A DNA stretch of 56,393 bases, from the IMG/VR virus record IMGVR_UViG_3300018476_000015, positions 1-56,393 of that record; one strand, 5' to 3'. This document shows, one piece after another, positions 1-56,393 of this stretch. The position numbers and the translations under genes were made by a program. This DNA comes from a virus. The notes beneath the pieces are model-generated. The model was not told the origin of the DNA and made no database searches. It saw only the letters and a list, made by a program, of their open reading frames with translations. The stretch's first letter is position 1; each line of letters opens with the position of its first letter.

Positions 1-2
1 AC

Positions 3-182
3 ACCGTCGACGCCGCCGGACGTGGACGGTGGACGGCCCCCCTCTTCGACCTGCTGCAGGACCTGGTCGAGCGCAAGGTGCTGGAGAAGAGCGCCAACGG
101 CGACTACCGCCGGCCCGGCGCCAAGGGGCTCGGGGCCCGCGTCGGGGAGGACACCGCCGTCGCCCGCCGGCGGCGCGCCTAG
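3..182 (+). CDS. C-terminal fragment of an unknown protein
   Basis: The first bases read as an open frame without a start in the window, ending at a TAG at 180-182 just before an early promoter. The 59 visible residues include an LFDLLQDLVERKVLEK stretch, probably helical, and end in an Arg-rich tail (RRRRA). Third codon positions are nearly all G or C, as in the neighbouring genes, which supports coding. The N-terminus lies to the left of the window, so function cannot be judged. Confidence 0.55.
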   Translation, partial: TVDAAGRGRWTAPLFDLLQDLVERKVLEKSANGDYRRPGAKGLGARVGEDTAVARRRRA

Positions 183-191
183 TCGTCGCGC

Positions 192-246
192 TTGCGGTTG
201 CACCCACGACCTGGTATACTCTCTTTGCGGGCGGGGACGTGCCCCG
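192..246 (+). promoter_or_regulatory. Early promoter cassette 1 with leader hairpin
   Basis: TTGCGG at 192-197 and TATACT at 215-220 are 17 bp apart. The spacer carries the conserved CCACGACCTG. CGGGG/CCCCG arms at 232-246 enclose the loop ACGTG, starting about 12 bases after the -10 box, so the hairpin would be at the 5' end of the mRNA. It drives the genes from 265 to 1554. Confidence 0.85.
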
Positions 247-264
247 ACCGCGAGGAGGGTGCCC

Positions 265-417
265 ATGGAATGCATCTGCTTGAAGTGCCTGGCCCGGGAG
301 GTGTCCTTCATCCACTTCACGGTGCGCATGAAGTCCGAGCGCCGGGCGCTGCGCCGCGCCGGCGAGGAGCGCGCCGCCGCCCTGGCCGCCTTGGTGCGCC
401 ACGAGGTGTACCGCTAA
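265..417 (+). CDS. Small Cys-rich protein of unknown function
   Basis: 50 residues beginning MECICLKCLAREV. The first gene behind early promoter cassette 1, with GAGGAGG about 8 bases before the ATG, which fixes the start. Three cysteines in the first eight residues (CxCxxC) could bind a metal or form half of a zinc knuckle; the rest is a basic, Ala/Arg-rich helix. The stop TAA overlaps the next start (TAATG), suggesting translational coupling. No family recognised. An early small regulator or host-takeover protein is only an inference from position. Confidence 0.7.
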   Translation: MECICLKCLAREVSFIHFTVRMKSERRALRRAGEERAAALAALVRHEVYR

Positions 418-791
418 TGGCCCGCCACAAGAAGGTGGTCGAGCCCTCGGTCTACGTCTACTACAACGAGGCGGCCGAGACCTACTGGCTGATCGAGGAG
501 ACGCCCGAGCGCGCCGGCGGGCAGGGGCGCAGCTACCGCGAGGACGGCTTCCGCGTCCCCTTCGAGGAGCGGGGCGAGGAGGCGGCGTTCGCCCGCGCCG
601 CCCAGTGGCTGGGCTGCGACCGCTTCGACCTCGACATCGCCCACCTGGCCAACGACCCCGACCGCGAGGAGACGGACGCCTACGGCTCGCCCATCCCCCA
701 GGAGAACTACCGCTGCACCGTCGATGTCCGCAGCCAGGAGTTGACCGCCCACCTGGCCGAGATTGCCGCCCGGAAAGAGAGCAGCCGATGA
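417..791 (+). CDS. Hypothetical protein, 124 residues
   Basis: Starts at an ATG sharing a base with the upstream TAA. The product (MARHKKVVEPSVYVYYN...) has aromatic beta-type segments (VYVYYN, TYWLIEE) and an acidic C-terminal half ending in a helix rich in Ala and Glu. It has no transmembrane segment or recognisable catalytic motif. It is the second gene of the cassette 1 operon and overlaps the next start as ATGA. Coding is supported by GC3 bias and tight coupling; the function is unknown. Confidence 0.7.
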   Translation: MARHKKVVEPSVYVYYNEAAETYWLIEETPERAGGQGRSYREDGFRVPFEERGEEAAFARAAQWLGCDRFDLDIAHLANDPDREETDAYGSPIPQENYRCTVDVRSQELTAHLAEIAARKESSR

Positions 792-1339
792 CCGACACCA
801 CCACCGCCCGCAAGCACTACGTCGAGCCCGCCGGCACCGTCTACCCCGAGACCGAGTGGACCCCGCTCGACCCGAGCACCGACAACCACAAGGCCCTGCT
901 GGCCGAGTGGACGGACGCCGCGCGCAAGCGCTACGCCGAGCACCAGGGGCGCCGGGCCCAGGGCTCCCTGGCCATCAAGCTGGAGGCCGAGCGCACCCTG
1001 CGCCTGCTGTTCCTCGTGCGCTGCGAGCACCAGGACGCCAAGGACCTCCGGGCCCTGTGGGAGGAGAGCCGGGACAAGGTCGAGGGCGTCCGCCAGCAGC
1101 GCGACGAGGCGCAGCGCGAGCGCAACCGCCTGACCGAGCGCGTTGCCATCCTGGAGCAGTCCCTGGGCGAGGCCCTGGACGAGGTGGAGAAGCTGCGCCA
1201 GGCCGGCCGCGCCAACGCCGCCCTGGCCAAGGACCTGAGCACCGCCGGCAACGGGCTGGGCAAGCGCCTGGTGGCCCTGACCGAGGCCATCCTGGCCGCC
1301 GCCGACGAGCACGGCCTGAGAGAGGAAGCTGGAGCGTGA
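788..1339 (+). CDS. Coiled-coil protein of unknown function
   Basis: 183 residues. The N-terminal third is mixed; residues of about 60 to 160 are a long charged helix with heptad-like spacing (EESRDKVEGVRQQRDEAQRE, then NRLTERVAILEQSLGEALDE), so a coiled-coil dimer is likely. It overlaps both neighbours (ATGA in, GTGA out). Similar coiled-coil proteins recur at 7647, 8168 and 9591 at the ends of other early operons, which suggests a repeated early module rather than an enzyme. No named family can be assigned. Confidence 0.7.
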   Translation: MTDTTTARKHYVEPAGTVYPETEWTPLDPSTDNHKALLAEWTDAARKRYAEHQGRRAQGSLAIKLEAERTLRLLFLVRCEHQDAKDLRALWEESRDKVEGVRQQRDEAQRERNRLTERVAILEQSLGEALDEVEKLRQAGRANAALAKDLSTAGNGLGKRLVALTEAILAAADEHGLREEAGA

Positions 1340-1554
1340 ACGAGGTAACCCTGCCCGACGAGTACACCGACGACCCGCCCGGGGTGGGGGTCAACGACCC
1401 CATCACCCTGCGCGACGCCCTGCGCCTGGCCGTGGCCGAGCGCGACAAGGCCATCGAGCGGGCCGAGCGCTGGGAGAAGGCCTACGGGCGCCTGGAGGCC
1501 AAGCTGGCCAACGCCCGGATCAAGACCCGAGCCCTCGCCGGCGCCCTGGACTAG
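1336..1554 (+). CDS. Small helical protein, paralogue of the 8168 gene product
   Basis: 72 residues from a GTG inside the preceding stop (GTGA). The C-terminus RLEAKLANARIKTRALA closely matches the C-terminus of the product at 8168-8413, and 33 bases are identical between the two genes (1492-1524 and 8351-8383). Both are the last gene of an operon and are followed at once by a new early promoter. This looks like duplication or recombination between operon ends. The function is unknown; probably a coiled coil. Confidence 0.65.
   Translation: MNEVTLPDEYTDDPPGVGVNDPITLRDALRLAVAERDKAIERAERWEKAYGRLEAKLANARIKTRALAGALD
1492..1524 (+). repeat. 33-bp direct repeat, copy 1 (copy 2 at 8351-8383)
   Basis: An exact 33-base match with 8351-8383, in the same reading frame in both genes and encoding LEAKLANARIK. 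Flanking bases diverge quickly, so this is either the best-conserved core of a gene duplication or a recombination tract. Confidence 0.85.
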
Positions 1555-1569
1555 CCCCGTCCGCAGCCC

Positions 1570-1627
1570 TTGCGGTTCAACCCACGACTTGGTACACTTG
1601 GAGAGCCGGCGGGACGTGCCCGCCGGC
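1570..1627 (+). promoter_or_regulatory. Early promoter cassette 2 with leader hairpin
   Basis: TTGCGG 1570-1575, 17 bp, TACACT 1593-1598. A perfect 9-bp stem (1605-1613 with 1619-1627) encloses the loop ACGTG. It drives 1643 onward. Confidence 0.85.
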
Positions 1628-1642
1628 GAAGGAGCAGGGCCC

Positions 1643-1897
1643 ATGAGCGAGCGCAGCATCGACCCCGACGCCGGCATCGCGGACGACGACGTGCACACCC
1701 ACTACGAGGAGTTCGAGGACCTGGAGGCCGACCGCGCCGAGTGGGACGACGGCTCCGACGAGGGCGAGGACGACGACCTGCCGGTCTGCCCCGAGTGCCA
1801 CGGCTACCTGATCCCCCTGGGCAGCCTGGGGCGCGTCGACCACTTCCGCTGCCGCGCCTGCGGCGCCGATAGCTGCATCGTCCGGGGAGCCCGCTAG
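1643..1897 (+). CDS. Acidic zinc-ribbon protein
   Basis: 84 residues. The first 45 are strongly acidic (for example EEFEDLEADRAEWDDGSDEG). The C-terminal half has two CxxC pairs, CPEC and CRAC, about 20 residues apart, the layout of a zinc ribbon. The start is the ATG behind AAGGAGCAGGGCCC, first in the cassette 2 operon; the TAG overlaps the next GTG. Acidic zinc-ribbon miniproteins in phages often bind host transcription or DNA enzymes, but here this is only an inference. Confidence 0.75.
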   Translation: MSERSIDPDAGIADDDVHTHYEEFEDLEADRAEWDDGSDEGEDDDLPVCPECHGYLIPLGSLGRVDHFRCRACGADSCIVRGAR

Positions 1898-2370
1898 TGG
1901 CCTTTCGCTTCGCCCTCCCCACCCCCATCGGCACGCCGGTGCGCGTCTACCGCAACCTGCACCCCACCAAGCCCACCTGGTCGATCCAGGCCAAGGTGCG
2001 CATCCCCGGCACGCGGCGCCACACCTGGAAGGTGGTGGGCTGGTCGGACAACCTGGTGCTGGCCGACGCCGGCTTCCAGGTCTACGAGGCGGGGCTGCGC
2101 CGGGTCCTGGCCACCGGCGTCAAGAACGTGCACGCCTACGTCCTGGGCACCCTGGCCAAGGTGGGCTACCCCCTGGACGACGGGCTGGGGGTCTACGCCG
2201 ACCGGGTCAAGTACGACCCCCGCCGGCGCCTGCCCTACTTCTTCTCGCCGGCGTACCGGGACGTGCGCGTCGACGGCGCCCCCGGCGTCGTGCTGAACGA
2301 GCGCGGGGAGGTCTGGACGCGCCAGACCGCCCCCAGGATGATCGAGGAGGCCGCCCATGCCGAAGTTTGA
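1897..2370 (+). CDS. Hypothetical protein, 157 residues
   Basis: Starts at a GTG overlapping the upstream TAG. The sequence is mixed alpha/beta and basic (for example PTKPTWSIQAKVRIPGTRRH and DRVKYDPRRRLPYFFSPAYR), with no membrane segment and no metal-binding motif. It lies in the cassette 2 operon between a zinc ribbon and further small proteins and overlaps the next gene by 14 bases. No family recognised. Confidence 0.7.
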   Translation: MAFRFALPTPIGTPVRVYRNLHPTKPTWSIQAKVRIPGTRRHTWKVVGWSDNLVLADAGFQVYEAGLRRVLATGVKNVHAYVLGTLAKVGYPLDDGLGVYADRVKYDPRRRLPYFFSPAYRDVRVDGAPGVVLNERGEVWTRQTAPRMIEEAAHAEV

Positions 2371-2617
2371 GGCCCAGGTCAGCGTGCAGATCACCCGCCA
2401 GTACGAGGTCGTGCTCCAGGTCGAGGCCCTCGATGAGGACGAGGCCCGGGACAAGCTGGAGCACGAGGCCCTGGGGATGAAGCAGCGCGACCTCGACCGC
2501 TTCGTCGGGGGGGCGACCAACCCCAGCAGCTACTACGACGGCGAGATGACCGTGCTCGACCACATCGGCCAGGTCGAGGAAGTGCCCGAGACCGAGGAGG
2601 AGACCGCCCATGAGTGA
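2357..2617 (+). CDS. Hypothetical protein, 86 residues
   Basis: Begins MPKFEAQVSVQITRQYEVVL, a beta-rich N-terminus followed by a helix with DEDEARDKLEHEAL; this strand-strand-helix layout resembles small DNA-mimic or ferredoxin-like phage proteins, though nothing specific is recognised. It is very acidic at the C-terminus (EVPETEEETAHE). It overlaps both neighbours (14 bases upstream, ATGA-type downstream), with GGAGG 6-7 bases before the start. Confidence 0.7.
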   Translation: MPKFEAQVSVQITRQYEVVLQVEALDEDEARDKLEHEALGMKQRDLDRFVGGATNPSSYYDGEMTVLDHIGQVEEVPETEEETAHE

Positions 2618-3101
2618 CCCGAGCCAGTTCTACTACGCCAAGTTCGACCCCAAGCAGCGCCCCTTCGTCTACATCGTGGGGCCCGTCCCGCCGGCGGCCG
2701 GCTTCAACGGGGGCGGGCACCGGGCCCTCTCCCTGAGCGACCGCGACGCTAACAGCACCGACGACCTGGAGGCGCTGGCCCTCGCCGGGGTGCTGGACAC
2801 CGAGCCCGTGGTGTTCGACGGGGCGCCGCCCCAGCGCACGCCGCACCCCCGCGCCCACTACCACCGCTGGCGCCTCGGGAGCGACGAGTACGTCTACCAC
2901 GCCCACCCCGAGGAGCGGGACTTTCCGGGGCACAAGCACTTCCACCTGGACGGGCACGCCATGTACTACGTGCCCCTGGCCGCCGCCGATCCCCCGCCGG
3001 AGCCCACGAGCGAGCCGCCGGCCAGCGAGCCCGACGACGACGAGTGGTTCGTGCCGGGCCCCGGCGGCGGGTACCTCGGGGACCCCAGGGACCGCCGATG
3101 A
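2610..3101 (+). CDS. Hypothetical His-rich protein, 163 residues
   Basis: The middle of the protein has many histidines (HPRAHYHRW, YVYHAHPEERDFPGHKHFHL), possibly a metal site, and the last 50 residues are Pro/Glu/Asp-rich and probably disordered. It overlaps its neighbours by ATGA-type junctions in the cassette 2 operon. No family recognised. Confidence 0.7.
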   Translation: MSDPSQFYYAKFDPKQRPFVYIVGPVPPAAGFNGGGHRALSLSDRDANSTDDLEALALAGVLDTEPVVFDGAPPQRTPHPRAHYHRWRLGSDEYVYHAHPEERDFPGHKHFHLDGHAMYYVPLAAADPPPEPTSEPPASEPDDDEWFVPGPGGGYLGDPRDRR

Positions 3102-3316
3102 CCCGCGTCTCAGAGCAGCTCTGGGTCTGCCGGTGGCCGGCCGACGTGAACGACCTGGATTGGGCACTCTACGCGTTTGCGCCCGACCTGACGCCCAAGC
3201 AATTCGACGCGCTGCGCCGGATGCTGCTGGCCCTCGACCGGAGCGACGAACCGCCGCGCCGCCGGCGGGCGACCCGCACGCCCACCCCTACGGAGACGAA
3301 CGATGAAACGCAGTAG
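3098..3316 (+). CDS. Hypothetical protein, 72 residues
   Basis: Starts inside the preceding stop (ATGA). The N-terminal 50 residues contain a probable helix pair (ALYAFAPDLTPKQFDALRRM) and the tail is Arg/Thr-rich and basic (PPRRRRATRTPTPTETND), suggesting nucleic-acid contact. Last confident gene of the cassette 2 operon. Function unknown. Confidence 0.6.
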   Translation: MTRVSEQLWVCRWPADVNDLDWALYAFAPDLTPKQFDALRRMLLALDRSDEPPRRRRATRTPTPTETNDETQ

Positions 3317-3395
3317 ACACCGGGGGCTCACCCGAAGCGCAGGCGCTGCGCCCCGCCGGCGCTTTACCAACCCGACCGAATGGACAGACGGTTGA
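3303..3395 (+). CDS. Possible 30-residue basic peptide
   Basis: An ATG at 3303 lies inside the end of the previous gene, preceded by GGAGACGAACG, and opens 30 codons to a TGA at 3393-3395. The peptide is basic (MKRSRHRGLTRSAG) and ends just before the next promoter's -35 box. Codon use is less biased than in its neighbours. It may be real but could be chance. Confidence 0.3.
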   Translation: MKRSRHRGLTRSAGAAPRRRFTNPTEWTDG

Positions 3396-3396
3396 T

Positions 3397-3425
3397 TTGC
3401 CGTTTGGACAACGTCATGCTACAGT
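3397..3425 (+). promoter_or_regulatory. Promoter for the DUF6192-like gene
   Basis: TTGCCG 3397-3402, 17 bp, TACAGT 3420-3425 preceded by TGC (an extended -10 feature). It lacks the ACGTG hairpin and the CCACGACC spacer of the cassette family, so it is probably controlled differently. Next start: 3449. Confidence 0.65.
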
Positions 3426-3448
3426 CCTGAGTGGAGGTACCCGCCCAC

Positions 3449-4384
3449 ATGGCAATGACGCGAACCGCCCGCGACGCACCGCTGTACGCCGAGCCCACGC
3501 TCACCCTCGACCAGGCCGCGGCCGACCTGCGCGCCCTCGTGGAGGGGGAGCGGGCGCTGGCCACCCGCACCCGGAACAACCTCCTCGCCCAGGGGGACAT
3601 CGCGCTGGCCGCCGTGCCGTCCGGGGCCCTGGGGGCGCTGGCGGTGCTGGCCAAGCTGGCCGGCCTCGACGCCCAGACCCTGCAGCACCGCTGGGAGGTG
3701 GCCAGCTACTGGCCGGTCTCCGAGCGGGGCGACCGGCCCTGGGTCGTGCTGGAGACCCTGGTCACGGTGAAGGACCCGCAGGAGAACGCCCGGCTGCGGG
3801 CGCTCTTCGACGCGCCCAACCCCGACCACCCCCAGGGCAAGTGGACGCGCGCCGCCGTCCGGCGCGTCCGGGGCCAGATCGTGGGCCACACCGGCACGGC
3901 GGCGGACGTGGCCGACCTGCCCCTGGCCGAGAAGGTGGCCGCCGTCGCCCGCCTGGTGGCCGACCCGGCCGTGCGCGACGCCGTGGCGGTGCCCGGCTCC
4001 GAGGCCGGGCTGGCCATCAACCGCCTGTCCGCCGAGCGCAACGCCAAGCTGGACGAGGCCTTCCAGGCCCGGCGGATCGAGGTCGACACCTACCTGCTGG
4101 AGAACAGCCCCACCCACGAGGGGCTGGAGGCCGCCGCGGCGGTCAACGACCTGCTGGGGCTGGCCAACGCCTTCGCCCGGGGCGTGGGGCACGCCCTGGA
4201 GCGCATCCGCGCCCTGCACGGCGACGGGCCCCTGGCCCAGAACCTGTTCCTGCGCGACGCCAACGCCCGCGCCCGCGGCGCCGTCGACCAGATCGACGCC
4301 CTGCTCGCCACCGGCCGTCCCGGGGGCGACATCGACCGCTTCCTGCTGACCGTGCTGACCGAGTCGAAGGAGGACCGCCCGTAA
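3449..4384 (+). CDS. DUF6192-like putative regulator
   Basis: 311 residues; start at ATG 3449 behind GTGGAGG. The order of motifs resembles DUF6192 proteins known from actinobacteria: an N-terminal helix with GDIALAA, then LAKLAGLDAQTLQHRWEVAS followed by YWP, where the family has a GLS..T...YRWVSSRWP-type segment, then WTRAAVRRVRGQ, and a C-terminal helical bundle. The LQHRWEVAS segment could be a helix-turn-helix. Its own promoter type sets it apart from surrounding operons, and its stop overlaps the next start (TAATG). The DUF match is from memory of the family pattern; DNA binding is inference. Confidence 0.65.
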   Translation: MAMTRTARDAPLYAEPTLTLDQAAADLRALVEGERALATRTRNNLLAQGDIALAAVPSGALGALAVLAKLAGLDAQTLQHRWEVASYWPVSERGDRPWVVLETLVTVKDPQENARLRALFDAPNPDHPQGKWTRAAVRRVRGQIVGHTGTAADVADLPLAEKVAAVARLVADPAVRDAVAVPGSEAGLAINRLSAERNAKLDEAFQARRIEVDTYLLENSPTHEGLEAAAAVNDLLGLANAFARGVGHALERIRALHGDGPLAQNLFLRDANARARGAVDQIDALLATGRPGGDIDRFLLTVLTESKEDRP

Positions 4385-4785
4385 TGCGTATGCTCGACGC
4401 CATCCGCCTGGTCGTGCCCCACATCCCCTGGGGCATCACCGACTGGTCGCAGTGCCGGTACCGCGCCGACATCGCCGCCCGCGCCGGCGTCTCCATCGGC
4501 GTGCTCGACGCCGTGGAGCGCTCCATCCGGCGCGACCTGCCCCAGTTCCCGCTGGTCTCCCACAACGCCTTCGGGCTGGGCTTCTCCACCGAGCCGGCCA
4601 TGGTAGCCGACCACCTCCGGCGCCGGGCCGGCTACGTGCTCACCGTCCTGCGCGTCGAAGAGGCCAACCTCATGCGCCACATCGAGAGCCAGGCCCTGGG
4701 GCTCACCCTGCCCGAGCAGCGGGTGGTGAAGATGGCCTTCTCGAACGCCGTCACCGCCGGCTCGATGGTGGCCCTGCCCCGGTAG
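4384..4785 (+). CDS. Hypothetical protein, 133 residues, possible HTH
   Basis: Translationally coupled (TAATG) to the DUF6192-like gene. Residues of about 25 to 60, RADIAARAGVSIGVLDAVER, read like a helix-turn-helix, and a second helical segment (RRRAGYVLTVLRVEEANLMR) follows. The pair is then closed by a strong hairpin. It could be a partner regulator of its neighbour. No family recognised. Confidence 0.65.
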   Translation: MRMLDAIRLVVPHIPWGITDWSQCRYRADIAARAGVSIGVLDAVERSIRRDLPQFPLVSHNAFGLGFSTEPAMVADHLRRRAGYVLTVLRVEEANLMRHIESQALGLTLPEQRVVKMAFSNAVTAGSMVALPR

Positions 4786-4818
4786 AATCGCCGGACTGCT
4801 TCTCTCTTTCCTCTTCTG

Positions 4819-4851
4819 CAGCGCCCCGGGTGGCCATCGCCCGGGGCGCTG
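4819..4851 (+). terminator. Strong 12-bp hairpin, probable terminator
   Basis: Arms CAGCGCCCCGGG (4819-4830) and CCCGGGGCGCTG (4840-4851) pair perfectly around a 9-base loop, 33 bases after the stop of the 4384 gene. There is no U-run after it, so termination would be non-canonical. It separates two transcription units. Confidence 0.6.
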
Positions 4852-4884
4852 TGATTCCCGGGCCTAACCTGGTACGGCCCCTGG

Positions 4885-4970
4885 TGGCCGCAAGGCGACG
4901 CCGCCCTGTAGCATGGCGCTGGCCGCCCGAACCTGCCCATGTCCGCACGTCCGCGCCCGCCCGGGCGGAC
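4885..4970 (+). promoter_or_regulatory. Weak candidate promoter and leader hairpin
   Basis: TGGCCG (4885-4890), 18 bp, TAGCAT (4909-4914) is a poor promoter candidate. A GC-rich hairpin (GTCCG/CGGAC plus CCCG/CGGG, 4949-4970) follows before the ribosome site of the 4992 gene. The rest of the 206-base gap 4786-4991 shows nothing else. Confidence 0.25.
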
Positions 4971-4991
4971 CACGCCGAGGAGGGACGCCCC

Positions 4992-6185
4992 ATGTCCGTC
5001 GCCGCCCCGCCCGCGCCCCCGTCCGCCCCGGGGGGACGCAACTGGTCGACCGGCTTCGACCGCCTGCCCCTGACCGGCCTGCACATCGCCCACGAGTACG
5101 CCCGCCCGCTGCGCCCCGGCTGGGTCGACCAACTCCGCAAGGAGTGGGACGACCTGCAGGCGGGGCCCCTGATCGTGTCCCTGCGCCCCGACCGGCGGTA
5201 CTACATCATCGCCGGCGGGCACCGCTACAGCGGGCTGTGGTCGAAGCTGGACGAGCAGCAGCGCAAGGAGACCTACGTCGACTGCTACATCTACGTCGGG
5301 CTGACGCTGAAGCAGGAGGCGATCATCTTCCACAGCCTGGACACCCAGCGCCTGCAGCACTCGGCCGGCGACCAGGTGCCCGCCCAGCGCCTGATGGACG
5401 ACCGGCGCATCCTCGACATCGACCGCATCCTGGCCACCATCCCCGCCCCGGGCGCGGCCGACCCGCTGTTCATCGACCTGCTGCCCCGCCGGGGCGACCA
5501 CAACGTCAAGGCCATCGGGGCCATCAGCGCCCTGCAGCGCTGCTACGACATGGCCGGCCCGGTGGACTTCGAGCGGGCCCTGCGGGTCATCTACGACGCC
5601 TGGATCGACCCGCCGGCGCCCATCGCCACCCCCCAGGTGCGCCCCTACACCGCCGAGTCGCTGCGCGCCGTCACCGGCGTGGTGGCCCGCTTCTGCCGGC
5701 CGGACGTGCGCCCCTACCCGGTGGTGGTCGAGGACCTGGTGGACGCCCTGCGCATCGTCACCCCCACCGGCTTCAAGGCCACCGTGCTCCAGGAGCGGGC
5801 CAAGAGCATGAACGCCCAGGCCGGGCAGGGCGAGCGGACGCTGATGCTGGCCCTGCTGGGGGTCTACAACGCCCACCTCCGCTCCAAGCGCCAGGGGCGC
5901 CGGCAGGTCGACCTGGGCCTGGTGATGACCCGGGTGCCCTGGTACCACTCCGAGACGCCCGAGGCCCCGCCCCGCAACCAGACGGCCAGCCAGCGCGCCC
6001 ACAACGAGGAGAAGCGCCGGCGCCGGGCCGAGGAGCGCAAGCGCCGGGCGGCGCAGGAGGCCATCAACCGCGCCCAGCAGGCCCCAGGGGGCTCCACAGG
6101 GCCCCAGGCGGGCCCTACGCCTCCCGGCCCGGTATCGTGGCCGTATGGCCCCCAGGAAGCGCCTCCGAGCCCGCCGGCGGACTAA
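4992..6185 (+). CDS. ParB/sulfiredoxin-fold protein (paralogue A)
   Basis: 397 residues, start fixed by GAGGAGGGACGCCCC. Residues 38-81 (RPLRPGWVDQLRKEWD ... IIAGGHRYSG) match the ParB N-terminal fold: a predicted helix that positions a substrate loop followed by the GGHR motif where ParB has GxxR. The product at 18565 has the same layout (RPIRPHWVTRLVREWD ... TLTGNHRVAA) and an identical ribosome site, so the two are paralogues. Residues 320-397 are charged and Pro/Gln-rich. In the family this fold binds or hydrolyses nucleotides and DNA. Whether this copy segregates DNA, regulates genes or nicks DNA is unknown. Confidence 0.75.
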   Translation: MSVAAPPAPPSAPGGRNWSTGFDRLPLTGLHIAHEYARPLRPGWVDQLRKEWDDLQAGPLIVSLRPDRRYYIIAGGHRYSGLWSKLDEQQRKETYVDCYIYVGLTLKQEAIIFHSLDTQRLQHSAGDQVPAQRLMDDRRILDIDRILATIPAPGAADPLFIDLLPRRGDHNVKAIGAISALQRCYDMAGPVDFERALRVIYDAWIDPPAPIATPQVRPYTAESLRAVTGVVARFCRPDVRPYPVVVEDLVDALRIVTPTGFKATVLQERAKSMNAQAGQGERTLMLALLGVYNAHLRSKRQGRRQVDLGLVMTRVPWYHSETPEAPPRNQTASQRAHNEEKRRRRAEERKRRAAQEAINRAQQAPGGSTGPQAGPTPPGPVSWPYGPQEAPPSPPAD

Positions 6186-6462
6186 GCCCGCCCCCGCTGC
6201 GCCCGCCGCCCCGCCCTACCCGGCGGGCGTAGACGACCTGCTGCCCAACGAGCGGGCCACCTTCTTCCTCGCCGTGGAGAAGCTGGCCCTCTCCGGCTGC
6301 CCGACCGACTTCGCCGTCATCCTGGTCTGGAACGCCGGCGCCTGGGCGTCCATGGCCCGGATGGTGCTCGACGCCGCCGTCGTGGATGTCGACCCGGTCA
6401 AGAAGCACGTCCGGCTCATCCCCCGCCCCGACGACCCGGTGGTGCTCACCCGGCCCTCCTGA
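6145..6462 (+). CDS. Hypothetical basic-tailed protein, 105 residues
   Basis: The N-terminal 25 residues are Arg/Lys/Pro/Ala (MAPRKRLRARRRTKPAP), followed by a compact domain (LLPNERATFFLAVEKLAL ... NAGAWASMARMVLDAAVVDV). The ATG overlaps the preceding gene by 41 bases and has no clear ribosome site, so the start is uncertain, but no later good start exists. No family recognised. Confidence 0.55.
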   Translation: MAPRKRLRARRRTKPAPAAPAAPPYPAGVDDLLPNERATFFLAVEKLALSGCPTDFAVILVWNAGAWASMARMVLDAAVVDVDPVKKHVRLIPRPDDPVVLTRPS

Positions 6463-6463
6463 T

Positions 6464-6520
6464 TTGCGGTTCAGCCCACGACCTGATATACTCTAGAAGC
6501 CGGAGGGACGTGCCCCCGGC
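6464..6520 (+). promoter_or_regulatory. Early promoter cassette 3 with leader hairpin
   Basis: TTGCGG 6464-6469, 17 bp, TATACT 6487-6492. The hairpin at 6499-6520 pairs GCCGG/CCGGC and GGG/CCC with one bulged A (6504) around ACGTG. Drives 6534-7156. Confidence 0.85.
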
Positions 6521-6533
6521 CCTGGAGGCGCCC

Positions 6534-6848
6534 ATGACCAGCACCACCAAGACCGTCAAGAACCCCTACGACGCGGCCTACTGGGACGCCCGGCGGGCCG
6601 AGCGCCTGGCCCAGGAGCGCGCCGACGCCGACGTGCACCGCGACATCGCCCTCGACTACGAGCGCCAGGCGATCCTGGCCGAGGCCGTCGAGCGCCTCGC
6701 CCGCCGGGTCGAGGCCGCCGACGCCCAGGTCGCCCAGTACGCCGCCGAGCGGGGCGTCAACCACGCCTACTACCGGGGCAAGGGCGAGGGGCTGGAGGTC
6801 GCCCTGGCCGTCCTGCGGGGCGTCATCACCGACCGGAGCGCCCGCTGA
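6534..6848 (+). CDS. Coiled-coil protein, 104 residues
   Basis: After a short Thr/Lys-rich head (MTSTTKTVKNPYDAAYWD) the chain is one long helix (RRAERLAQERADADVHRD, then AILAEAVERLARRVEAAD) ending in a glycine turn and a second helix. Start set by TGGAGGCGCCC. The first gene of cassette 3, with ATG-in-TGA overlap to the SWIM gene. Function unknown; probably a dimeric early factor. Confidence 0.65.
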   Translation: MTSTTKTVKNPYDAAYWDARRAERLAQERADADVHRDIALDYERQAILAEAVERLARRVEAADAQVAQYAAERGVNHAYYRGKGEGLEVALAVLRGVITDRSAR

Positions 6849-7156
6849 TGCTGGCCCCCGATCCGCTCGCCTCAGCGCTCCGGGCCCGCCAGCAGCGGGC
6901 CCTGGCCAAGGCCCTCGCCTGGGGGCTCCAGGGCGACGTGCAGCCCCTGGGGACGATGGCCTACGCCGTCCCCAGCCGGACCGAGCCCGGGCGCAGCTAC
7001 CGCGTCGCCCGCACCCGGCGCGCCGGCGCCGAGCACCTCATCTGCGACTGCCCCGCAGGGCTCGCCGGCGTCCCCTGCGTGCACACCGCCGCCGTCTACA
7101 TCCACCGCCTGGAGCAGCGCACCGGGGGCACGGTCACCGCCGTGCGCCCGGCCTAG
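6848..7156 (+). CDS. SWIM zinc-finger protein
   Basis: 102 residues. C66-x-C68 (LICDCPAG) followed by C77-x-H79 (GVPCVHTAAV) gives the CxCx(n)CxH signature of SWIM zinc fingers, known to mediate DNA or protein binding in SWI2/SNF2, MuDR and bacterial proteins. The N-terminal half is helical with a beta stretch (AYAVPSRTEPGRSYRVARTR) as usual before a SWIM core. Here it stands alone, without a helicase. Second gene of the cassette 3 operon. The metal site is clear; its partner is unknown. Confidence 0.8.
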   Translation: MLAPDPLASALRARQQRALAKALAWGLQGDVQPLGTMAYAVPSRTEPGRSYRVARTRRAGAEHLICDCPAGLAGVPCVHTAAVYIHRLEQRTGGTVTAVRPA

Positions 7157-7165
7157 GCTCGAGGG

Positions 7166-7222
7166 TTGCGGTTCAACCCACGACCTGTTATACTCGGAGA
7201 GCGGGCGGGACGTGCCCCCCGC
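7166..7222 (+). promoter_or_regulatory. Early promoter cassette 4 with leader hairpin
   Basis: TTGCGG 7166-7171, 17 bp, TATACT 7189-7194. Hairpin 7201-7222: GCGGG/CCCGC and GGG/CCC with one bulged C around ACGTG. Drives 7238-8413. Confidence 0.85.
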
Positions 7223-7237
7223 GCCACGAGGTCGCCC

Positions 7238-7441
7238 ATGACCAGCGCCACCCCGCCCACCCCCGAGCAGTTGCGCTGCGCGCACGACTGGCACCGCACG
7301 ACCGAGTACGCCCCGCGCCAGCGCAACCAGCCGGCGACACGCATCTACTTCCGCGACCTGTCCTTCTGCGCCAAGTGTGGGCTGGTCTCCCGGGGCCCGC
7401 TGTACCGGGCCCTCGCCCCCAAGCGCAAGGGGACCCGCTAG
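7238..7441 (+). CDS. Small zinc-binding protein, 67 residues
   Basis: Cys and His residues LRCAHDWHRT and later FCAKCGLVS give a CxHxxxH...CxxC set that could hold one zinc. The C-terminus is basic (ALAPKRKGTR). Start at the ATG 15 bases after the leader hairpin; TAG overlaps the next GTG. Function unknown. Confidence 0.7.
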   Translation: MTSATPPTPEQLRCAHDWHRTTEYAPRQRNQPATRIYFRDLSFCAKCGLVSRGPLYRALAPKRKGTR

Positions 7442-7647
7442 TGGCCTTCCACCCCAGCCAGCGCCCCCGGGTGGGCGACTGGAAGAACGAGGTGCGCCGG
7501 CGCGCCGCCCCGCTGATGGCCTCCTGGAACCAGGCCATGGCCCAGGCCGAGGACGAACTGCGCGCCGAGGGCCGGTACCACACCATGATCCACGAAGTCG
7601 AGGAGCGCGCCCGCGCCATCCTCACCCGCCCGAAAGGAGCCCGCTGA
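7441..7647 (+). CDS. Hypothetical helical protein, 68 residues
   Basis: GTG start overlapping the upstream TAG. Mostly helical and charged (VRRRAAPLMASWNQAMAQ, then HEVEERARAILTRPK). The stop overlaps the next ATG. Second gene of the cassette 4 operon; no family recognised. Confidence 0.65.
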   Translation: MAFHPSQRPRVGDWKNEVRRRAAPLMASWNQAMAQAEDELRAEGRYHTMIHEVEERARAILTRPKGAR

Positions 7648-8168
7648 TGGCCTACTTCACCTCCGAGGACGAGAAGCTGCGCGAGAACGAGCGCCTGTAC
7701 GCCCCCGTCGCCGTCACCGCCACCGAGTTGCGCCGCACCATCGTGGTGGGCGGCTCCGTCCACGACGCCACCGCCGTCGTCCGCGGGCTGACCGTTCGCA
7801 TCTGGTGGGAGGCCGAGCAGAACCTGCCGGCCGGTCAGGTCAGGGCCTACGGCTGGAAGTGGAGCCTCAACGGCGAGGGCCCGGACGTGTGGTACCCGGA
7901 CGTGGACATGATCTTCCAGTACCTGGCCGACCGCTGGGGCCCCATCGAGGCCGAGGCCAAGGGCGAGACCCTGCAGGCCAACCTGGACGACGTGGTGCGC
8001 GACCGCTCGGCCCTGCTGCGCCAGGTGCGCGACCTGCGCGCCGAACTGGCCCAGGCCCGCGTCGAGGTCGACCAGGTGATCGCCCAGCGCGACGCCCTCA
8101 AGGCCAAGCTGGGCTGGGCCCAGGACGAACTGAGCAAGGTCTGGAGCGCCCTGCGGGGGCTCCGCTGA
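7647..8168 (+). CDS. Protein with N-terminal domain and C-terminal coiled coil
   Basis: 173 residues. The first 100 form a mixed domain with many Trp and Tyr (RIWWEAEQNL, YGWKWSLNGEGPDVWYPDVD); residues 105-165 are a heptad helix (LLRQVRDLRAELAQARVEVD). ATGA-type overlap downstream and TAATG-like coupling upstream. It resembles the tail-helix design of the 788 product. No known family. Confidence 0.65.
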   Translation: MAYFTSEDEKLRENERLYAPVAVTATELRRTIVVGGSVHDATAVVRGLTVRIWWEAEQNLPAGQVRAYGWKWSLNGEGPDVWYPDVDMIFQYLADRWGPIEAEAKGETLQANLDDVVRDRSALLRQVRDLRAELAQARVEVDQVIAQRDALKAKLGWAQDELSKVWSALRGLR

Positions 8169-8413
8169 TGCGCGAGAACGACGCCCGCACCGCCCTGGAC
8201 GAGGCGCTCGCCACCATCGAGCGCCTGCGCGCCGACCTCGCCCGCGTCCGGGCGGCGCACGGCGAGACGATGCGCGAGTTGGACGCCGCCGTCGAGGCCC
8301 GGGACAAGGCCGACGAGCGGACCGCCCGCTGGACGGCGGCCTACGAGCGACTGGAGGCCAAGCTGGCCAACGCCCGGATCAAGGCCAAGGCCCTGGCCGA
8401 CGCCCTGCGCTAG
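8168..8413 (+). CDS. Coiled-coil protein, paralogue of the 1336 gene product
   Basis: 81 residues, almost all helix (TIERLRADLARVRAAHGE) ending in YERLEAKLANARIKAKALAD, which matches the end of the 1336-1554 product at protein and DNA level (33 identical bases). Last gene of the cassette 4 operon, as its paralogue is in operon 1. Function unknown. Confidence 0.7.
   Translation: MRENDARTALDEALATIERLRADLARVRAAHGETMRELDAAVEARDKADERTARWTAAYERLEAKLANARIKAKALADALR
8351..8383 (+). repeat. 33-bp direct repeat, copy 2 (copy 1 at 1492-1524)
   Basis: Exact copy of 1492-1524, in the same codon phase. Confidence 0.85.
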
Positions 8414-8415
8414 AT

Positions 8416-8473
8416 TTGCGGTTCGACGCACGACCTGTTATACTCAAGAGGTCGGCGGGATGTGCCCGCCGGC
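8416..8473 (+). promoter_or_regulatory. Early promoter cassette 5 with leader hairpin
   Basis: TTGCGG 8416-8421, 17 bp, TATACT 8439-8444. A 9-bp stem 8451-8459 with 8465-8473, including one G-U pair, around the loop ATGTG. Drives the ardC-like gene alone. Confidence 0.85.
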
Positions 8474-8487
8474 CCCAGGAGGCGCCC

Positions 8488-9510
8488 ATGACCAACTCCC
8501 GCAAGCCGGCCCCCCGCCCGACCCGCACCCGCACCGGCAAGGTGGCGGACGCCCGCCCGGTCTACGAGCGCGTCACCGACCGCATCATCGCCATGCTCGA
8601 CGCCGGCGTGGCGCCCTGGACGAAGCCCTGGACCTCCGGCGCCGCCGGCGCGGGCTACGTCGACGGGGCCCCGGCCTGGTTCCCCCGCAACGCGGTCTCG
8701 AAGAAGCCCTACCGCGGGATCAACGTCTGGCTCCTCCTGTCCGCCGAGGGCAGCTACACCGACAACCGCTGGGTCACCTTCAAGCAGGCCCTCGACCTGG
8801 GGGGCAACGTGCGCAAGGGCGAGAAGGGCACCCAGATCGTGCTGTGGCGCCCGACCGAGCGCACGGTGACCGACGCCAACGGCGACGAGCAGCGCAAGGG
8901 CTCCCTGTTCGCCACCACCTTCACCGTGTTCAACGTCGAGCAGTGCGACGGGCTGAAGCTGGCCAGCCTCACCCCCACCGAGGAGGAGGAGGTCACGCCC
9001 CCGACGAAGGAGGAGCGCCACCTGGAGGCCCAGGCCATCCTGGTCGCCTACCTGGACGGGGCCAACGGCGGGCCGGGCGGGATCGCCCACCACGGCGACC
9101 GCGCCTTCTACTCCCCGGACTTCGACGCCATCACCCTGCCCCCGGTCGTGGCCTTCAAGACCCTGGACGACTACTACACCACCGCGTTCCACGAGGCGGC
9201 GCACTCCACCGGCCACAAGTCGCGCCTCAACCGGGGCTTCGGGTCCACCTTCGGCAACCACGCCTACTCCCGCGAGGAGTTGGTCGCGGAGTTCACCGCC
9301 AGCTTCCTGGCCGCCGTCGCCGGCATCGAGCGCACCGTCGACAACAGCGCCAGCTACCTGCAGTCCTGGGCCAAGGCCCTGAAGGCCGACCCCAAGGCGC
9401 TCATCAGCGCCGCGAGCCAGGCCCAGAAGGCCGCCGACCTCATCCTCACCGCCGGCGTCGCCGCTGAGGAGGATGAGGTCGAGGCCGAGGCCGTGCTCGT
9501 CGCCGCGTGA
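8488..9510 (+). CDS. ardC: ArdC-type antirestriction protein
   Basis: 340 residues with the two-part ArdC layout: an N-terminal ssDNA-binding domain (PVYERVTDRIIAMLDAGVAP, then APWTKPW, KPYRGINVWLL and GGNVRKGEKGTQIV, all hallmark stretches) and a C-terminal zincin domain with H235-E236-x-x-H239 (FHEAAHSTGH) plus the downstream EELVAEFTASFL helix that supplies the third ligand in the family. ArdC proteins coat and protect incoming ssDNA from restriction. It has its own early promoter cassette, fitting counter-defence at entry. Length is typical for the family. The C-terminal 20 residues are acidic and non-conserved. Confidence 0.92.
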   Translation: MTNSRKPAPRPTRTRTGKVADARPVYERVTDRIIAMLDAGVAPWTKPWTSGAAGAGYVDGAPAWFPRNAVSKKPYRGINVWLLLSAEGSYTDNRWVTFKQALDLGGNVRKGEKGTQIVLWRPTERTVTDANGDEQRKGSLFATTFTVFNVEQCDGLKLASLTPTEEEEVTPPTKEERHLEAQAILVAYLDGANGGPGGIAHHGDRAFYSPDFDAITLPPVVAFKTLDDYYTTAFHEAAHSTGHKSRLNRGFGSTFGNHAYSREELVAEFTASFLAAVAGIERTVDNSASYLQSWAKALKADPKALISAASQAQKAADLILTAGVAAEEDEVEAEAVLVAA

Positions 9511-9511
9511 T

Positions 9512-9567
9512 TTGCGGTTCGATGCTCGACATGGTATACTCTAGAAGTCGAGGGGATGTGCCCCTCG
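9512..9567 (+). promoter_or_regulatory. Early promoter cassette 6 with leader hairpin
   Basis: TTGCGG 9512-9517, 17 bp, TATACT 9535-9540. CGAGGGG/CCCCTCG (9549-9567) around ATGTG. Drives 9591 to 10954. Confidence 0.85.
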
Positions 9568-9590
9568 CGCGAGACCCGGAGGCACCGCCC

Positions 9591-9986
9591 ATGAACAACC
9601 TCTACCGCGGACCCAACGCCCCCCGCCCGACCGCCGAGCGCCTGGCCCAGTGGGAGCACGAGGCGGCCTTCATCTACCGCGCCCAGGTGCTGGAGCGCCT
9701 CAGCACCCGCCCCCTGGCCCGGGAGACCCAGAAGGACGTGGACCACGCCACCCGCATCCTGGCCCTGGTGGCCGAGGTCGACCGCCTGCGGGTCGAGTTG
9801 TCCGTCTCCGAGGCCAACCGGCGCGACCAGGAGGGCACGGTCGCCGGCCTGCTGGGCTCCCTGAAGGAGATGGGGGCCGACCTGGCCGAGGCCGAGGGCG
9901 CCCTGGCGAAGAGCAACGAGCAGCGCGACGACGCGATTGCCAAGCTGAAGGCCATCGCCGGCGTGCTCTACGGGGAGGGGCGCTAA
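9591..9986 (+). CDS. Coiled-coil protein, 131 residues
   Basis: A short N-terminal head with MNNLYRGPNAPRPTAERLAQ, then long amphipathic helices (ILALVAEVDRLRVELSVSEA, then AEGALAKSNEQRDDAIAKLK). Start at the ATG behind CGGAGGCACCGCCC. First gene of cassette 6; TAATG overlap with the next. The function is unknown; it belongs to the recurring early coiled-coil type. Confidence 0.65.
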   Translation: MNNLYRGPNAPRPTAERLAQWEHEAAFIYRAQVLERLSTRPLARETQKDVDHATRILALVAEVDRLRVELSVSEANRRDQEGTVAGLLGSLKEMGADLAEAEGALAKSNEQRDDAIAKLKAIAGVLYGEGR

Positions 9987-10201
9987 TGGCTCACCCCATG
10001 ATCGTCTCCCAGTCCCGCCTGGCGGCGCTGCAGCAGCGGGCCCGGGGCGTCGAGGCCGACCAGGAGCAGGCCATCCGAGCCGGGCGCCACGACCAGGCCA
10101 CCGACTACGGGCTGCTGCTCACCGGGCTCTACGAGCAGATCGAGGCCCTCGACCAGCAGATCGCCGCCTACTGGCGCGACCGCGCCTGGGGCTCCCGATG
10201 A
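9986..10201 (+). CDS. Helical hairpin protein, 71 residues
   Basis: Two predicted helices (SRLAALQQRARGVEADQEQA and LLTGLYEQIEALDQQIAAYW) joined by RAGRHDQATDYG. Coupled to both neighbours (TAATG, ATGA). No family recognised. Confidence 0.65.
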   Translation: MAHPMIVSQSRLAALQQRARGVEADQEQAIRAGRHDQATDYGLLLTGLYEQIEALDQQIAAYWRDRAWGSR

Positions 10202-10446
10202 CGGCCTTCCTCACCGGGGAGGAGTGGGCCCGCTGGGCCCGCACCGCCACCCCTGACGAGATTGGCGCCGACATCACCGCCTGGCTCAAGCACACCGAGG
10301 CCGAGGAGGCCCGCCAGGCGCGGGCCGAGGCCAAGGCCCGGGCCCAGGCCGAGAGCGCCGAGCGCAAGGCCCAGTGGCTCGCCGGCAAGGCCGAGCGCCG
10401 GCGCCAGACCCGGGAGTGGATGAGCCGCCCCCGCCAGAGCCGCTAG
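10198..10446 (+). CDS. Charged helical protein, 82 residues
   Basis: A globular start (MTAFLTGEEWARWARTAT) followed by a long single helix with alternating Ala, Glu, Lys and Arg (EAEEARQARAEAKARAQAES) and a basic end. This could be a single alpha-helix arm or a nucleic-acid binder. Overlaps upstream by ATGA. Function unknown. Confidence 0.65.
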   Translation: MTAFLTGEEWARWARTATPDEIGADITAWLKHTEAEEARQARAEAKARAQAESAERKAQWLAGKAERRRQTREWMSRPRQSR

Positions 10447-10458
10447 GAGGAACCGCCC

Positions 10459-10752
10459 ATGGCCAACATTCACTACTCCGAGTGCCCCGCCTGCAGCGCC
10501 CCGCTCCCCGAGCCCGTCGAGTTGGAGGAGGCCCGCTACGCCCCCCTCTACGTCTGCCCCCGCTGCGACGCCATCTACGGCGTGCTCACCCTGGGCGCCA
10601 GCTACGCCGTCGTGCGCCCCCGCTGGTACGAGCGCCTCGACCCGCCCACGAAGACGCGCTACTTCGACTTCACCACCCTGGGCTCCGAGGGCATCGGCCG
10701 GCGCCATGGCTGGTACGACGTGAAGTCGCGCCTCATCACCCAGACAGGCTAA
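10459..10752 (+). CDS. Zinc-ribbon protein, 97 residues
   Basis: CPAC (residues 9-12) and CPRC (near residue 33) form a zinc ribbon; the rest is a small beta domain (TLGASYAVVRPRWYERLDPP). Ribosome site GGAGG 12-8 bases before the ATG. It has no promoter of its own, so it reads from cassette 6. Similar small ribbons occur at 1643 and 17822. Function unknown. Confidence 0.7.
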   Translation: MANIHYSECPACSAPLPEPVELEEARYAPLYVCPRCDAIYGVLTLGASYAVVRPRWYERLDPPTKTRYFDFTTLGSEGIGRRHGWYDVKSRLITQTG

Positions 10753-10756
10753 GGGG

Positions 10757-10954
10757 ATGCGAGGTCTCCTCACCGCCTGCGCCACCTGGGTCGGGGGCTG
10801 GGCCCTCTTCTGGGTCCTCCTCGCCCCCAACGCCACCCACTTCCTCGCCGGCGTCTTCGTCAGCGGCGCCGCGCTCCTCCCATTCCTCTCCCTCGTCGCC
10901 GTGCTGAGCGCCGTCGAAGCCCTCCACGACCGGCGCCGGCGGCACGATAATTGA
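10757..10954 (+). CDS. Small membrane protein, 65 residues
   Basis: Two hydrophobic spans (WVGGWALFWVLLAPN and FLAGVFVSGAALLPFLSLVA) separated by a short polar turn, with a basic cytoplasmic-type tail (HDRRRRHDN). The stop TGA overlaps the -35 box of the repressor promoter. Among early genes this could act in superinfection exclusion or membrane attachment, but the sequence does not say which. Confidence 0.65.
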   Translation: MRGLLTACATWVGGWALFWVLLAPNATHFLAGVFVSGAALLPFLSLVAVLSAVEALHDRRRRHDN

Positions 10955-10979
10955 CGTACTATCCACGTTGTGATAATCT
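10951..10979 (+). promoter_or_regulatory. Promoter of the XRE repressor gene
   Basis: TTGACG 10951-10956, 17 bp, TAATCT 10974-10979, the closest to a consensus sigma70 promoter in the window. The spacer holds an imperfect dyad (TATCCAC...GTGATA, 10960-10975) that could be an operator. No ACGTG hairpin follows. Confidence 0.75.
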
Positions 10980-11001
10980 TGACATGGAGGTAACACACGC
11001 C

Positions 11002-11721
11002 ATGACGACCGCGACCGCGACGCGGCTGCCCGGAAAGCCCGGCCGGCCGCGCACCCGGAAGGAGCGCCCCCAGGTGGGGCTGCCCCTGCCGGCGAACCAG
11101 CGCACCCAGGGCCCGCAGTACAGCGGGTCCGCCGAAGACAAGGCCCACTTCATCCCGGTGGGGCACCGCCTGCGCCTGCTCCGCATGGAGACGGGTCTCA
11201 ATCAGAAGGATTTCGCCCTGGCCACGCTCCAGGACGACCCCCTGGGCAAGGGGCTCACCCCGTACACCGTCAACCGCTTCGAGAACGGGGTGCACAGCCC
11301 CCGCCCGAAGAACGCCATCCTGCTGGCCAAGACGTTGAGCCGGCTGCTTGCCCGGCCGATCCAGGTGAGCGACCTCACCGTCCGGGACGCGGACGGGCTG
11401 GTCGACTACCTGGAGACCGTGCGGGGCAACCGGGAGTCGCCGGCGGTGTTCTACGGCCGGCTGCACATCCCCGAAGAGCGGGCCCGCAAGCTGCGCGCCG
11501 GCACCGTGGCCTGGACGGGCGACGAGTTGGGGCGGGTGGCGATGCACTACGCCGGCGCCGCCGACCTGGTGCGGGACGTGCTCATCGCCCAGGCCAAGCG
11601 GAAAGACGGTTACCCGGCGGCGTTCGGGGAGGTGACCACCAAGTGGGACGGCGTCGACCTGCCCACCAAGCCGGGGGCGAGGCCCGAGCCCAACCCCGAC
11701 CCGGCGCCCCTCTACCGCTAA
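11002..11721 (+). CDS. XRE-family (Cro/CI-like) transcriptional regulator
   Basis: 239 residues. After a basic, Pro/Arg-rich head (KPGRPRTRKERP), residues of about 54 to 115 form a helix-turn-helix of the XRE type: GHRLRLLRMETGLNQKDFAL, then TPYTVNRFENGVHSPRPKNA and LAKTLSRLLARPI. The C-terminal half (about 110 residues) is unlike LexA-type CI domains and has no visible Ser/Lys self-cleavage pair. ATG behind TGGAGG. Its separate sigma70-like promoter and its position just before the replication genes suggest a repressor of early or replication promoters; that is inference. Confidence 0.85.
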   Translation: MTTATATRLPGKPGRPRTRKERPQVGLPLPANQRTQGPQYSGSAEDKAHFIPVGHRLRLLRMETGLNQKDFALATLQDDPLGKGLTPYTVNRFENGVHSPRPKNAILLAKTLSRLLARPIQVSDLTVRDADGLVDYLETVRGNRESPAVFYGRLHIPEERARKLRAGTVAWTGDELGRVAMHYAGAADLVRDVLIAQAKRKDGYPAAFGEVTTKWDGVDLPTKPGARPEPNPDPAPLYR

Positions 11722-11725
11722 AAGA

Positions 11726-11768
11726 GCCGGCCATGAAAATGGCCGGCACCCCGCCCGAGGTGCCGGCC
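11726..11768 (+). other. Two overlapping, mutually exclusive hairpins after the repressor gene
   Basis: GCCGGCCAT and ATGGCCGGC (11726-11747) pair around the tetraloop GAAA. The right arm also pairs, as GGCCGGCACC with GGTGCCGGCC (11741-11768). Only one of the two can form. Neither has a U-run. They start 5 bases after the repressor stop, where a terminator would be expected. Confidence 0.6.
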
Positions 11769-11839
11769 TGGAGGGACGCCCCGCATCCGGCACGTCCGGG
11801 GGAGCGTCGCTCCGATCCTATCAATTCGGGCCCGCGCAC

Positions 11840-11857
11840 AAAAGGTCTTCCTAGACC
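11840..11857 (-). terminator. Small minus-strand hairpin with T-run
   Basis: On the minus strand GGTCT, loop AGGA, AGACC is followed by TTTT. Only 5 bp, so weak. It could stop transcripts coming leftward from the replication leader. Confidence 0.25.
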
Positions 11858-11944
11858 CTTCCCCCCAGGCCGGGCCGCCCGCTAGACTGAGGGCCCGTCG
11901 ACCACCGCCCGTCGCCGGCGTCTGGGGCGCCCACCCGGGCTGAC

Positions 11945-11973
11945 CATGCCGCGCTGTGGGAGCGTGGTACGAT
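11945..11973 (+). promoter_or_regulatory. Candidate extended -10 promoter for the replication operon
   Basis: TGGTACGAT (11965-11973) is an extended -10; ATGCCG (11946-11951) is a loose -35 match at 16 bp. It is the only promoter-like signal before the structured leader of the initiator gene. Confidence 0.45.
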
Positions 11974-11993
11974 CTGCAATAGCTGAATAGGTT

Positions 11994-12152
11994 GACGGGA
12001 CGACACCCCGTCCGGCTGTGGTAGGCCGTCGCCAACGTCCTCGGGCTGACCCCTCATGGGGTCTAGGTGCCCGTTGGTTGTTTGGTCGTCCCTGTTGGCG
12101 GGGCTACCACCGACCAGCGGCCAACGGTCACCTAGACGACATGAGGGGTTTT
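11994..12152 (+). promoter_or_regulatory. Structured leader with 28-bp inverted repeat and terminator-like end
   Basis: A first hairpin pairs GACGGG (11994-11999) with CCCGTC (12007-12012). Then 12050-12077 and 12121-12148 are inverted copies, 25 of 28 positions matching, enclosing an inner TGGTCG/CGACCA pairing. The long stem ends ...CATGAGGGG followed by TTTT (12149-12152), the shape of an intrinsic terminator, only 5 bases before the GTG of the initiator gene. It could be an attenuator, a replication-control RNA, or a free small RNA of about 170 bases. The remainder of 11769-11944 shows nothing clear. Confidence 0.7.
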
Positions 12153-12157
12153 CCATT

Positions 12158-13144
12158 GTGCAAGACACCGCCACCCCAGACCGCCTACCCAACTTCGCCG
12201 TAATCGCTCGGGAGTGGGCCTGGCAGCAGCCCATCTCCCCGCCGGCGCGCAAGCTGGTCCTCCTCGCCGTCTGCGAGCGCATCAACCACGGCAACGGCAC
12301 CGCCTGGCCCGGCGCTGACTACCTCGCCCGAGCCTGCGGGCTCAACCGGCGCCAGACCCAGAACCACCTCGCCGCCCTGGTCTCGGACGACCTGCTCGTG
12401 GTCACCCGGCGCGACCACGGCAAGGGCCGGCCCTACCCCGTCTACACCGTCCCACCCTTAGTGCAGTACGCTGCACTAAGTCCCGAGATGGTGCAGCCGG
12501 CTGCACAAACCTCCCAGAGAAACGGGGTACTTAGTGCAGCCGAGCGCACTAAGTTAGTGCAGCCCAGTGCACAAACCTTAGTGCAGCCCAGTGCACCAGA
12601 ACCCCTAACGGTGGAACCAGTAACGGTGAACCCTGGGGGGGCCGCCCCCCTACCCCCCACACCGATCCGGCCCGCCCCGAAGCCGAAGGCCCCCATCGTC
12701 CCGAACGGCACCCGCATCGGGGACTACATCGCCTACCTGACCAACCACGGCCACGAGGACCTCGCCTCGGTCAGTGGCCAGGACAAGGCCTTCATCGCCG
12801 GCGCCACTTTTGACGTAGAAGACTTCGCCGCCTGCATGGTCGCCATCGCAGACGGCACCTGGGGCGATGCCTGGATCAAGGGCCGGTTCTCGATCCGCAA
12901 CGTCCACCAGTACCGCTGGCCCCAGTGGATCACCCGGGGGACGCCCACCGCCCCGCCCGCCCCGGGCACCGTCCCCGACCGCTTCAAGGGACCCAATGGC
13001 CAGCCCGACACCACCGCGTCGCTGCACGGTTGGATGCAGCGCAGAAAAGCCCGAGAGGAGGCCGCCCGTGACCGAGCCCAAACCGCCGGCGATGACCGTG
13101 GAGGAGTTCACCCAGCCCTTCCAGCGCCTCGCCCTCGCCTTTAA
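12158..13144 (+). CDS. Replication initiator with winged-helix domain and internal iterons
   Basis: 328 residues from GTG 12158, behind GAGGGG. Residues of about 10 to 95 (ARKLVLLAVCERINHGNG, AWPGADYLARACGLNRRQTQ, NHLAALVSDDLLVVTRRDHG) form the HTH_36-type winged helix seen at the N-terminus of lambda O-like initiators. Residues of about 100 to 165 are a low-complexity linker whose DNA holds repeats (12457-12632). The C-terminal part (DYIAYLTNHGHEDLASVSGQ ... DAWIKGRFSIRN) is helical. Initiator, then loader, then DnaB helicase is the lambda O/P-like order. An initiator that binds iterons in its own gene is the established lambda pattern; binding here is inferred. Confidence 0.82.
   Translation: MQDTATPDRLPNFAVIAREWAWQQPISPPARKLVLLAVCERINHGNGTAWPGADYLARACGLNRRQTQNHLAALVSDDLLVVTRRDHGKGRPYPVYTVPPLVQYAALSPEMVQPAAQTSQRNGVLSAAERTKLVQPSAQTLVQPSAPEPLTVEPVTVNPGGAAPLPPTPIRPAPKPKAPIVPNGTRIGDYIAYLTNHGHEDLASVSGQDKAFIAGATFDVEDFAACMVAIADGTWGDAWIKGRFSIRNVHQYRWPQWITRGTPTAPPAPGTVPDRFKGPNGQPDTTASLHGWMQRRKAREEAARDRAQTAGDDRGGVHPALPAPRPRL
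12457..12632 (+). other. Iteron array inside the initiator gene, probable replication origin
   Basis: Copies built on TTAGTGCAG: CTTAGTGCAG and its inverse (12457-12480), a 16-bp palindrome GTGCAGCCGGCTGCAC (12491-12506), ACTTAGTGC and its inverse (12529-12554), and two identical 19-mers TTAGTGCAGCCCAGTGCAC (12554-12572, 12578-12596) with a 24-bp period. Two near-copies of TAACGGTGGAACC follow (12606-12632). This matches the lambda layout of iterons within the O gene. Confidence 0.78.
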
Positions 13145-13508
13145 CCGCTTCGCCTTCCTGTCCGAGGGCGACCGGGAGATGCTCACCGACGACTGGTACG
13201 ACTGCTTCTCCCGGTACGACGGCGAGGCGTGGGTCCACGCCGTCGACGTGTGGAAGCGCTCGCACACGCAGTTCCCCACCCAGGCCGAGATGCACGGCCT
13301 GCTGCTCGACCTGATCCCGGCGATGGTCGCCAACCGGGAGGAGGCGGCGCGCCAGGAGCGGATGCGCCTGGCCAACCCACCCGACCTGGCCAAGACGGAG
13401 GAACTTCGGGAGCGCCTGCGCCGGCTCAAGCAGGCCATGCAGTTGAAGCCGCCGGCGCCGAGCGACGCCCCACCCCTGCTCCCGGAGCACACCGATGACG
13501 ACCGTTGA
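13068..13508 (+). CDS. Probable helicase loader (G39P-like)
   Basis: 146 residues from GTG 13068, behind GAGAGGAGGCCGCCC, overlapping the initiator gene by 77 bases. The core (LTDDWYDCFSRYDGEAWVHA, VDVWKRSHTQFPTQAEMHGL) resembles the short G39P family of helicase loaders/inhibitors from SPP1-type phages, which have W...L.D Y, a helix, then a FPT/YPP turn and a helix. The C-terminal 50 residues are charged and probably flexible, as in G39P, where that tail contacts the helicase. Its place between initiator and DnaB supports the role. Family assignment is by pattern only. Confidence 0.6.
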   Translation: MTEPKPPAMTVEEFTQPFQRLALAFNRFAFLSEGDREMLTDDWYDCFSRYDGEAWVHAVDVWKRSHTQFPTQAEMHGLLLDLIPAMVANREEAARQERMRLANPPDLAKTEELRERLRRLKQAMQLKPPAPSDAPPLLPEHTDDDR

Positions 13509-14820
13509 CGTACTCCCCACGAACGAGGAGGCCGAGCGCAACCTGCTCGGGGCCTGCCTGCTGCACCACGCCGTGTTCGAGACCATCGGGCGCTTCTGCG
13601 CCCGGCACGACTTCTCCCGGGAGGCGCACCGCCAGGTCTGGGACGCCTTCGTCCACCAGCAGGAGACCGGAGGGCACCCGGACTGGGTCACCCTGCCCGA
13701 GGCCTTGCGCGCCGTGGGAGTGACCAACCAGGAGCAGATCGACCACCTCTGGCGCGACACCGGCGACTGGCGCATCGGCTGCTCGACCTACGACTACGTG
13801 GCCATCACCGAGTGGGCCAGGACCGTCGAGGCCCTGGGCGTGCGCCGGCGCCTGATCGGCGTGTCCGCCCGGATGGCCGAGGCCGGCTACGACGAGACCG
13901 ACACCGACGAGGCGGTGCGCAAGGCCTACCAGGCCCTGGGGGACGCCACGGAACGCCGGGGCCCCACCGGGGACGTGACCCTGGCCGAGACCACCGACGC
14001 GCTCTTCGACCGGCTCACCGGCGGGGAGACGGAGAAGGGGCTGATGACCGGGCTGCCCCACCTCGACGCCGCCACCAGCGGGCTGCGCCCCGGGGAGTTG
14101 ACGATCCTGGCCGCCCGCACCGCCCACGGCAAGACCGCCCTGGCCCTGCAGGTCGCCCGGAAGATCGCCGGCCTGGACACGAGCGTGGCCTACCTCAGCC
14201 TGGAGATGGACGCCGACTCGCTTACCGAGCGCCTGGTGAGCACCGAGGCCGGGCTGCCCATCCGGGACATCCTGGAGGGGGGCGGGCCCGATGACGGCGT
14301 GGCCCGGATCACCGACGCCATCGGCGCCCTGCACGGCCTGCCGATCACCTTCTCCGTCGCGCCGGCGACCACCCTGCCCGAGGTGAAGCGCACCGTCGCC
14401 CGGTGGGCGGACATGGGGCTGTGCAACCTGCTGGTCGTGGACTACCTGCAACTGGTGGGGATGGGGCGCGCCGTGGGCAACCGCGCCTACGAGGTGGGGG
14501 CGGTGGCCCAGGCCCTGCGCGACCTGGCCCAGCAGTACCGAATCCACATCTTCGCCCTGGCCCAACTCAGCCGGGCCGTCGAGGCCCGCCCCGACCCCAC
14601 CCCGGTGCTCTCGGACCTCCGGGAGAGCGGGGGCCTGGAGCAGGCCGCCGACTCTGTCTGGCTGCTCTGGCGCCCGGAGTTGTTCACCCGCTCCCCCAAC
14701 GACGCCGGCGTCGCCTTCGTCCGCCTGGCCAAGAACCGCTCGGGCCCGCTGACCACCGAGCCCCTGCAGTTCGACGCCCCCACCACCCGCTTCGGGCTGC
14801 TGAGCACCCGCGAGGAATGA
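13495..14820 (+). CDS. dnaB: DnaB-type replicative helicase
   Basis: 441 residues, starting inside the previous gene (ATGACGACC). The N-terminal domain (NEEAERNLLGACLLHHAVFE) is the DnaB primase-interaction fold. The RecA-like core has GLMTGLPHLDAATSGLRPGE, Walker A ARTAHGKT (207-214), Walker B LLVVDY (312-317) with the conserved LQL after it, and FALAQLSRAVEARPD ... LSDLRESGGLEQAAD, all DnaB hallmarks. It is the ring helicase that unwinds the fork, presumably loaded at the iterons in 12158. Length is normal for the family. No primase gene is seen nearby, so a host primase is probably recruited. Confidence 0.95.
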   Translation: MTTVDVLPTNEEAERNLLGACLLHHAVFETIGRFCARHDFSREAHRQVWDAFVHQQETGGHPDWVTLPEALRAVGVTNQEQIDHLWRDTGDWRIGCSTYDYVAITEWARTVEALGVRRRLIGVSARMAEAGYDETDTDEAVRKAYQALGDATERRGPTGDVTLAETTDALFDRLTGGETEKGLMTGLPHLDAATSGLRPGELTILAARTAHGKTALALQVARKIAGLDTSVAYLSLEMDADSLTERLVSTEAGLPIRDILEGGGPDDGVARITDAIGALHGLPITFSVAPATTLPEVKRTVARWADMGLCNLLVVDYLQLVGMGRAVGNRAYEVGAVAQALRDLAQQYRIHIFALAQLSRAVEARPDPTPVLSDLRESGGLEQAADSVWLLWRPELFTRSPNDAGVAFVRLAKNRSGPLTTEPLQFDAPTTRFGLLSTREE

Positions 14821-14874
14821 CGCTCAATCCACGAGTGTGCTATACTGTGAGTCCCGGCGGGATGTGCCCGCCGG
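14817..14874 (+). promoter_or_regulatory. Early promoter cassette 7 with leader hairpin
   Basis: ATGACG (14817-14822, overlapping the helicase stop), 18 bp, TATACT 14841-14846 with TGC before it (extended -10). CCGGCGGG/CCCGCCGG (14854-14874) around ATGTG. Drives the recombination operon 14897-20509. The -35 differs from the other cassettes but the spacer keeps CCACGA. Confidence 0.75.
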
Positions 14875-14896
14875 CGCCGAGATGGAGGACCCGCCC

Positions 14897-15100
14897 ATGG
14901 TGATGAGCAGAGCCAAGCGCGCCGCGGGGCGCGCCGAGCAGCAGGAGCAGCACCGCGCCCTGGCGGCGCTGGTGGTGCAGCAGCGGGCCGAGCGCCCGAA
15001 GGACCCGAAGCCCGTCGCCGTGGCGACGCCGGCGCGCCGGCCGGCCCGGCGCAAGAGCAGCGGTGGCCGTGGCCAGCGGAGGCGTCCCTTTGGTCGCTAG
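14897..15100 (+). CDS. Very basic small protein, 67 residues
   Basis: A helix rich in Ala, Gln and Arg (RAEQQEQHRALAALVVQQRA) followed by a Lys/Arg/Pro tail (ARRPARRKSSGGRGQRRRPF). The charge suggests binding to DNA or RNA. It is the first gene of the operon and overlaps the next by 38 bases if the long start of that gene is used. No family recognised. Confidence 0.6.
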   Translation: MVMSRAKRAAGRAEQQEQHRALAALVVQQRAERPKDPKPVAVATPARRPARRKSSGGRGQRRRPFGR

Positions 15101-15896
15101 GGGCTGCGGATCGCGCGAGCCGGGCGGGGCCTACCTGGTGTGCGGGCTGGGGCCCGAGGGCGAGCCCATCGAGCGCTTCATCATCGACCCGCCCCGCATC
15201 GTGGACCCCGAGGCCCTGGGGATCGCCCCCCAGGGCATCACCCTCTACACCGGGGCCCCCGAGGGCCGGGACGCCCACCTGGTGGACTGGGTGGGGGAGA
15301 AGCACTACCCCAACGTGGCGGACTTCGTGGAAGAGGTGGCCCACTTCGGGTCCTCCCGGCGCATCCCCAGTACCTTCGACTTCTCCCAGTTGGGGCTGCG
15401 CTCCAAGCACGTCCTGGTGCACGCCCGGGCGGCGGTGACGCCGGCGTCCGCTATCGTCTTCGCCGGCCTGCCCGAGGTGCCGGCGGTGTCCCGGCCGAGC
15501 ACCCTGCAGCGGGCCCTGGCGCGCCAGGGGCGGGCGAACTGCCCGTTCCTGGCGGCGCACGAGATGGGGGAGCCGATGCAGACCTGCGCCGCCTGGTGGT
15601 GGGAGTGGCTGCAGCCCAAGACGGTGGTCTTCGCCTCCGACCTGGAGGCGATGGAGCGCCAGTGCACCCGCCTCGACTACGCCCCCCGCAATCTGCCGGC
15701 GCTGACCTACGCCGGGTACGCCCTGCCCGACCGGGACGTGTGGAAGCCGGACTGGCGCCCGGCAGCCTTCATGGCCCTGCCGGTGCACCGGATCGAGGTG
15801 GTGCGCGACCCGCTGGAGGGGGCGCACGAGTTGGTGGTCAAGCGCGCCCGGAAGAGCGCCCTGCAGGTACTGGAGGTGGACCTCGATGACGACTGA
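15063..15896 (+). CDS. Hypothetical protein, about 277 residues
   Basis: A mixed alpha/beta protein with segments such as YLVCGLGPEGEPIERFIIDP, EKHYPNVADFVEEVAHFGSS and LALPVHRIEVVRDPL-like beta stretches. Start is uncertain: GTG 15063 gives the longest form, but TTG 15090, 7 bases behind GGAGG, is also good. Nine cysteine or histidine pairs are scattered without a clear finger. It lies upstream of the ParB-like gene (11-base overlap) in the recombination operon. No family recognised. Confidence 0.7.
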   Translation: MAVASGGVPLVARGCGSREPGGAYLVCGLGPEGEPIERFIIDPPRIVDPEALGIAPQGITLYTGAPEGRDAHLVDWVGEKHYPNVADFVEEVAHFGSSRRIPSTFDFSQLGLRSKHVLVHARAAVTPASAIVFAGLPEVPAVSRPSTLQRALARQGRANCPFLAAHEMGEPMQTCAAWWWEWLQPKTVVFASDLEAMERQCTRLDYAPRNLPALTYAGYALPDRDVWKPDWRPAAFMALPVHRIEVVRDPLEGAHELVVKRARKSALQVLEVDLDDD

Positions 15897-17028
15897 GACG
15901 CCGGCGGCCGAACAACTCCCCCTGATCCCGGAGCGCCTGCCCACCCTGGGGGGGCTGCAGGACGTGCAACTCGACCACCTCCCCCACAACCAGGACCTGG
16001 ACGGCCCGCCCCCCAGCGCCCAACTGGTGGAGAGCATCCGCCGGTGGGGCGTGCTGGAGCCGGTGCTGGTGCGCGCCGTGGGCGGGTCGCTGAACCACGG
16101 CGACCCGGCCACGCTCATCTCCGGGCGCCGGCGGATCAAGGCCGTCCGGCTGCTCCGGGACGAGTACCGCGAGAAGGTGCGCAAGTTCAGCGAGGCCCAC
16201 CCGGGCGAGGTGCTGACCGAGGAGCGCATCCCCGGCTACCGCGCCGCCTACGAGCGCCTGCGGGACTTCCAACGGGTGCCCGTCCGGGTGGTCTCCGACC
16301 CCGAGGGGGTGCTGAACGACGGGCGCACCGAGGCCCTGCTGGTGGCCACCAACGCCGTGCGCACCGACAACCCGCAGGCCGACTTCCAGGCCCTGGCCCG
16401 ACTGCTCGACCGGCTGACGGCGGACGGCCTCTCCGAGAAGGCGTGCCTGACCGAGGCGTCCCGGGTGACCGGGCTGGCGGTGGGCACGGTCAAGCAACGT
16501 TTACGGCTGCTGCACCTGACCCCGGAGTTGCAGGACGACTTCCTGGCCGGCCGGCTGGGGTACACCGTCGCCCTGCACGCCAGCCGGCTCGACCCGGAGT
16601 CGCAGGGCGTGCTGGCCCGGAAGCTGGACGCCGGCGAGCGGGCCACCCTCGACCTGGTCAAGGACGCCAAGCGGGAGGCGGTGCGGGCGGTGCAGGTCGG
16701 GCTCTTCGACGGCCTGCCCGACGCGACCGATGCGCCCCAGGACCCCCGGGGGGCGCCCGGCCCGGCGCCCGACGCCCGGGGCCTGGCCGAGCGGGCCCAC
16801 CTGATGATCGAGCAACTCCGGGCCGTGAAGCTGCCCATCATGCAGGAGGCGGCGAGCCTGATGGCCGACCTGCTGGCGGACGTGGAGGGGCGCGACGCCC
16901 TGGCCTACGCCAACGTCGACCCGGACGCCCCGACCGCAGGCATCCCGCCCAACCTCGTGCTGGACATCGAGCCCGAGCCCGCCCCTGAGAAGCCCAAGCG
17001 GACGCGCCGCAAGAAGGTGACCGAATGA
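15886..17028 (+). CDS. ParB-like DNA-binding protein
   Basis: 380 residues. The N-terminal ParB/Srx domain shows PPPSAQLVESIRRWGVLEPV (the usual QL..SI...G...P motif) and ISGRRRIKAVRLL (78-90; the GxRR nucleotide-binding motif). A helix-turn-helix follows (LSEKACLTEASRVTGLAVGT, then VKQRLRLLHLTPELQ), as in true ParB. The C-terminal 60 residues are Pro-rich and end basic (KPKRTRRKK). No ParA gene is present nearby, so the role may be regulation or nuclease activity rather than segregation. The longest intact ParB layout of the three ParB-fold genes in the window. Confidence 0.85.
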   Translation: MTTETPAAEQLPLIPERLPTLGGLQDVQLDHLPHNQDLDGPPPSAQLVESIRRWGVLEPVLVRAVGGSLNHGDPATLISGRRRIKAVRLLRDEYREKVRKFSEAHPGEVLTEERIPGYRAAYERLRDFQRVPVRVVSDPEGVLNDGRTEALLVATNAVRTDNPQADFQALARLLDRLTADGLSEKACLTEASRVTGLAVGTVKQRLRLLHLTPELQDDFLAGRLGYTVALHASRLDPESQGVLARKLDAGERATLDLVKDAKREAVRAVQVGLFDGLPDATDAPQDPRGAPGPAPDARGLAERAHLMIEQLRAVKLPIMQEAASLMADLLADVEGRDALAYANVDPDAPTAGIPPNLVLDIEPEPAPEKPKRTRRKKVTE

Positions 17029-17789
17029 CCACCACCGAGACCGAGACCGAGACCGACCCCCGCATCGACGCCGAGACCGGCGAGGTCTTCCACGACGAGG
17101 TGGAGGACTCGCCCGCCGCCGAGTCGTCCGTCGACTACGAGCGGATCAAGAAGTGGGTGATCCAGCAGTCCGGCAAAGACTTCATCCAGTACGCCGGGCT
17201 GCTCGACCTCCTGCACCAGGTGAGTCAGGGCGACTTCACCATCACCACGAAGCTGGAGCAGGCGCCGACCAAGGAGAACGGGGAGACCGCCATCGTCTCG
17301 GCCATCGCCTGCATCGGCACCAACGACCGCTGCGCCAGCGGACTTGGGGACGCCAACCCGGGCAACGTCAGCCGGGCCATGGCCCCCCACACGATTCGCA
17401 TGGCCGAGACTCGAGCCAAGGGGCGCGCCCTGCGGGACCTCTTAAATATCCCCCTGGTGACCGTCGAGGAGTTGGGGCCCCGGGGGAACGAGGCGGCCCA
17501 GCCCCGGATGGGCCCGCCCGCCGGCGACTACGACCGCGCCGCTCCGCGCCCGACGCAGAGCACCCCCGCCCCCGTCAACACGGACGGCCTGACCGTCGAG
17601 GGCCAGTGGTATTCCCGCGACCAAATCTGGGGCTTCTTCCAGCAGCGCCGGACGCAGATGCGGGAGCGCAACCTCAGCTTCCCCAGCCCGGCCTTGCAGC
17701 GCACCAGCCCCCTGCCCCAGATCGTGGAGCAGACCCGGCAGATGCGGATGGCCATCGCCGCCGACATCGCCAAGGCCAAGCCGGCGTGA
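17025..17789 (+). CDS. Probable single-strand annealing protein (Rad52/DdrA-like)
   Basis: 254 residues. After an acidic head (TETETETD...), residues 44-150 include DYERIKKWVIQQSGKDFIQY, a central beta region, and AETRAKGRALRDLLNIPLVT, which resembles the ETRAxGRAL helix typical of Rad52-like and DdrA-like annealing proteins. The C-terminal 80 residues are Pro/Gln-rich and end in a basic helix. It lies between ParB-like and nuclease genes, a usual place for phage recombinases. A RecT or unrelated ssDNA-binding protein is possible; assignment rests mainly on that motif. Confidence 0.6.
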   Translation: MTTTETETETDPRIDAETGEVFHDEVEDSPAAESSVDYERIKKWVIQQSGKDFIQYAGLLDLLHQVSQGDFTITTKLEQAPTKENGETAIVSAIACIGTNDRCASGLGDANPGNVSRAMAPHTIRMAETRAKGRALRDLLNIPLVTVEELGPRGNEAAQPRMGPPAGDYDRAAPRPTQSTPAPVNTDGLTVEGQWYSRDQIWGFFQQRRTQMRERNLSFPSPALQRTSPLPQIVEQTRQMRMAIAADIAKAKPA

Positions 17790-17821
17790 GCCAAGTCGAC
17801 CGCATCATCCTGGAGGAGAAG

Positions 17822-18076
17822 ATGTCCACCGTCTACCGGGCCGTCATCCACTGCGACCGCCGGGACTCCGGCAAGTGCCACGGCCTGATCGAGGTGAGCG
17901 CGTCGGGCCCCCACATCGCCCCCAACGCCGTCCACCGCGCCGCCCGGGACAAGGGGTGGACGCGGGGCTACCGGGCCAGCGGGACCGTCGACGTGTGCCC
18001 CGGTTGTCAAACTCCAGAGGAGCGGGCGATGATCCGCTCCGACGCCGTGGCCGACAAGGAGGCCGTGACCCCATGA
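17822..18076 (+). CDS. Zinc-binding protein, 84 residues
   Basis: ATG 17822 sits 5 bases after GGAGG; a GTG at 17786 overlapping the upstream stop would add 12 residues. IHCDRRDSGKCHGLI and DVCPGCQTPEERAM give two Cys pairs for one zinc. A helix with VHRAARDKGWTRGYR lies between them, so the layout is that of a small ribbon with an inserted helix. Function unknown; coupled to the next gene by ATGA. Confidence 0.65.
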   Translation: MSTVYRAVIHCDRRDSGKCHGLIEVSASGPHIAPNAVHRAARDKGWTRGYRASGTVDVCPGCQTPEERAMIRSDAVADKEAVTP

Positions 18077-18537
18077 GCGACACCATCGCCGCCCCGCCGG
18101 GCTGGTACTACTGCCGGATGAAGGAGGGGGATATGCACCTCGTGCGGTACCCCATCGCCGCCTTCCGGGTGGCCGAGGGCCTGCCGGCGACGCCCCTCAT
18201 CGCCAAGCCGGGGGAGCCCGGCCTGGTGCCCCCCACCCGGGAGGACGAGGCCGCCCTGGTGGGCCTGCTCCCGCCCGACCGGGAGTGGGCCAGCTACTTC
18301 GCCTCGGAGGACCTGCAGGACGCCGCCCGGCGCCTGTTCGTCTTCCTGCACCCCCGTCAGGCCGAGGACCTCCGCGCGGCCACCGTGGCCGAGGTGGAGA
18401 TGCCCGGGGTGGGCAAGGTGCCCGTCCGGGACGCCCGCCCGCCGGCGCAGCGCTCGCAGTCCGCCGACTGGATGAAGCGCGCCTGGGGCGACACCGCCCA
18501 GCCCCGCCTCGGGGGAGGCAGCCCGCCCACCGACTAG
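18073..18537 (+). CDS. Hypothetical protein, 154 residues
   Basis: The sequence is mixed, with many Pro, and hydrophobic stretches such as ASYFASEDLQDAARRLFVFL. The C-terminal 35 residues are Arg/Ser/Gly/Pro-rich and probably flexible. It overlaps the zinc protein by ATGA and precedes the ParB-fold paralogue B. No family recognised. Confidence 0.65.
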   Translation: MSDTIAAPPGWYYCRMKEGDMHLVRYPIAAFRVAEGLPATPLIAKPGEPGLVPPTREDEAALVGLLPPDREWASYFASEDLQDAARRLFVFLHPRQAEDLRAATVAEVEMPGVGKVPVRDARPPAQRSQSADWMKRAWGDTAQPRLGGGSPPTD

Positions 18538-18564
18538 CCCAGAACCGCCCAGGAGGGACGCCCC

Positions 18565-19497
18565 ATGGCCGTACAGGAACCGCCCGCCCGCGTGTCCGTC
18601 GACCCGCTGCCCGAGCCCCGACGCCCCGGGGTGCGCACCAAGCAGCGGGTGCTCCCCGCCCGCAGCCTGCGCCCGACCGACTACGGCCGCCCCATCCGCC
18701 CCCATTGGGTCACCCGCCTGGTGCGCGAGTGGGACAAGCGCAAGCAGGGCGTGCTCCTGGTGAGCCAGCGGGCCGACGACCGCTTCTACACCCTGACCGG
18801 CAACCACCGGGTGGCCGCCAAGCTGGCCACCGGCGAGACGGAATACGCCTTCGACTGCCTGGTCTACACCGGGCTCACCCTGGCCGAGGAGGCGGCCATC
18901 TACCTCTCCCAGGACTCGGAGACCCTGCGCCACACCGTGGCCGACGACTTCCCGGCCATGCTGCTGCGGGGCGACGAGACCGCCGCCGGCGTCGACCGGG
19001 TGGTGCGCTCGCTCGACCTGACCGTGGCCCGCTACTCCGGCGACGGCTGGGCCCCCCACCGGGTCCGGGCCGTGGGCGCCCTGCTCAGCGCCTACGACAC
19101 CTGTGGCGAGCAGCACCTGTACGACGCCCTGGCCATGATCCGCACCCTGTGGGGCGACCTGCAGATCAAGCTGGGCGGGCGGACGAAGAAGACCATCTAC
19201 TCCGAGGCGGTGATCGCCAGCCTGCCGGCCTTCTTCCGCCTGTACCCCGAGGCCGAGCGGAACTGGCTCGCCCACGCCATGGCCCGCGAGGGGCTCTCCG
19301 GCTTCGAGGAGCGCTGGATCGGGCACCGCACCGCCTCGAAGAGCCGGCCCCAGGGGGGCGTGGCCATCGTCTACGGCGTGCTCTCCTGGCTGGATATGTA
19401 CAACTACGGCCGGCGGGAGCAGAACCTGCTGGACGAGACGGTGGCCCGGCGGGCGTCCAAGATGCTCAAGCGCCGGCCACGCCGGGGGCCCCGATGA
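18565..19497 (+). CDS. ParB/sulfiredoxin-fold protein (paralogue B)
   Basis: 310 residues. RSLRPTDYGRPIRPHWVTRL followed by VREWDKRKQG and then TLTGNHRVAAKLATG (79-90) matches the ParB-fold layout of the 4992 product, including the EYA/DYGRP, WV..LR.EWD and G(G/N)HR blocks and a shared YTGLTL/YVGLTL...EEA segment. The ribosome site GGAGGGACGCCCC is identical in the two genes. It lacks the Pro/Gln tail of paralogue A. The gene sits in the recombination operon. Same biochemical uncertainty as paralogue A; duplication is well supported. Confidence 0.75.
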   Translation: MAVQEPPARVSVDPLPEPRRPGVRTKQRVLPARSLRPTDYGRPIRPHWVTRLVREWDKRKQGVLLVSQRADDRFYTLTGNHRVAAKLATGETEYAFDCLVYTGLTLAEEAAIYLSQDSETLRHTVADDFPAMLLRGDETAAGVDRVVRSLDLTVARYSGDGWAPHRVRAVGALLSAYDTCGEQHLYDALAMIRTLWGDLQIKLGGRTKKTIYSEAVIASLPAFFRLYPEAERNWLAHAMAREGLSGFEERWIGHRTASKSRPQGGVAIVYGVLSWLDMYNYGRREQNLLDETVARRASKMLKRRPRRGPR

Positions 19498-20018
19498 GTG
19501 AGGTGCTGGACGACCTGGGCGACCCGGCCAGCCTGCTGCTGGCCCGGGAGGTGCGCCTGACCCGCAAGCCCCCCGCGGTGGTGCCCCCGGCGGTCTGCGC
19601 CCGGGGCCACGCCCTGGTGTGGCTCCTGGGCCCGGCGCAGCCCTTCTCCGAGGGGGAGGGCCTGGCCGCCTGCGACTGCTCCCTGCGGGGCGTCGAGGGC
19701 CGGCTGAAGAACGGCTCCCAGCCCACCCTGTGGCGCTGGGTGCCCGCCCGGCCCCGGGCGCTCAGCCCCATCTTCCCCAGCCAGAACCGGCTGGCCTTCG
19801 CCCTGGCCCTGCGCCTGCGGGCCACGATCATGGGCACCGCCGAGCCCCTGCACCCCGGGCTGGGGGACACCGCCCACCAGCGGGCCTACGTCAAGCTGCT
19901 GAGCGCCCAGGCGGCCCCGCTGGTCGAGGCCATGAAGCGGGCCCTGAACCCCAACAACGGGCGCACCGCGGGCAAGCAACGCAAGGTGCCCAAGGGCGCC
20001 ACCGAGATGGCGGAATGA
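19494..20018 (+). CDS. Hypothetical protein, 174 residues
   Basis: Contains ARGHALVWLLGPAQPFSEGE with a nearby CDC pair (LAACDCSLRG), a hydrophobic middle (NRLAFALALRLRATIM) and a basic end (NGRTAGKQRKVPKGA). It overlaps both neighbours by ATGA, between ParB-fold B and the VRR nuclease. A DNA-related role is suggested only by context. Confidence 0.65.
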   Translation: MSEVLDDLGDPASLLLAREVRLTRKPPAVVPPAVCARGHALVWLLGPAQPFSEGEGLAACDCSLRGVEGRLKNGSQPTLWRWVPARPRALSPIFPSQNRLAFALALRLRATIMGTAEPLHPGLGDTAHQRAYVKLLSAQAAPLVEAMKRALNPNNGRTAGKQRKVPKGATEMAE

Positions 20019-20509
20019 GCGCTGCCCCGCGCCGCCGGCGGAAGGCCCCAGGAATCGCCTCTGTGAGCGCCACAGAGGTCGAGCAACTGGTCTGGTCGAC
20101 GTGGCGCGAGGCCGACCTGCTGACCTACGTGGAGCGCACCGCCCGGCTGCTGGGCTACCGGGCGTACCACACCACCTTCTCGATCAAGAGCGCGGCCGGC
20201 TTCCCCGACCTGGTGCTGACCAGCGCCGGGCGCCGGCGCACCGTCTACGCCGAACTCAAGCAGGAGGGCCTCTGGCCCACGGTGGGGCGCGTCCGCAAGG
20301 AGACCGGGCGCTGGATCGAGGGCCAGACCGACTGGCTGCGCGACCTGCAGGACGCCGGCAACGAGGTGTACCTGTGGTGGCCATCCGACGCCCAGGACAT
20401 CGCCCGCATCCTGGACGACCGGGGCCCCGCCTTCCTCGGCGTCGGAGGCGTGCGCTGCGTCGAGCGCCTGGAGACCTGGCTGGAGGCCAACCCGCCGGCG
20501 GACAGGTGA
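20015..20509 (+). CDS. VRR-NUC domain nuclease
   Basis: 164 residues. After a basic head, the VRR-NUC/Holliday-resolvase-like core has HTTFSIKSAAGFPDLVLTSA, where PD supplies the first acidic residue, then TVYAELKQEG with the E-x-K pair: the PD...ExK nuclease signature. A C-terminal helix with TDWLRDLQDAGNEVYLW follows, typical of stand-alone phage VRR-NUC enzymes. Such enzymes cut branched or flapped DNA; with an annealing protein and a ParB-like gene upstream it probably serves recombination. Last gene of operon 7. Confidence 0.85.
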   Translation: MSAAPRRRRKAPGIASVSATEVEQLVWSTWREADLLTYVERTARLLGYRAYHTTFSIKSAAGFPDLVLTSAGRRRTVYAELKQEGLWPTVGRVRKETGRWIEGQTDWLRDLQDAGNEVYLWWPSDAQDIARILDDRGPAFLGVGGVRCVERLETWLEANPPADR

Positions 20510-20510
20510 T

Positions 20511-20566
20511 TTGCGGTTTGCTCCACGACCTGTTACAATAGAGAGGTCGGGGGGACGTGCCCCCCG
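20511..20566 (+). promoter_or_regulatory. Early promoter cassette 8 with leader hairpin
   Basis: TTGCGG 20511-20516, 17 bp, TACAAT 20534-20539. CGGGGGG/CCCCCCG (20548-20566) around ACGTG. Drives 20590. Confidence 0.85.
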
Positions 20567-20589
20567 CGGGACGACTGGAGGCACCGCCC

Positions 20590-21126
20590 ATGAGCAACCT
20601 CACCGCTGACCAGGTCGCCGGCCTCTTCGCGCAGCGCCTCCCGGAGACGGGCGGGTGGATCAGCGCCAAGCAGATCGAGTGGCTGCTGCGCACCGTCGCC
20701 GCCGAGAACCGCATCCCCCGCGGGCGCACCGCCTCGGGTGTCCTGGCGGACGGGCGCGAGTGGGTGGCCACCCAGTCCGGCAACGCCAACCGCGCCGGCA
20801 CCCTGCAGCTTGTCTCCGTCGCGGCGCGCGACGCCGACCGGGCCGCCGAGGCCGAGCGCCTGCGCTACGAGGCGGCCTGCCTCGCGGTCAACAACGAGGT
20901 GTCCGCCCTCCTGCTGGCCGGCAAGGTGGACGAGGTCCGGGCCCGGCTGGAGCGCTTCGCCGCCGACGAGGCGGCGCGCAAGGCCCCCGCCGCGCCGGCG
21001 TACCGCGTCTACGAGGACGGCTCCGACGACTACTGCGGGGAGGACGACCTGACCGCCCGGGCCATCGAGAACAGCAACGACTACTGGGCCTCGATGCAGA
21101 CCGCCCTGGACGAGGGCGAGCGCTAG
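20590..21126 (+). CDS. Hypothetical protein, 178 residues
   Basis: Helical, with LTADQVAGLFAQRLPETGGW, SAKQIEWLLRTVAAENRIPR near the N-terminus and a mid-region with QSGNANRAGTLQLVSVAA. The C-terminal 45 residues are acidic (EDGSDDYCGEDDLTARAIEN). Expressed alone from cassette 8 with a standard GGAGGCACCGCCC ribosome site. The function is unknown; an N-terminal DNA-binding fold is possible but unproven. Confidence 0.65.
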   Translation: MSNLTADQVAGLFAQRLPETGGWISAKQIEWLLRTVAAENRIPRGRTASGVLADGREWVATQSGNANRAGTLQLVSVAARDADRAAEAERLRYEAACLAVNNEVSALLLAGKVDEVRARLERFAADEAARKAPAAPAYRVYEDGSDDYCGEDDLTARAIENSNDYWASMQTALDEGER

Positions 21127-21155
21127 ACCCGCCCCGTCCGCTGCCCGCCGGCGGG

Positions 21156-21204
21156 GTGCGCCGGACGTGCCGTTTGCTACACTAGCCACGAAGGGATGTG
21201 CCCT
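21156..21204 (+). promoter_or_regulatory. Variant early promoter cassette 9
   Basis: GTGCGC (21156-21161), 16 bp, TACACT 21178-21183 with TGC before it. A shortened hairpin AGGG/CCCT (21192-21204) keeps the loop ATGTG, and a second ACGTG mini-hairpin (CGG/CCG, 21162-21172) lies upstream in the spacer. The start codon of the next gene follows one base later, so this hairpin overlaps the ribosome-binding zone, unlike the others. Confidence 0.6.
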
Positions 21205-21205
21205 G

Positions 21206-22288
21206 ATGGTAGCCCAACCGAACCCGCCCGAGGCCGACCTGCTGCCCCACTCGCGCTACACCGTCGCCCTGGAGCGCCAGATCGAGACGCTCAACTTCAT
21301 GCGCACCATGAAGCCGTTCAACACCGTGGCCCGGGTGGTCTCCCGGGAACGGGGCCGGCGCAACGCCGCCGAGAACGACTACCGCCTGGACATCGCCGTG
21401 GCCGAGGCCCTGGAGCGGGCCCAGCCCTACCTCTGGGGGCGGGAGATGGTCGACCTGCTGGAGGCCAACGTCAACGCCCTGGAGGAGTGGACGCTGCACA
21501 AGACGGACGTGCACCACCCGTTCGGCTACATCTGGTTCGAGCGCCCGCTGCAAATCTTCCGCGACGACCCGGAGGAGATACGGGCCTTCTGCTGGGAGCC
21601 CATCGAGCGGGGCGGGAAGCGCCAGGCGCCCCTGTTCGCCGGCGGGCCCGGGCTGGGCCTGGGCCACCGCTACAACGAGTTGGTGGGCTCCGAGGAGGGC
21701 TACCTGGTGACCGCCTTCACCGGCTACCCGGCGGGGACGAACCAGGGCCTGCCGTCGATGAACGTGGCCACCGGCTCCCCGCGGACGCCCATCTTCTGGC
21801 CGGTCAACTCCACCCTCTCGGAGTTCATCGGGGGGATCAAGGAGCACTACGAGAACCCCGAGTTCCGCCGGCAGGTCCAGGTCGTCGCCGGGCTGCCCCC
21901 GCTCCGGCACGCCGCCCAGATGACCGAGTTCGCCCGCATCTTCGCGGCCTGCACCGCGCTCATCAACCAGAAGATCACCCGCATCGCCGGGGCCCCGGCC
22001 GACCGCCCCGCCCGCCGGCGGGCCCAGGCCATCCTCAAGCGCCCGGACGTGCCCCTGACCCGGGTGGTGCTCCTGCGCCAGATCGAGTACATCCGCACCG
22101 GGGAGGCGTCGGAGCCCGGGGAGGGCGTGGACTGGGCCTACCGCTGGACGGTCAAGGGCCACTGGCGCAAGCAGTGGTACCCCAGCGAGAACCGCCACAA
22201 GAGCATCTACGTGCACGGCTACGTCAAGGGCCCGGCCAACCGCCCCTTCAAGCCCGGGGGCATCGACATCACCGGGGTGGTGCGCTAG
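21206..22288 (+). CDS. Hypothetical protein, 360 residues
   Basis: The start ATG 21206 follows the variant hairpin; an in-frame ATG at 21167 would put the promoter inside the gene and is rejected. It has no membrane segment. Notable blocks are HHPFGYIWFERPLQIFRDDP, GLPSMNVATGSPRTPIFWPV and a C-terminal domain with WRKQWYPSENRHKSIYVHGY followed by VKGPANRPFK. The last block, a GHWR-x-QWY-P...H...Y-x-KGP pattern, looks like a conserved domain but I cannot name it. First gene of operon 9. Function unknown. Confidence 0.7.
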   Translation: MVAQPNPPEADLLPHSRYTVALERQIETLNFMRTMKPFNTVARVVSRERGRRNAAENDYRLDIAVAEALERAQPYLWGREMVDLLEANVNALEEWTLHKTDVHHPFGYIWFERPLQIFRDDPEEIRAFCWEPIERGGKRQAPLFAGGPGLGLGHRYNELVGSEEGYLVTAFTGYPAGTNQGLPSMNVATGSPRTPIFWPVNSTLSEFIGGIKEHYENPEFRRQVQVVAGLPPLRHAAQMTEFARIFAACTALINQKITRIAGAPADRPARRRAQAILKRPDVPLTRVVLLRQIEYIRTGEASEPGEGVDWAYRWTVKGHWRKQWYPSENRHKSIYVHGYVKGPANRPFKPGGIDITGVVR

Positions 22289-22614
22289 TGCCACCCCGCC
22301 GGCGCGCCGACGATGTCTACGACGACGACGACCTGACGGGGGCGGCCGAGCAGCGGGCCTGGGAGGACGCCCCCCGCAAGGTGCCCTGGCCCCGCACCCC
22401 GGACGAGGCCGACTGCCGGTGGACGCCGGGGTACGGGGAGCGGGGCTGGCTGACCATCCGCGACCCCTTCACCGGCGAGCGCCACGAGGTGCCGACCAAG
22501 TACGTCGAGGCCGCCCCCTGGCGGGCCACCCCGGGGGCCGAGCCGGCCCCCCAGTGGATGGTGCGCCGGGCCATGGATAAGCTGCCCCCCAAGAAACCGA
22601 GGAGGACCGAGTGA
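22288..22614 (+). CDS. Hypothetical protein, 108 residues
   Basis: GTG overlapping the upstream TAG. An acidic start (DDVYDDDDL), a Trp-rich middle (RGWLTIRDPFTGERHEVPTK) and a Lys/Pro-rich basic end (MDKLPPKKPRRTE). No motif recognised. Overlaps the next GTG (GTGA). Confidence 0.65.
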   Translation: MPPRRRADDVYDDDDLTGAAEQRAWEDAPRKVPWPRTPDEADCRWTPGYGERGWLTIRDPFTGERHEVPTKYVEAAPWRATPGAEPAPQWMVRRAMDKLPPKKPRRTE

Positions 22615-22895
22615 CCACGCCCACCCGCTCGACGTTCAAAGAGGTTCCGCCCGCCCACACCGACGAGCGCGAGTTGCAGTCGAACCGCACCCGCCAGGTG
22701 ACGTTCGAGCGGGGCATCGCCCTGGCCCTGACGGCCGGCATCCGGCGCGACCTGGAGCACCTCCGCACCCTGACCGAGGGCCTGCGCTGGGTCATCAGCG
22801 ACTCGGAGATGGCCGAGGTGCAGAAGTGGGCCGAGACCGTGCAGGAGGACATCCTGCGCGCCGAGCGGATCGGGGCCCGCTATGAGCAGAAGTGA
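22611..22895 (+). CDS. Hypothetical helical protein, 94 residues
   Basis: Starts in the preceding stop (GTGA). After a short polar head, helices (FERGIALALTAGIRRDLEHL, then MAEVQKWAETVQEDILRAER) dominate. It overlaps a small membrane protein by 14 bases. Function unknown. Confidence 0.65.
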   Translation: MTTPTRSTFKEVPPAHTDERELQSNRTRQVTFERGIALALTAGIRRDLEHLRTLTEGLRWVISDSEMAEVQKWAETVQEDILRAERIGARYEQK

Positions 22896-23010
22896 GCGCC
22901 CCCTCTGGATCGCCACCGGGCTGACCCTGTGGGTGCTGCTGGGCGCCACCGCCGGGTGGGCGCTCAGTGTCTGGTGGGAGGCCATCGGAGAGAGGCTGCG
23001 CCGTGAGTAA
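22882..23010 (+). CDS. Single-span membrane protein, 42 residues
   Basis: ATG 22882 overlaps the previous gene; the product is MSRSERPLWIATG, then one hydrophobic span (LTLWVLLGATAGWALSVWW), then a charged end (EAIGERLRRE). The N-terminus is basic, so an N-in orientation is likely. It overlaps the next GTG by 8 bases. Tight packing supports it. Role unknown. Confidence 0.55.
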   Translation: MSRSERPLWIATGLTLWVLLGATAGWALSVWWEAIGERLRRE

Positions 23011-23479
23011 GCCGAAGAAGCCCCCGCCCGAGCAACTCTCCCTCTTCGGCCCGGTCGACGCGCCGGCGCAGAAGGCCGCCGAGTGGGACCCCAAACAGCC
23101 CGACTACCGCCCGCTGTGGGAGCCTCGCCCCCCTACGCCGGCGCCCCGGGCGCAACCCACCGTCGAGGCCTACGACGTGCAGCGGGCCCCCCTGGCCCAG
23201 AAGCACAGCCGGACCTCCGTCGAGGCGGCGAACCTCATGTCCGGCACCCGGGCCGGCACCCTGCGGGCCACCATCTGGCGCTGGCTCCTGGAGCAGGGCG
23301 AGCGCGGGGGCACCGATGAGGAGGGCCAGGACGCCCTGGGCCTGGAGGGCAACACCTACCGCCCCCGGCGCGTCGAGTTGCAGGAGGCCGGCCTGGTCAT
23401 CACCACCGTGCGCACCCGGCGCACGCGCAGCAACCGCCAGGCGGCGGTGTGGCGCGCCGTCCGGCCCGAGGGCGCCTAG
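23003..23479 (+). CDS. Winged-helix-like protein with a sliding-clamp binding motif
   Basis: 158 residues from GTG 23003. Residues 8-15, PEQLSLFG, contain QLSLF, the consensus for binding the bacterial beta clamp (DnaN). After a Pro-rich linker the C-terminal 90 residues (TLRATIWRWLLEQGERGGTD, EEGQDALGLEGNTYRPRRVE, LQEAGLVITTVRTRRTRSNR) look like a winged helix: two helices, recognition helix, beta wing with Arg. A phage DNA-binding protein that docks on the host clamp is a fair inference. Whether it recruits the clamp for replication or blocks it cannot be read. Confidence 0.65.
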   Translation: MSKPKKPPPEQLSLFGPVDAPAQKAAEWDPKQPDYRPLWEPRPPTPAPRAQPTVEAYDVQRAPLAQKHSRTSVEAANLMSGTRAGTLRATIWRWLLEQGERGGTDEEGQDALGLEGNTYRPRRVELQEAGLVITTVRTRRTRSNRQAAVWRAVRPEGA

Positions 23480-23613
23480 TGGGCGCCCGGGCGTTCGAGT
23501 GGGCGCTGGTGGCCGTCTGGGTCGTGCTGGTGGCCCTGATCCTCTGGCTTCTGCTCGGCCTGCCCAGCCTGCCGGTCCCCGTCGAGGCGCCGCTGACCGT
23601 CTTCCCCCGCTAG
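23479..23613 (+). CDS. Single-span membrane protein, 44 residues
   Basis: GTG overlapping the previous TAG. One long hydrophobic span (WALVAVWVVLVALILWLLLG) follows a short polar head, then a Pro-rich tail. Last gene of the rightward arm; its TAG shares CTAG with the stop of the opposing leftward gene. Role unknown. Confidence 0.6.
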   Translation: MGARAFEWALVAVWVVLVALILWLLLGLPSLPVPVEAPLTVFPR

Positions 23614-23900
23614 TCCTTGACTTGCTTGACCACCGCCCTGGCGACGGCCCGCTTGGTGGGGGGCCGGACGACCAGGGTGGCCACGTTCAGGCCAAGGGCG
23701 TAGGCCAGGGTCCCGACGCCGCAGCAGTGGAACCAGACGGGCACCGTGTAGCTGCCGGTGACCAACTCGCCGGCGTAGAAGAGCAGCCAGACCCCGACGA
23801 AGAGCACCGCCACCACCTCCCGGAAGACGAAGGCCGCGACGGCGGCCTGCTCCGGGGGCGGGTTGACTGCAGCCGGCGCGGGCTCATCGCTCGGTGACAA
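23610..23900 (-). CDS. Two-span membrane protein, 96 residues
   Basis: TTG start at 23900 (no better start in frame before the first span). The N-terminus is Pro/Ala-rich, then [20 protein letters not shown] and [20 protein letters not shown] are likely membrane spans, with a basic tail ([14 protein letters not shown]). It is the last gene of the late arm, next to other small membrane proteins behind the M23 lysin, so a holin or a related lysis factor is possible. The alternative start leaves some doubt. Confidence 0.6.
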
Positions 23901-25077
23901 CCCGCAGTATCCCCAGGCTGAAGCCCACGGCGGCGCTGGCCATCAGCAGCAGCGCCTCTACCGGGAGACCAGCAGCAGCAGCCCCATCTGGAACAGGACG
24001 ATCAGCAGCAGCCCCGTCAGTAGGGCTCGGAGGGCGTCCGTCTCCCGGCTGCCCGGGTTGCGCGGTTGCTGGTGGGGCACCCCCAGCAGTCGGTCCAGCA
24101 GGCGCTGCCCCTGTCGGGCTTGCCACCAGCGGAACCGGCGTCGCCACAGGCGCCACCGCGTCCGCCACGTCTGCAGTCGGGGCCGCCGCGGGGTCGGGAA
24201 GTCGTACCGGAGATGCGGTTCCACTTGGTACCGGGCCGGGGGCAGCAGCGGGGGCGGGTACGGGGGCTGCAGGCGTCGCGCCATCGGGGTCCTCCGATGA
24301 AGACGCCCCGCCCCCCGGCGGCGCCTCCAGGTCAATCGGCTGCGCGGGCGTCGTGCTGGTGGGTGTGTGGGGCGGTGGCGTGTCCGTAGGCGTTGGCGCT
24401 GGCGGCGTCGGCTCCGGTGTGCTGGTGGTCGTGGGCGTGGGGGATGGGCCAGTCGTCGTGGGAGTAGGTGATGCCGTCCCCGAGGTGGGTGTGGGAGTGC
24501 CGGTGGATGAGGGTGTACTCGTAGGGCCCGTAGAGGGGGCCGGTGACGGAGATGGTGTTCCCGCCGGCGACGGTGAGGGGCTCGGCTGGAAGGGGCAGCA
24601 ATTCCCGCCCTGCTGCCCCGGGCTGGTCTGCGACGTAGCGGATGGCGGCGATGCGGACGCCGTGGGCGACGGGGTCGCAGTCGAGGACGGCGTAGCAGAC
24701 GCCGTTGCGGTCGGAGAGGCGGACGACGTGCTCGGCGGGGTTGTCGGGGTAGGGCTGGCTGAAGGCGAGGGTGTCGCCGGGGTGGAGGACGATGTTGGGG
24801 ATGGGCTCGGGGTCGAGGTCGGGCTGGGCGTCGCTGTCCAAACGGTGGGGGTTATCGGGGGCGTCGCTGTCCATGTGGGGGGCAGCGTAGCGCACGCCCC
24901 GGGCTCCAGCGTCGGGCGCTGGCTGTTCGGCGGGGGCGTGCGGTCGCACTGCCCCGGCGGCGCCCCCTGACCCATCGCCGTCCCCGGCACTACCGTCAGG
25001 ACGACCCACGCCAGGAGGATGGCCAGCAGCAGCCACAGCAGCAGGACGACGGTGGGCCAGAACTCCCGCTTCCACAT
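23884..25077 (-). CDS. Overlapping frame: membrane-anchored Pro/Ser/Thr-rich protein (real at its ends)
   Basis: ATG 25077 is preceded by GAGG at ideal spacing and starts [20 protein letters not shown], a strong signal anchor. GC3 bias is high for the first 65 codons and again for the last 25 (a hydrophobic end, [16 protein letters not shown]). The long middle is Pro/Ser/Thr repeats with poor GC3, where the frames of 24332-25258 and 23958-24284 carry the coding signal instead. Most likely the N-terminal anchor is a true small gene whose stop is missing here. One base less in the C6 run near 24880 would end it at a TAA at about 24856. Confidence 0.4.
23958..24284 (-). CDS. Arg-rich protein with C-terminal membrane span, 108 residues
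   Basis: Perfect GGAGG 6 bases before ATG 24284. It begins Pro-rich ([20 protein letters not shown]), has a very Arg/Trp-rich middle ([20 protein letters not shown]) and a C-terminal span ([20 protein letters not shown]). GC3 bias is strong in this frame. Cationic middle plus tail anchor would suit membrane disruption or anchoring in lysis; this is inferred. Confidence 0.7.
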
Positions 25078-25258
25078 CGAGGGCCTCAAGCGCCTCCCGC
25101 CGGTTGGGGAAGGCCTCCCCCATCACCGCCCCGGTCGGTCCCTTGGCCTGCCAGTGTCGGTAGTCCACCCGGTGGACCCAGCCGAGCCACGCCCCGTCCC
25201 GGTACACCTTCCAATGGCCCCCGGCCCCACCCGGCGCGGCCTCAAGACGGAGCGTCAC
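24332..25258 (-). CDS. Two-domain hypothetical protein (His-rich C-terminus), frame broken in the middle
   Basis: 308 residues from GTG 25258. Residues 1-60 form a small domain ([20 protein letters not shown], ending NRREALEAL), with good GC3. From about 25070 to 24880 GC3 fails and another frame (25077 start) carries the signal. From ATG 24874 on, GC3 is strong again: a beta-rich domain ([20 protein letters not shown] ... [20 protein letters not shown]) and a His-rich tail ([30 protein letters not shown]), probably metal-binding, as in several tail-tip proteins. It may really be two genes. The stop is a clear TGA at 24332. Confidence 0.55.
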
Positions 25259-25572
25259 CGGCTCACCCCGTCACGCCCCCCAGGTTCTGCAAGAGCAGGC
25301 CCAGGGCGAGAAAGGCCACCGCCAGGCTGAGCAGGTTCGCCGGCGGGGGCGCCGGCGGGTTGTAGAAGGCCGCCAGCGTCGCCAGGATGGCCGACACGGC
25401 GAAGCAGATCACCACCAGGATGTTCATGCTGCATCTCCCGGCACAGGACGCGGTGGGTCAGGAACAGGGGCCAGGTCGGGCTGCGGTGCCCGCACTCCAG
25501 GCAGGTCAGGCTGCGCAGGCGCAGGGGCCCGTCCCGAGCCCACACCCCGGTCGAGAAGTGGTCCGGCGCCAC
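25255..25572 (-). CDS. Zinc-finger segment in shifted frame
   Basis: Coding bias runs in this frame from about 25570 to 25425: FSTGVWARDGPLRLRSLTCL, then CLECGHRSPTWPLFLTHRVL and CREM, a CxxC...H...C zinc finger. The only start is GTG 25572 without a ribosome site, and directly upstream the coding bias is in the frame of the 25424-25720 gene; a C6 run at about 25582-25587 lies at the switch. It may be the second half of that HNH-type protein. The last 55 codons, antiphase to the holin-like gene, are probably not selected, although the TGA overlaps the next GTG. Confidence 0.4.
   Translation of the reverse strand: MAPDHFSTGVWARDGPLRLRSLTCLECGHRSPTWPLFLTHRVLCREMQHEHPGGDLLRRVGHPGDAGGLLQPAGAPAGEPAQPGGGLSRPGPALAEPGGRDGVSR
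25263..25427 (-). CDS. Small two-span membrane protein, holin-like, 54 residues
   Basis: ATG 25427 behind GGGAG; the product is MNILVVICFAVSAILATLAA, then a Pro turn (FYNPPAPPPAN), then LLSLAVAFLALGLLLQNLGG. Two spans with a short turn and almost no soluble part is a common holin or pinholin size. GC3 is strongly biased. It ends 4 bases before the GTG of the next gene. Holin activity is inferred from size, topology and closeness to the M23 lysin. Confidence 0.65.
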   Translation of the reverse strand: MNILVVICFAVSAILATLAAFYNPPAPPPANLLSLAVAFLALGLLLQNLGGVTG

Positions 25573-25720
25573 TGTCCGCGTGGGGGGAGCGATACCACGC
25601 GGCGTACCGGGACGCGCTGTTCTCCCGGCTGCACGCCCGACAGGACCGGCCCCGCCCGTCCGCCCGCCACTTGGTGTTCTCGGGCGTGAACTCGTGCCCA
25701 CGTCCACAGTGCGTCTTCAC
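25424..25720 (-). CDS. HNH-type zinc-binding protein (C-terminus shifted)
   Basis: GTG 25720 overlaps the previous stop (GTGA). VKTHCGRGHEFTPENTKWRA followed by DGRGRSCRACSRENSASR is the widespread N-terminal zinc module of phage HNH proteins (C.xGH.FTPENT...CR.C). After about 45 residues the coding bias moves to another frame at a C6 run, and the remaining residues here are Pro/Ala/Asp junk. A one-base shift there would join it to the zinc finger of 25255-25572, giving a protein of about 100 residues. The HNH core histidines are not visible, so nuclease activity is doubtful. Confidence 0.55.
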   Translation of the reverse strand: MKTHCGRGHEFTPENTKWRADGRGRSCRACSRENSASRYAAWYRSPHADSGAGPLLDRGVGSGRAPAPAQPDLPGVRAPQPDLAPVPDPPRPVPGDAA

Positions 25721-25968
25721 TCTCTGCCCCCCGCGCCCTTCTCTTCCTCCACGCGCACGTCGGTCGTCGCGGCCACGTCCACCGCCGTCAGGGTGATGGC
25801 CAGCCAGGACAGGCCGAGGATGAACTGGGGCTCGCCCTTGGCGAACGTCAGCGCCGAGACGGGCCAACCGACGAGGGTGATGGCGATCAGCGCGAACGCC
25901 GCCCGCCGGCGCCACTTGGGGCTCAGGGCTCGTCCCCCCGGTCCCAGGCGTCGTGCCGGCGCTGCCAC
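25717..25968 (-). CDS. Two-span membrane protein, 83 residues
   Basis: Spans RRAAFALIAITLVGWPVSAL and FILGLSWLAITLTAVDVAAT with a short polar link (TFAKGEPQ), followed by an acidic tail (RVEEEKGAGGRE). The GTG start at 25968 overlaps the upstream gene by 46 bases and has no clear ribosome site; a CTG at 25925 next to the upstream stop is an alternative. A holin-like topology in the lysis region. Confidence 0.55.
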   Translation of the reverse strand: MAAPARRLGPGGRALSPKWRRRAAFALIAITLVGWPVSALTFAKGEPQFILGLSWLAITLTAVDVAATTDVRVEEEKGAGGRE

Positions 25969-26075
25969 TCGGCGTCGTCGGCCCCGACCCAGATGACGGT
26001 GCCGATCAGGCCGACCGCGATCAGCACCAGGCAGGTGCCGGCGGCGCCGATGATCCAGAACGCTAGCCCGTCCAT
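25923..26075 (-). CDS. Single-span membrane protein, 50 residues
   Basis: MDGLAFWIIGAAGTCLVLIA followed by VGLIGTVIWVG is one long span at the N-terminus, then a charged tail (ADDAEWQRRHDAWDRGDEP). No signal-peptidase motif is obvious. It sits downstream of the M23 lysin on the late strand, separated from it by the antisense HNH gene. A spanin or holin partner is possible. Confidence 0.55.
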   Translation of the reverse strand: MDGLAFWIIGAAGTCLVLIAVGLIGTVIWVGADDAEWQRRHDAWDRGDEP

Positions 26076-26084
26076 TAGAATGAC

Positions 26085-26114
26085 GCCCCCGCGTCGCTGT
26101 GAACGACCGGGGGC
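26085..26114 (+). promoter_or_regulatory. Leader hairpin of HNH gene 1, with TAGAAT box upstream
   Basis: GCCCCCG (26085-26091) and CGGGGGC (26108-26114) pair; a bulged C follows, then GTCG/CGAC around loop CTGTGAA. A TAGAAT at 26076-26081 could be the -10. The same architecture, with different paired bases, precedes HNH gene 2 (29219-29249). Confidence 0.65.
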
Positions 26115-26137
26115 ACGACACAGGAGGTCACGCTCCC

Positions 26138-26701
26138 ATGCAGCCCCAGCCTATCAAGTACGGTCCGAAACCAGCCGCCCCCCGGGACGGGGACAAAGTG
26201 CAGGCCCGACGACGGGTGCGGAACCTCGTCAACGCCGGGCGCCTGCCACACCCCAGCAGTCTGCCCTGTGCCGATTGCGGGCAGCCCGCCCGGGAGTACG
26301 ACCACTACCTCGGCTACGGGGCCTCGCACCACGTTGACGTGCAGCCCGTTTGCCGTCAGTGCCACGTCCACCGCGAGGAGGGTCGTGGTCTGAAGCGTGG
26401 CGGTCAGCGCCCGCGCCGGGTCTTCGCCTGTCGCGTCTGCGGTGTAGAGCGCCCGCCGTTCCGTCATGGTCGCTGCAATCGCTGCAACCTGTACTGGCGG
26501 AAGTACAGCAGGGAGCGCCCCATCACCCTGTCCACGACATCGTCCCGTCGTTCTTGTAGATCAGGATACGGTGGTCAAACTCGGCCCAGACCCCCTGGTT
26601 GGGGTCGCCCCACTTCCGCTCGTCGGTGCGGGGCCGACCGGCGTAGACGTTGGCCCGCAGCGCCGCCACCCAGGTCTTCGCCAGCCCGCCGTCCGGGTTA
26701 A
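26138..26701 (+). CDS. HNH endonuclease (antisense insertion 1)
   Basis: 187 residues on the plus strand within the leftward late arm; GGAGGT sits 10 bases before ATG 26138. RRVRNLVNAGRLPHPSSLPC begins the HNH module, followed by CADCGQPAREYDHYLGYGAS and VQPVCRQCHVHRE: two CxxC pairs and the D-H pair typical of phage HNH nucleases. A further zinc pair (FACRVCGVERPPFRHGRCNR) follows. From about 26525 the frame continues antisense into the M23 lysin gene for 180 bases with poor codon bias, so the original stop may be lost. Probably a free-standing homing endonuclease. Confidence 0.75.
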   Translation: MQPQPIKYGPKPAAPRDGDKVQARRRVRNLVNAGRLPHPSSLPCADCGQPAREYDHYLGYGASHHVDVQPVCRQCHVHREEGRGLKRGGQRPRRVFACRVCGVERPPFRHGRCNRCNLYWRKYSRERPITLSTTSSRRSCRSGYGGQTRPRPPGWGRPTSARRCGADRRRRWPAAPPPRSSPARRPG

Positions 26702-27479
26702 AGGGGATGGCGTCCTCGGGCTTCCGTCCGGCGTTCGTCCACTCGTAAAGCTGGGCCAGGACGTAGTTGGTGAGTTCCCAGTCGTTCATCGTCTCGACCA
26801 CCTCCGGGGGTGGGGGCGTGTTCCCTTCGGCGTAGACCAGCGCCGTGGCGGCCTGCCACCAGGCGGCGGGGTCCCAGTATTCGGCCTCGACCTGCGCCGC
26901 GCTCCAGCCATAGGGCCACTGCCAGAAGCCGGTGCGCGGGGCGTTGAAGAGCAACTCCAGGTGGAGGTGGGCGCAGTCCCAGCCCCCAGACTTCCCGCAT
27001 TTTCCGAACTGCTCGCCCGGGGCGTGGGCCTGGCCCGGGGCGGTCAGCACCGCCTGGAGGTGGTCGACGTGCAGCCAGGCCGACCCGCCCGGGGTGCACG
27101 GATCGGTCAACTCCATCCAGACGTGGTTGCCCTCCCCCGAGGGGGCGTAGAGCACCTCGCGGGTGACCCCGGCCAGGGGCGCGACCACGGCGCCCCCCAG
27201 ATCGGAATCGCACCCGCCCTGGGAGTTCAAGTCCACGCCGGGGTGCCGCGTCATACCGTTATCCGTGTACGACAAGAACCCGTAGCCACCCTGCCTCACA
27301 TTGTTCGGGTCGAGCCCGCCCAGGGGGGCCCAGAGGCGGTGGTTCACGGTGATGAAGTCGGACCCGCCCCCGGCCTGCCGGCGCTGAGGGATGTGGCCCC
27401 GGGGCGCCAGGGGCTGGCTCTCCTCCGGGCCCGGGGGGAGGTGGCCCCGGCGGACGGGCATCCCGGGTTGGGGGCTCAT
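26523..27479 (-). CDS. M23-family peptidase, probable endolysin
   Basis: 318 residues from ATG 27479. An intact M23 site: H79-x3-D83 (TRHPGVDLN) and H171-x-H173 (CAHLHLELLF), with the usual glycine-rich beta sheet between them. These enzymes cut peptide bridges in peptidoglycan. N-terminal 40 residues are Pro/Arg-rich. The C-terminal 110 residues (MNDWELTNYVLAQLYEWTNA, PDGGLAKTWVAALRAN, GVWAEFDHRILIYKNDGTMS) may bind the cell wall. A tail-tip hydrolase is an alternative to endolysin. The following membrane-protein cluster favours lysis. The last 180 bases overlap the antisense HNH gene. Confidence 0.85.
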   Translation of the reverse strand: MSPQPGMPVRRGHLPPGPEESQPLAPRGHIPQRRQAGGGSDFITVNHRLWAPLGGLDPNNVRQGGYGFLSYTDNGMTRHPGVDLNSQGGCDSDLGGAVVAPLAGVTREVLYAPSGEGNHVWMELTDPCTPGGSAWLHVDHLQAVLTAPGQAHAPGEQFGKCGKSGGWDCAHLHLELLFNAPRTGFWQWPYGWSAAQVEAEYWDPAAWWQAATALVYAEGNTPPPPEVVETMNDWELTNYVLAQLYEWTNAGRKPEDAIPFNPDGGLAKTWVAALRANVYAGRPRTDERKWGDPNQGVWAEFDHRILIYKNDGTMSWTG

Positions 27480-27480
27480 C

Positions 27481-27804
27481 TCACGGCGCCGGCGCTTCGA
27501 GGGCGGCAACGCGGGCCTCCAGGGCGTCGAGGTCGGCGCCCAGCGTGTCGAAGTCGGTGTCCAGGGTGGCCAGCGCCGTCTCGGCGGCGGTCACTCGTCC
27601 GGTGAGCACCCCCACCTCGGCCTGCAGGGCCTGGAAGTCGGCCAGGGGCACGTAGCCGGACAGGTCGGGGGGCACCGGCTCGGCACCCTCCAAGGTGTTG
27701 ACCCGCCCGCCCAGGTAGCGCACGGCGTCGCTCAACTCCGGCACCGTCCGGGCGTGCCAGACGGCCAGCCCGTCCGCCCCGACCTCGGCCTCGCGGATTC
27801 CCAT
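27481..27804 (-). CDS. Coiled-coil protein, 107 residues
   Basis: An N-terminal segment (VGADGLAVWHARTVPELSDA) followed by a glycine/proline patch, then a heptad helix (DFQALQAEVGVLTGRVTAAE, TALATLDTDFDTLGADLDAL). It ends one base before the lysin ATG, so the two are cotranslated. Trimeric tail-spike-like coiled coil or a lysin partner are both possible. Confidence 0.65.
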   Translation of the reverse strand: MGIREAEVGADGLAVWHARTVPELSDAVRYLGGRVNTLEGAEPVPPDLSGYVPLADFQALQAEVGVLTGRVTAAETALATLDTDFDTLGADLDALEARVAALEAPAP

Positions 27805-27820
27805 CGTCCCCTCCTCGGTC

Positions 27821-27997
27821 CTAGCTGGTGGGCTTGACCGCTTCGGTCAGGCCCGCCGGCGTCGTCGTCTTGGGCTGGTTGGCCTCGACCCGCAGGGCGT
27901 CCAGGAGGGCCGCCTTGCGCTTGCTGCTGGGGATGGTGCCGGCGGCCTTGAGGGCGTCCCACAAGGCGCTGGGGCTGGACCCGCGGGGCTCAGGCAT
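27821..27997 (-). CDS. Hypothetical protein, 58 residues
   Basis: MPEPRGSSPSALWDALKAAG, then TIPSSKRKAALLDALRVEAN and a Thr/Pro/Ala tail. Helical and small; good GC3, flanked without gaps by late genes. Function unknown. Confidence 0.6.
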   Translation of the reverse strand: MPEPRGSSPSALWDALKAAGTIPSSKRKAALLDALRVEANQPKTTTPAGLTEAVKPTS

Positions 27998-27998
27998 C

Positions 27999-28253
27999 TC
28001 AGGCTCCTTGGGTGGGGCGCAGCAGCAGCACGACCGGCAGCACCAGGGCCAGGGGCTCGTTCCGGCCCAGGCCCTGGGTGTAGGCGTAGAGCACGTCCTG
28101 CACGCGCTGGTCGCTCTGCATCAGCCGGGTGAGCACCGCCACCAGCGCCGGGGGAAGCCGGATGGCCCCCTCGGGCAGGTTCAACTCCGGCTCGGCGGCG
28201 GGGGCGGGCGGTACCGCTCCGTTCTGGGCGACGGGCGTCTCGGTGTCGGTCAT
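27999..28253 (-). CDS. Hypothetical protein, 84 residues
   Basis: A Pro/Ala-rich head and a helical part (LPPALVAVLTRLMQSDQRVQ), then a hydrophobic end (LALVLPVVLLLRP). ATGA overlap with the fibre gene upstream. Possibly a fibre assembly partner; no family recognised. Confidence 0.6.
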   Translation of the reverse strand: MTDTETPVAQNGAVPPAPAAEPELNLPEGAIRLPPALVAVLTRLMQSDQRVQDVLYAYTQGLGRNEPLALVLPVVLLLRPTQGA

Positions 28254-29200
28254 GCGCTCACGGCCTCCTCGGGCGTTTCCTCCAGCACCGTAGCAGGCAG
28301 GGTCGCCTTGGCGGTCTGCCGCCAGGTGCCCATCAGGTGGTAGTGGCCGTTGGCGCCGGCGCCCATCTGCGCCTCCAGGGCGGCGACGCGCACCACCAGG
28401 GCGTCGTACTGGGCCTTGGTCGGGCTGTTGGAGTAGAAGCCGGCCGTGTTCCAGGCCAGGGTGTTGCCGGCCAGGGGGTCGAGGGCTACGGCCTTGGCCT
28501 GGACGGTCAAGGCCCCTGAGAGCGCCCCACCGGTTAGTTGCAAGTAGCGGGCATCCCCAGTCGTTTGGGTGAGGTAGGCCCCGACCGGCTGGTAGCGAGC
28601 ATCGCTCTCCACCTTCGTGTACATCGTGTCGATGGGTTCGTACCGGGCGTCCGTCTGGACCTTCGTGTAGTAGTTGGAGAGATCGGGCTGCGAGCCGATT
28701 AGGGCGTAGCGAAGATCGCCCTCGGCCTGGGTGAGGAAGAGGGCGTCGCCCTCGGCCTGGGTGAGGAAGGCCGCGTCCGCTTGGGCCTTCGTGTAGTAGT
28801 TGGACAGGTCGGTCGGGGGTGGGCTGTAGGTGATGGGCAAGTACCTGGCGTCCGCCCGGGCGACATTCAAGTAGGTTGGGTGGGGGTCCGCCTGGGCGAC
28901 GTGGGCGACCAGCGCCGCGTCCACCAGGGCCTGCACGGCGGGCTGCTGGAGGTACTGGGCGTGGGGGTTAGCGTCGGCCAGGTGGGTGAGCGGGACGAAG
29001 AGGGCCGCCGCCTCGCTCTCAGTGAGGTACTCGGGGGGAGGCAGGCTACCCGTCCCCTCGGCCATGACGTACTCGATCCACTTGACCCGCTTGACCAACT
29101 GGAGGATGGCGTCGTAGAGCGCCGCCGAGCGGATACTCGCCGCTCCCGGCAGCCACATGACCGGGACATCAGGAGCCGGGGGCAGCGGTTCGCCGCTCAT
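28250..29200 (-). CDS. Tail fibre protein with ADARY-type repeats
   Basis: 316 residues. After a helical start (SIRSAALYDAILQLVKRVKW), repeats such as YYTKAQADAAFLTQAEGDA, YYTKVQTDARYEP and YTKVESDARYQP run through residues 125-220; these are the T/S-K-x-(E/Q)-x-DARY units of many tail fibres that build a trimeric shaft. The end (LTGGALSGALTVQ) is typical for a shaft-to-tip link, with a coiled-coil tail. GGGAG sits 7 bases before the ATG. Host recognition is the likely role. Confidence 0.82.
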   Translation of the reverse strand: MSGEPLPPAPDVPVMWLPGAASIRSAALYDAILQLVKRVKWIEYVMAEGTGSLPPPEYLTESEAAALFVPLTHLADANPHAQYLQQPAVQALVDAALVAHVAQADPHPTYLNVARADARYLPITYSPPPTDLSNYYTKAQADAAFLTQAEGDALFLTQAEGDLRYALIGSQPDLSNYYTKVQTDARYEPIDTMYTKVESDARYQPVGAYLTQTTGDARYLQLTGGALSGALTVQAKAVALDPLAGNTLAWNTAGFYSNSPTKAQYDALVVRVAALEAQMGAGANGHYHLMGTWRQTAKATLPATVLEETPEEAVSA

Positions 29201-29218
29201 GCTACGCTCCCATAAGTC

Positions 29219-29249
29219 GGCCCCCGCGCAGCGTCAACTGCCGGGGGCC
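29219..29249 (+). promoter_or_regulatory. Leader hairpin of HNH gene 2, with TGCTACGCT box upstream
   Basis: GGCCCCCG (29219-29226) and CGGGGGCC (29242-29249) pair, then a bulged C and GCAG/CTGC around CGTCAA. A TGC-TACGCT extended -10 is at 29200-29208. Same layout as 26085-26114 with compensatory base changes. Confidence 0.65.
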
Positions 29250-29274
29250 AGGCACCACGTCGTTGGAGGACGGG

Positions 29275-29679
29275 ATGCAGCGCAATGTTACCCCGCGTCC
29301 CCTGCGGGAGCGGTTCTGGGCCTACGTCGAGAAGACGGACGGTTGCTGGCCGTGGACAGGCCCCCACACTCCCGCTGGCTACGGCTGGCTCACGCTGGGG
29401 CGTCGAGGGTGGGGGCAGATGTACGCCCACCACCTGTCCTGGCTGCTGCACTTCCCTGGCCCCTTCTGGGAGGGCTGGCAAGTCAACCACCAGTGCGACA
29501 ACCCCGGCTGCGTGCGCCCCGACCACCTGTGGCTGGGCACCCAGGCCCACAACATGGCGAATGCCAGGGCCAAGGACCGGGTGTACCACCTGTGGGTTCT
29601 CCACCCCCGAGGCGATTACCCGCCCAGCAACCCCAGCCAGCGGCGTGACCCGGTGACCGGGCGCTTCAGTCGGACGTAG
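29275..29679 (+). CDS. HNH homing endonuclease (antisense insertion 2)
   Basis: 134 residues on the plus strand between two leftward tail genes; GGAGG sits 7 bases before ATG 29275. RFWAYVEKTDGCWPWTGPHT, then AHHLSWLLHFPGPFWEGWQV, then NHQCDNPGCVRPDHLWLGTQ and HNMANARAKDR is the textbook HNH_3 homing-endonuclease pattern with all key residues in place (AHHLSW, the H of VNH, CDNPxCVxPxHL, N of HNM). It ends 8 bases before the stop of the opposing gene. A selfish insertion in the late arm. Confidence 0.9.
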   Translation: MQRNVTPRPLRERFWAYVEKTDGCWPWTGPHTPAGYGWLTLGRRGWGQMYAHHLSWLLHFPGPFWEGWQVNHQCDNPGCVRPDHLWLGTQAHNMANARAKDRVYHLWVLHPRGDYPPSNPSQRRDPVTGRFSRT

Positions 29680-29687
29680 GGCGGCCA

Positions 29688-31814
29688 TCAGGACGCCTTC
29701 CTCCGGGTGCGGGTGGTGGTCGAAGCCGAGGCTGGGGCCTGGGCCGCTTCCAGGGCCTCGATCCGCTGGAGGGCCGACTGGAGGGCGCAGGCGACCACGG
29801 CCAGGTCGGCCCCGTCGCTGCGGTTCTTGCGATCCTCCAGGCCGAACAGGTCGTGGACCTTGTACGTCTCGTGCCCCAGGGCGTAGCCCTTCTGCTTGCG
29901 GTGGACCGCCGTCTCCTCGACGGCCTTGGCGTGGTTGGCCCGGGCCTCGACCTCCCGCTGCGCCTTCAGGGCGGCCCGCTCCTTCACCGTGTCCGAAGAC
30001 ACTCCTGCCTCGCCCGCGGCCTTGGCGTCCTTGTCGCTCAGGGCCTTCGGCTCGGGCGGCTCGGGCACCCCCCGCTCCTGCGTGTACACCGGGGCCTTGT
30101 AGGTGTACGAGAGCCAGTCGGTGCCCAGGACCGCCTCGACGCAGGCCGCCTGGTCGAGCGGGGCGAAGTCCTCCTTCAGGTCGGCCGAGGAGCCGACGAC
30201 GACGGCCGTGCTGCTGTACATCCCGGCCCAGCGGTAGCTGGGGTGCCCGAAGTACATGGTGGCGTCCGCCCCGGGGTGGGTGTAGCCCACACAGGTGATG
30301 ATCGTGCTGGTGTTCATCGACCCGGCGCTGAAGGCCCCGCCGGGGGCGGCCAGGTTCAGCGTGGAGGCCCCGGTGACGTTGTTGGTGTAGACGTTGAGCC
30401 AGGCGTTCGACGGCGTGCCGCAGCTAATCGTCAACTGCGCGGCGGGCTTAATCTCCTCGTCCATGAACAGGCCCGACAGGGAGTAGATGGTGCGCCAGAC
30501 GGTGGTGCCCGAGGGCAGCCGACGCCAGCGCAGGTGCCCGCTCCCGTCCATCAGCACGTCGAACACGTCGTTGAGGTTCAGCAACTGGAGGTTGACCGCC
30601 GCGGCCGCCCGGAAGTTGTTGGCGTGGACGGCGGCCCACTTGAGGGTGGTCGCCCCGAGGTTGGTGACGCCGTCGCGGGCGGGGGTGACGTAGTTGCCCC
30701 CGCTGTCCAACTCCAGCGACCCGGAGGCGTAGAGGCGGGCGTTGGACGCGGTGGACGTGCCCTCCGTGATCCAGAACCGCTGCGCCTGTCCGGCCATCTG
30801 GCAGACCAGGGCGGCGACGCCGGTCGGGTTGTTGAGGTTGAGCGCGGCGGTCGCGCCCGCGTCCTGGGCGAGGTTGACCTGGCCGTTCCGCATGATCTGG
30901 AGCCGCATGGCGATGTCCGCCGCTGCGGCGTTGGCCCGGGTGAAGATGTTGATGTCCGCTCCGGTAGCCGTCCCCGTCCCCACCCGCTGGACCTGCATCA
31001 CGGCCAGCATCTTCTCGCCCACCGTCAACTGGTCGTCCACGAAGGAGATGCGCCCGGCCAGGGTGTTGGCCCCGTAGCCCCCGCCCCGGTTGGAGAACTC
31101 GATCACGCCCGCGCCATCGGGCGCGACGCCCGCCAGGGAGATGAAGGAGTTGGTGGCGGTGATCCCGGCCGGGAGGACGGCGCTGTCCCCGAGGGCCAGC
31201 CCGGTGGGCACCCGCAGGGAGTAGGGGGCGAGGCGGATGAGCCCGGTGTCCCCCCTGAAGCCCAGCCCGGGCGTCGTCCCGTCCAGGTTGAGGGTGCCCG
31301 CGGCGGTCCGGGTCAGGCTGGTGTCCGGCGTCCCATCGGGCTCGGCCCCGAAGAAGAGGGTGTCCCGCACCACCGGGTCGAGCAGCCCCACCCCCGACGC
31401 CCCGCTCTCCCGCAGCAGCAGCCCGGTGCCCTTGGTGCCGGTGGCAATCGCCGCCCCGTCCAGGGGGCCCGCGCCGGCGGCGTTCAGGTGCGTGTGCTGG
31501 GCGTTCGTCCACCCGGTGATGGTGGGGTTGTTGATGACCGGCGCGTCGAGGGTCTTGTTGGTCAGGGTGACCGCCTGGGTCGCGGTGATGGAGTTGTCCA
31601 GGACGACCATGTTGTCGTTGATGTCCTGGATCAGGGCGGGGTCGTCCAGGGCGGGCATCTTGAGGCCCAGCTTGGGCGTGGTGGTCAGCAGCAGGGCGGG
31701 CTGGGGCGGGGGCGCCTCCAGGGGCTGCAGGCCGGCGAAGCCCGCCTGGATGGCCGACTGGATGGCGGCCAGCATGGCCGGGGAGAGTTGGGACCCGCTG
31801 TCTTCTTCGGCCAT
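29688..31814 (-). CDS. Tail fibre/spike with C-terminal S74 chaperone domain
   Basis: 708 residues. N-terminal helix, then long beta-rich regions full of Asn, Gly and Thr (TLDAPVINNPTITGWTNAQH). Near residue 560, VVVGSSADLKEDFAPLD is the start of an Intramolecular Chaperone Auto-processing (Peptidase S74) domain, whose conserved S-D-x-x-x-K-x-x-I/F pattern it follows; the C-terminal 120 residues with a charged helix complete it. In this family the domain folds the trimer and then cuts itself off. Cleavage residues were not checked in detail. Host-adhesion fibre. Confidence 0.85.
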   Translation of the reverse strand: MAEEDSGSQLSPAMLAAIQSAIQAGFAGLQPLEAPPPQPALLLTTTPKLGLKMPALDDPALIQDINDNMVVLDNSITATQAVTLTNKTLDAPVINNPTITGWTNAQHTHLNAAGAGPLDGAAIATGTKGTGLLLRESGASGVGLLDPVVRDTLFFGAEPDGTPDTSLTRTAAGTLNLDGTTPGLGFRGDTGLIRLAPYSLRVPTGLALGDSAVLPAGITATNSFISLAGVAPDGAGVIEFSNRGGGYGANTLAGRISFVDDQLTVGEKMLAVMQVQRVGTGTATGADINIFTRANAAAADIAMRLQIMRNGQVNLAQDAGATAALNLNNPTGVAALVCQMAGQAQRFWITEGTSTASNARLYASGSLELDSGGNYVTPARDGVTNLGATTLKWAAVHANNFRAAAAVNLQLLNLNDVFDVLMDGSGHLRWRRLPSGTTVWRTIYSLSGLFMDEEIKPAAQLTISCGTPSNAWLNVYTNNVTGASTLNLAAPGGAFSAGSMNTSTIITCVGYTHPGADATMYFGHPSYRWAGMYSSTAVVVGSSADLKEDFAPLDQAACVEAVLGTDWLSYTYKAPVYTQERGVPEPPEPKALSDKDAKAAGEAGVSSDTVKERAALKAQREVEARANHAKAVEETAVHRKQKGYALGHETYKVHDLFGLEDRKNRSDGADLAVVACALQSALQRIEALEAAQAPASASTTTRTRRKAS

Positions 31815-31823
31815 GGTCTTCTC

Positions 31824-34019
31824 CTACCCGAGGTTGGGGAGCGCGCCCCAGGTCATGTTGGCGATGTCGCGCCACAGGTAGAGCGAGACGGTGCGCCAGG
31901 TGCCCGCGTTGCGCACCAGTTGCTCCATGGCCACCACGTCGACCAGCAGGGGCACCTCGCCGGCGTAGCCGGCCTCGCCCCCGCCGGCGGCGCGCAGGGC
32001 CACCCCGTCGACGGGCAGGCTCACGTCGTACAAGAGGCCCCAGGGGTCGAGCAGGCCCATCCCCCCGGAGGCCCCGGCCAGGGCGCGCAGGGTGCGCAGC
32101 GCCGAGGCGGGGGTCAGGGGGTCGCCGTAGCCGGAGGCCCCGCTCGCGCTGTAGGCCCCGCTGGAGAGGTCGAGGGTCATCTCGTGGCGCCAGATGGGGG
32201 TGGGGCGCAGGTCGTACTCCACGGTCACGGCGTAGACCTGGGGCGTGGTCGTGGGGTCGGTGGTGGTCAGGCGCAGGGCCACGTCGAAGCCCCGCCCGTA
32301 GCGGGGCGGGTCGAAGCGCACCCGCTGACCCACCCCGGTGCGCTGCACGGCCCCCTCGGCGTAGCCGTACAGGGGCCCCGCCGGGGCGGGCAGGTCGGTG
32401 TCCAGCTTCCAGCGCAGGGAGAGGGCCTGCTGGTCGGTGTGGGTGTAGCCGTCCAGCTTGCGCTCCAGGGGCGCCGTCAGGGGGGTGAGCGAGTACCAGG
32501 CCTTGTTGATGTGGGGGAAGCGGGCCAGCAGGCGGGAGTAGTAGAGGGTGCCCGCCGGGGCGTAGGGGTAGGCGGGGTCGGTGCGGGGGTCGCGCCCCTG
32601 CCCGGGCAGCCGGTAGCTGCCGGTGGTGTACTGCGCCGTGCCCACCGGGGGCTCGGTCGTGTTGGGCTGCACCTGGCGGTCGAAGAGCAGGGTGGGGAAG
32701 TGGCTGTCCGGGGCCTCCTCGTCGGGCGACCCGGGCGGGCACGTCCGCACCGCGGCCATGCACCGGCAGCGGGCCCGGTCGGCCTGCTGCGACCAGGGGA
32801 ACCAGGCGATGTCCCCCACCGCGCCCCCGGAGACCTCGGCGTTGGCCTTGTAGACCCAGGAGGGCCCGTCCGGGCTCTCTCGGAAGGCGTACAGGTTGTG
32901 GGCGTCGCCGGCGACGGCCGTCATCGGCCCGTTGGGGGCCCGGGGGGCCAGGCTGCTGGCCTCGCTCGCGGACGGGCCCACCTTCTGCAGCCCGAACCCG
33001 GGCCCGATGGCGTACAGCCCGTCCGAGGTGGGCAACCACAGCAGGCCCCGCCAGATCGAGGCGCCCTGGTAGTACAGCCGGGCCCCGGCCAACTCGGGGA
33101 AGAGCATCTCCTCCAGGCTGCGGCGGTCGCTGTTCAGCAGGTAGAGGCCCTCGCCGTCCTTGAGCACCAGCACCCGCCCGGCGAAGCTGATGAGCCGGGA
33201 GATGGGCACGGCCACGTCCCCGATGGGGTCGATGACCCCGAAGATGGTGGGAGCCGGGCCCCCGTCGTCAAAGACCGCCACCATGGCGTCGCCCCGCCGG
33301 GGCGAGCGCATGGCCACCACCGCCTCGCCGTCCACCTCGATCATGGACTGGCAGTTGCCCAGCCCGTTGGTCGCCCCCACCAGGAGCCAGTTGAGCCCGT
33401 CGTTGACCGAGTAGACCGCCGGCATCGTGTAGCCCAGGGGCTGGTAGAGGTGCTGACTGGTCTGCGACCCGGTGAAGGGCAGGACGTGGTTGCTGGCCCG
33501 GGTGCCCACCCCGAAGTCGCCCCGCAGGGCCTCGCTCCCCCCGGTGGCCCCGTCGAAGACGTACAGGGCCCGGCCGTGGGACAGGTAGGCCAGGTCGGTG
33601 GCGTCGCCGTGCACCCCCGCCAGGGGGGCGTTGGGCGCCGCCCCGGAGTAGGGCAGGGGGCGCAGCCGGCCGGCCAGGATGGTCGGCCCGGTGGGGGTCA
33701 GGCTGGGGTCGACCCCCTCCCCCTCCACGTCCCCCGCCCGGTCGTAGCGGATCAGGTCGCCGTCCAGGGGCTGCTGGGCCAGCCCGCCCCCGCCGTGCAG
33801 GTCGCGCAGGGAGAAGGGCAGCCGGCCGTCCGGGCTCACCTGGGCCTCGCCCATATCGCCCTGACTGACCTGGGCCGGGTAGAACGGCGCCGGGCGCTGC
33901 CGGTAGAGGTAGGCCCCCTTGGCGTCAATCGCCAGCCGGTAGACCAGCCCGTTGAGCACGACGTGCCCGGGCTGGACGAGCATCCCCCCGCCGGCCACAC
34001 CATTTGCCGTGCTGGCCAC
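31824..34019 (-). CDS. Large tail protein, 731 residues (beta-propeller-like)
   Basis: GTG 34019. A beta-rich protein with repeated short blocks ending in aromatic-Gly-Asp turns (YLSHGRALYVFDGATGG, ISRLISFAGRVLVLKDGEGL, IWRGLLWLPTSDGLYAIGPG), suggesting a propeller of several blades in residues 60-380; the C-terminal half is also beta. Its position between fibres and connector-like genes suits a tail nozzle or tubular-B-like protein of a podovirus. That role is inferred from place and size only. Confidence 0.65.
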   Translation of the reverse strand: MASTANGVAGGGMLVQPGHVVLNGLVYRLAIDAKGAYLYRQRPAPFYPAQVSQGDMGEAQVSPDGRLPFSLRDLHGGGGLAQQPLDGDLIRYDRAGDVEGEGVDPSLTPTGPTILAGRLRPLPYSGAAPNAPLAGVHGDATDLAYLSHGRALYVFDGATGGSEALRGDFGVGTRASNHVLPFTGSQTSQHLYQPLGYTMPAVYSVNDGLNWLLVGATNGLGNCQSMIEVDGEAVVAMRSPRRGDAMVAVFDDGGPAPTIFGVIDPIGDVAVPISRLISFAGRVLVLKDGEGLYLLNSDRRSLEEMLFPELAGARLYYQGASIWRGLLWLPTSDGLYAIGPGFGLQKVGPSASEASSLAPRAPNGPMTAVAGDAHNLYAFRESPDGPSWVYKANAEVSGGAVGDIAWFPWSQQADRARCRCMAAVRTCPPGSPDEEAPDSHFPTLLFDRQVQPNTTEPPVGTAQYTTGSYRLPGQGRDPRTDPAYPYAPAGTLYYSRLLARFPHINKAWYSLTPLTAPLERKLDGYTHTDQQALSLRWKLDTDLPAPAGPLYGYAEGAVQRTGVGQRVRFDPPRYGRGFDVALRLTTTDPTTTPQVYAVTVEYDLRPTPIWRHEMTLDLSSGAYSASGASGYGDPLTPASALRTLRALAGASGGMGLLDPWGLLYDVSLPVDGVALRAAGGGEAGYAGEVPLLVDVVAMEQLVRNAGTWRTVSLYLWRDIANMTWGALPNLG

Positions 34020-34020
34020 G

Positions 34021-34335
34021 TCAGTCGGGCTCCCAGCCCACGGTGAGGGTGCCCGTCCCGGTGAGGGTGGCGTGCAGGCCCTTGGTCAGACCCAGGGAGA
34101 CGGGGATGCGGGGCCAGTCGTCGGCGCCGGCGGCGGCGGTGGCCAGGCCGAGCACGACCGCGCCGGTGGCGTCGAAGGAGTCGCGCAGCAGGCAGGAGCC
34201 GGCGGTGGTCACCGCCAGGCGGACGTAGTACAGCCGGCAGGGGCGGTCGACCACCCCGCCGGTGGCGGTGAGCACCGTCCAGCGCAGGGCCCGCGTCCCC
34301 TGGCGGGGGGCGTCGACGGCGCCTCGGGTGGTCAT
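34021..34335 (-). CDS. Small virion-type protein, 104 residues
   Basis: A beta-rich sequence (RWTVLTATGGVVDRPCRLYY, VVLGLATAAAGADD, LHATLTGTGTLTVGW), with a TGA one base before the next GTG. The composition is that of a small structural protein in the tail operon. No family recognised. Confidence 0.65.
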   Translation of the reverse strand: MTTRGAVDAPRQGTRALRWTVLTATGGVVDRPCRLYYVRLAVTTAGSCLLRDSFDATGAVVLGLATAAAGADDWPRIPVSLGLTKGLHATLTGTGTLTVGWEPD

Positions 34336-34354
34336 GGCGTTACCGGCGTCCGCC

Positions 34355-35311
34355 TCACGGGGTACCCCAGTCCACCGTCCCGAACGGGTACCAGTCGTCG
34401 GTGTAGCCCATCTCCCGGCCCACCTCGCGCACGCCCCACTCCGAGCAGGCCTGGGCGTACTGGCGGGCGCAGCGCTCCAGGTTCTCCAGCCACAGCTTGC
34501 GGGGCTGGCCGGTGAGGTTGGCCAGCTTCTGCTGCAGGGAGCGCCAGGTCGTGCCGAGCACGAACAGGCGCACCGGGGGCACCAGGGCGGGGTCGAGCGC
34601 GGGGTCCTGGTTGGGGCCCCACAGCACGCTGTGCAGGTCGGTGTAGGGCGTCGCCGTCTCGAAGGCGAAGGGGGGCCGGGCCCGGAACAGGATGCGCTGG
34701 CTCTGGGACAGGGGCCGGCTGAGCACCAGGTACAGGTCGCCCTCGATGCTGGCCGGGTTGACGTGGTACCAGCGGATGGTGCGTGCCTCGGGGCTGGTGT
34801 AGGCCGTGTCCGCCGGCCCGATCAGCACGTCCTGCAGCCAGCCGGCCCGCTTGATGACCTCGGGCATGGTGTAGCGCAGGCGGTCGTGCTCGGGGCCCGA
34901 GGCCAGGTACACGTCCAGGGGGACGTGGATGTTGCGGGCCGTCTCGTTCAGCCAGCGCAGCCACTGGCTCCAGCGGTAGTCCCGGAAGAGCGCGTACTGG
35001 TCGCCGGCGACGACCGGGAAGTCCATCGGGGGCTGCCAGCGCAGCGTCCCGTTGGCCCCGTCCGCGGCCTGGACGAAGCGCTCCTGCCCGGCGTTCGCCC
35101 CGGTCGTCCACAGCAGCCACGACCGGCGCCAGGACTGGTCGCCGGCGCCGGTGAACAGGGCCAGGTCCTGCAGGCTGGTGGGGGTGCCCCCGCCGTTGGC
35201 CACCTGGCCCTGGTGCAGGGCCATGTCCCCCAGCAGGGGGTTCCCGGCGGCCTGGAGGATCAGGGACAGGGCGTCCTGGGCCTGGGCCCCCGGGGGGATG
35301 ATCGGCGTCAC
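34355..35311 (-). CDS. Virion protein, 318 residues
   Basis: GTG 35311 overlaps the upstream stop (GTGA). Mixed alpha/beta with many aromatic residues (RDYRWSQWLRWLNETARNIH, VLIGPADTAYTSPEARTIRW) and a helical end (LWLENLERCARQYAQACSEW). Coupling to the glycosyltransferase and neighbouring structural genes suggests a head-tail connector or tail protein. No family recognised. Confidence 0.65.
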   Translation of the reverse strand: MTPIIPPGAQAQDALSLILQAAGNPLLGDMALHQGQVANGGGTPTSLQDLALFTGAGDQSWRRSWLLWTTGANAGQERFVQAADGANGTLRWQPPMDFPVVAGDQYALFRDYRWSQWLRWLNETARNIHVPLDVYLASGPEHDRLRYTMPEVIKRAGWLQDVLIGPADTAYTSPEARTIRWYHVNPASIEGDLYLVLSRPLSQSQRILFRARPPFAFETATPYTDLHSVLWGPNQDPALDPALVPPVRLFVLGTTWRSLQQKLANLTGQPRKLWLENLERCARQYAQACSEWGVREVGREMGYTDDWYPFGTVDWGTP

Positions 35312-36282
35312 ACCGGCACCCCATTGGCCTGGGCCTCTTCCTGGGCCACGGCGGCGCGCTCCTCCTCCTCAATCTCGGCGGCCAGGTCGGCCACCCGGTT
35401 GTCCGTCTCCCCCGGGACGGCCTCGAAGCGCCCCTTGCTCAGGTAGTTGTGCAGGTCGACCGCGCCCCTTGAGTAGTAGGAGAGGTGCCCCACCAGGCAG
35501 CCCCGGTCAACGAACACACCGTGGGTCTCGTCGGAGGTGCGCCAGGCCGGGTGGAAGCCGGCGTAGCCCGCCGCCAGGACGCGCCGGGAGAAGGCCAGGT
35601 CCTCCCCGCCCCCGCGCCAGTCGAACCAGTGGCCCTCGGCGTTGGGCTCCAGCTTCCGGGCGCACTCCCGGGACAGGCAGACCATCCCCGTCCCCACCGC
35701 GTCGACGGCCAGCAGGGGGTGGTCGAGGCCCTCCACCACCGGCCCCGGGATGGTGCCCATCTCCGGGGGGTGGTCGGGCTCGGCGGGCAGCAGGGTGGCG
35801 CCGGCGGGGGAGCGCAGGCGGTCGCGCCGGAACTGGGACAGGTAGGCCCAGATTTCCTCCGACGCCGGCGAGTAGCGGTGCTCGCGCACGCCCCCGGTGT
35901 CGATTTCGCGCTCGTGGATGTAGGCGACGGGGATGGCCGGGCCCAGGCGGGAGACGATCATGGCGCTGACGTAGGGCTGCTGCCAGCCCACCAGGCGCCC
36001 CACCGTGTCGGGGTGGAAGACCTGGTCGCAGTCGACCATCACCAGGTACTCGGCCGTGCCCTGCAGGAAGAACTTGAGCAGGGCGTTGCGGGCCAGGTGC
36101 ACGGCGGCGCCCGGCACCGTCGCCACCTCGATGGTGAGGGAGGCGCGCTGGTGCTGCTGGAGCAGGGCCGTGACGCACTGGAAGAAGGGCCCCGGGATGT
36201 CCCCGGCGTAGGGCACGCCGAGGAGCACCCGGGGGTAGTGCCAGGCGTCGGGCGCCGTGTGGAGGGCGCGGGAGCGGGGCAC
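35308..36282 (-). CDS. GT-A fold glycosyltransferase
   Basis: 324 residues. RVLLGVPYAGDIPGPFFQCV opens the GT-A Rossmann-like fold, ARNALLKFFLQGTAEYLVMV precedes the DxD motif D84-C-D86 (VDCDQVFHPDT) that binds the metal and nucleotide sugar, and GGGEDLAFSRRVLAAGY is the usual ED acceptor-side motif. A C-terminal charged helix follows. It is embedded between virion genes, so it may glycosylate virion proteins, host cell-surface sugars or DNA. No modified-base pathway is seen in the window. Good family match; target unknown. Confidence 0.85.
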   Translation of the reverse strand: MPRSRALHTAPDAWHYPRVLLGVPYAGDIPGPFFQCVTALLQQHQRASLTIEVATVPGAAVHLARNALLKFFLQGTAEYLVMVDCDQVFHPDTVGRLVGWQQPYVSAMIVSRLGPAIPVAYIHEREIDTGGVREHRYSPASEEIWAYLSQFRRDRLRSPAGATLLPAEPDHPPEMGTIPGPVVEGLDHPLLAVDAVGTGMVCLSRECARKLEPNAEGHWFDWRGGGEDLAFSRRVLAAGYAGFHPAWRTSDETHGVFVDRGCLVGHLSYYSRGAVDLHNYLSKGRFEAVPGETDNRVADLAAEIEEEERAAVAQEEAQANGVPV

Positions 36283-36291
36283 CCCTGGCCC

Positions 36292-36681
36292 CTAGAGGTC
36301 CGAGTTGGTCTTGGGGGCCGACTTGTTGGCCACCATGATCGCCCCGGTGGCGTTGGTCAGGGCGTTGCCCACCAGGACGGCGCGCACGTAGCGCCGGCGG
36401 GTGACGAAGCGCACCCCCACGTCCCCGGCCATCTCCGCGTTGGGCCCGGAGACGAAGTCGCCGGCAGCGATCACCCGGTAGGTGCCGGCCGAGGTGAAGG
36501 CCGCCTCGACGTTGATGGTGACGGTGCCCGTCGCCGCGGCGGCGCCCCAGAAGACCCGGGCCACCAGGGGGTGGGTGATGGGCGTGCCCCCCATCCCGAG
36601 GTCGACCACCGAGGAGGTGAACGACGTGGCCGGGACGGAGGGGGTCAGGGTGAACAGGATCAGGTTCTTGTCGGCAGGCAT
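36292..36681 (-). CDS. Capsid-associated protein (decoration-type), 129 residues
   Basis: Beta-rich with Thr/Ala (ATSFTSSVVDLGMGGTPITH, TGTVTINVEAAFTSAGTYRV) and a basic strand RFVTRRRYVRAVLVGNALTN. GGAAGGAATACGTC precedes the ATG. Its position directly after the major capsid gene is where decoration proteins usually lie. No specific family. Confidence 0.65.
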   Translation of the reverse strand: MPADKNLILFTLTPSVPATSFTSSVVDLGMGGTPITHPLVARVFWGAAAATGTVTINVEAAFTSAGTYRVIAAGDFVSGPNAEMAGDVGVRFVTRRRYVRAVLVGNALTNATGAIMVANKSAPKTNSDL

Positions 36682-36723
36682 GACGTATTCCTTCCGGTGG
36701 TTCGCCTGTCAGAGCGAAGGGAT

Positions 36724-36766
36724 TTGCGGTTCTACCCTCGAGCCTGGTATACTCTGGAGGTCGGGC
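36724..36766 (+). promoter_or_regulatory. Truncated early promoter cassette, antisense to the capsid gene
   Basis: TTGCGG 36724-36729, 18 bp, TATACT 36748-36753, with the familiar spacer TACCCTCGAGCCTGG and the leader start CTGGAGGTCGGG, exactly as in the early cassettes, but the sequence then breaks inside the hairpin; the 3' arm and loop are absent. It points rightward into the 3' end of the leftward capsid gene. Confidence 0.75.
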
Positions 36767-37759
36767 CTACTTGACGGCCTCGACACCCTGGACGCGGGCC
36801 AGGGAGCGGACGTGCCACGAGGCCAGGCCGGGAGACCAGTCGACGCGGGTGCGCATCACCGGCTCGGTCTGGAGTTCCCCGAGGTCTCTAACATCGAGGG
36901 CTTCCTTCTCCCAGCCGTGGAAGTGTGTCCGCACGCCCGTCTTGGCCCAGTACATGGAGGTGCAGTCGGTCTGCCCGCCGAAGGCCTCGGCGTCGGTGAT
37001 GATCGGCGTCACCTGGTCGGCCTTCACGCCCACGTCGTAGATGGGGCAGTCGCGGAACGTATAGACGATCCGCTCGTACTGGTCGCGGGTGATGGAGAAC
37101 AACTGCTCCCGGCGGAAGGCGCTCTCCAGGGCCAGCAGGGTGGTCTTGTTGCAGTAGCCGGCGTCGGGGCGCTTGCCGTCCAGGAAGTACATGGAGCGGT
37201 TGAAGCTGTCCAGCACGGCGTGGCGGTTGAGCGAGGTGGCGGTGGGCCCGAAGGGGGTGGCCACCCCGCCGGGGGCCAGGATGGCGTCGCCCAGCCCGGT
37301 GAGCGGATCGGCCACGTCGTTGATCCGGGTGCGGATGCCCGCCGGCGCGTTGGCCAGGGCCGTCCCGCCCGCCCCGATCCAGGGCCCGTTGATGGCCGCC
37401 TCGTTGAACTCATACGTGAGCGTCTTCAACTCGGTCTCGGTCATCAGGACACGAGGGTCCTCGAACTGGCCGTCGAGATTTTCCAGTCCTTTGGGGATGT
37501 CGATGTCCCTGCCCAACTTGAACACGGTCTCCTCGACCTGCTCAAGCTGGGCGGTCGACTTCCCGTAGGCTTCCCCGATGGCCACCCAGCCGGGTTTGGT
37601 CAGGGACGTGCGCACCTGGCGGGTCATGGAGATGCCCAGCCGGTTGACGGTGAAGAAGGGGATGCTGGCCATGATGTTGCTCTCCAGCCAGAACATCATG
37701 AGCACCCCCATCCGCAGGGGGTCCTTCTCGTTGAGCGCTGCTTGCGCGATTGTCCACAC
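36767..37759 (-). CDS. Major capsid protein (HK97-type)
   Basis: 330 residues; GTG 37759. RMGVLMMFWLESNIMASIPF followed by TVNRLGISMTRQVR is the usual N-arm/E-loop region; the middle has PKGLENLDGQFEDPRVLMTE, with the spine helix LKTLTYEFNEAAINGP; RIVYTFRDCPIYDVGVK and the P-domain end with ARVQGVEAVK. This pattern matches small HK97-fold capsid proteins of phages that use a separate scaffold. No N-terminal delta domain is fused, consistent with the adjacent scaffold gene. Confidence 0.82.
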   Translation of the reverse strand: MWTIAQAALNEKDPLRMGVLMMFWLESNIMASIPFFTVNRLGISMTRQVRTSLTKPGWVAIGEAYGKSTAQLEQVEETVFKLGRDIDIPKGLENLDGQFEDPRVLMTETELKTLTYEFNEAAINGPWIGAGGTALANAPAGIRTRINDVADPLTGLGDAILAPGGVATPFGPTATSLNRHAVLDSFNRSMYFLDGKRPDAGYCNKTTLLALESAFRREQLFSITRDQYERIVYTFRDCPIYDVGVKADQVTPIITDAEAFGGQTDCTSMYWAKTGVRTHFHGWEKEALDVRDLGELQTEPVMRTRVDWSPGLASWHVRSLARVQGVEAVK

Positions 37760-37765
37760 GGCCGT

Positions 37766-37790
37766 CCGCTCCCCTCAGTTGGGGAGGCGG
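37766..37790 (-). promoter_or_regulatory. Hairpin enclosing the capsid gene's ribosome site
   Basis: On the minus strand CTCCCC pairs with GGGGAG, and outer CCG pairs with CGG, with one bulge and a 6-base loop. GGGGAG is the Shine-Dalgarno of the capsid GTG, 9 bases away. It lies between scaffold stop and capsid start. Confidence 0.5.
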
Positions 37791-37794
37791 TCGC

Positions 37795-39051
37795 CTACGT
37801 CGCTCGCTCTCGTTGCTCGTAGCCGCGCTGGATCAGCCCGCGCACCGTCGACACGTCCGGCGCCCGGGTCGGGACGGTGGTGCCGGTCTGCTCCCCGATG
37901 GGGACCACCCCGGTGCCATTCGACCTGGGCGCGGGGGCCCCGTTCCCGTTCCGGCCCCACGGCGACCGCCCCGACGCCCGCCCGCGCTCTTCCGCCGCCT
38001 CAAGGTCCTTCTTGTGCTGCTCCTTGAGGGCGGCGACGGCCTGCGCGTGCTTCGCGGCCTGCTCCTGGAGCGCCTGGCTCACCTTGCCCGTCAGCTTGGG
38101 GCTCTTGGTGGCCATGTAGTCCACGAACTTGGCCAGCCCGGTCGCCTCGTCGTCGCCCTCGTCGGGCCCCGCCTTGAGGTAGTCCGGGTCGTCGGCGTCC
38201 ACCTCGAACGCCTCCGCGATCATGCTGCTGATGCGCACCGAGAGGTCCCGAGTGGCGCCCGCCTCCTGTTCTTCCAGTTCCATCTGGCGGGCGTAGGCCG
38301 GGGGGTCGTCGCGGCGTAGCTGGCGCAACTGCTCGACCCGCCAGTCGTCCTGGTCGGCCGCCTGCAGTCCCTCCTGCAGCTTCTCCGAGAGTTGCTCGGC
38401 AAGCTGGACGGGGCTCAGTTGGGGGTCGGAGCGGAGGCGCGCCACGACGCGCTTGAGGCCCGGCTGGGCCCGGAACGCGCGCTGCCAGCGCTCCGAGGCG
38501 AACTCCTGCGCCGTGGCCTGGGGAGCCGGGGGCGTGGGGGATTCATCAGGGGTCGCCGGCGACGGGGACGCCTCAGGGGGCGCGCCGGGCTCGGTCGGTG
38601 GCGCTTCCTTGGAAGGCGCCGGGGGCCGAGGGGAAGCGGGCCGGGGAGGAGCCGGTGTCGGGGTCTCTTGTACCGCGGGGCGGTCGGGTGTGTCAACCGC
38701 GGTGGCGGTATTGGCGGCCTGGGCCTGCTCGCGGGGCAGGAAGCGCCCGGTCGCCGGGTCGCGCTCGCGGAGTTGCACCACCGGGCCCTCGGGGCCCATG
38801 GGGGCGGTGCCGTTGGTGCCCGCCTCGACCGGCGGGGGCTCGCCCTGGGCCGTGCCGTCCGCCATCTCCTTCTGCCGGCCGTAGGCCTGCCGGAGCATGG
38901 ACTGGGCGTCCTCCAGGTTGATCCCCCGGGGCGGGGCGGTGCCGTTGCCCCCGGTCGAGCGCTGGGTCGGTGGCGCCTGCTCGACCGCCGGGGGCGCCGC
39001 AGGAGCCTCCTGGGGGGAGGCCGGGGCGGCGTCGGTAGCGGTTTCTGGCAT
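37795..39051 (-). CDS. Scaffolding protein (probable)
   Basis: 418 residues: Ala/Pro/Thr-rich N-terminal 200 residues, then coiled-coil helices (VARLRSDPQLSPVQLAEQLS, QVSQALQEQAAKHAQAVAAL, KEQHKKDLEAAEERGRASGR) and a C-terminal basic part (RGLIQRGYEQRERAT). Charged, helical and directly upstream of the capsid gene, the usual properties of scaffolds. AAGGAA precedes the ATG. No protease gene was seen. Confidence 0.7.
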   Translation of the reverse strand: MPETATDAAPASPQEAPAAPPAVEQAPPTQRSTGGNGTAPPRGINLEDAQSMLRQAYGRQKEMADGTAQGEPPPVEAGTNGTAPMGPEGPVVQLRERDPATGRFLPREQAQAANTATAVDTPDRPAVQETPTPAPPRPASPRPPAPSKEAPPTEPGAPPEASPSPATPDESPTPPAPQATAQEFASERWQRAFRAQPGLKRVVARLRSDPQLSPVQLAEQLSEKLQEGLQAADQDDWRVEQLRQLRRDDPPAYARQMELEEQEAGATRDLSVRISSMIAEAFEVDADDPDYLKAGPDEGDDEATGLAKFVDYMATKSPKLTGKVSQALQEQAAKHAQAVAALKEQHKKDLEAAEERGRASGRSPWGRNGNGAPAPRSNGTGVVPIGEQTGTTVPTRAPDVSTVRGLIQRGYEQRERAT

Positions 39052-39070
39052 ATGCTCTTCCTTACACGTC

Positions 39071-41914
39071 TTACTTCAGGGAGTACCCGCCGGTGGTCAC
39101 CTTGGCCCCCGGCGCTGCGCGCTCCGAGTACATCTTGAAGGTGTCCTTGTCCACGCCCCCGGCGCCGGCGAAGGACCCGACCACGGCCCGGGCCACCGGG
39201 CTCAGCTTGCGGGTCTGCTTGAGGTTCTGCAGGCGCACCTGGCTGCTGGAGATGGGGGCCACGTTGGCGTCCTGGACGGAGCCGGTGGTGGCGCCGTAGT
39301 TCCCGCTGCTGCTCACCCCCGTCCCGGCCTTGAACGCCTCGACGGCGGCGGGGGTGCGGATGGAGACGCCCGAGGACGGCGGGGTCGAGGCCGACCCGGT
39401 GGCGGTGCCGGTGCTCGTGTCCGCCGTCTGGGCGGTCTGCGTCGCCGCCGCGGTGGGCTGCACGCTGGGCTGCGCCTCGCTCTGCTGGGCGAAGATGTTG
39501 TTCGAGGCGCCGGTCTGCGTCTGGGCGCTGGGCGCCGGCGCGGCCTGGGCCGTGGGCCCGGTCTGCACCCCCTGCGAGGACGCCGACTGGGCGTACTGCT
39601 GCGCCACCGTGGGGGCAGGCGTCGCCGGGTAGGGCTGCACCGGGGGCGTCTGGGCCCCGGGCTGGGGGATGCCGGGCTGGGCCTGCCAGGCCCCGGACGC
39701 CCCGAACTGGGCCACGCTCTGGCCGGGGGCGGTCATCCCCGGCACGCCCTCCATCCCGGCGGTGTTGCCGGTGTTCCACCCGGTGGCGCCCCGGGCGTAC
39801 TCGTTCTCGAAGGCCATCGCCGGGTTGGCGGCGCGGGCGTAGGCCGCCTGCTGCTGCTCGGCCAGCAGGCGCTGCATCTCGACGGTGGCCTTGTCCCCCA
39901 CGTACCCGGTGGCGACCTCCGCGTCCTGCTTCAGCTTGAGCAGGTTGTACTCGGCCACGGCCTTCTTGTACGCCTCGTCCGCGATGGCCTGCTTCATGTT
40001 GGCGTCGGCGTTGATCTTGTTGATGGCGTTCTTCTCGGCCGCGTCCTTAATCTCGGCCGCCAGCTTCTGGGCCTCCAGGGTGTCCAGGCCGTTGAACTTG
40101 CCGGTCAGCTTGGCCTGCTCGATGGCCTGGTTGACGGCGTCGCTTTTGATCTTGTCCAGCAGCTTGTTCCACTCCAGGTCGAACCCGTTGGGCAGCCCGC
40201 CCTTGATCGGCCCGAAAGGGGTCATCTCCCCCTCGGCGTAGGTGCCCGAGACGCCGTTCGGGTTGGCCCCGGCGCCCGCCGCCGGCGGGGCGGTCACGTT
40301 GCCGTTGGTCACGCCCCCGCCGTTGATCTGGGTGCCGTAGCCGATGGTGTTGGCGTCGACCTGCCCGCCGTAGTCGGCGGTGCCCGCCCCGGAGCCGTCC
40401 GGCTGCACGCCCACCAGGGCGGCCAAGTTGGGGGCCACCCCGCCGATGCTGGCCGGGGTCATGTTGAAGACCTTCTTCAGGAAGTCCCAGCCCCGGTTGG
40501 TGACCCGCACCACGCCCAACTGGATGGCCCGCGCGATCAGGGGCGCGTACTCCTGGGGGATGCCCGAGGTGTTCAGGCTGCTCTCGGTGTCCGAGCGCAG
40601 CAGCAGGTTGCCCAGGACGGCCCAGTCGCCCTCCAGGTTGACCCCCGGGCCGACGAACAACTGGGCGGTGGGGGTGGGCCCGCCCCCCACGCCGGCGGGC
40701 GCGCCGGGCGTGTTGCTGCCCCCACTCCCACCCCCGCCTCCCCCGGTGGCGTAGCCGGTCTGGTAGTAGGGCAGGGCCATGGGCTGGGGGTCCTGCATCG
40801 GCTGCGGGGCCGGGGCCATCTGCTGCTGGGCCATGGCCGGGTCGACGGGCTGCGCCGCCGGGGCGGCGGCGCCCATCCCCATCCCCATCGCCGGCGGGGC
40901 GGACGCGCCCGTCATCGGCTGCTGCATGGTGGAGGCGCCCCCGCCCCCACCCATGGCGCCCCGGGCGAGCAGGCCGGCCATCGGGTTGACCCCGCCCCCG
41001 CGCCCGCTGTGGACCCACTTGTTCCAGTTCTGCTGGCCCCCGGCGCCGGCGTAGCCCTTGCTCTCGTCGTAGGCGCCGGCGTCGTCGGTGGGGTCGCCCT
41101 GCCCGCCCGAGCCGTAGGACTTGTTCAGGCCCACCCAGGAGCCCTCGCCCGCCGCCGGCAGCCCGTTGAGCCCGCCCCTGCCGGAGATGAAGGAGAAGGG
41201 CTGGGCGCCGTAGTAGGCCCCGGTGGTGTTGCGGGGCCCGCCCTTGCCCCCGTTGGCTGCCGGGTCCCACCCGCTGTCCTGGCGCCCCAGGCGGATGCCG
41301 GCCTCCTCCATCTTCCCGGTGGCGGCGTTGCGCTGGGTGGCCATCTCCTGCTTGCCCCAGCCCAGGGGCCCGCCCTCGTCGTCCCGGCCGATGAAGTGGC
41401 GGTTGCCCTCCGGGTCGAACCAGCCCGCCCCGTTGAAGCTGCCCTGGCGCTCGGAGAAGGGGTTCATCTCCCCCAGGCGGTTGGTGTAGCCCCCCGGCTG
41501 GGTGGCGCCCATATAGGGCGTGCGGGTGGTGCCGAAGCTGGGGTTGCCCGAGGCGTCCTTCCCGCTCCCGGGGACCACGTTGGAGCCGGGGTACGCCGGC
41601 TTCTGGTCTCCGTAGGGCGTCCCGGCGGCGGGGTTGCTGCTCTGCCCCTTGGCCCCGTAGCCCCCCTGCCCGGGGGGTTTGGCGCCGGGCTGCCCGTTGG
41701 CCTGGGCCCAGACGGTGGCGGCGTTCTCGCCGTGCACCCCGTACCAGGTGGCCTGGTCGGCGGGGGGCAGGTTGTAGAAGCCCTGGGCCTCGGGGGGGAC
41801 CTGGATGCGGTTGCTCTGCGCCGCCCAGAAGTAGGGGGCGCTGGCCCCGTACATCCCCTCGAAGTTGGCCCGCACCTCCTGGGGCTGGGCGGCGAAGTCT
41901 TCCCTGATCCCCAC
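39071..41914 (-). CDS. Low-complexity internal virion protein, 947 residues
   Basis: GTG 41914. N-terminal 70 residues are globular (REDFAAQPQEVRANFEGMYG); then long Gly/Ala/Pro/Gln stretches (SGRGGGVNPMAGLLARGAMG) and a helical region near residues 610-710 (AEIKDAAEKNAINKINADAN). GC3 is consistent. Sandwiched between giant virion proteins and scaffold, it is probably an ejected or internal core protein; this is inferred from position and disorder. Confidence 0.65.
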   Translation of the reverse strand: MGIREDFAAQPQEVRANFEGMYGASAPYFWAAQSNRIQVPPEAQGFYNLPPADQATWYGVHGENAATVWAQANGQPGAKPPGQGGYGAKGQSSNPAAGTPYGDQKPAYPGSNVVPGSGKDASGNPSFGTTRTPYMGATQPGGYTNRLGEMNPFSERQGSFNGAGWFDPEGNRHFIGRDDEGGPLGWGKQEMATQRNAATGKMEEAGIRLGRQDSGWDPAANGGKGGPRNTTGAYYGAQPFSFISGRGGLNGLPAAGEGSWVGLNKSYGSGGQGDPTDDAGAYDESKGYAGAGGQQNWNKWVHSGRGGGVNPMAGLLARGAMGGGGGASTMQQPMTGASAPPAMGMGMGAAAPAAQPVDPAMAQQQMAPAPQPMQDPQPMALPYYQTGYATGGGGGGSGGSNTPGAPAGVGGGPTPTAQLFVGPGVNLEGDWAVLGNLLLRSDTESSLNTSGIPQEYAPLIARAIQLGVVRVTNRGWDFLKKVFNMTPASIGGVAPNLAALVGVQPDGSGAGTADYGGQVDANTIGYGTQINGGGVTNGNVTAPPAAGAGANPNGVSGTYAEGEMTPFGPIKGGLPNGFDLEWNKLLDKIKSDAVNQAIEQAKLTGKFNGLDTLEAQKLAAEIKDAAEKNAINKINADANMKQAIADEAYKKAVAEYNLLKLKQDAEVATGYVGDKATVEMQRLLAEQQQAAYARAANPAMAFENEYARGATGWNTGNTAGMEGVPGMTAPGQSVAQFGASGAWQAQPGIPQPGAQTPPVQPYPATPAPTVAQQYAQSASSQGVQTGPTAQAAPAPSAQTQTGASNNIFAQQSEAQPSVQPTAAATQTAQTADTSTGTATGSASTPPSSGVSIRTPAAVEAFKAGTGVSSSGNYGATTGSVQDANVAPISSSQVRLQNLKQTRKLSPVARAVVGSFAGAGGVDKDTFKMYSERAAPGAKVTTGGYSLK

Positions 41915-41915
41915 G

Positions 41916-44900
41916 TCACACCGTCCCCGGCGAGCCCGCAGCCCGCCCCGCGCTGGTGGGCACCACGCCCGTCTGTTGGAGCAACCGCTGCAGCGGGCTC
42001 ATCGCCTGGGGCATCGCCGGCCCCCCGTAGTAGCCGGTGGTCGGGCTGGCCACCCGGCTGCCCCCGCCGGTCGTGGCCGGCACGTTGCTCGCCCCGAAGC
42101 GGGGGGCGCCCGTCCCGGCGCTGGCCCCGGGCTGGTAGAGGGTGGACTGCCCGGCGACGCCGGAGGTCCCGGAGACGCCCGAGGTGGAGAAGGGGGCCGG
42201 GGTGGCGGCGTCCCACATGGGCGCCTGGGCCTGGCCGTTCTGGCTCTGCTGGGCGCCGTAGGCCCCGCCCCCGGCGCCCCCCGTCGCCGGCGAGGGCCCG
42301 GCGAAGCCCCCGGACATCCCGCCCCCGTTCCGGTCGCGGGCGGGGTCGGGCTGCTCCAGGGCCATCTGGGCCCCGTAGCCCACGTTGACCGACGCCGGCG
42401 GGGGGATGGTCCAGATGGAGCCCCCGCCCCCGCCGGTGCCGTGCTCCCAGCCGTAGGTGCCCATCGTCGGCGGGTCCTCGCCGTGGTAGCCGGCCCCGCC
42501 CCCGCCCAGGCCCTCGAAGGCCGAGCCGTCCGCCCGGTGCCAGGTCTCCACCGCCCCGTCGTCGTAGTGGGTCTGGAACCAGTCGCCGTCCAGGGGCATG
42601 ATGTGCTTGCCCTGGACGGGCAGGCGCCGGCGCTTCTTGGCGGCGGCGCTCTGGCTCTGGCCTTGCGCGCCCCCGCCACCGCCCCCGCCGCCGGTGGCGA
42701 TGTTGGGCGTGCTCTGGATGCCCCCCTGCTGGCCTTGACGCTGGCGCTTGGGGATGTAGTAGCCGGGGAAGTCCATCCCCCCGCCCACGAAGTAGCCGCC
42801 CTCGTCCTCCTCCTCTTCGGGGACGGGGGGCGACCAGGGCGGGGCCTCGCCGGGCGACCCGCCGGGCACCACGTTGCCGGTGTAGAAGTTGGCCGGCGCC
42901 GCCTGGTCGGGGGGTGGCCCGCCCTCGGGCAGCGGGATTTGCCACTCGTCGCTCGTCCCGTCCGAGTAGGTGGTACGGGCGTAGCCGGGCTTGCCCTCGC
43001 TCTCCAAGTCGACCGTGCTCACCTCGGTGCGAGGCTGGGTGGAGGGCTGCTGGGCGGTGTTGGGGGTGTTGTAGTCGGCCCCGGGCGCGGCGGTCGCCGG
43101 CGCCGCCGCCGGCGCAGCAGCAGCGGGGGCCGGTGACGCGCCGGCGGCCTTGGGCTTGAAGGGCGAGGTGAAGGGCTCCTGCTGCTGGGCCACCACGCCC
43201 TGGCGCTGCTTGTCGATGCCGGCCTGGCGGGCCTGCTGGGCGTCGTAGTTGGCCGCCACCGGCTCGAAGACGTTGGGGGCGATGTTCATCGAGGCGGCCG
43301 CCTTGCGGGGGTCGGTCACCTGGGACAGGCTGGCCAGCATCGCGGTCTGGAAGGGGGCGGTGGCCATCTGGTAGCCGGCCACCCCCTGGCGCGCCTCGCC
43401 CGCCTCGGCGGTGCGCCGGGTGCGCTCGCTGAAGCCCTCCTCCGCGAGGTTGTGGCGCCCGGCCTCAAGCTGCTGCTGGCGCTGGGTCTCGCTGTTCTGC
43501 AGGGCGGTGAAGTCCTGGACGTTCTTGGCCGCCTGCATGACCAGCCCGCGCACCTCGGACGGGGAGGCCCCCGAGTTGATGGCCTCCTCGATGCGCTGCC
43601 ACTCCTCGGCCTCCTTCTGCTCCTGGGCCAGCTTGAAGGCGTCGCTCTCGGCCTTGGTCCCGGCCTGGTCGCTCTCGGCCTTGGCGCGCTTGTCGTAGAC
43701 GGCCCGCTCCTCGGGGGTGAGCGTGTCCGTCATCGAGACCAGCTTGCCGTTCTGGTCGATGCGCACCGCCTGGCCCGTCGAGGAGACCGTGACGCTGTCC
43801 GTCAGGCGCTCATCGAACCCCGGGTTGGGGGTGGCGACGATGTCCCCCGTCACCCGGTCCTGGGTGACGATGTAGCGGTCCTTCGAGGTGGCCCGCACCT
43901 CCTGGGGGGTGTTCAGGAACGAGCGGTTGGGCTGCCAGACAATCGACCCGTCCGAGGGGTCGTAGATGAGCAACTCCGGGCCGTCCCCGCCGGAGAGCAC
44001 CACCGGGTTCCCGTCCTTGGGGATGGGAATCTGGTTGATGAGGTTGCCGGCGGGGTCGGTGACGTAGAGCCCGTCCGCCCCGGTGTGCACGCTGACGGTG
44101 GGGGGCTTGGGCCCGCCGATGGGCTTCCACTGCCCGTCCTTGGGGTCGAGGAAGACGGTCTGCCCGGTCTCCTGGTCGACCGCCGTCTGGACGTTGCCCT
44201 GCTGCCCCGGGGGCTTCTGCCCGGTGGCCTCGGCCACGTCCTTGAGGTTGCTCTGCTGGGCCTTGGCCAGGTCGGTGCGGGCCTTCGCCTGGGCCTCGAC
44301 AATCGCGTCGTAGTCCTTGCGCTCGGGGGAGCCGGGCTTCTCCATCCCCGCCACCAGGGCCTGCGCCGTCCGCAGCGCCGCCACCTCCGGGGTGTCCGGG
44401 TTGTCGTTGTCCACCGGGGGCACCACGTTGTTGGCCTGCTTGAGGAGCCACCTGGCGTTGTCCAGGGCCTCGGCGGCGTCGTACAGCTTGGCGTTGGCGA
44501 CGTTGGCCCGCTCCTTGGCCTCGGCCAGGATGGGGCTGTCGCCCGGATCGGGCTGGGCGTCCGGCACGCGCTGGCGCTTGGGCGGGCCGGTGGGCGCCGG
44601 CTCGGCGGTGGCCCCGGGCGTCCCGGGGGCGGTGGTCGCGGCGCCCCCGGGGTTGCGGGCCCGGATGGCGTCGATGCCGGCCTGGATGGTGGCGCCGGCC
44701 TTGCCCAGGAAGTCCCCGACGCCCTGCAGGGGTCCGGGCTTGGCCGCCCCCGAAGGCTGCCCCGCCTGGCGTACCGCGTTCCCGAGGGCCACGCCCTGCT
44801 GCGCCTCGTCGGTCAAAGCCATGTCCGTACTCCCTGCCTCCGGTGCCGCCGGTGCCGCCGGCGCTGCTGGTGCCGCCGGGCGGCGCGTTGAGGCCCCCTG

Positions 44901-46517
44901 CCCCATCGGGACGACGGTCGATCCGGTGCCGGTCGCCCCGGCGGCGGCGTCGATCCGCGCCTGCGTCTCTTCTACCAATTTCGGATCAAGCGCGAAGGAG
45001 TATCGCTCCCGCGCCGGCGCAGCGGGCGCCGCCGAGATGTTCTGCAGCCCCTGGGTCCCATCCGTCAGCACGTTGGCCCCGGAGGTGAGCAACTCCGTCC
45101 CCGGCATGGGCCCCGGCACCGGCTCGGGGGGTGGGCCCCCAATCTCGGGCATGGGCGCCGGCGGTGGCCCCCCGGCGGGCGTGGGGCTGGGCATCGGCGC
45201 CGGCGGGACGTTGGGCACCCGGGCGGTCTTCTTCCACGCCTCGTAGGCGGCCTGCGCCGGCGTCGCGGGCGGCGGGGTTGTGGGCCTCGCCTGCTGCGTG
45301 GCCGGCGCCGGCAGGGTCTGGTCGGGCTTGGGCAGGGTGGTGGCGGTGGCCCGCCCCGCCTGGCCCGGGGGCAGGCTCTGCCCCTCGGAGCCCACCGTCA
45401 CCCGCCCGGGCGTCCACTTGCCGGCCTTGACGATGTCGGTCAGCTTGCCGTTGGCGTCCCAGAACATGGCGTCGACGTGGGCCCCGGTGGCGTTCCCCGA
45501 GTCGCCCACCGCGCCGATGAGTTGCCCGCCGACCACCCGCTGCCCGGGGCGCACCTGGATGCTCCCGGCGGCCTGGTGGGAGTAGCGGGCCTTGGTGCCG
45601 TCCGCGTAGTTGACGATGACCGAGCCGCCCCAGCCCCCGTTCTCCTTGGGGTTGCGCCCGCCCCGCCGGCTGTCCCCCTGGGCCTGGTAGACCTCGGTCA
45701 CCACCCCGTCCATCTCGGCCACGATGGTGGCGCCATACGGTGCGGTCAGGTCGGCCCCGGTGTTGGAGGACGGCAGGGCCAGGCCCTCGGCCCCGGCCGA
45801 GCGGAACTGCTGGGCGCCGAAGGGGTTGTTGACCCCGCCGGGCCGGACGCCCACGATGGGCCAGAAGCGCTCGCCCGCCTGCTGGGGCGGGCCCCCGCCC
45901 CGGATGGCGCCGGCGCTGATGGTCGGCGCTCCCCGGGCCCGGGGCCCCTTGACCACGGTCACGCCGGCCTTCCCGCCCGTCATGGGGGTGTCGCGCCCGG
46001 CCTTGACCACCACCGAGCCGGGGGGCCGGGGCAGGGGCGCCCGGCTGGGGGGCAGCCCCACCTGGCGCACGCCCGCCGCCACGACCCCGCCTGGGGGCGC
46101 CGGCGGGGGCGTCCCGCCCTTGCCCACCCCGCCGGCGGCGGCGTCCAGGGCGGACATCCCCTGCTTCATCCGGCCCAGGTTGGCGTCGATGTTGCGGGCG
46201 TACTCCCCGGCCTTGAGGGGGCGCTGGGCGTAGGCGGCGATCTGGCCCGGGGTGGCCCCGGGGTGCTTGGCCAGCATCTGCCGGAACTCGGCCGCCGCCC
46301 GCCGGGCGGCGGCCTCGACGTTCTGCCGGGCGGCGATGGGCAGGCCGTGGCCCCGCCCGGCGTCGTGCTCCTGGAAGACGCCGTGGCTCTTGCCGTTGTC
46401 CCCCACCGCGTCGGGGCGCAGCCCGCTTTCTTGGACGGCGGTGGCCACCCCCAGGTCGGGGTCGAGCCCGGCCGCCAGCCAGACCCGGCGGATGACGCTC
46501 TCGACGCTCTCGGCCAC
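41916..46517 (-). CDS. Virion lytic transglycosylase with degenerate M23 domain, 1533 residues
   Basis: GTG 46517. Residues 1-130 are an SLT-like lysozyme domain (VATAVQESGLRPDAVGDNGK; E30 in the catalytic place) for local wall digestion on entry. Residues of about 225 to 370 have the M23 fold (GADLTAPYGATIVAEMDGVV ... YSHQAAGSIQVRPGQRVVGG), but the first His is changed (NTGAD in place of HxxxD) and HxH reads HVD, so it is probably not catalytic. The rest is long Pro/Ala/Gly linkers with coiled coils near residues 740-860 and 980-1130. Likely injected with DNA. Confidence 0.8.
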   Translation of the reverse strand: MAESVESVIRRVWLAAGLDPDLGVATAVQESGLRPDAVGDNGKSHGVFQEHDAGRGHGLPIAARQNVEAAARRAAAEFRQMLAKHPGATPGQIAAYAQRPLKAGEYARNIDANLGRMKQGMSALDAAAGGVGKGGTPPPAPPGGVVAAGVRQVGLPPSRAPLPRPPGSVVVKAGRDTPMTGGKAGVTVVKGPRARGAPTISAGAIRGGGPPQQAGERFWPIVGVRPGGVNNPFGAQQFRSAGAEGLALPSSNTGADLTAPYGATIVAEMDGVVTEVYQAQGDSRRGGRNPKENGGWGGSVIVNYADGTKARYSHQAAGSIQVRPGQRVVGGQLIGAVGDSGNATGAHVDAMFWDANGKLTDIVKAGKWTPGRVTVGSEGQSLPPGQAGRATATTLPKPDQTLPAPATQQARPTTPPPATPAQAAYEAWKKTARVPNVPPAPMPSPTPAGGPPPAPMPEIGGPPPEPVPGPMPGTELLTSGANVLTDGTQGLQNISAAPAAPARERYSFALDPKLVEETQARIDAAAGATGTGSTVVPMGQGASTRRPAAPAAPAAPAAPEAGSTDMALTDEAQQGVALGNAVRQAGQPSGAAKPGPLQGVGDFLGKAGATIQAGIDAIRARNPGGAATTAPGTPGATAEPAPTGPPKRQRVPDAQPDPGDSPILAEAKERANVANAKLYDAAEALDNARWLLKQANNVVPPVDNDNPDTPEVAALRTAQALVAGMEKPGSPERKDYDAIVEAQAKARTDLAKAQQSNLKDVAEATGQKPPGQQGNVQTAVDQETGQTVFLDPKDGQWKPIGGPKPPTVSVHTGADGLYVTDPAGNLINQIPIPKDGNPVVLSGGDGPELLIYDPSDGSIVWQPNRSFLNTPQEVRATSKDRYIVTQDRVTGDIVATPNPGFDERLTDSVTVSSTGQAVRIDQNGKLVSMTDTLTPEERAVYDKRAKAESDQAGTKAESDAFKLAQEQKEAEEWQRIEEAINSGASPSEVRGLVMQAAKNVQDFTALQNSETQRQQQLEAGRHNLAEEGFSERTRRTAEAGEARQGVAGYQMATAPFQTAMLASLSQVTDPRKAAASMNIAPNVFEPVAANYDAQQARQAGIDKQRQGVVAQQQEPFTSPFKPKAAGASPAPAAAAPAAAPATAAPGADYNTPNTAQQPSTQPRTEVSTVDLESEGKPGYARTTYSDGTSDEWQIPLPEGGPPPDQAAPANFYTGNVVPGGSPGEAPPWSPPVPEEEEDEGGYFVGGGMDFPGYYIPKRQRQGQQGGIQSTPNIATGGGGGGGGAQGQSQSAAAKKRRRLPVQGKHIMPLDGDWFQTHYDDGAVETWHRADGSAFEGLGGGGAGYHGEDPPTMGTYGWEHGTGGGGGSIWTIPPPASVNVGYGAQMALEQPDPARDRNGGGMSGGFAGPSPATGGAGGGAYGAQQSQNGQAQAPMWDAATPAPFSTSGVSGTSGVAGQSTLYQPGASAGTGAPRFGASNVPATTGGGSRVASPTTGYYGGPAMPQAMSPLQRLLQQTGVVPTSAGRAAGSPGTV

Positions 46518-49500
46518 CTACTTCACCCCCACCAGGCGCGCCGCCGCGCTGGCCTTGCCCCGCACGGCCTGCTTGCGCTCCTTCTCCTCCTGGATGCGCT
46601 TGTTGTAGTCCTCGTTCTTCTTGTACCCGGTGTACTGGTCGGCCAGGACGCGCTCCCGGTTGGTGGGCCGGTCGCCCGGGGGCACCGCCCGGCGCTCGTC
46701 CTTGGCCTCCTGCTCGGCCTTGACCTTGCGGTAGGCCTCCGCGATGGCGGTCTCCTGCTCCCCGCTCTTCCCGCCCACGTAGCGCCGGGGCGGTTTGGTC
46801 TGGGCGCCCATGTAGCCCTCGCGCCCCAGCAGGGGGTTCCAGAAGCGCTCCTGGCCCGACCCGGTGCGCTTGATGCGGTTGCCGTAGGCGGTGCGGGCCT
46901 CGGGCACCTGGCCGGACAGACCGGGGATGCCGGCCATCATCCGCTCGATGGGGTCGCGGGGCGAGCGCTCCTGGTCGGAGGTGGCCTGCTCCAACTCGCG
47001 CCAGATGCGCCCGCCGTAGAGCCCGGAGACGGCGCTCGTGCCCTGGCGCACCAGGGCCTCGGCCACCCCGTCGTCCTCGCCGGCGCCCACCGCCTGGCGC
47101 TTCCCGCTGGAGATGATGTCGGAGACGCCCTCGAAGAAAGGCCGGTTGATCGAGTACGAGGCGTTGGTGTTGATGAAGCGGGCCACCAGGCGCTGGTACT
47201 CGGCGGCGTCCCACTTGGTCCCGGCCAGGTCGTGCCGGCGCCAGAAGTCCCCGATGGTGGCGGCCTGGGTCAGCGACGAGTTGAGCCCCGGGAACATGGT
47301 CACCGGCTGCCACCGGGAGCCCACCCGCAGGCTGAAGGGCTGCTTGCCCTCGGCCCGCCAGCGCTTCAACTCCTCGGGGTCCTCCGGCTCCGGCCCGGTG
47401 ATGTTGCCCGAGGCGTAGGCGGCGAGGATGCCCAGGGAGATGAAGCTGCCCAGCGTCCCCCGGGCGTAGCGCTCGTACAGTTCGGTGCGGTTCTGCTTCT
47501 CCAGGTCGCCCGTCTTGGCGTCCTTGCCGTGCTGCAGGGCGGTGCGCACCAGCCCCACCGGGGAGCGCTCCAGGTCGTACTTCATCCCGTTGTAGGGGAT
47601 TTCCCAGAAGGGGATGACGAGTTTGCCCCCCGGCAACTCCCGGAAGCCGTTGACCGCCTTGCCGTAGCGGTCCATCTCCTGGGTCAGGCTGCGGTAGGCC
47701 TCGGTGTTCTTGACCGCCTCCTTGATTTGCGCATCGGTCAACGTGGCCTTGCCCTGCCTGGCGCGCAGGTCGTTGCGGGCCTGGAGGGCGGCCTCCTCGG
47801 CGGCGGCGGCGGCGTACTTGGTCGCCGCGTCGAAGATGCCCAGGACGCGGAAGCCCCCGTCCACGAAGCCCTGCACCCGCTTGTGGACGGGCCCGGTGGC
47901 GGCGAGGCGCTCCGCGTCCTTGCCGGTGGCGCCCCGCTGCAGGCGGGACTGCTCGGTCTCGTGCTCGGCGGACAGGCTCTTCTTGGCCTCGGCCCAGGCG
48001 GCGCCCTTGTTGTCCCAGTAGCTGCGCAGCATGGCCAGGCTCTCGCGGGCGCTGGGCACGTCCGCCCGGAGGTCCTGCCCGGCCTTGCGCTCCCCGATGT
48101 TGGCCAGCCCGCCGGCGAGGGCCCGCTCGGCCGGCTGCCACCCGATGGTGGCCACGTTGCCCACCAACTGCCGGCCCAGGCCCTTGACGGAGAGGAGCAT
48201 CCCCAGCTTCATGCCGGAGCCGGCCGTGGTGCCCCAGGTGGTCTGGCGGGGCTTCTCTACCTTGCCGGTGGTCTCCGGCCCCGGTTCCCCTGCATCGTCG
48301 CCCGGCGTATAGCTTCCCGGGGGTTGGGGGGTCGCGGTGGGGCTTCCCCCGCCGGGGAGGGCGCTGGGCCCTCCGGTGGGAGCGCCTCGTCCGGGCTGCC
48401 CGGGGCGGACGGGCCGGCCAGGTCCTCCGGGGCCGGGGGGAGGTCCGCCTGGTCCTCCGGGCCCAGCCCCGGCGCCGATGCCAGCACTCCGCTGGAGGGC
48501 GGCGAGGTGCTCGTCGCGCCGGGCTCGGGCTCCAACCCGCTCGGCGTCGCTGTCCCGGGTGTTGCCCCGTTCGCTGAGGGCCCGGGCCCCGAGGACTCCT
48601 GATCCGGGCTGTCCGGGTCGACCTCCTCGAAGGTCGGCAGGTTCTGCCCCGGCCACGTCCGCAGGGCCGCCTCGTACTCTTGCCTCGGGTCCAGCCCCGA
48701 GTCCCGCACCATCTCCAGGCTGAACCTGATTGCGTCCGGTGACGCCTCGTCGTGCACCGCCCGGAGCAACCCCGCGACCATCAGGTCCTGGTCCAGCTTG
48801 GCGTCCGAGCCCTCCGGCCCCGGCCCCCCGCCCGGCCCCGTCCCCAACTGCTGGGGCTCCGGCACCGGCTGCTCCGACTGCACCGGCTGCTCCGGGTTGG
48901 GCGGTGCGTCCGCGGACGATTCCGGTGGCGTTGGGGTCTCGGCCGACCATGGAGTCCCAGGAGAGGACGGGGTCGCGGACGTTGGGGGCGAAGAATCCGC
49001 CGTCGTAGATGGCCCCCGCCTCGGAGGCAAGTTGGTGGAGTAACTCATAGTCGTTGGCCTCCAGCAGGGTCATGACCTGGCGCGCCACCGCCCGCTGCTC
49101 GGTGATGGTGGCGTTGATGTTCAGGCGCAGGCGCTCTTTCCACGCCGGGTCGCTGTGGTCGTTGTGCTGTATCTCGTTGTGGGTCACCTCGTGGACGATG
49201 TCCTCGGCGGCCTGCGCCGCCATCTTCTGGGCCACCGCCGCCTTCCAGGAGGCCGAGGTGTACTCGGCCAGGGGACGGGGCCGGGGGATGGCCTCCTCGA
49301 TGACCCGACCGGCGCTGTCCAGGACGGCCGGGGTGCCGTTGTTCAGGCGCCAGACGGCGTTCATGAACCACATCTGCGGGTTGGTCAGCACCTGGCCCGG
49401 CTGGCCCCGGTCGCGCCCGATGTTGGGCGGGACGTTGATGGCCAGGTGCTCGGCGTTCAGGACGAAGCCGGCCGCCACGGCCCGCTCGTACTTGCGCGCG

Positions 49501-52500
49501 TCCAGGGTGCCCTGGCGCTGGGCCGAGGCGATGAGGGCCTGCTGCAGGGTGTTGAAGCCCGCCGTCCAGCCCTCGGCCAGGTCGGTGTGGTTCAGCCGGG
49601 CGGTGGTCGTCGGCAGCCCCCCGGCCTGGCCCAGCGTGACGCGCTGCGCCGCCCCGAACTGGCGTCGCCACCGGGGGTCGCGCGCGGCGGCCGACCCGGG
49701 CTTCGGCCTGGGCACCACCCACTTCGCCCGGCTCGTCCCGATGGGGTTGGCCTGGCTCAGTTGCTGGTTGAACCACCGCGTCTCGTCGTCCGCCGCCGGC
49801 CCCCCCTCTTCCTGGGCGGCCCCGCCCCGCACCATCTCCGGGGTGATTAGCTGCGGGGTGGCTCTCCCGCCTGGCCCTCCCGGGACGGGGGAGGTGAGGA
49901 CCCCGCCGTCGAGCCCGAGGGCGGCGTCGGCTCGCCCGACCCGGCCGTCCGGGTGGGGGCCAGCGCCCGGGTGCGCACGCGCTGCCGGAGCCGGTTGCCC
50001 ACGGTCGCCAGGGGCGCCGAGCCCGCCGGGCGCTGCTGTTCCGCTTCCCGCGCCGCGAACTCCCGCACCTCGTCCTCCGTCTCCGGCCAGCCCGGCGTCC
50101 CCGGGTAGCCCATCGCCCTGGAGGTCTGGTTCAGTTGGTAGCGCCGCAGCCACCCCTCCAGGCCCTGGGGCTGCGCGAACCGGCGCTGCACCCAGGCCCG
50201 GAACTGCTCCTCGGTCTCCACCGGCTCCGGGCTCGGTTTCTGCCGATACTCGGTTGCCGGCGATCCCGGCTCCGGGCTCAGCGCCGGCGCCGGCTCCGGG
50301 CTCGGCGCCGGCGGTTGCCCCCTCGGCGCCCTCGGCGGGGTCGCGGAGGGCGGCCTCGCGGACGGCGTCGAGTTGGTCCTGGTAGGTCCAGTCCTCGGCC
50401 CCCCACCTCGTCTGGTCGACATCGGGCGCGTCCTTCGTCCGCAGGTTGAAGATCGACTGCTGGCGGAACCGTTCCGCCAGGCGCATGGCCGTCTCCCGGT
50501 CGGCCACCGGGATGGACAGGTCGAGGTTGATGGCCTTGCTGTTCGGGTCCAGCTTGCCGTCCTTGGTGCGCTGCATCCCGGCCCACGTCCCGATGGCCAG
50601 GAAGGGGAAGTTGTTGAACGGGTCGCGGCTCTCGGCGTGGAACTGGGCCAGCCGGAAGCCGGCGCCCTTGGCGTTGAACTCGTGGGTCTCGTTGATGTCC
50701 TGGCTGTAGTCGGGGAAGACGGCCACCATCCACACGTCCTCGCCCCGGGCCAGGCGGTCCTTGACCACCTGGGGCATCTTCCCCGGCCAGTAGGTGGAGC
50801 CCCGGTAGGGCAGGGGCTCCCGGTTGTGCATCTCGGCCTGCTCGCCGTAGGCCTCGGCCTTCTCCGGCCACAGGCCCTGCATGGGGTCGTCCAGGGCCTC
50901 GGCCGGCTGGAAGGGGGCGTTCGCGTTGAACTCCGCGACGCCCCGGCCCCCGGGCTCGCCCAGGTGCAGGGCCTCCCGCTGGGCCATGGTGGTGCGCACC
51001 GTGCCCTCGATCAACTCCTGGACCTTGCCGGTGTCCTTGTTGACCCGGATCAGGCCCTTGCCCACCGTGCCGACCACGTTGCCCGCCTCGTCCCGGATGT
51101 CCAGGGCGAAGCCGGCGTCCTGGTCCTTCGACCAGGGGGTGCCCGTCGTGGGGCCCTGGCCCTTGAGTTGGTCGGCCAGCTTCCAGCCCCAGCGCCGGCC
51201 GATCTGGTCCTCGGTGAAGATGCGGAAGGGCACCTGGCGCCGGCCGTACTTCTCCCGGGCGGCGCCGACCTTCTCCGGCACCTTCCAGGGGTCCAACTCC
51301 CAGGCGGCGGCGTGCTTGACCTCCAGCACCTCCTGCTTCCCGCTCGTGTAGGTGACCAGGAAGTCGGGGGCGAAGATGCCCTCCTGCCCGGCGTCGGTGA
51401 TCCCGCCCGGGCGGGTGATGGGGTGGAAGCGCCGCTCCGGCTTGATCTGGAAGCGCACCCGCCCCCGCTGGGACAGGCTCTTCGTCCAGGTCGCCACGTT
51501 GGGGTCGCTGTCCAGGCGGATGGCCAGCAGCAACTCGTACAGGCTGTCGAAGTGCTGCTTGACCCCCGTCTTCTTGGAGGTGTAGGCGATGCCCTTGAGC
51601 GGGTCGTCGGTCTCCGACTTGATGGCCCCCCGCTCCTGGCCGGAGCGCTTGAGTTGCTCGCCCCGGGGCTGGGGGCCCTCGGCCAGCACGTTGAGCGCGG
51701 CGTCGAGCACCTTCTGGGGGATGCCGGCGGCAATCGAGGCGTCCTTGGACGACTTCTGCTCCAGGTCGTAGATGCGCAGGCCCTCGATGACGGCGTCGGG
51801 GGTGGCCTCCCCGAAGTCGAAGCCCCCGGCGGCGTGGGCGTCCTGCAGGGCCCGCTTGGCCTGGGCCCGCTGCTGCCGGGTGGCCATGGCCAGGAGGCTG
51901 CCCTCGGCCTGGGCGGCGCCGCGCTTGGTCGCCGCCTCGGCCTTGCGGGCGTCGCGCTGGGCGAACTGGGCCCGCAGCTTCTCCGCGGCCGCCGGCGTCT
52001 TGGCCTTGTCGATCCGGGCCTGGTCGGCGGCGCGCTGCTTCTCCGTCCGGCCCCGCTCCCGGGCCGCCTCGCGGTCGCGCTTGACCTGCTCGCGCGCGGC
52101 CACCTCGGGGGCCCGGCGCTCGGCGCTGGCCCGGGCCTTCTCCTCCGAGGCCAGGCGCTTGGCCGCCAGGTTGGCCTGGGCCACCCCAGGCGCCGCCCGC
52201 TCCAGGCGCTCGCGGTAGGGGTAGTCCGGCAGGGGCGACACGTCCAGCCGGCCCTCCGGCTCGGGGGACGTGGAGGGCTCGCGCTCCCAGCGGTAGCGGG
52301 CGTCCCCCGGCTCGACCGGGGTGTCTGGCCCGAACAGGTCGTCCAGCCGGCCCCGGCTGGCCGCCTGCCAGTAGACGAAGTCGGTGCCGGTCAGCAGCGT
52401 CCCCGGCTCGGGGGGCAGGATGACCACCTCGTCGCCCTCGGAGACGCCCAACTCCGCGGCCATCTGGGCGTCGGCGGTCATGGTGGGCCAGCCCGCCTCG

Positions 52501-55500
52501 GGGGTGGGGAAGGCCGGAGCCCGGCCCGGCTTACCCAGCCCGGCGAAGCGCCCCACCCCGGGGATGGTGCCGTCGTCCGTCCAGTCCGGGCCCACCGGGG
52601 CGTTGCCGTACTCGCCCGGCTGGGCCTTATAGACGCCCGAGGTCTTGGGGCGCCAGCCCTCCTTGAAGGGGTAGAGCGGGGTGACCCCGTCCGCCCGGGT
52701 GGTCTTGCCCCCCTCGCCCCGCAGCTTCTGCCTGATCTGCATCCGGCCCTGGGCGTCGGGCCCCACCGCGGTGAAGCCGGCCTCGCCGGCCAGTTCGGCG
52801 TCCCGGCCCATCCCGCCGGCGACGGCCTCGTCCCCCGCGTCCTCGTCGCCGGCGTCCTCCTCGGCCTCGGGCTCGGCCTCTTCGTCTACCTCAACCTCGG
52901 CCTCGTCCTCGGTGGCGGTCTCCGGGTCCTCGTTGTCGAGGTCGTCGTCCTCCTCGTCCAGGTCCTCTTCGGTCTCGGTCTCCGGGCCCTCTTCCCCGGT
53001 CTCCGGGACCACCCGGGAGCCGGCCACCTCGGCACCGGCCGGGCCACCCACCTGGTCGGGCAGGCGCCCCTCGTCCCAGGCGTCGAGGTCGTCCGGGGCG
53101 TCCGGGGGCGCCTCCTCGCCGGCCTGCTCGTAGTCCTGGCGGGTGCGCTCCGGCTGCCCCGCCTGGGCGGTTCCGGTTTCGGGCGCCACCTTGTGGTAGA
53201 GCGCGAAGCCCTCCTGCACCCGCTTGCGCAGGGCGTCGTTGATGGGCAGCACCCACACGTCGAGGTCGGCGTCCTCGCTCGGGTCGTGGTCGTCGGGCGG
53301 GCGCAGGGTGGTGCGCTCCACCGCGACGCCGGCGGGCTTGCCCAGCTTGTTGGCGATGCCCACCATGATCTGGTCGTACTGGCGGGCCATCGTGCGGCCC
53401 TTGCTGTCCGCGACCAGGATGTCCTCGCCGTCGATCAGGGCGGTGCCGTCCGGGCCCACGTTGGCCGGGTCGGTGAGGTAGGCCGTCGCCGTATCCCCCA
53501 CGTACTGGGGCAGTTGCTCGGGCGGGACGTGGTAGGTGCGCTCGTGGTCGCCCCCGTTCTCGGCCCGGGGCACGACCCGCAGGGTCTGGGTGGCCGGCTC
53601 GTAGGCGGCGCGCTGCACGATCCGCCCCGCGCTCCAGCGCCGGGCGATGACCTGCCCCGTCGACCAGGAGATGGCCTCGGCGCCCCGGTCGACCGCGTCG
53701 CGTAGCTGGCGCTCCAGCAGCTTCTCGGTGATGGTGTTGTCCGGGAAGGGGGCCCGGGGGTAGCCCTCCGGGCTGACCGTGGCCGCGTCGTCCAGGTGGC
53801 GCTGGGCGCCCTCGACCCCGTCGCGCATCTCGTAGGCGGCCTCGTGGGCGTCCTGGAAGGCGCGGTCGCTGTCCGGGGTGTCCTCGTCGTGGCTGGCCGC
53901 CTCGGCCTCCTGCTCGAAGGCGTGCTGGCGCTGCTCGAAGGCGTCGCGCAGGACCCGGTTGTAGGCGATCCAGGCGCCCTGGTCGCCCCCGCCGGCGTAG
54001 CGCTCGTAGAGGTCGGAGGTCAGCAGGTTCCGGTCGCGCACGGCCTCGCCGTAGGCCCGCGCCTCGGGGGGCAGGCCCTCGGGGAAGGGCGCGTCCCGGC
54101 GGGCCAGGGCGCTCTGGTAGGCCCCGTTCTCGGCCCGCTCCTGGTCGATGTTCTGGCCGTTCTCCCGGATGCGCTTCTCGATGCGGCGCACGCTGTCGGC
54201 GCCGTGGATGGTGCCGTAGGCCCACTCCTCGGCGGTGGCCTTGCTCCGGCGCAGGGTGGTGCGCTGCAGCCCGGTGTCGGGGGCGGCGGCCATGGTGCGC
54301 ATGGCGTTCTGCATCGCCGCCCGGGCGCGCAGTTCGGTCTCCACCGCCTGCACCAGGTACTCGGCGTCGGCCCGGGTGGCGGCCGGGATGGGCTGGTCCC
54401 AGGCCCGCTCCATGGCCACCCGGTCCCAGGTGCCCTGCTTGCGCCCGCGCTGGTGGATGTCGGTCTGGGACTCGTTGTTCTGGACGGTGGTGCGCCCGTC
54501 CGCCAGCACGTCGTCGTGGGTGCGGTTGGCGCCCACGATGCCGGGCCGGCCCCCGTAGTGGGAGCCCACGCTGAACTCGCCCACGTCCAGCTTCTGCTCG
54601 TCCAGGGCGGTGCGGTCGTAGGCCGGGGTGGTGCCCCGGTCGGCGCCCACCCGCAGCAGGGTCTCGCGGGGATTGGCCTCCTGCTCGGCCCCCCGGCGCA
54701 GGGTGTAGTTGTACTCGCCCGGGCGGCTGTACTGGGCGTGCTCCGGCTTGCCGGCCGGCTTGGGGGTGAAGGGGTTGACCTCGCCCCCGGCCAACTCGGC
54801 CGCCGCGTAGACCCGCCTTCGGATGGGACGCACCGCCTCGGACAGTTGCCGGCGGGCCTCGTTCATGGCCTCGGGCCCGGCGCCCCGCCCGCCCACCAGC
54901 ATCGAGGTGTTGACCACGTAGTCGTCCAACTCGCGCAACCAGGCGGCGGCCATCCGGCCCGGCTCGCTCTCCAGCAGGGCGTCGGGCAGGTCCTCGCCGG
55001 TCAGCGGGTCGGTCGGCGGGGGCGCGGAGAGGCGCTTGTAGATGCCCTCGCGGAAGGCCTGGTCCTCCGCGGTGCGGGGCGCGCCCACCAGGCGGTTCAG
55101 CACCGCCTCGCTGTTGGCCCGCAGGTTGGACTGCACCTCGGCCTTGGCCGCCTCCTGCTGGGCCCGGAAGAGCAGGTCGGCCACCGCCCGCTTCCGCTGG
55201 GCCTCGGCCTCGGGGCCCGTCTCGGCCCCGGTGCGGTCGTAGCCCAGCACGCTCTCCACCAGGGGCAGGCGGTTCTGCTGGACGTGCTGCAGCAGTTGCT
55301 GGCGGTCGACCGGGGTGCCCGCCTGCTCGGCCCGGTCGAGCAGGGCGTCCGTCCCCGTCCAGTAGAGTTCCTCCTTCTTGACCCCGTTGCCCAGCAGCAA
55401 CTGGCGTAGCTGGGCGGCGGGCATCCGGCCCTGGCGGAACTTGGCCTCGATGACCCGCTCTAGCTGGGAGTACCAGACCCCGGCGCGCTCGCCGGCGGGG

Positions 55501-56393
55501 GCCCGCCCGCCCAACTCGGAGCGCACCATGGTGGGCTCGGGCACGTCGGTGCGGGGCTGCGCCGGGACGGGCTCGCCCGGGCGGTGGGGCTCGGGCCGGG
55601 CCGCCGCCTCCTCCCCGCCGGAGAGGAAGGCCAGGCGCCGGCGCAGGGCGTCGTACTGGGCGCCGGTGACCGTCTGGGCCAGGCGGGGCAGGTTGGCGTT
55701 GGCGTCGCGCAGGGTCTCCGTGGCCCCCACCGAGGCGGCCTGCTCGTAGGTGTCCAGGAGGTGCTCGTAGATGCGGTTCTGCTGCGGGGTGCCGGCGCTG
55801 CGCAGGGCCTCGTCCGGCTCGGTGAGCATGGGCGACTCGCCGGCCTCGCCGGGGCGCACCGTGATGGCGGTGGGCTCGGGCTGCCCGCCCAGCGCCGCCC
55901 GCCGGCGGGACAGGTAGCCCCGCAGGTCGAGGGCCTGCTGGGGGGAGAGTTGGCCGGCGTTGTCCATGTCCGTGACCATCTGGCCCCGCGACTCCAGGTC
56001 GCCCGGGCTCATGGCGTCGGTGATCTGGCGGTGCAGGGAGCGGTAGAGCCCCAACTGCTGGGGGGTGCTCTCCGGCTCGCCGGGCCGGCCCCGGAAGCGG
56101 GGCGCCTCGGTGCCGGTCGCGGCGTCGAGCACCCGAGGGGCGTTGGGCGGCCCCGCCTCGGGCTGGGCGGTGTGGGCGGCGATGGGGGCCGCCTCCTCCG
56201 CTCGGCGCTGCTGGGGCACCTCGATGACCCGCCCGTCCGGCGTCTCCACCCGGCGCATCGTCTCCGCAGCGGGCGCCTGGGTTTGGGCTTGCTGGGCCTG
56301 CGCCGCCGGCGCGGCGACGCGCAGGTCGCGCACGGCCTGGTCGGAGGCCTGCGCCGCCGGGTCGGTGCGCGGGTCGCGCCCGGCCTCGCGGGC
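46518..56393 (-). CDS. Giant polyvalent virion protein, N-terminus outside the window
   Basis: Open in one frame for 3291 codons to the right edge. Large-polyvalent-protein blocks: NNESQTDIHQRGRKQG (about 54435-54480; compare EIQSDWHQxGRKxGY), ERQLRDAVDRGAEAISWSTG (about 53655-53720) and LPINDALRKRVQEGFALYHK (about 53190-53250). A TnsA-like PD-ExK region (APDFLVTYTSGKQEVLEVKH, 51310-51370) and a zinc-protease motif HEVTHNEIQHND (about 49160-49195) follow. An acidic stretch lies at 52800-53000. The C-terminal 560 residues (LPGGKLVIPFWEIPYNGMKY) look like LPD38. Such proteins are packed and injected to modify the cell. In two stretches (50221-49847, 48883-48257) coding bias is in another frame. 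Confidence 0.75.
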   Translation of the reverse strand, partial: AREAGRDPRTDPAAQASDQAVRDLRVAAPAAQAQQAQTQAPAAETMRRVETPDGRVIEVPQQRRAEEAAPIAAHTAQPEAGPPNAPRVLDAATGTEAPRFRGRPGEPESTPQQLGLYRSLHRQITDAMSPGDLESRGQMVTDMDNAGQLSPQQALDLRGYLSRRRAALGGQPEPTAITVRPGEAGESPMLTEPDEALRSAGTPQQNRIYEHLLDTYEQAASVGATETLRDANANLPRLAQTVTGAQYDALRRRLAFLSGGEEAAARPEPHRPGEPVPAQPRTDVPEPTMVRSELGGRAPAGERAGVWYSQLERVIEAKFRQGRMPAAQLRQLLLGNGVKKEELYWTGTDALLDRAEQAGTPVDRQQLLQHVQQNRLPLVESVLGYDRTGAETGPEAEAQRKRAVADLLFRAQQEAAKAEVQSNLRANSEAVLNRLVGAPRTAEDQAFREGIYKRLSAPPPTDPLTGEDLPDALLESEPGRMAAAWLRELDDYVVNTSMLVGGRGAGPEAMNEARRQLSEAVRPIRRRVYAAAELAGGEVNPFTPKPAGKPEHAQYSRPGEYNYTLRRGAEQEANPRETLLRVGADRGTTPAYDRTALDEQKLDVGEFSVGSHYGGRPGIVGANRTHDDVLADGRTTVQNNESQTDIHQRGRKQGTWDRVAMERAWDQPIPAATRADAEYLVQAVETELRARAAMQNAMRTMAAAPDTGLQRTTLRRSKATAEEWAYGTIHGADSVRRIEKRIRENGQNIDQERAENGAYQSALARRDAPFPEGLPPEARAYGEAVRDRNLLTSDLYERYAGGGDQGAWIAYNRVLRDAFEQRQHAFEQEAEAASHDEDTPDSDRAFQDAHEAAYEMRDGVEGAQRHLDDAATVSPEGYPRAPFPDNTITEKLLERQLRDAVDRGAEAISWSTGQVIARRWSAGRIVQRAAYEPATQTLRVVPRAENGGDHERTYHVPPEQLPQYVGDTATAYLTDPANVGPDGTALIDGEDILVADSKGRTMARQYDQIMVGIANKLGKPAGVAVERTTLRPPDDHDPSEDADLDVWVLPINDALRKRVQEGFALYHKVAPETGTAQAGQPERTRQDYEQAGEEAPPDAPDDLDAWDEGRLPDQVGGPAGAEVAGSRVVPETGEEGPETETEEDLDEEDDDLDNEDPETATEDEAEVEVDEEAEPEAEEDAGDEDAGDEAVAGGMGRDAELAGEAGFTAVGPDAQGRMQIRQKLRGEGGKTTRADGVTPLYPFKEGWRPKTSGVYKAQPGEYGNAPVGPDWTDDGTIPGVGRFAGLGKPGRAPAFPTPEAGWPTMTADAQMAAELGVSEGDEVVILPPEPGTLLTGTDFVYWQAASRGRLDDLFGPDTPVEPGDARYRWEREPSTSPEPEGRLDVSPLPDYPYRERLERAAPGVAQANLAAKRLASEEKARASAERRAPEVAAREQVKRDREAARERGRTEKQRAADQARIDKAKTPAAAEKLRAQFAQRDARKAEAATKRGAAQAEGSLLAMATRQQRAQAKRALQDAHAAGGFDFGEATPDAVIEGLRIYDLEQKSSKDASIAAGIPQKVLDAALNVLAEGPQPRGEQLKRSGQERGAIKSETDDPLKGIAYTSKKTGVKQHFDSLYELLLAIRLDSDPNVATWTKSLSQRGRVRFQIKPERRFHPITRPGGITDAGQEGIFAPDFLVTYTSGKQEVLEVKHAAAWELDPWKVPEKVGAAREKYGRRQVPFRIFTEDQIGRRWGWKLADQLKGQGPTTGTPWSKDQDAGFALDIRDEAGNVVGTVGKGLIRVNKDTGKVQELIEGTVRTTMAQREALHLGEPGGRGVAEFNANAPFQPAEALDDPMQGLWPEKAEAYGEQAEMHNREPLPYRGSTYWPGKMPQVVKDRLARGEDVWMVAVFPDYSQDINETHEFNAKGAGFRLAQFHAESRDPFNNFPFLAIGTWAGMQRTKDGKLDPNSKAINLDLSIPVADRETAMRLAERFRQQSIFNLRTKDAPDVDQTRWGAEDWTYQDQLDAVREAALRDPAEGAEGATAGAEPGAGAGAEPGAGIAGNRVSAETEPGAGGDRGAVPGLGAAPVRAAPGPGGVAAALPTEPDLQGDGLPGDAGLAGDGGRGAGVRGAGSGTAAPGGLGAPGDRGQPAPAARAHPGAGPHPDGRVGRADAALGLDGGVLTSPVPGGPGGRATPQLITPEMVRGGAAQEEGGPAADDETRWFNQQLSQANPIGTSRAKWVVPRPKPGSAAARDPRWRRQFGAAQRVTLGQAGGLPTTTARLNHTDLAEGWTAGFNTLQQALIASAQRQGTLDARKYERAVAAGFVLNAEHLAINVPPNIGRDRGQPGQVLTNPQMWFMNAVWRLNNGTPAVLDSAGRVIEEAIPRPRPLAEYTSASWKAAVAQKMAAQAAEDIVHEVTHNEIQHNDHSDPAWKERLRLNINATITEQRAVARQVMTLLEANDYELLHQLASEAGAIYDGGFFAPNVRDPVLSWDSMVGRDPNATGIVRGRTAQPGAAGAVGAAGAGAPAVGDGAGRGAGAGGLGRQAGPGPDGRGVAPGGARRGVTGRNQVQPGDGAGLGAGPEARVRGGPADVAGAEPADLRGGRPGQPGSGVLGARALSERGNTRDSDAERVGARARRDEHLAALQRSAGIGAGAGPGGPGGPPPGPGGPGRPVRPGQPGRGAPTGGPSALPGGGSPTATPQPPGSYTPGDDAGEPGPETTGKVEKPRQTTWGTTAGSGMKLGMLLSVKGLGRQLVGNVATIGWQPAERALAGGLANIGERKAGQDLRADVPSARESLAMLRSYWDNKGAAWAEAKKSLSAEHETEQSRLQRGATGKDAERLAATGPVHKRVQGFVDGGFRVLGIFDAATKYAAAAAEEAALQARNDLRARQGKATLTDAQIKEAVKNTEAYRSLTQEMDRYGKAVNGFRELPGGKLVIPFWEIPYNGMKYDLERSPVGLVRTALQHGKDAKTGDLEKQNRTELYERYARGTLGSFISLGILAAYASGNITGPEPEDPEELKRWRAEGKQPFSLRVGSRWQPVTMFPGLNSSLTQAATIGDFWRRHDLAGTKWDAAEYQRLVARFINTNASYSINRPFFEGVSDIISSGKRQAVGAGEDDGVAEALVRQGTSAVSGLYGGRIWRELEQATSDQERSPRDPIERMMAGIPGLSGQVPEARTAYGNRIKRTGSGQERFWNPLLGREGYMGAQTKPPRRYVGGKSGEQETAIAEAYRKVKAEQEAKDERRAVPPGDRPTNRERVLADQYTGYKKNEDYNKRIQEEKERKQAVRGKASAAARLVGVK
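48257..48883 (-). CDS. Overlapping frame inside the giant gene (segment 2)
   Basis: 208 residues from GTG 48883 (GGAG before it) to TAG 48257. In this stretch GC3 and content favour this frame: SDAKLDQDLMVAGLLRAVHD, DEASPDAIRFSLEMVRDSGL, EAALRTWPGQNLPTFEEVDP, while the giant frame reads Gly/Ala/Pro/Arg junk. After 48320, near a C6-C5 run, the giant frame resumes. It is either a true overlapping gene, or a part of the giant protein displaced by two single-base shifts. Confidence 0.45.
   Translation of the reverse strand: MQSEQPVPEPQQLGTGPGGGPGPEGSDAKLDQDLMVAGLLRAVHDEASPDAIRFSLEMVRDSGLDPRQEYEAALRTWPGQNLPTFEEVDPDSPDQESSGPGPSANGATPGTATPSGLEPEPGATSTSPPSSGVLASAPGLGPEDQADLPPAPEDLAGPSAPGSPDEALPPEGPAPSPAGEAPPRPPNPREAIRRATMQGNRGRRPPAR
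49847..50221 (-). CDS. Overlapping frame inside the giant gene (segment 1)
   Basis: 124 residues from GTG 50221 to TAA 49847. Well-formed sequence (TEEQFRAWVQRRFAQPQGLE, GWLRRYQLNQTSRAMGYPGT, WPETEDEVREFAAREAEQQR) with strong GC3, while the giant frame is low-complexity Gly/Ala here. Upstream lie three copies of GAGCCCGGAGCCGG. Interpretation as for segment 2. Confidence 0.45.
   Translation of the reverse strand: METEEQFRAWVQRRFAQPQGLEGWLRRYQLNQTSRAMGYPGTPGWPETEDEVREFAAREAEQQRPAGSAPLATVGNRLRQRVRTRALAPTRTAGSGEPTPPSGSTAGSSPPPSREGQAGEPPRS

Follow-up and report, generated by a model that had tools for sequence, protein, structure and literature searches.

The SAS/ESAS repeats of Cluster K mycobacteriophages occur in 11–19 copies at the starts of non-structural genes, and about half of them are tied to a 46–47 bp SigA-type promoter unit with an inverted repeat, the function of which is unknown (PMC3203893, PMC11373665). 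At the RNA level, a 5'-terminal hairpin or a bound protein stabilises mRNA in E. coli and B. subtilis, and the ompA, papA, and aprE leaders open with a stem-loop at their very 5' end, in which the triphosphate would be sequestered (PMC3997798). LoaP-dependent leaders carry a small hairpin that is common to several operons and read by a protein (PMC12691694), and the T4 RegA regulon places many early mRNAs under phage-wide post-transcriptional control through unstructured sites at the AUG (PMC3014915).

The record analysed comes from an uncultivated virus in IMG/VR; it has 56,393 bases and a G+C of 0.73, and this whole stretch of DNA is called the window below. Its + strand up to about 23.6 kb encodes a DnaB-like helicase, a replication initiator, and ParB-like proteins, along with an L5 gp82-like protein and an ArdC-type antirestriction protein, while the structural genes lie on the - strand and include a phrog_212 major capsid protein at 36767–37759. 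The L5 gp82-like and DUF6192/DUF6551 matches among the window proteins suggest, but are not proof of, an actinobacterial host. Two partial relatives were recovered: IMGVR_UViG_3300034147_000130 (G001), with a capsid protein 97% identical to that of the window, and IMGVR_UViG_3300027874_000016 (G002), with a capsid protein 90% identical and the gene order kept. Compared by megablast with 50,697 phage records, the early region had zero nucleotide relatives; searches with DnaB and tail genes found none beyond G001 and G002, and a scan of genome contigs found no relative of the capsid protein.

The core GGGAYGTGCCC occurs exactly nine times in the window, on the + strand only, versus 0.37 occurrences expected under a first-order Markov model over both strands of the window, confirming the constant A(C/T)GTG loop closed by GGG/CCC that the original prediction had described. 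Eight of the nine cores belong to a full promoter–hairpin unit of about 75–85 bp, and four further copies in G001 bring the total to 12 in two phages. The unit comprises a TTGCGG -35, a gap measured at 17–18 bp (about 17 had been claimed), an extended -10, a 21–25-nt hairpin containing the core, and a Shine-Dalgarno followed by GCCC-ATG. Across the window copies the -10 hexamer is TATACT, TACACT, or TACAAT; it is preceded by TGn in all 12 copies, which makes it an extended -10. The hairpin ends a few nt 5' of the Shine-Dalgarno. In the alignment GCCC stands immediately 5' of the ATG in 11 of the 12 cassettes; CCC precedes 13 of the 44 ATG starts in the whole window, at least 7 of them in cassettes. 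The loop also contains a near-palindromic AYGU, through which loop–loop kissing might occur. The window features are as follows.

192..267, + strand: cassette 1, with -35 at 192, -10 at 215, predicted +1 at 227, hairpin 227–251, core 234–244, and ATG at 265
1570..1645, + strand: cassette 2, with -35 at 1570, -10 TACACT at 1593, predicted +1 at 1605, perfect 9-bp hairpin 1605–1627, core 1611–1621, and ATG at 1643
6464..6536, + strand: cassette 3, with -35 at 6464, predicted +1 at 6499, hairpin 6499–6520 with an A bulge, core 6505–6515, and ATG at 6534
7166..7240, + strand: cassette 4, with -35 at 7166, predicted +1 at 7201, hairpin 7201–7222 with a C bulge and outer stem GCGGG/CCCGC, core 7207–7217, and ATG at 7238
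8416..8490, + strand: cassette 5, with -35 at 8416, predicted +1 at 8451, hairpin 8451–8473 with a U-G pair, core 8457–8467 (ATGTG loop), and ATG at 8488, which starts the ArdC-type antirestriction gene
9512..9593, + strand: cassette 6, with -35 at 9512, predicted +1 at 9547, hairpin 9547–9568 with stem CGAGGGG/CCCCTCG and a U bulge, core 9553–9563, and ATG at 9591
14817..14899, + strand: cassette 7, with the -35 at 14817 diverged to ATGACG and the extended -10 (14841) and hairpin kept; predicted +1 at 14853 or 14854, 8-bp hairpin 14854–14874, core 14859–14869, and ATG at 14897
20511..20592, + strand: cassette 8, with -35 at 20511, -10 TACAAT at 20534, predicted +1 at 20546, hairpin 20546–20567, core 20552–20562, and ATG at 20590
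21193..21203, + strand: ninth core, a non-member upstream of 21206, with TTGCGG -35 and outer stem absent and the spacing wrong
36724..36777, + strand: the same promoter with the first part of the 5' arm (TTGCGGTT...TGGTATACTCTGGAGGTCGGG) but no core, running antisense into the capsid gene

Thus, where nine cassettes had been proposed, the eight with starts from 265 to 20590 hold and the one at 21206 does not. Its core sits 3 nt rather than 6 from the predicted +1 on a 4-bp stem, the outer stem is no better than that of 69% of unrelated GGG-N5-CCC sites, and the covariance model misses it. That model, which had been proposed as a check, separates the 12 copies (E <= 4e-4) from the next-best match (0.069).

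Like the SAS/ESAS units, the cassette places a repeated SigA-type promoter at many intergenic regions (eight window copies and four in G001) and has GGG...CCC ends. In Cluster K, however, SAS is GGGATAGGAGCCC, which overlaps the Shine-Dalgarno and stands a few nt 5' of the start codon, and the inverted repeat of ESAS is part of the promoter, whereas here the hairpin runs from the predicted +1, the Shine-Dalgarno is separate, and the loop is another one. We rejected SAS membership because the SAS sequence is not enriched: GGGATAGGAGCCC has one match in the window, in the late region and with 2 mismatches, versus 3.2 expected by chance. No Rfam family matched the window above its gathering threshold, with only chance-level matches around cassette 2. 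What appears to be new, judging from sequence, is a repeated phage promoter–leader unit of known type with a hairpin at the predicted transcription start. SAS/ESAS-type units are known in actinobacterial phages, and the unit described here offers a sharp RNA structure with which it can be tested directly what reads such leaders.

We took +1 as the seventh base after the -10, so that all starts are predicted rather than mapped. The original prediction had placed the hairpin 8–12 bases after the -10; the stem base instead lies 6 nt after it, at the predicted +1. The core follows the -10 by 12 nt in 10 of the 12 copies, and the other two depart from this by one nt (11 or 13), which puts it 6 nt beyond the predicted +1 in those 10 and 5 or 7 nt beyond it in the remainder. 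The predicted +1 base is G in 11 of the 12 copies, and in most copies it is able to pair with the hairpin's final C. If transcription does start 7 nt after the -10, the transcript would begin at the stem base in almost every copy, leaving few unpaired 5' nucleotides, as in 5'-terminal protective hairpins. The ompA, papA, and aprE leaders are single and have no common invariant loop, whereas here one apex recurs at eight operons.

Conservation between the copies is concentrated in that apex. Averaged over pairs of copies, identity reaches 0.96 for the core, falls to 0.75 and 0.62 for the two outer arms, and is 0.36 for the discriminator. A conserved spacer, CCACGACCTG, had also been proposed; its CTG end belongs to the extended -10, whose TGn stands in all 12 copies, but identity over the 12 nt preceding TG is 47%, a lower bound because 18-bp spacers are out of register, versus 35% for the sequence upstream of the -35, which offers little for the separate DNA-level regulator once suggested to act there.

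Pairing of the outer arms was assessed by swapping arms among copies, an approach that is independent of alignment register and was chosen since one-base bulges shift the alignment. Folds of a copy's own arms average -17.0 kcal/mol, versus -14.4 kcal/mol with the arms of other copies, a difference of 2.6 kcal/mol (permutation p=0.0002; p=0.0006 for the 11 unique arm pairs), though the copies are related and these p-values do not come from independent lineages. The outer stems are more stable than those at 457 other GGG-N5-CCC sites (p=2e-8). The orthologous cassettes at 227 in the window and 44390 in G001 precede the same 50-aa protein and differ in their outer stems, which fold at -18.2 and -15.6 kcal/mol with their own arms and at -13.9 and -11.5 kcal/mol when swapped, a cost of about 4 kcal/mol. 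By hand, we counted about three pairs in which both sides have changed: C-G/G-C at the third pair, G-C/A-U at the fifth, and C-G/G-C at the sixth. Covariation had been put forward as a check; counted column by column on the MAFFT alignment, it showed no significant excess, and RNAalifold retained only GGG/CCC on it, because a one-base bulge in some copies shifts them against those that have none. The claimed outer-stem compensation is thus borne out by the swap test, but it is modest. A selected RNA structure at the mRNA 5' ends is likely, though not proven, because the swap test, the unusual stems, the register with +1, and an orthologous stem that was rewritten yet still pairs all support it; calling the evidence strong, as the original prediction did, was an overstatement, as the 12 copies are recent paralogues from two genomes and represent few independent events.

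These patterns bear on two accounts in which no RNA hairpin would be read. The hairpin may be functionless and hitch-hike in a recently duplicated promoter unit, as whole cassettes are paralogues and downstream genes have been exchanged while the cassettes stay put; yet the core has not diverged where flanking and interspersed positions are near background (0.35–0.47), and the arms keep pairing, which makes this the least credible account of all. The imperfect palindrome from about +1 to +22 may otherwise be an operator, recognised at the level of double-stranded DNA by a phage protein that represses or activates early promoters. Its conserved core and its position just 3' of the -10 would suit such a site, and an HTH_3 protein is encoded at 11002–11721, but the outer arms change in compensation, several copies lose dyad symmetry through one-base bulges or offsets, the apex AYGTG is asymmetric despite its conservation, and G002, from which the element is absent, also encodes a homologue of the HTH protein. 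We consider a DNA operator improbable.

The presence of a leader hairpin at many early operons, and the recruitment of LoaP by leader hairpins in Bacillus, could instead point to antitermination (put, nut, or LoaP type), with the signal loaded onto RNA polymerase where early operons start. HK022 put RNA is longer and has two stem-loops where early transcripts begin, whereas each leader here has one 21–25-nt hairpin that leads directly to the Shine-Dalgarno and start codon. No intrinsic terminator was predicted on the + strand in positions 1–20000, and by inspection no boxA-like sequence, as in lambda nut, was found between +1 and ATG of the leaders. The LoaP system combines a UNCG-type loop with downstream terminators and a NusG paralogue; the loop here is AYGUG, such terminators were not found, and no NusG domain was detected in any of the three phage records, all of them incomplete. 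The cassette also stands at every operon rather than once per long transcript. The put-like function first suggested for these hairpins is therefore not upheld, and antitermination of any of these types seems very unlikely.

No exact core was detected in G002, whose early region may be incomplete, so a search of related phages, also proposed originally, yielded copies in G001 only. Between the dnaB and ParB-like genes of G002, where the window has cassette 7, we found TTGCGG-17-TACCAT with the leader hairpin absent. At two of the three inspected G002 promoters a strong hairpin does follow, with a loop quite unlike this one. On the sequences compared, a promoter-proximal hairpin recurs in this phage group and the AYGTG loop is confined to the branch of the window and G001; the loop is thus not essential across the group. 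These G002 hairpins are consistent with a pure 5'-end stabiliser, in which the triphosphate is hidden from pyrophosphohydrolase and RNase E/J, no trans factor is needed, and the loop is constant through recent copying and a stable apex. The pairing of the predicted +1 at the stem base and the protection of mRNA by 5'-terminal hairpins elsewhere also favour this reading, but stability alone does not demand a core so much better conserved than the discriminator and outer arms. We regard it as unlikely, though as the strongest of the rivals.

The repeats, their register, the invariant apex, and the pairing are computed observations; for their function we prefer, at about even chances, a hairpin that forms the mRNA 5' terminus, shields it, and has a loop read by an RNA-binding factor. 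Under this model the cassette would be a duplicated expression unit, with a host sigma-A-type extended -10 promoter, a 5'-terminal hairpin, a Shine-Dalgarno, and GCCC-ATG, driving the early operons of a high-GC phage whose host is probably an actinobacterium. We infer that transcription starts at the G at the hairpin base, which would sequester the 5' triphosphate in the stem and should slow 5'-end-dependent decay. The invariant GGG-AYGUG-CCC apex would be the recognition site for a putative RNA-binding protein of the phage or host, because 5'-end protection alone needs no invariant apex. As the hairpin lies close to the Shine-Dalgarno, the bound protein could block or assist ribosome loading, acting in either direction, and would co-regulate the translation or stability of all early mRNAs.

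A more specific version, which we advance tentatively and hold to be somewhat doubtful, is that the hairpins form a phage-wide RNA operator, with an early protein binding the apex to switch the translation or decay of early mRNAs together. If true, this would be a structured counterpart of the T4 RegA regulon, carried in a portable promoter cassette. The 50-aa basic CxxC protein behind cassette 1, 100% identical in the window and G001 and not found in G002, is by association a candidate binder only. A phage sigma factor was also considered as a reader, and no sigma region 4 was found.

Further members were sought with a TATACT-to-core scan of viral contigs, which gave several copies in G001 only and single matches without a promoter elsewhere, and with a broader promoter-plus-stem scan, which returned G001 only. 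One match among genome contigs, in a Bacteroidetes contig, was taken as chance from its isolation. The cassette is also a compact natural promoter–hairpin–RBS part. When promoters were sought independently of the core, 10 of the 11 recovered were followed by it. The sole exception is the promoter at 36724; the sequence 3' of it folds into a +1-aligned stem with a different loop, possibly a chance fold.

The gene encoded at window 9986-10201 lies second in the operon behind cassette 6, whereas its counterpart in the partial relative G001 (45676-45909; encoded protein 88% identical) comes first behind a cassette and is followed there by the orthologue of window 1897-2370. Genes have thus been reshuffled while the cassettes stayed constant. 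The first gene behind one orthologous cassette encodes a 50-aa CxxC protein (window 265-417; G001 44427-44579) that is 100% identical between the two phages; their other common proteins are 40-97% identical.

We also detected the cassette promoter with the beginning of the hairpin's 5' arm at window 36724-36777 (+), antisense and immediately past the major capsid gene stop. No such copy was present at the corresponding place in G001, and it may be either a stray cassette copy or an antisense promoter.

Tandem CTTAGTGCAGCCCAGTGCACAAAC repeats found with TRF at window 12530-12596, within the replication-initiator ORF, are possibly iterons of a replication origin. In G002, a second partial relative, two long non-coding stretches (contig 28360-30929, L020 8360-10929; and 40255-41885, L021 255-1885) are packed with alternating GCGGGCC- and GGGAGCC-type repeats spaced ~22-25 bases apart. 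An ORF of >3,290 aa at window 46518-56393 (-), 3,807 aa in G001, combines an internal-virion-protein-like part with a mid-ORF TnsA-like endonuclease domain.
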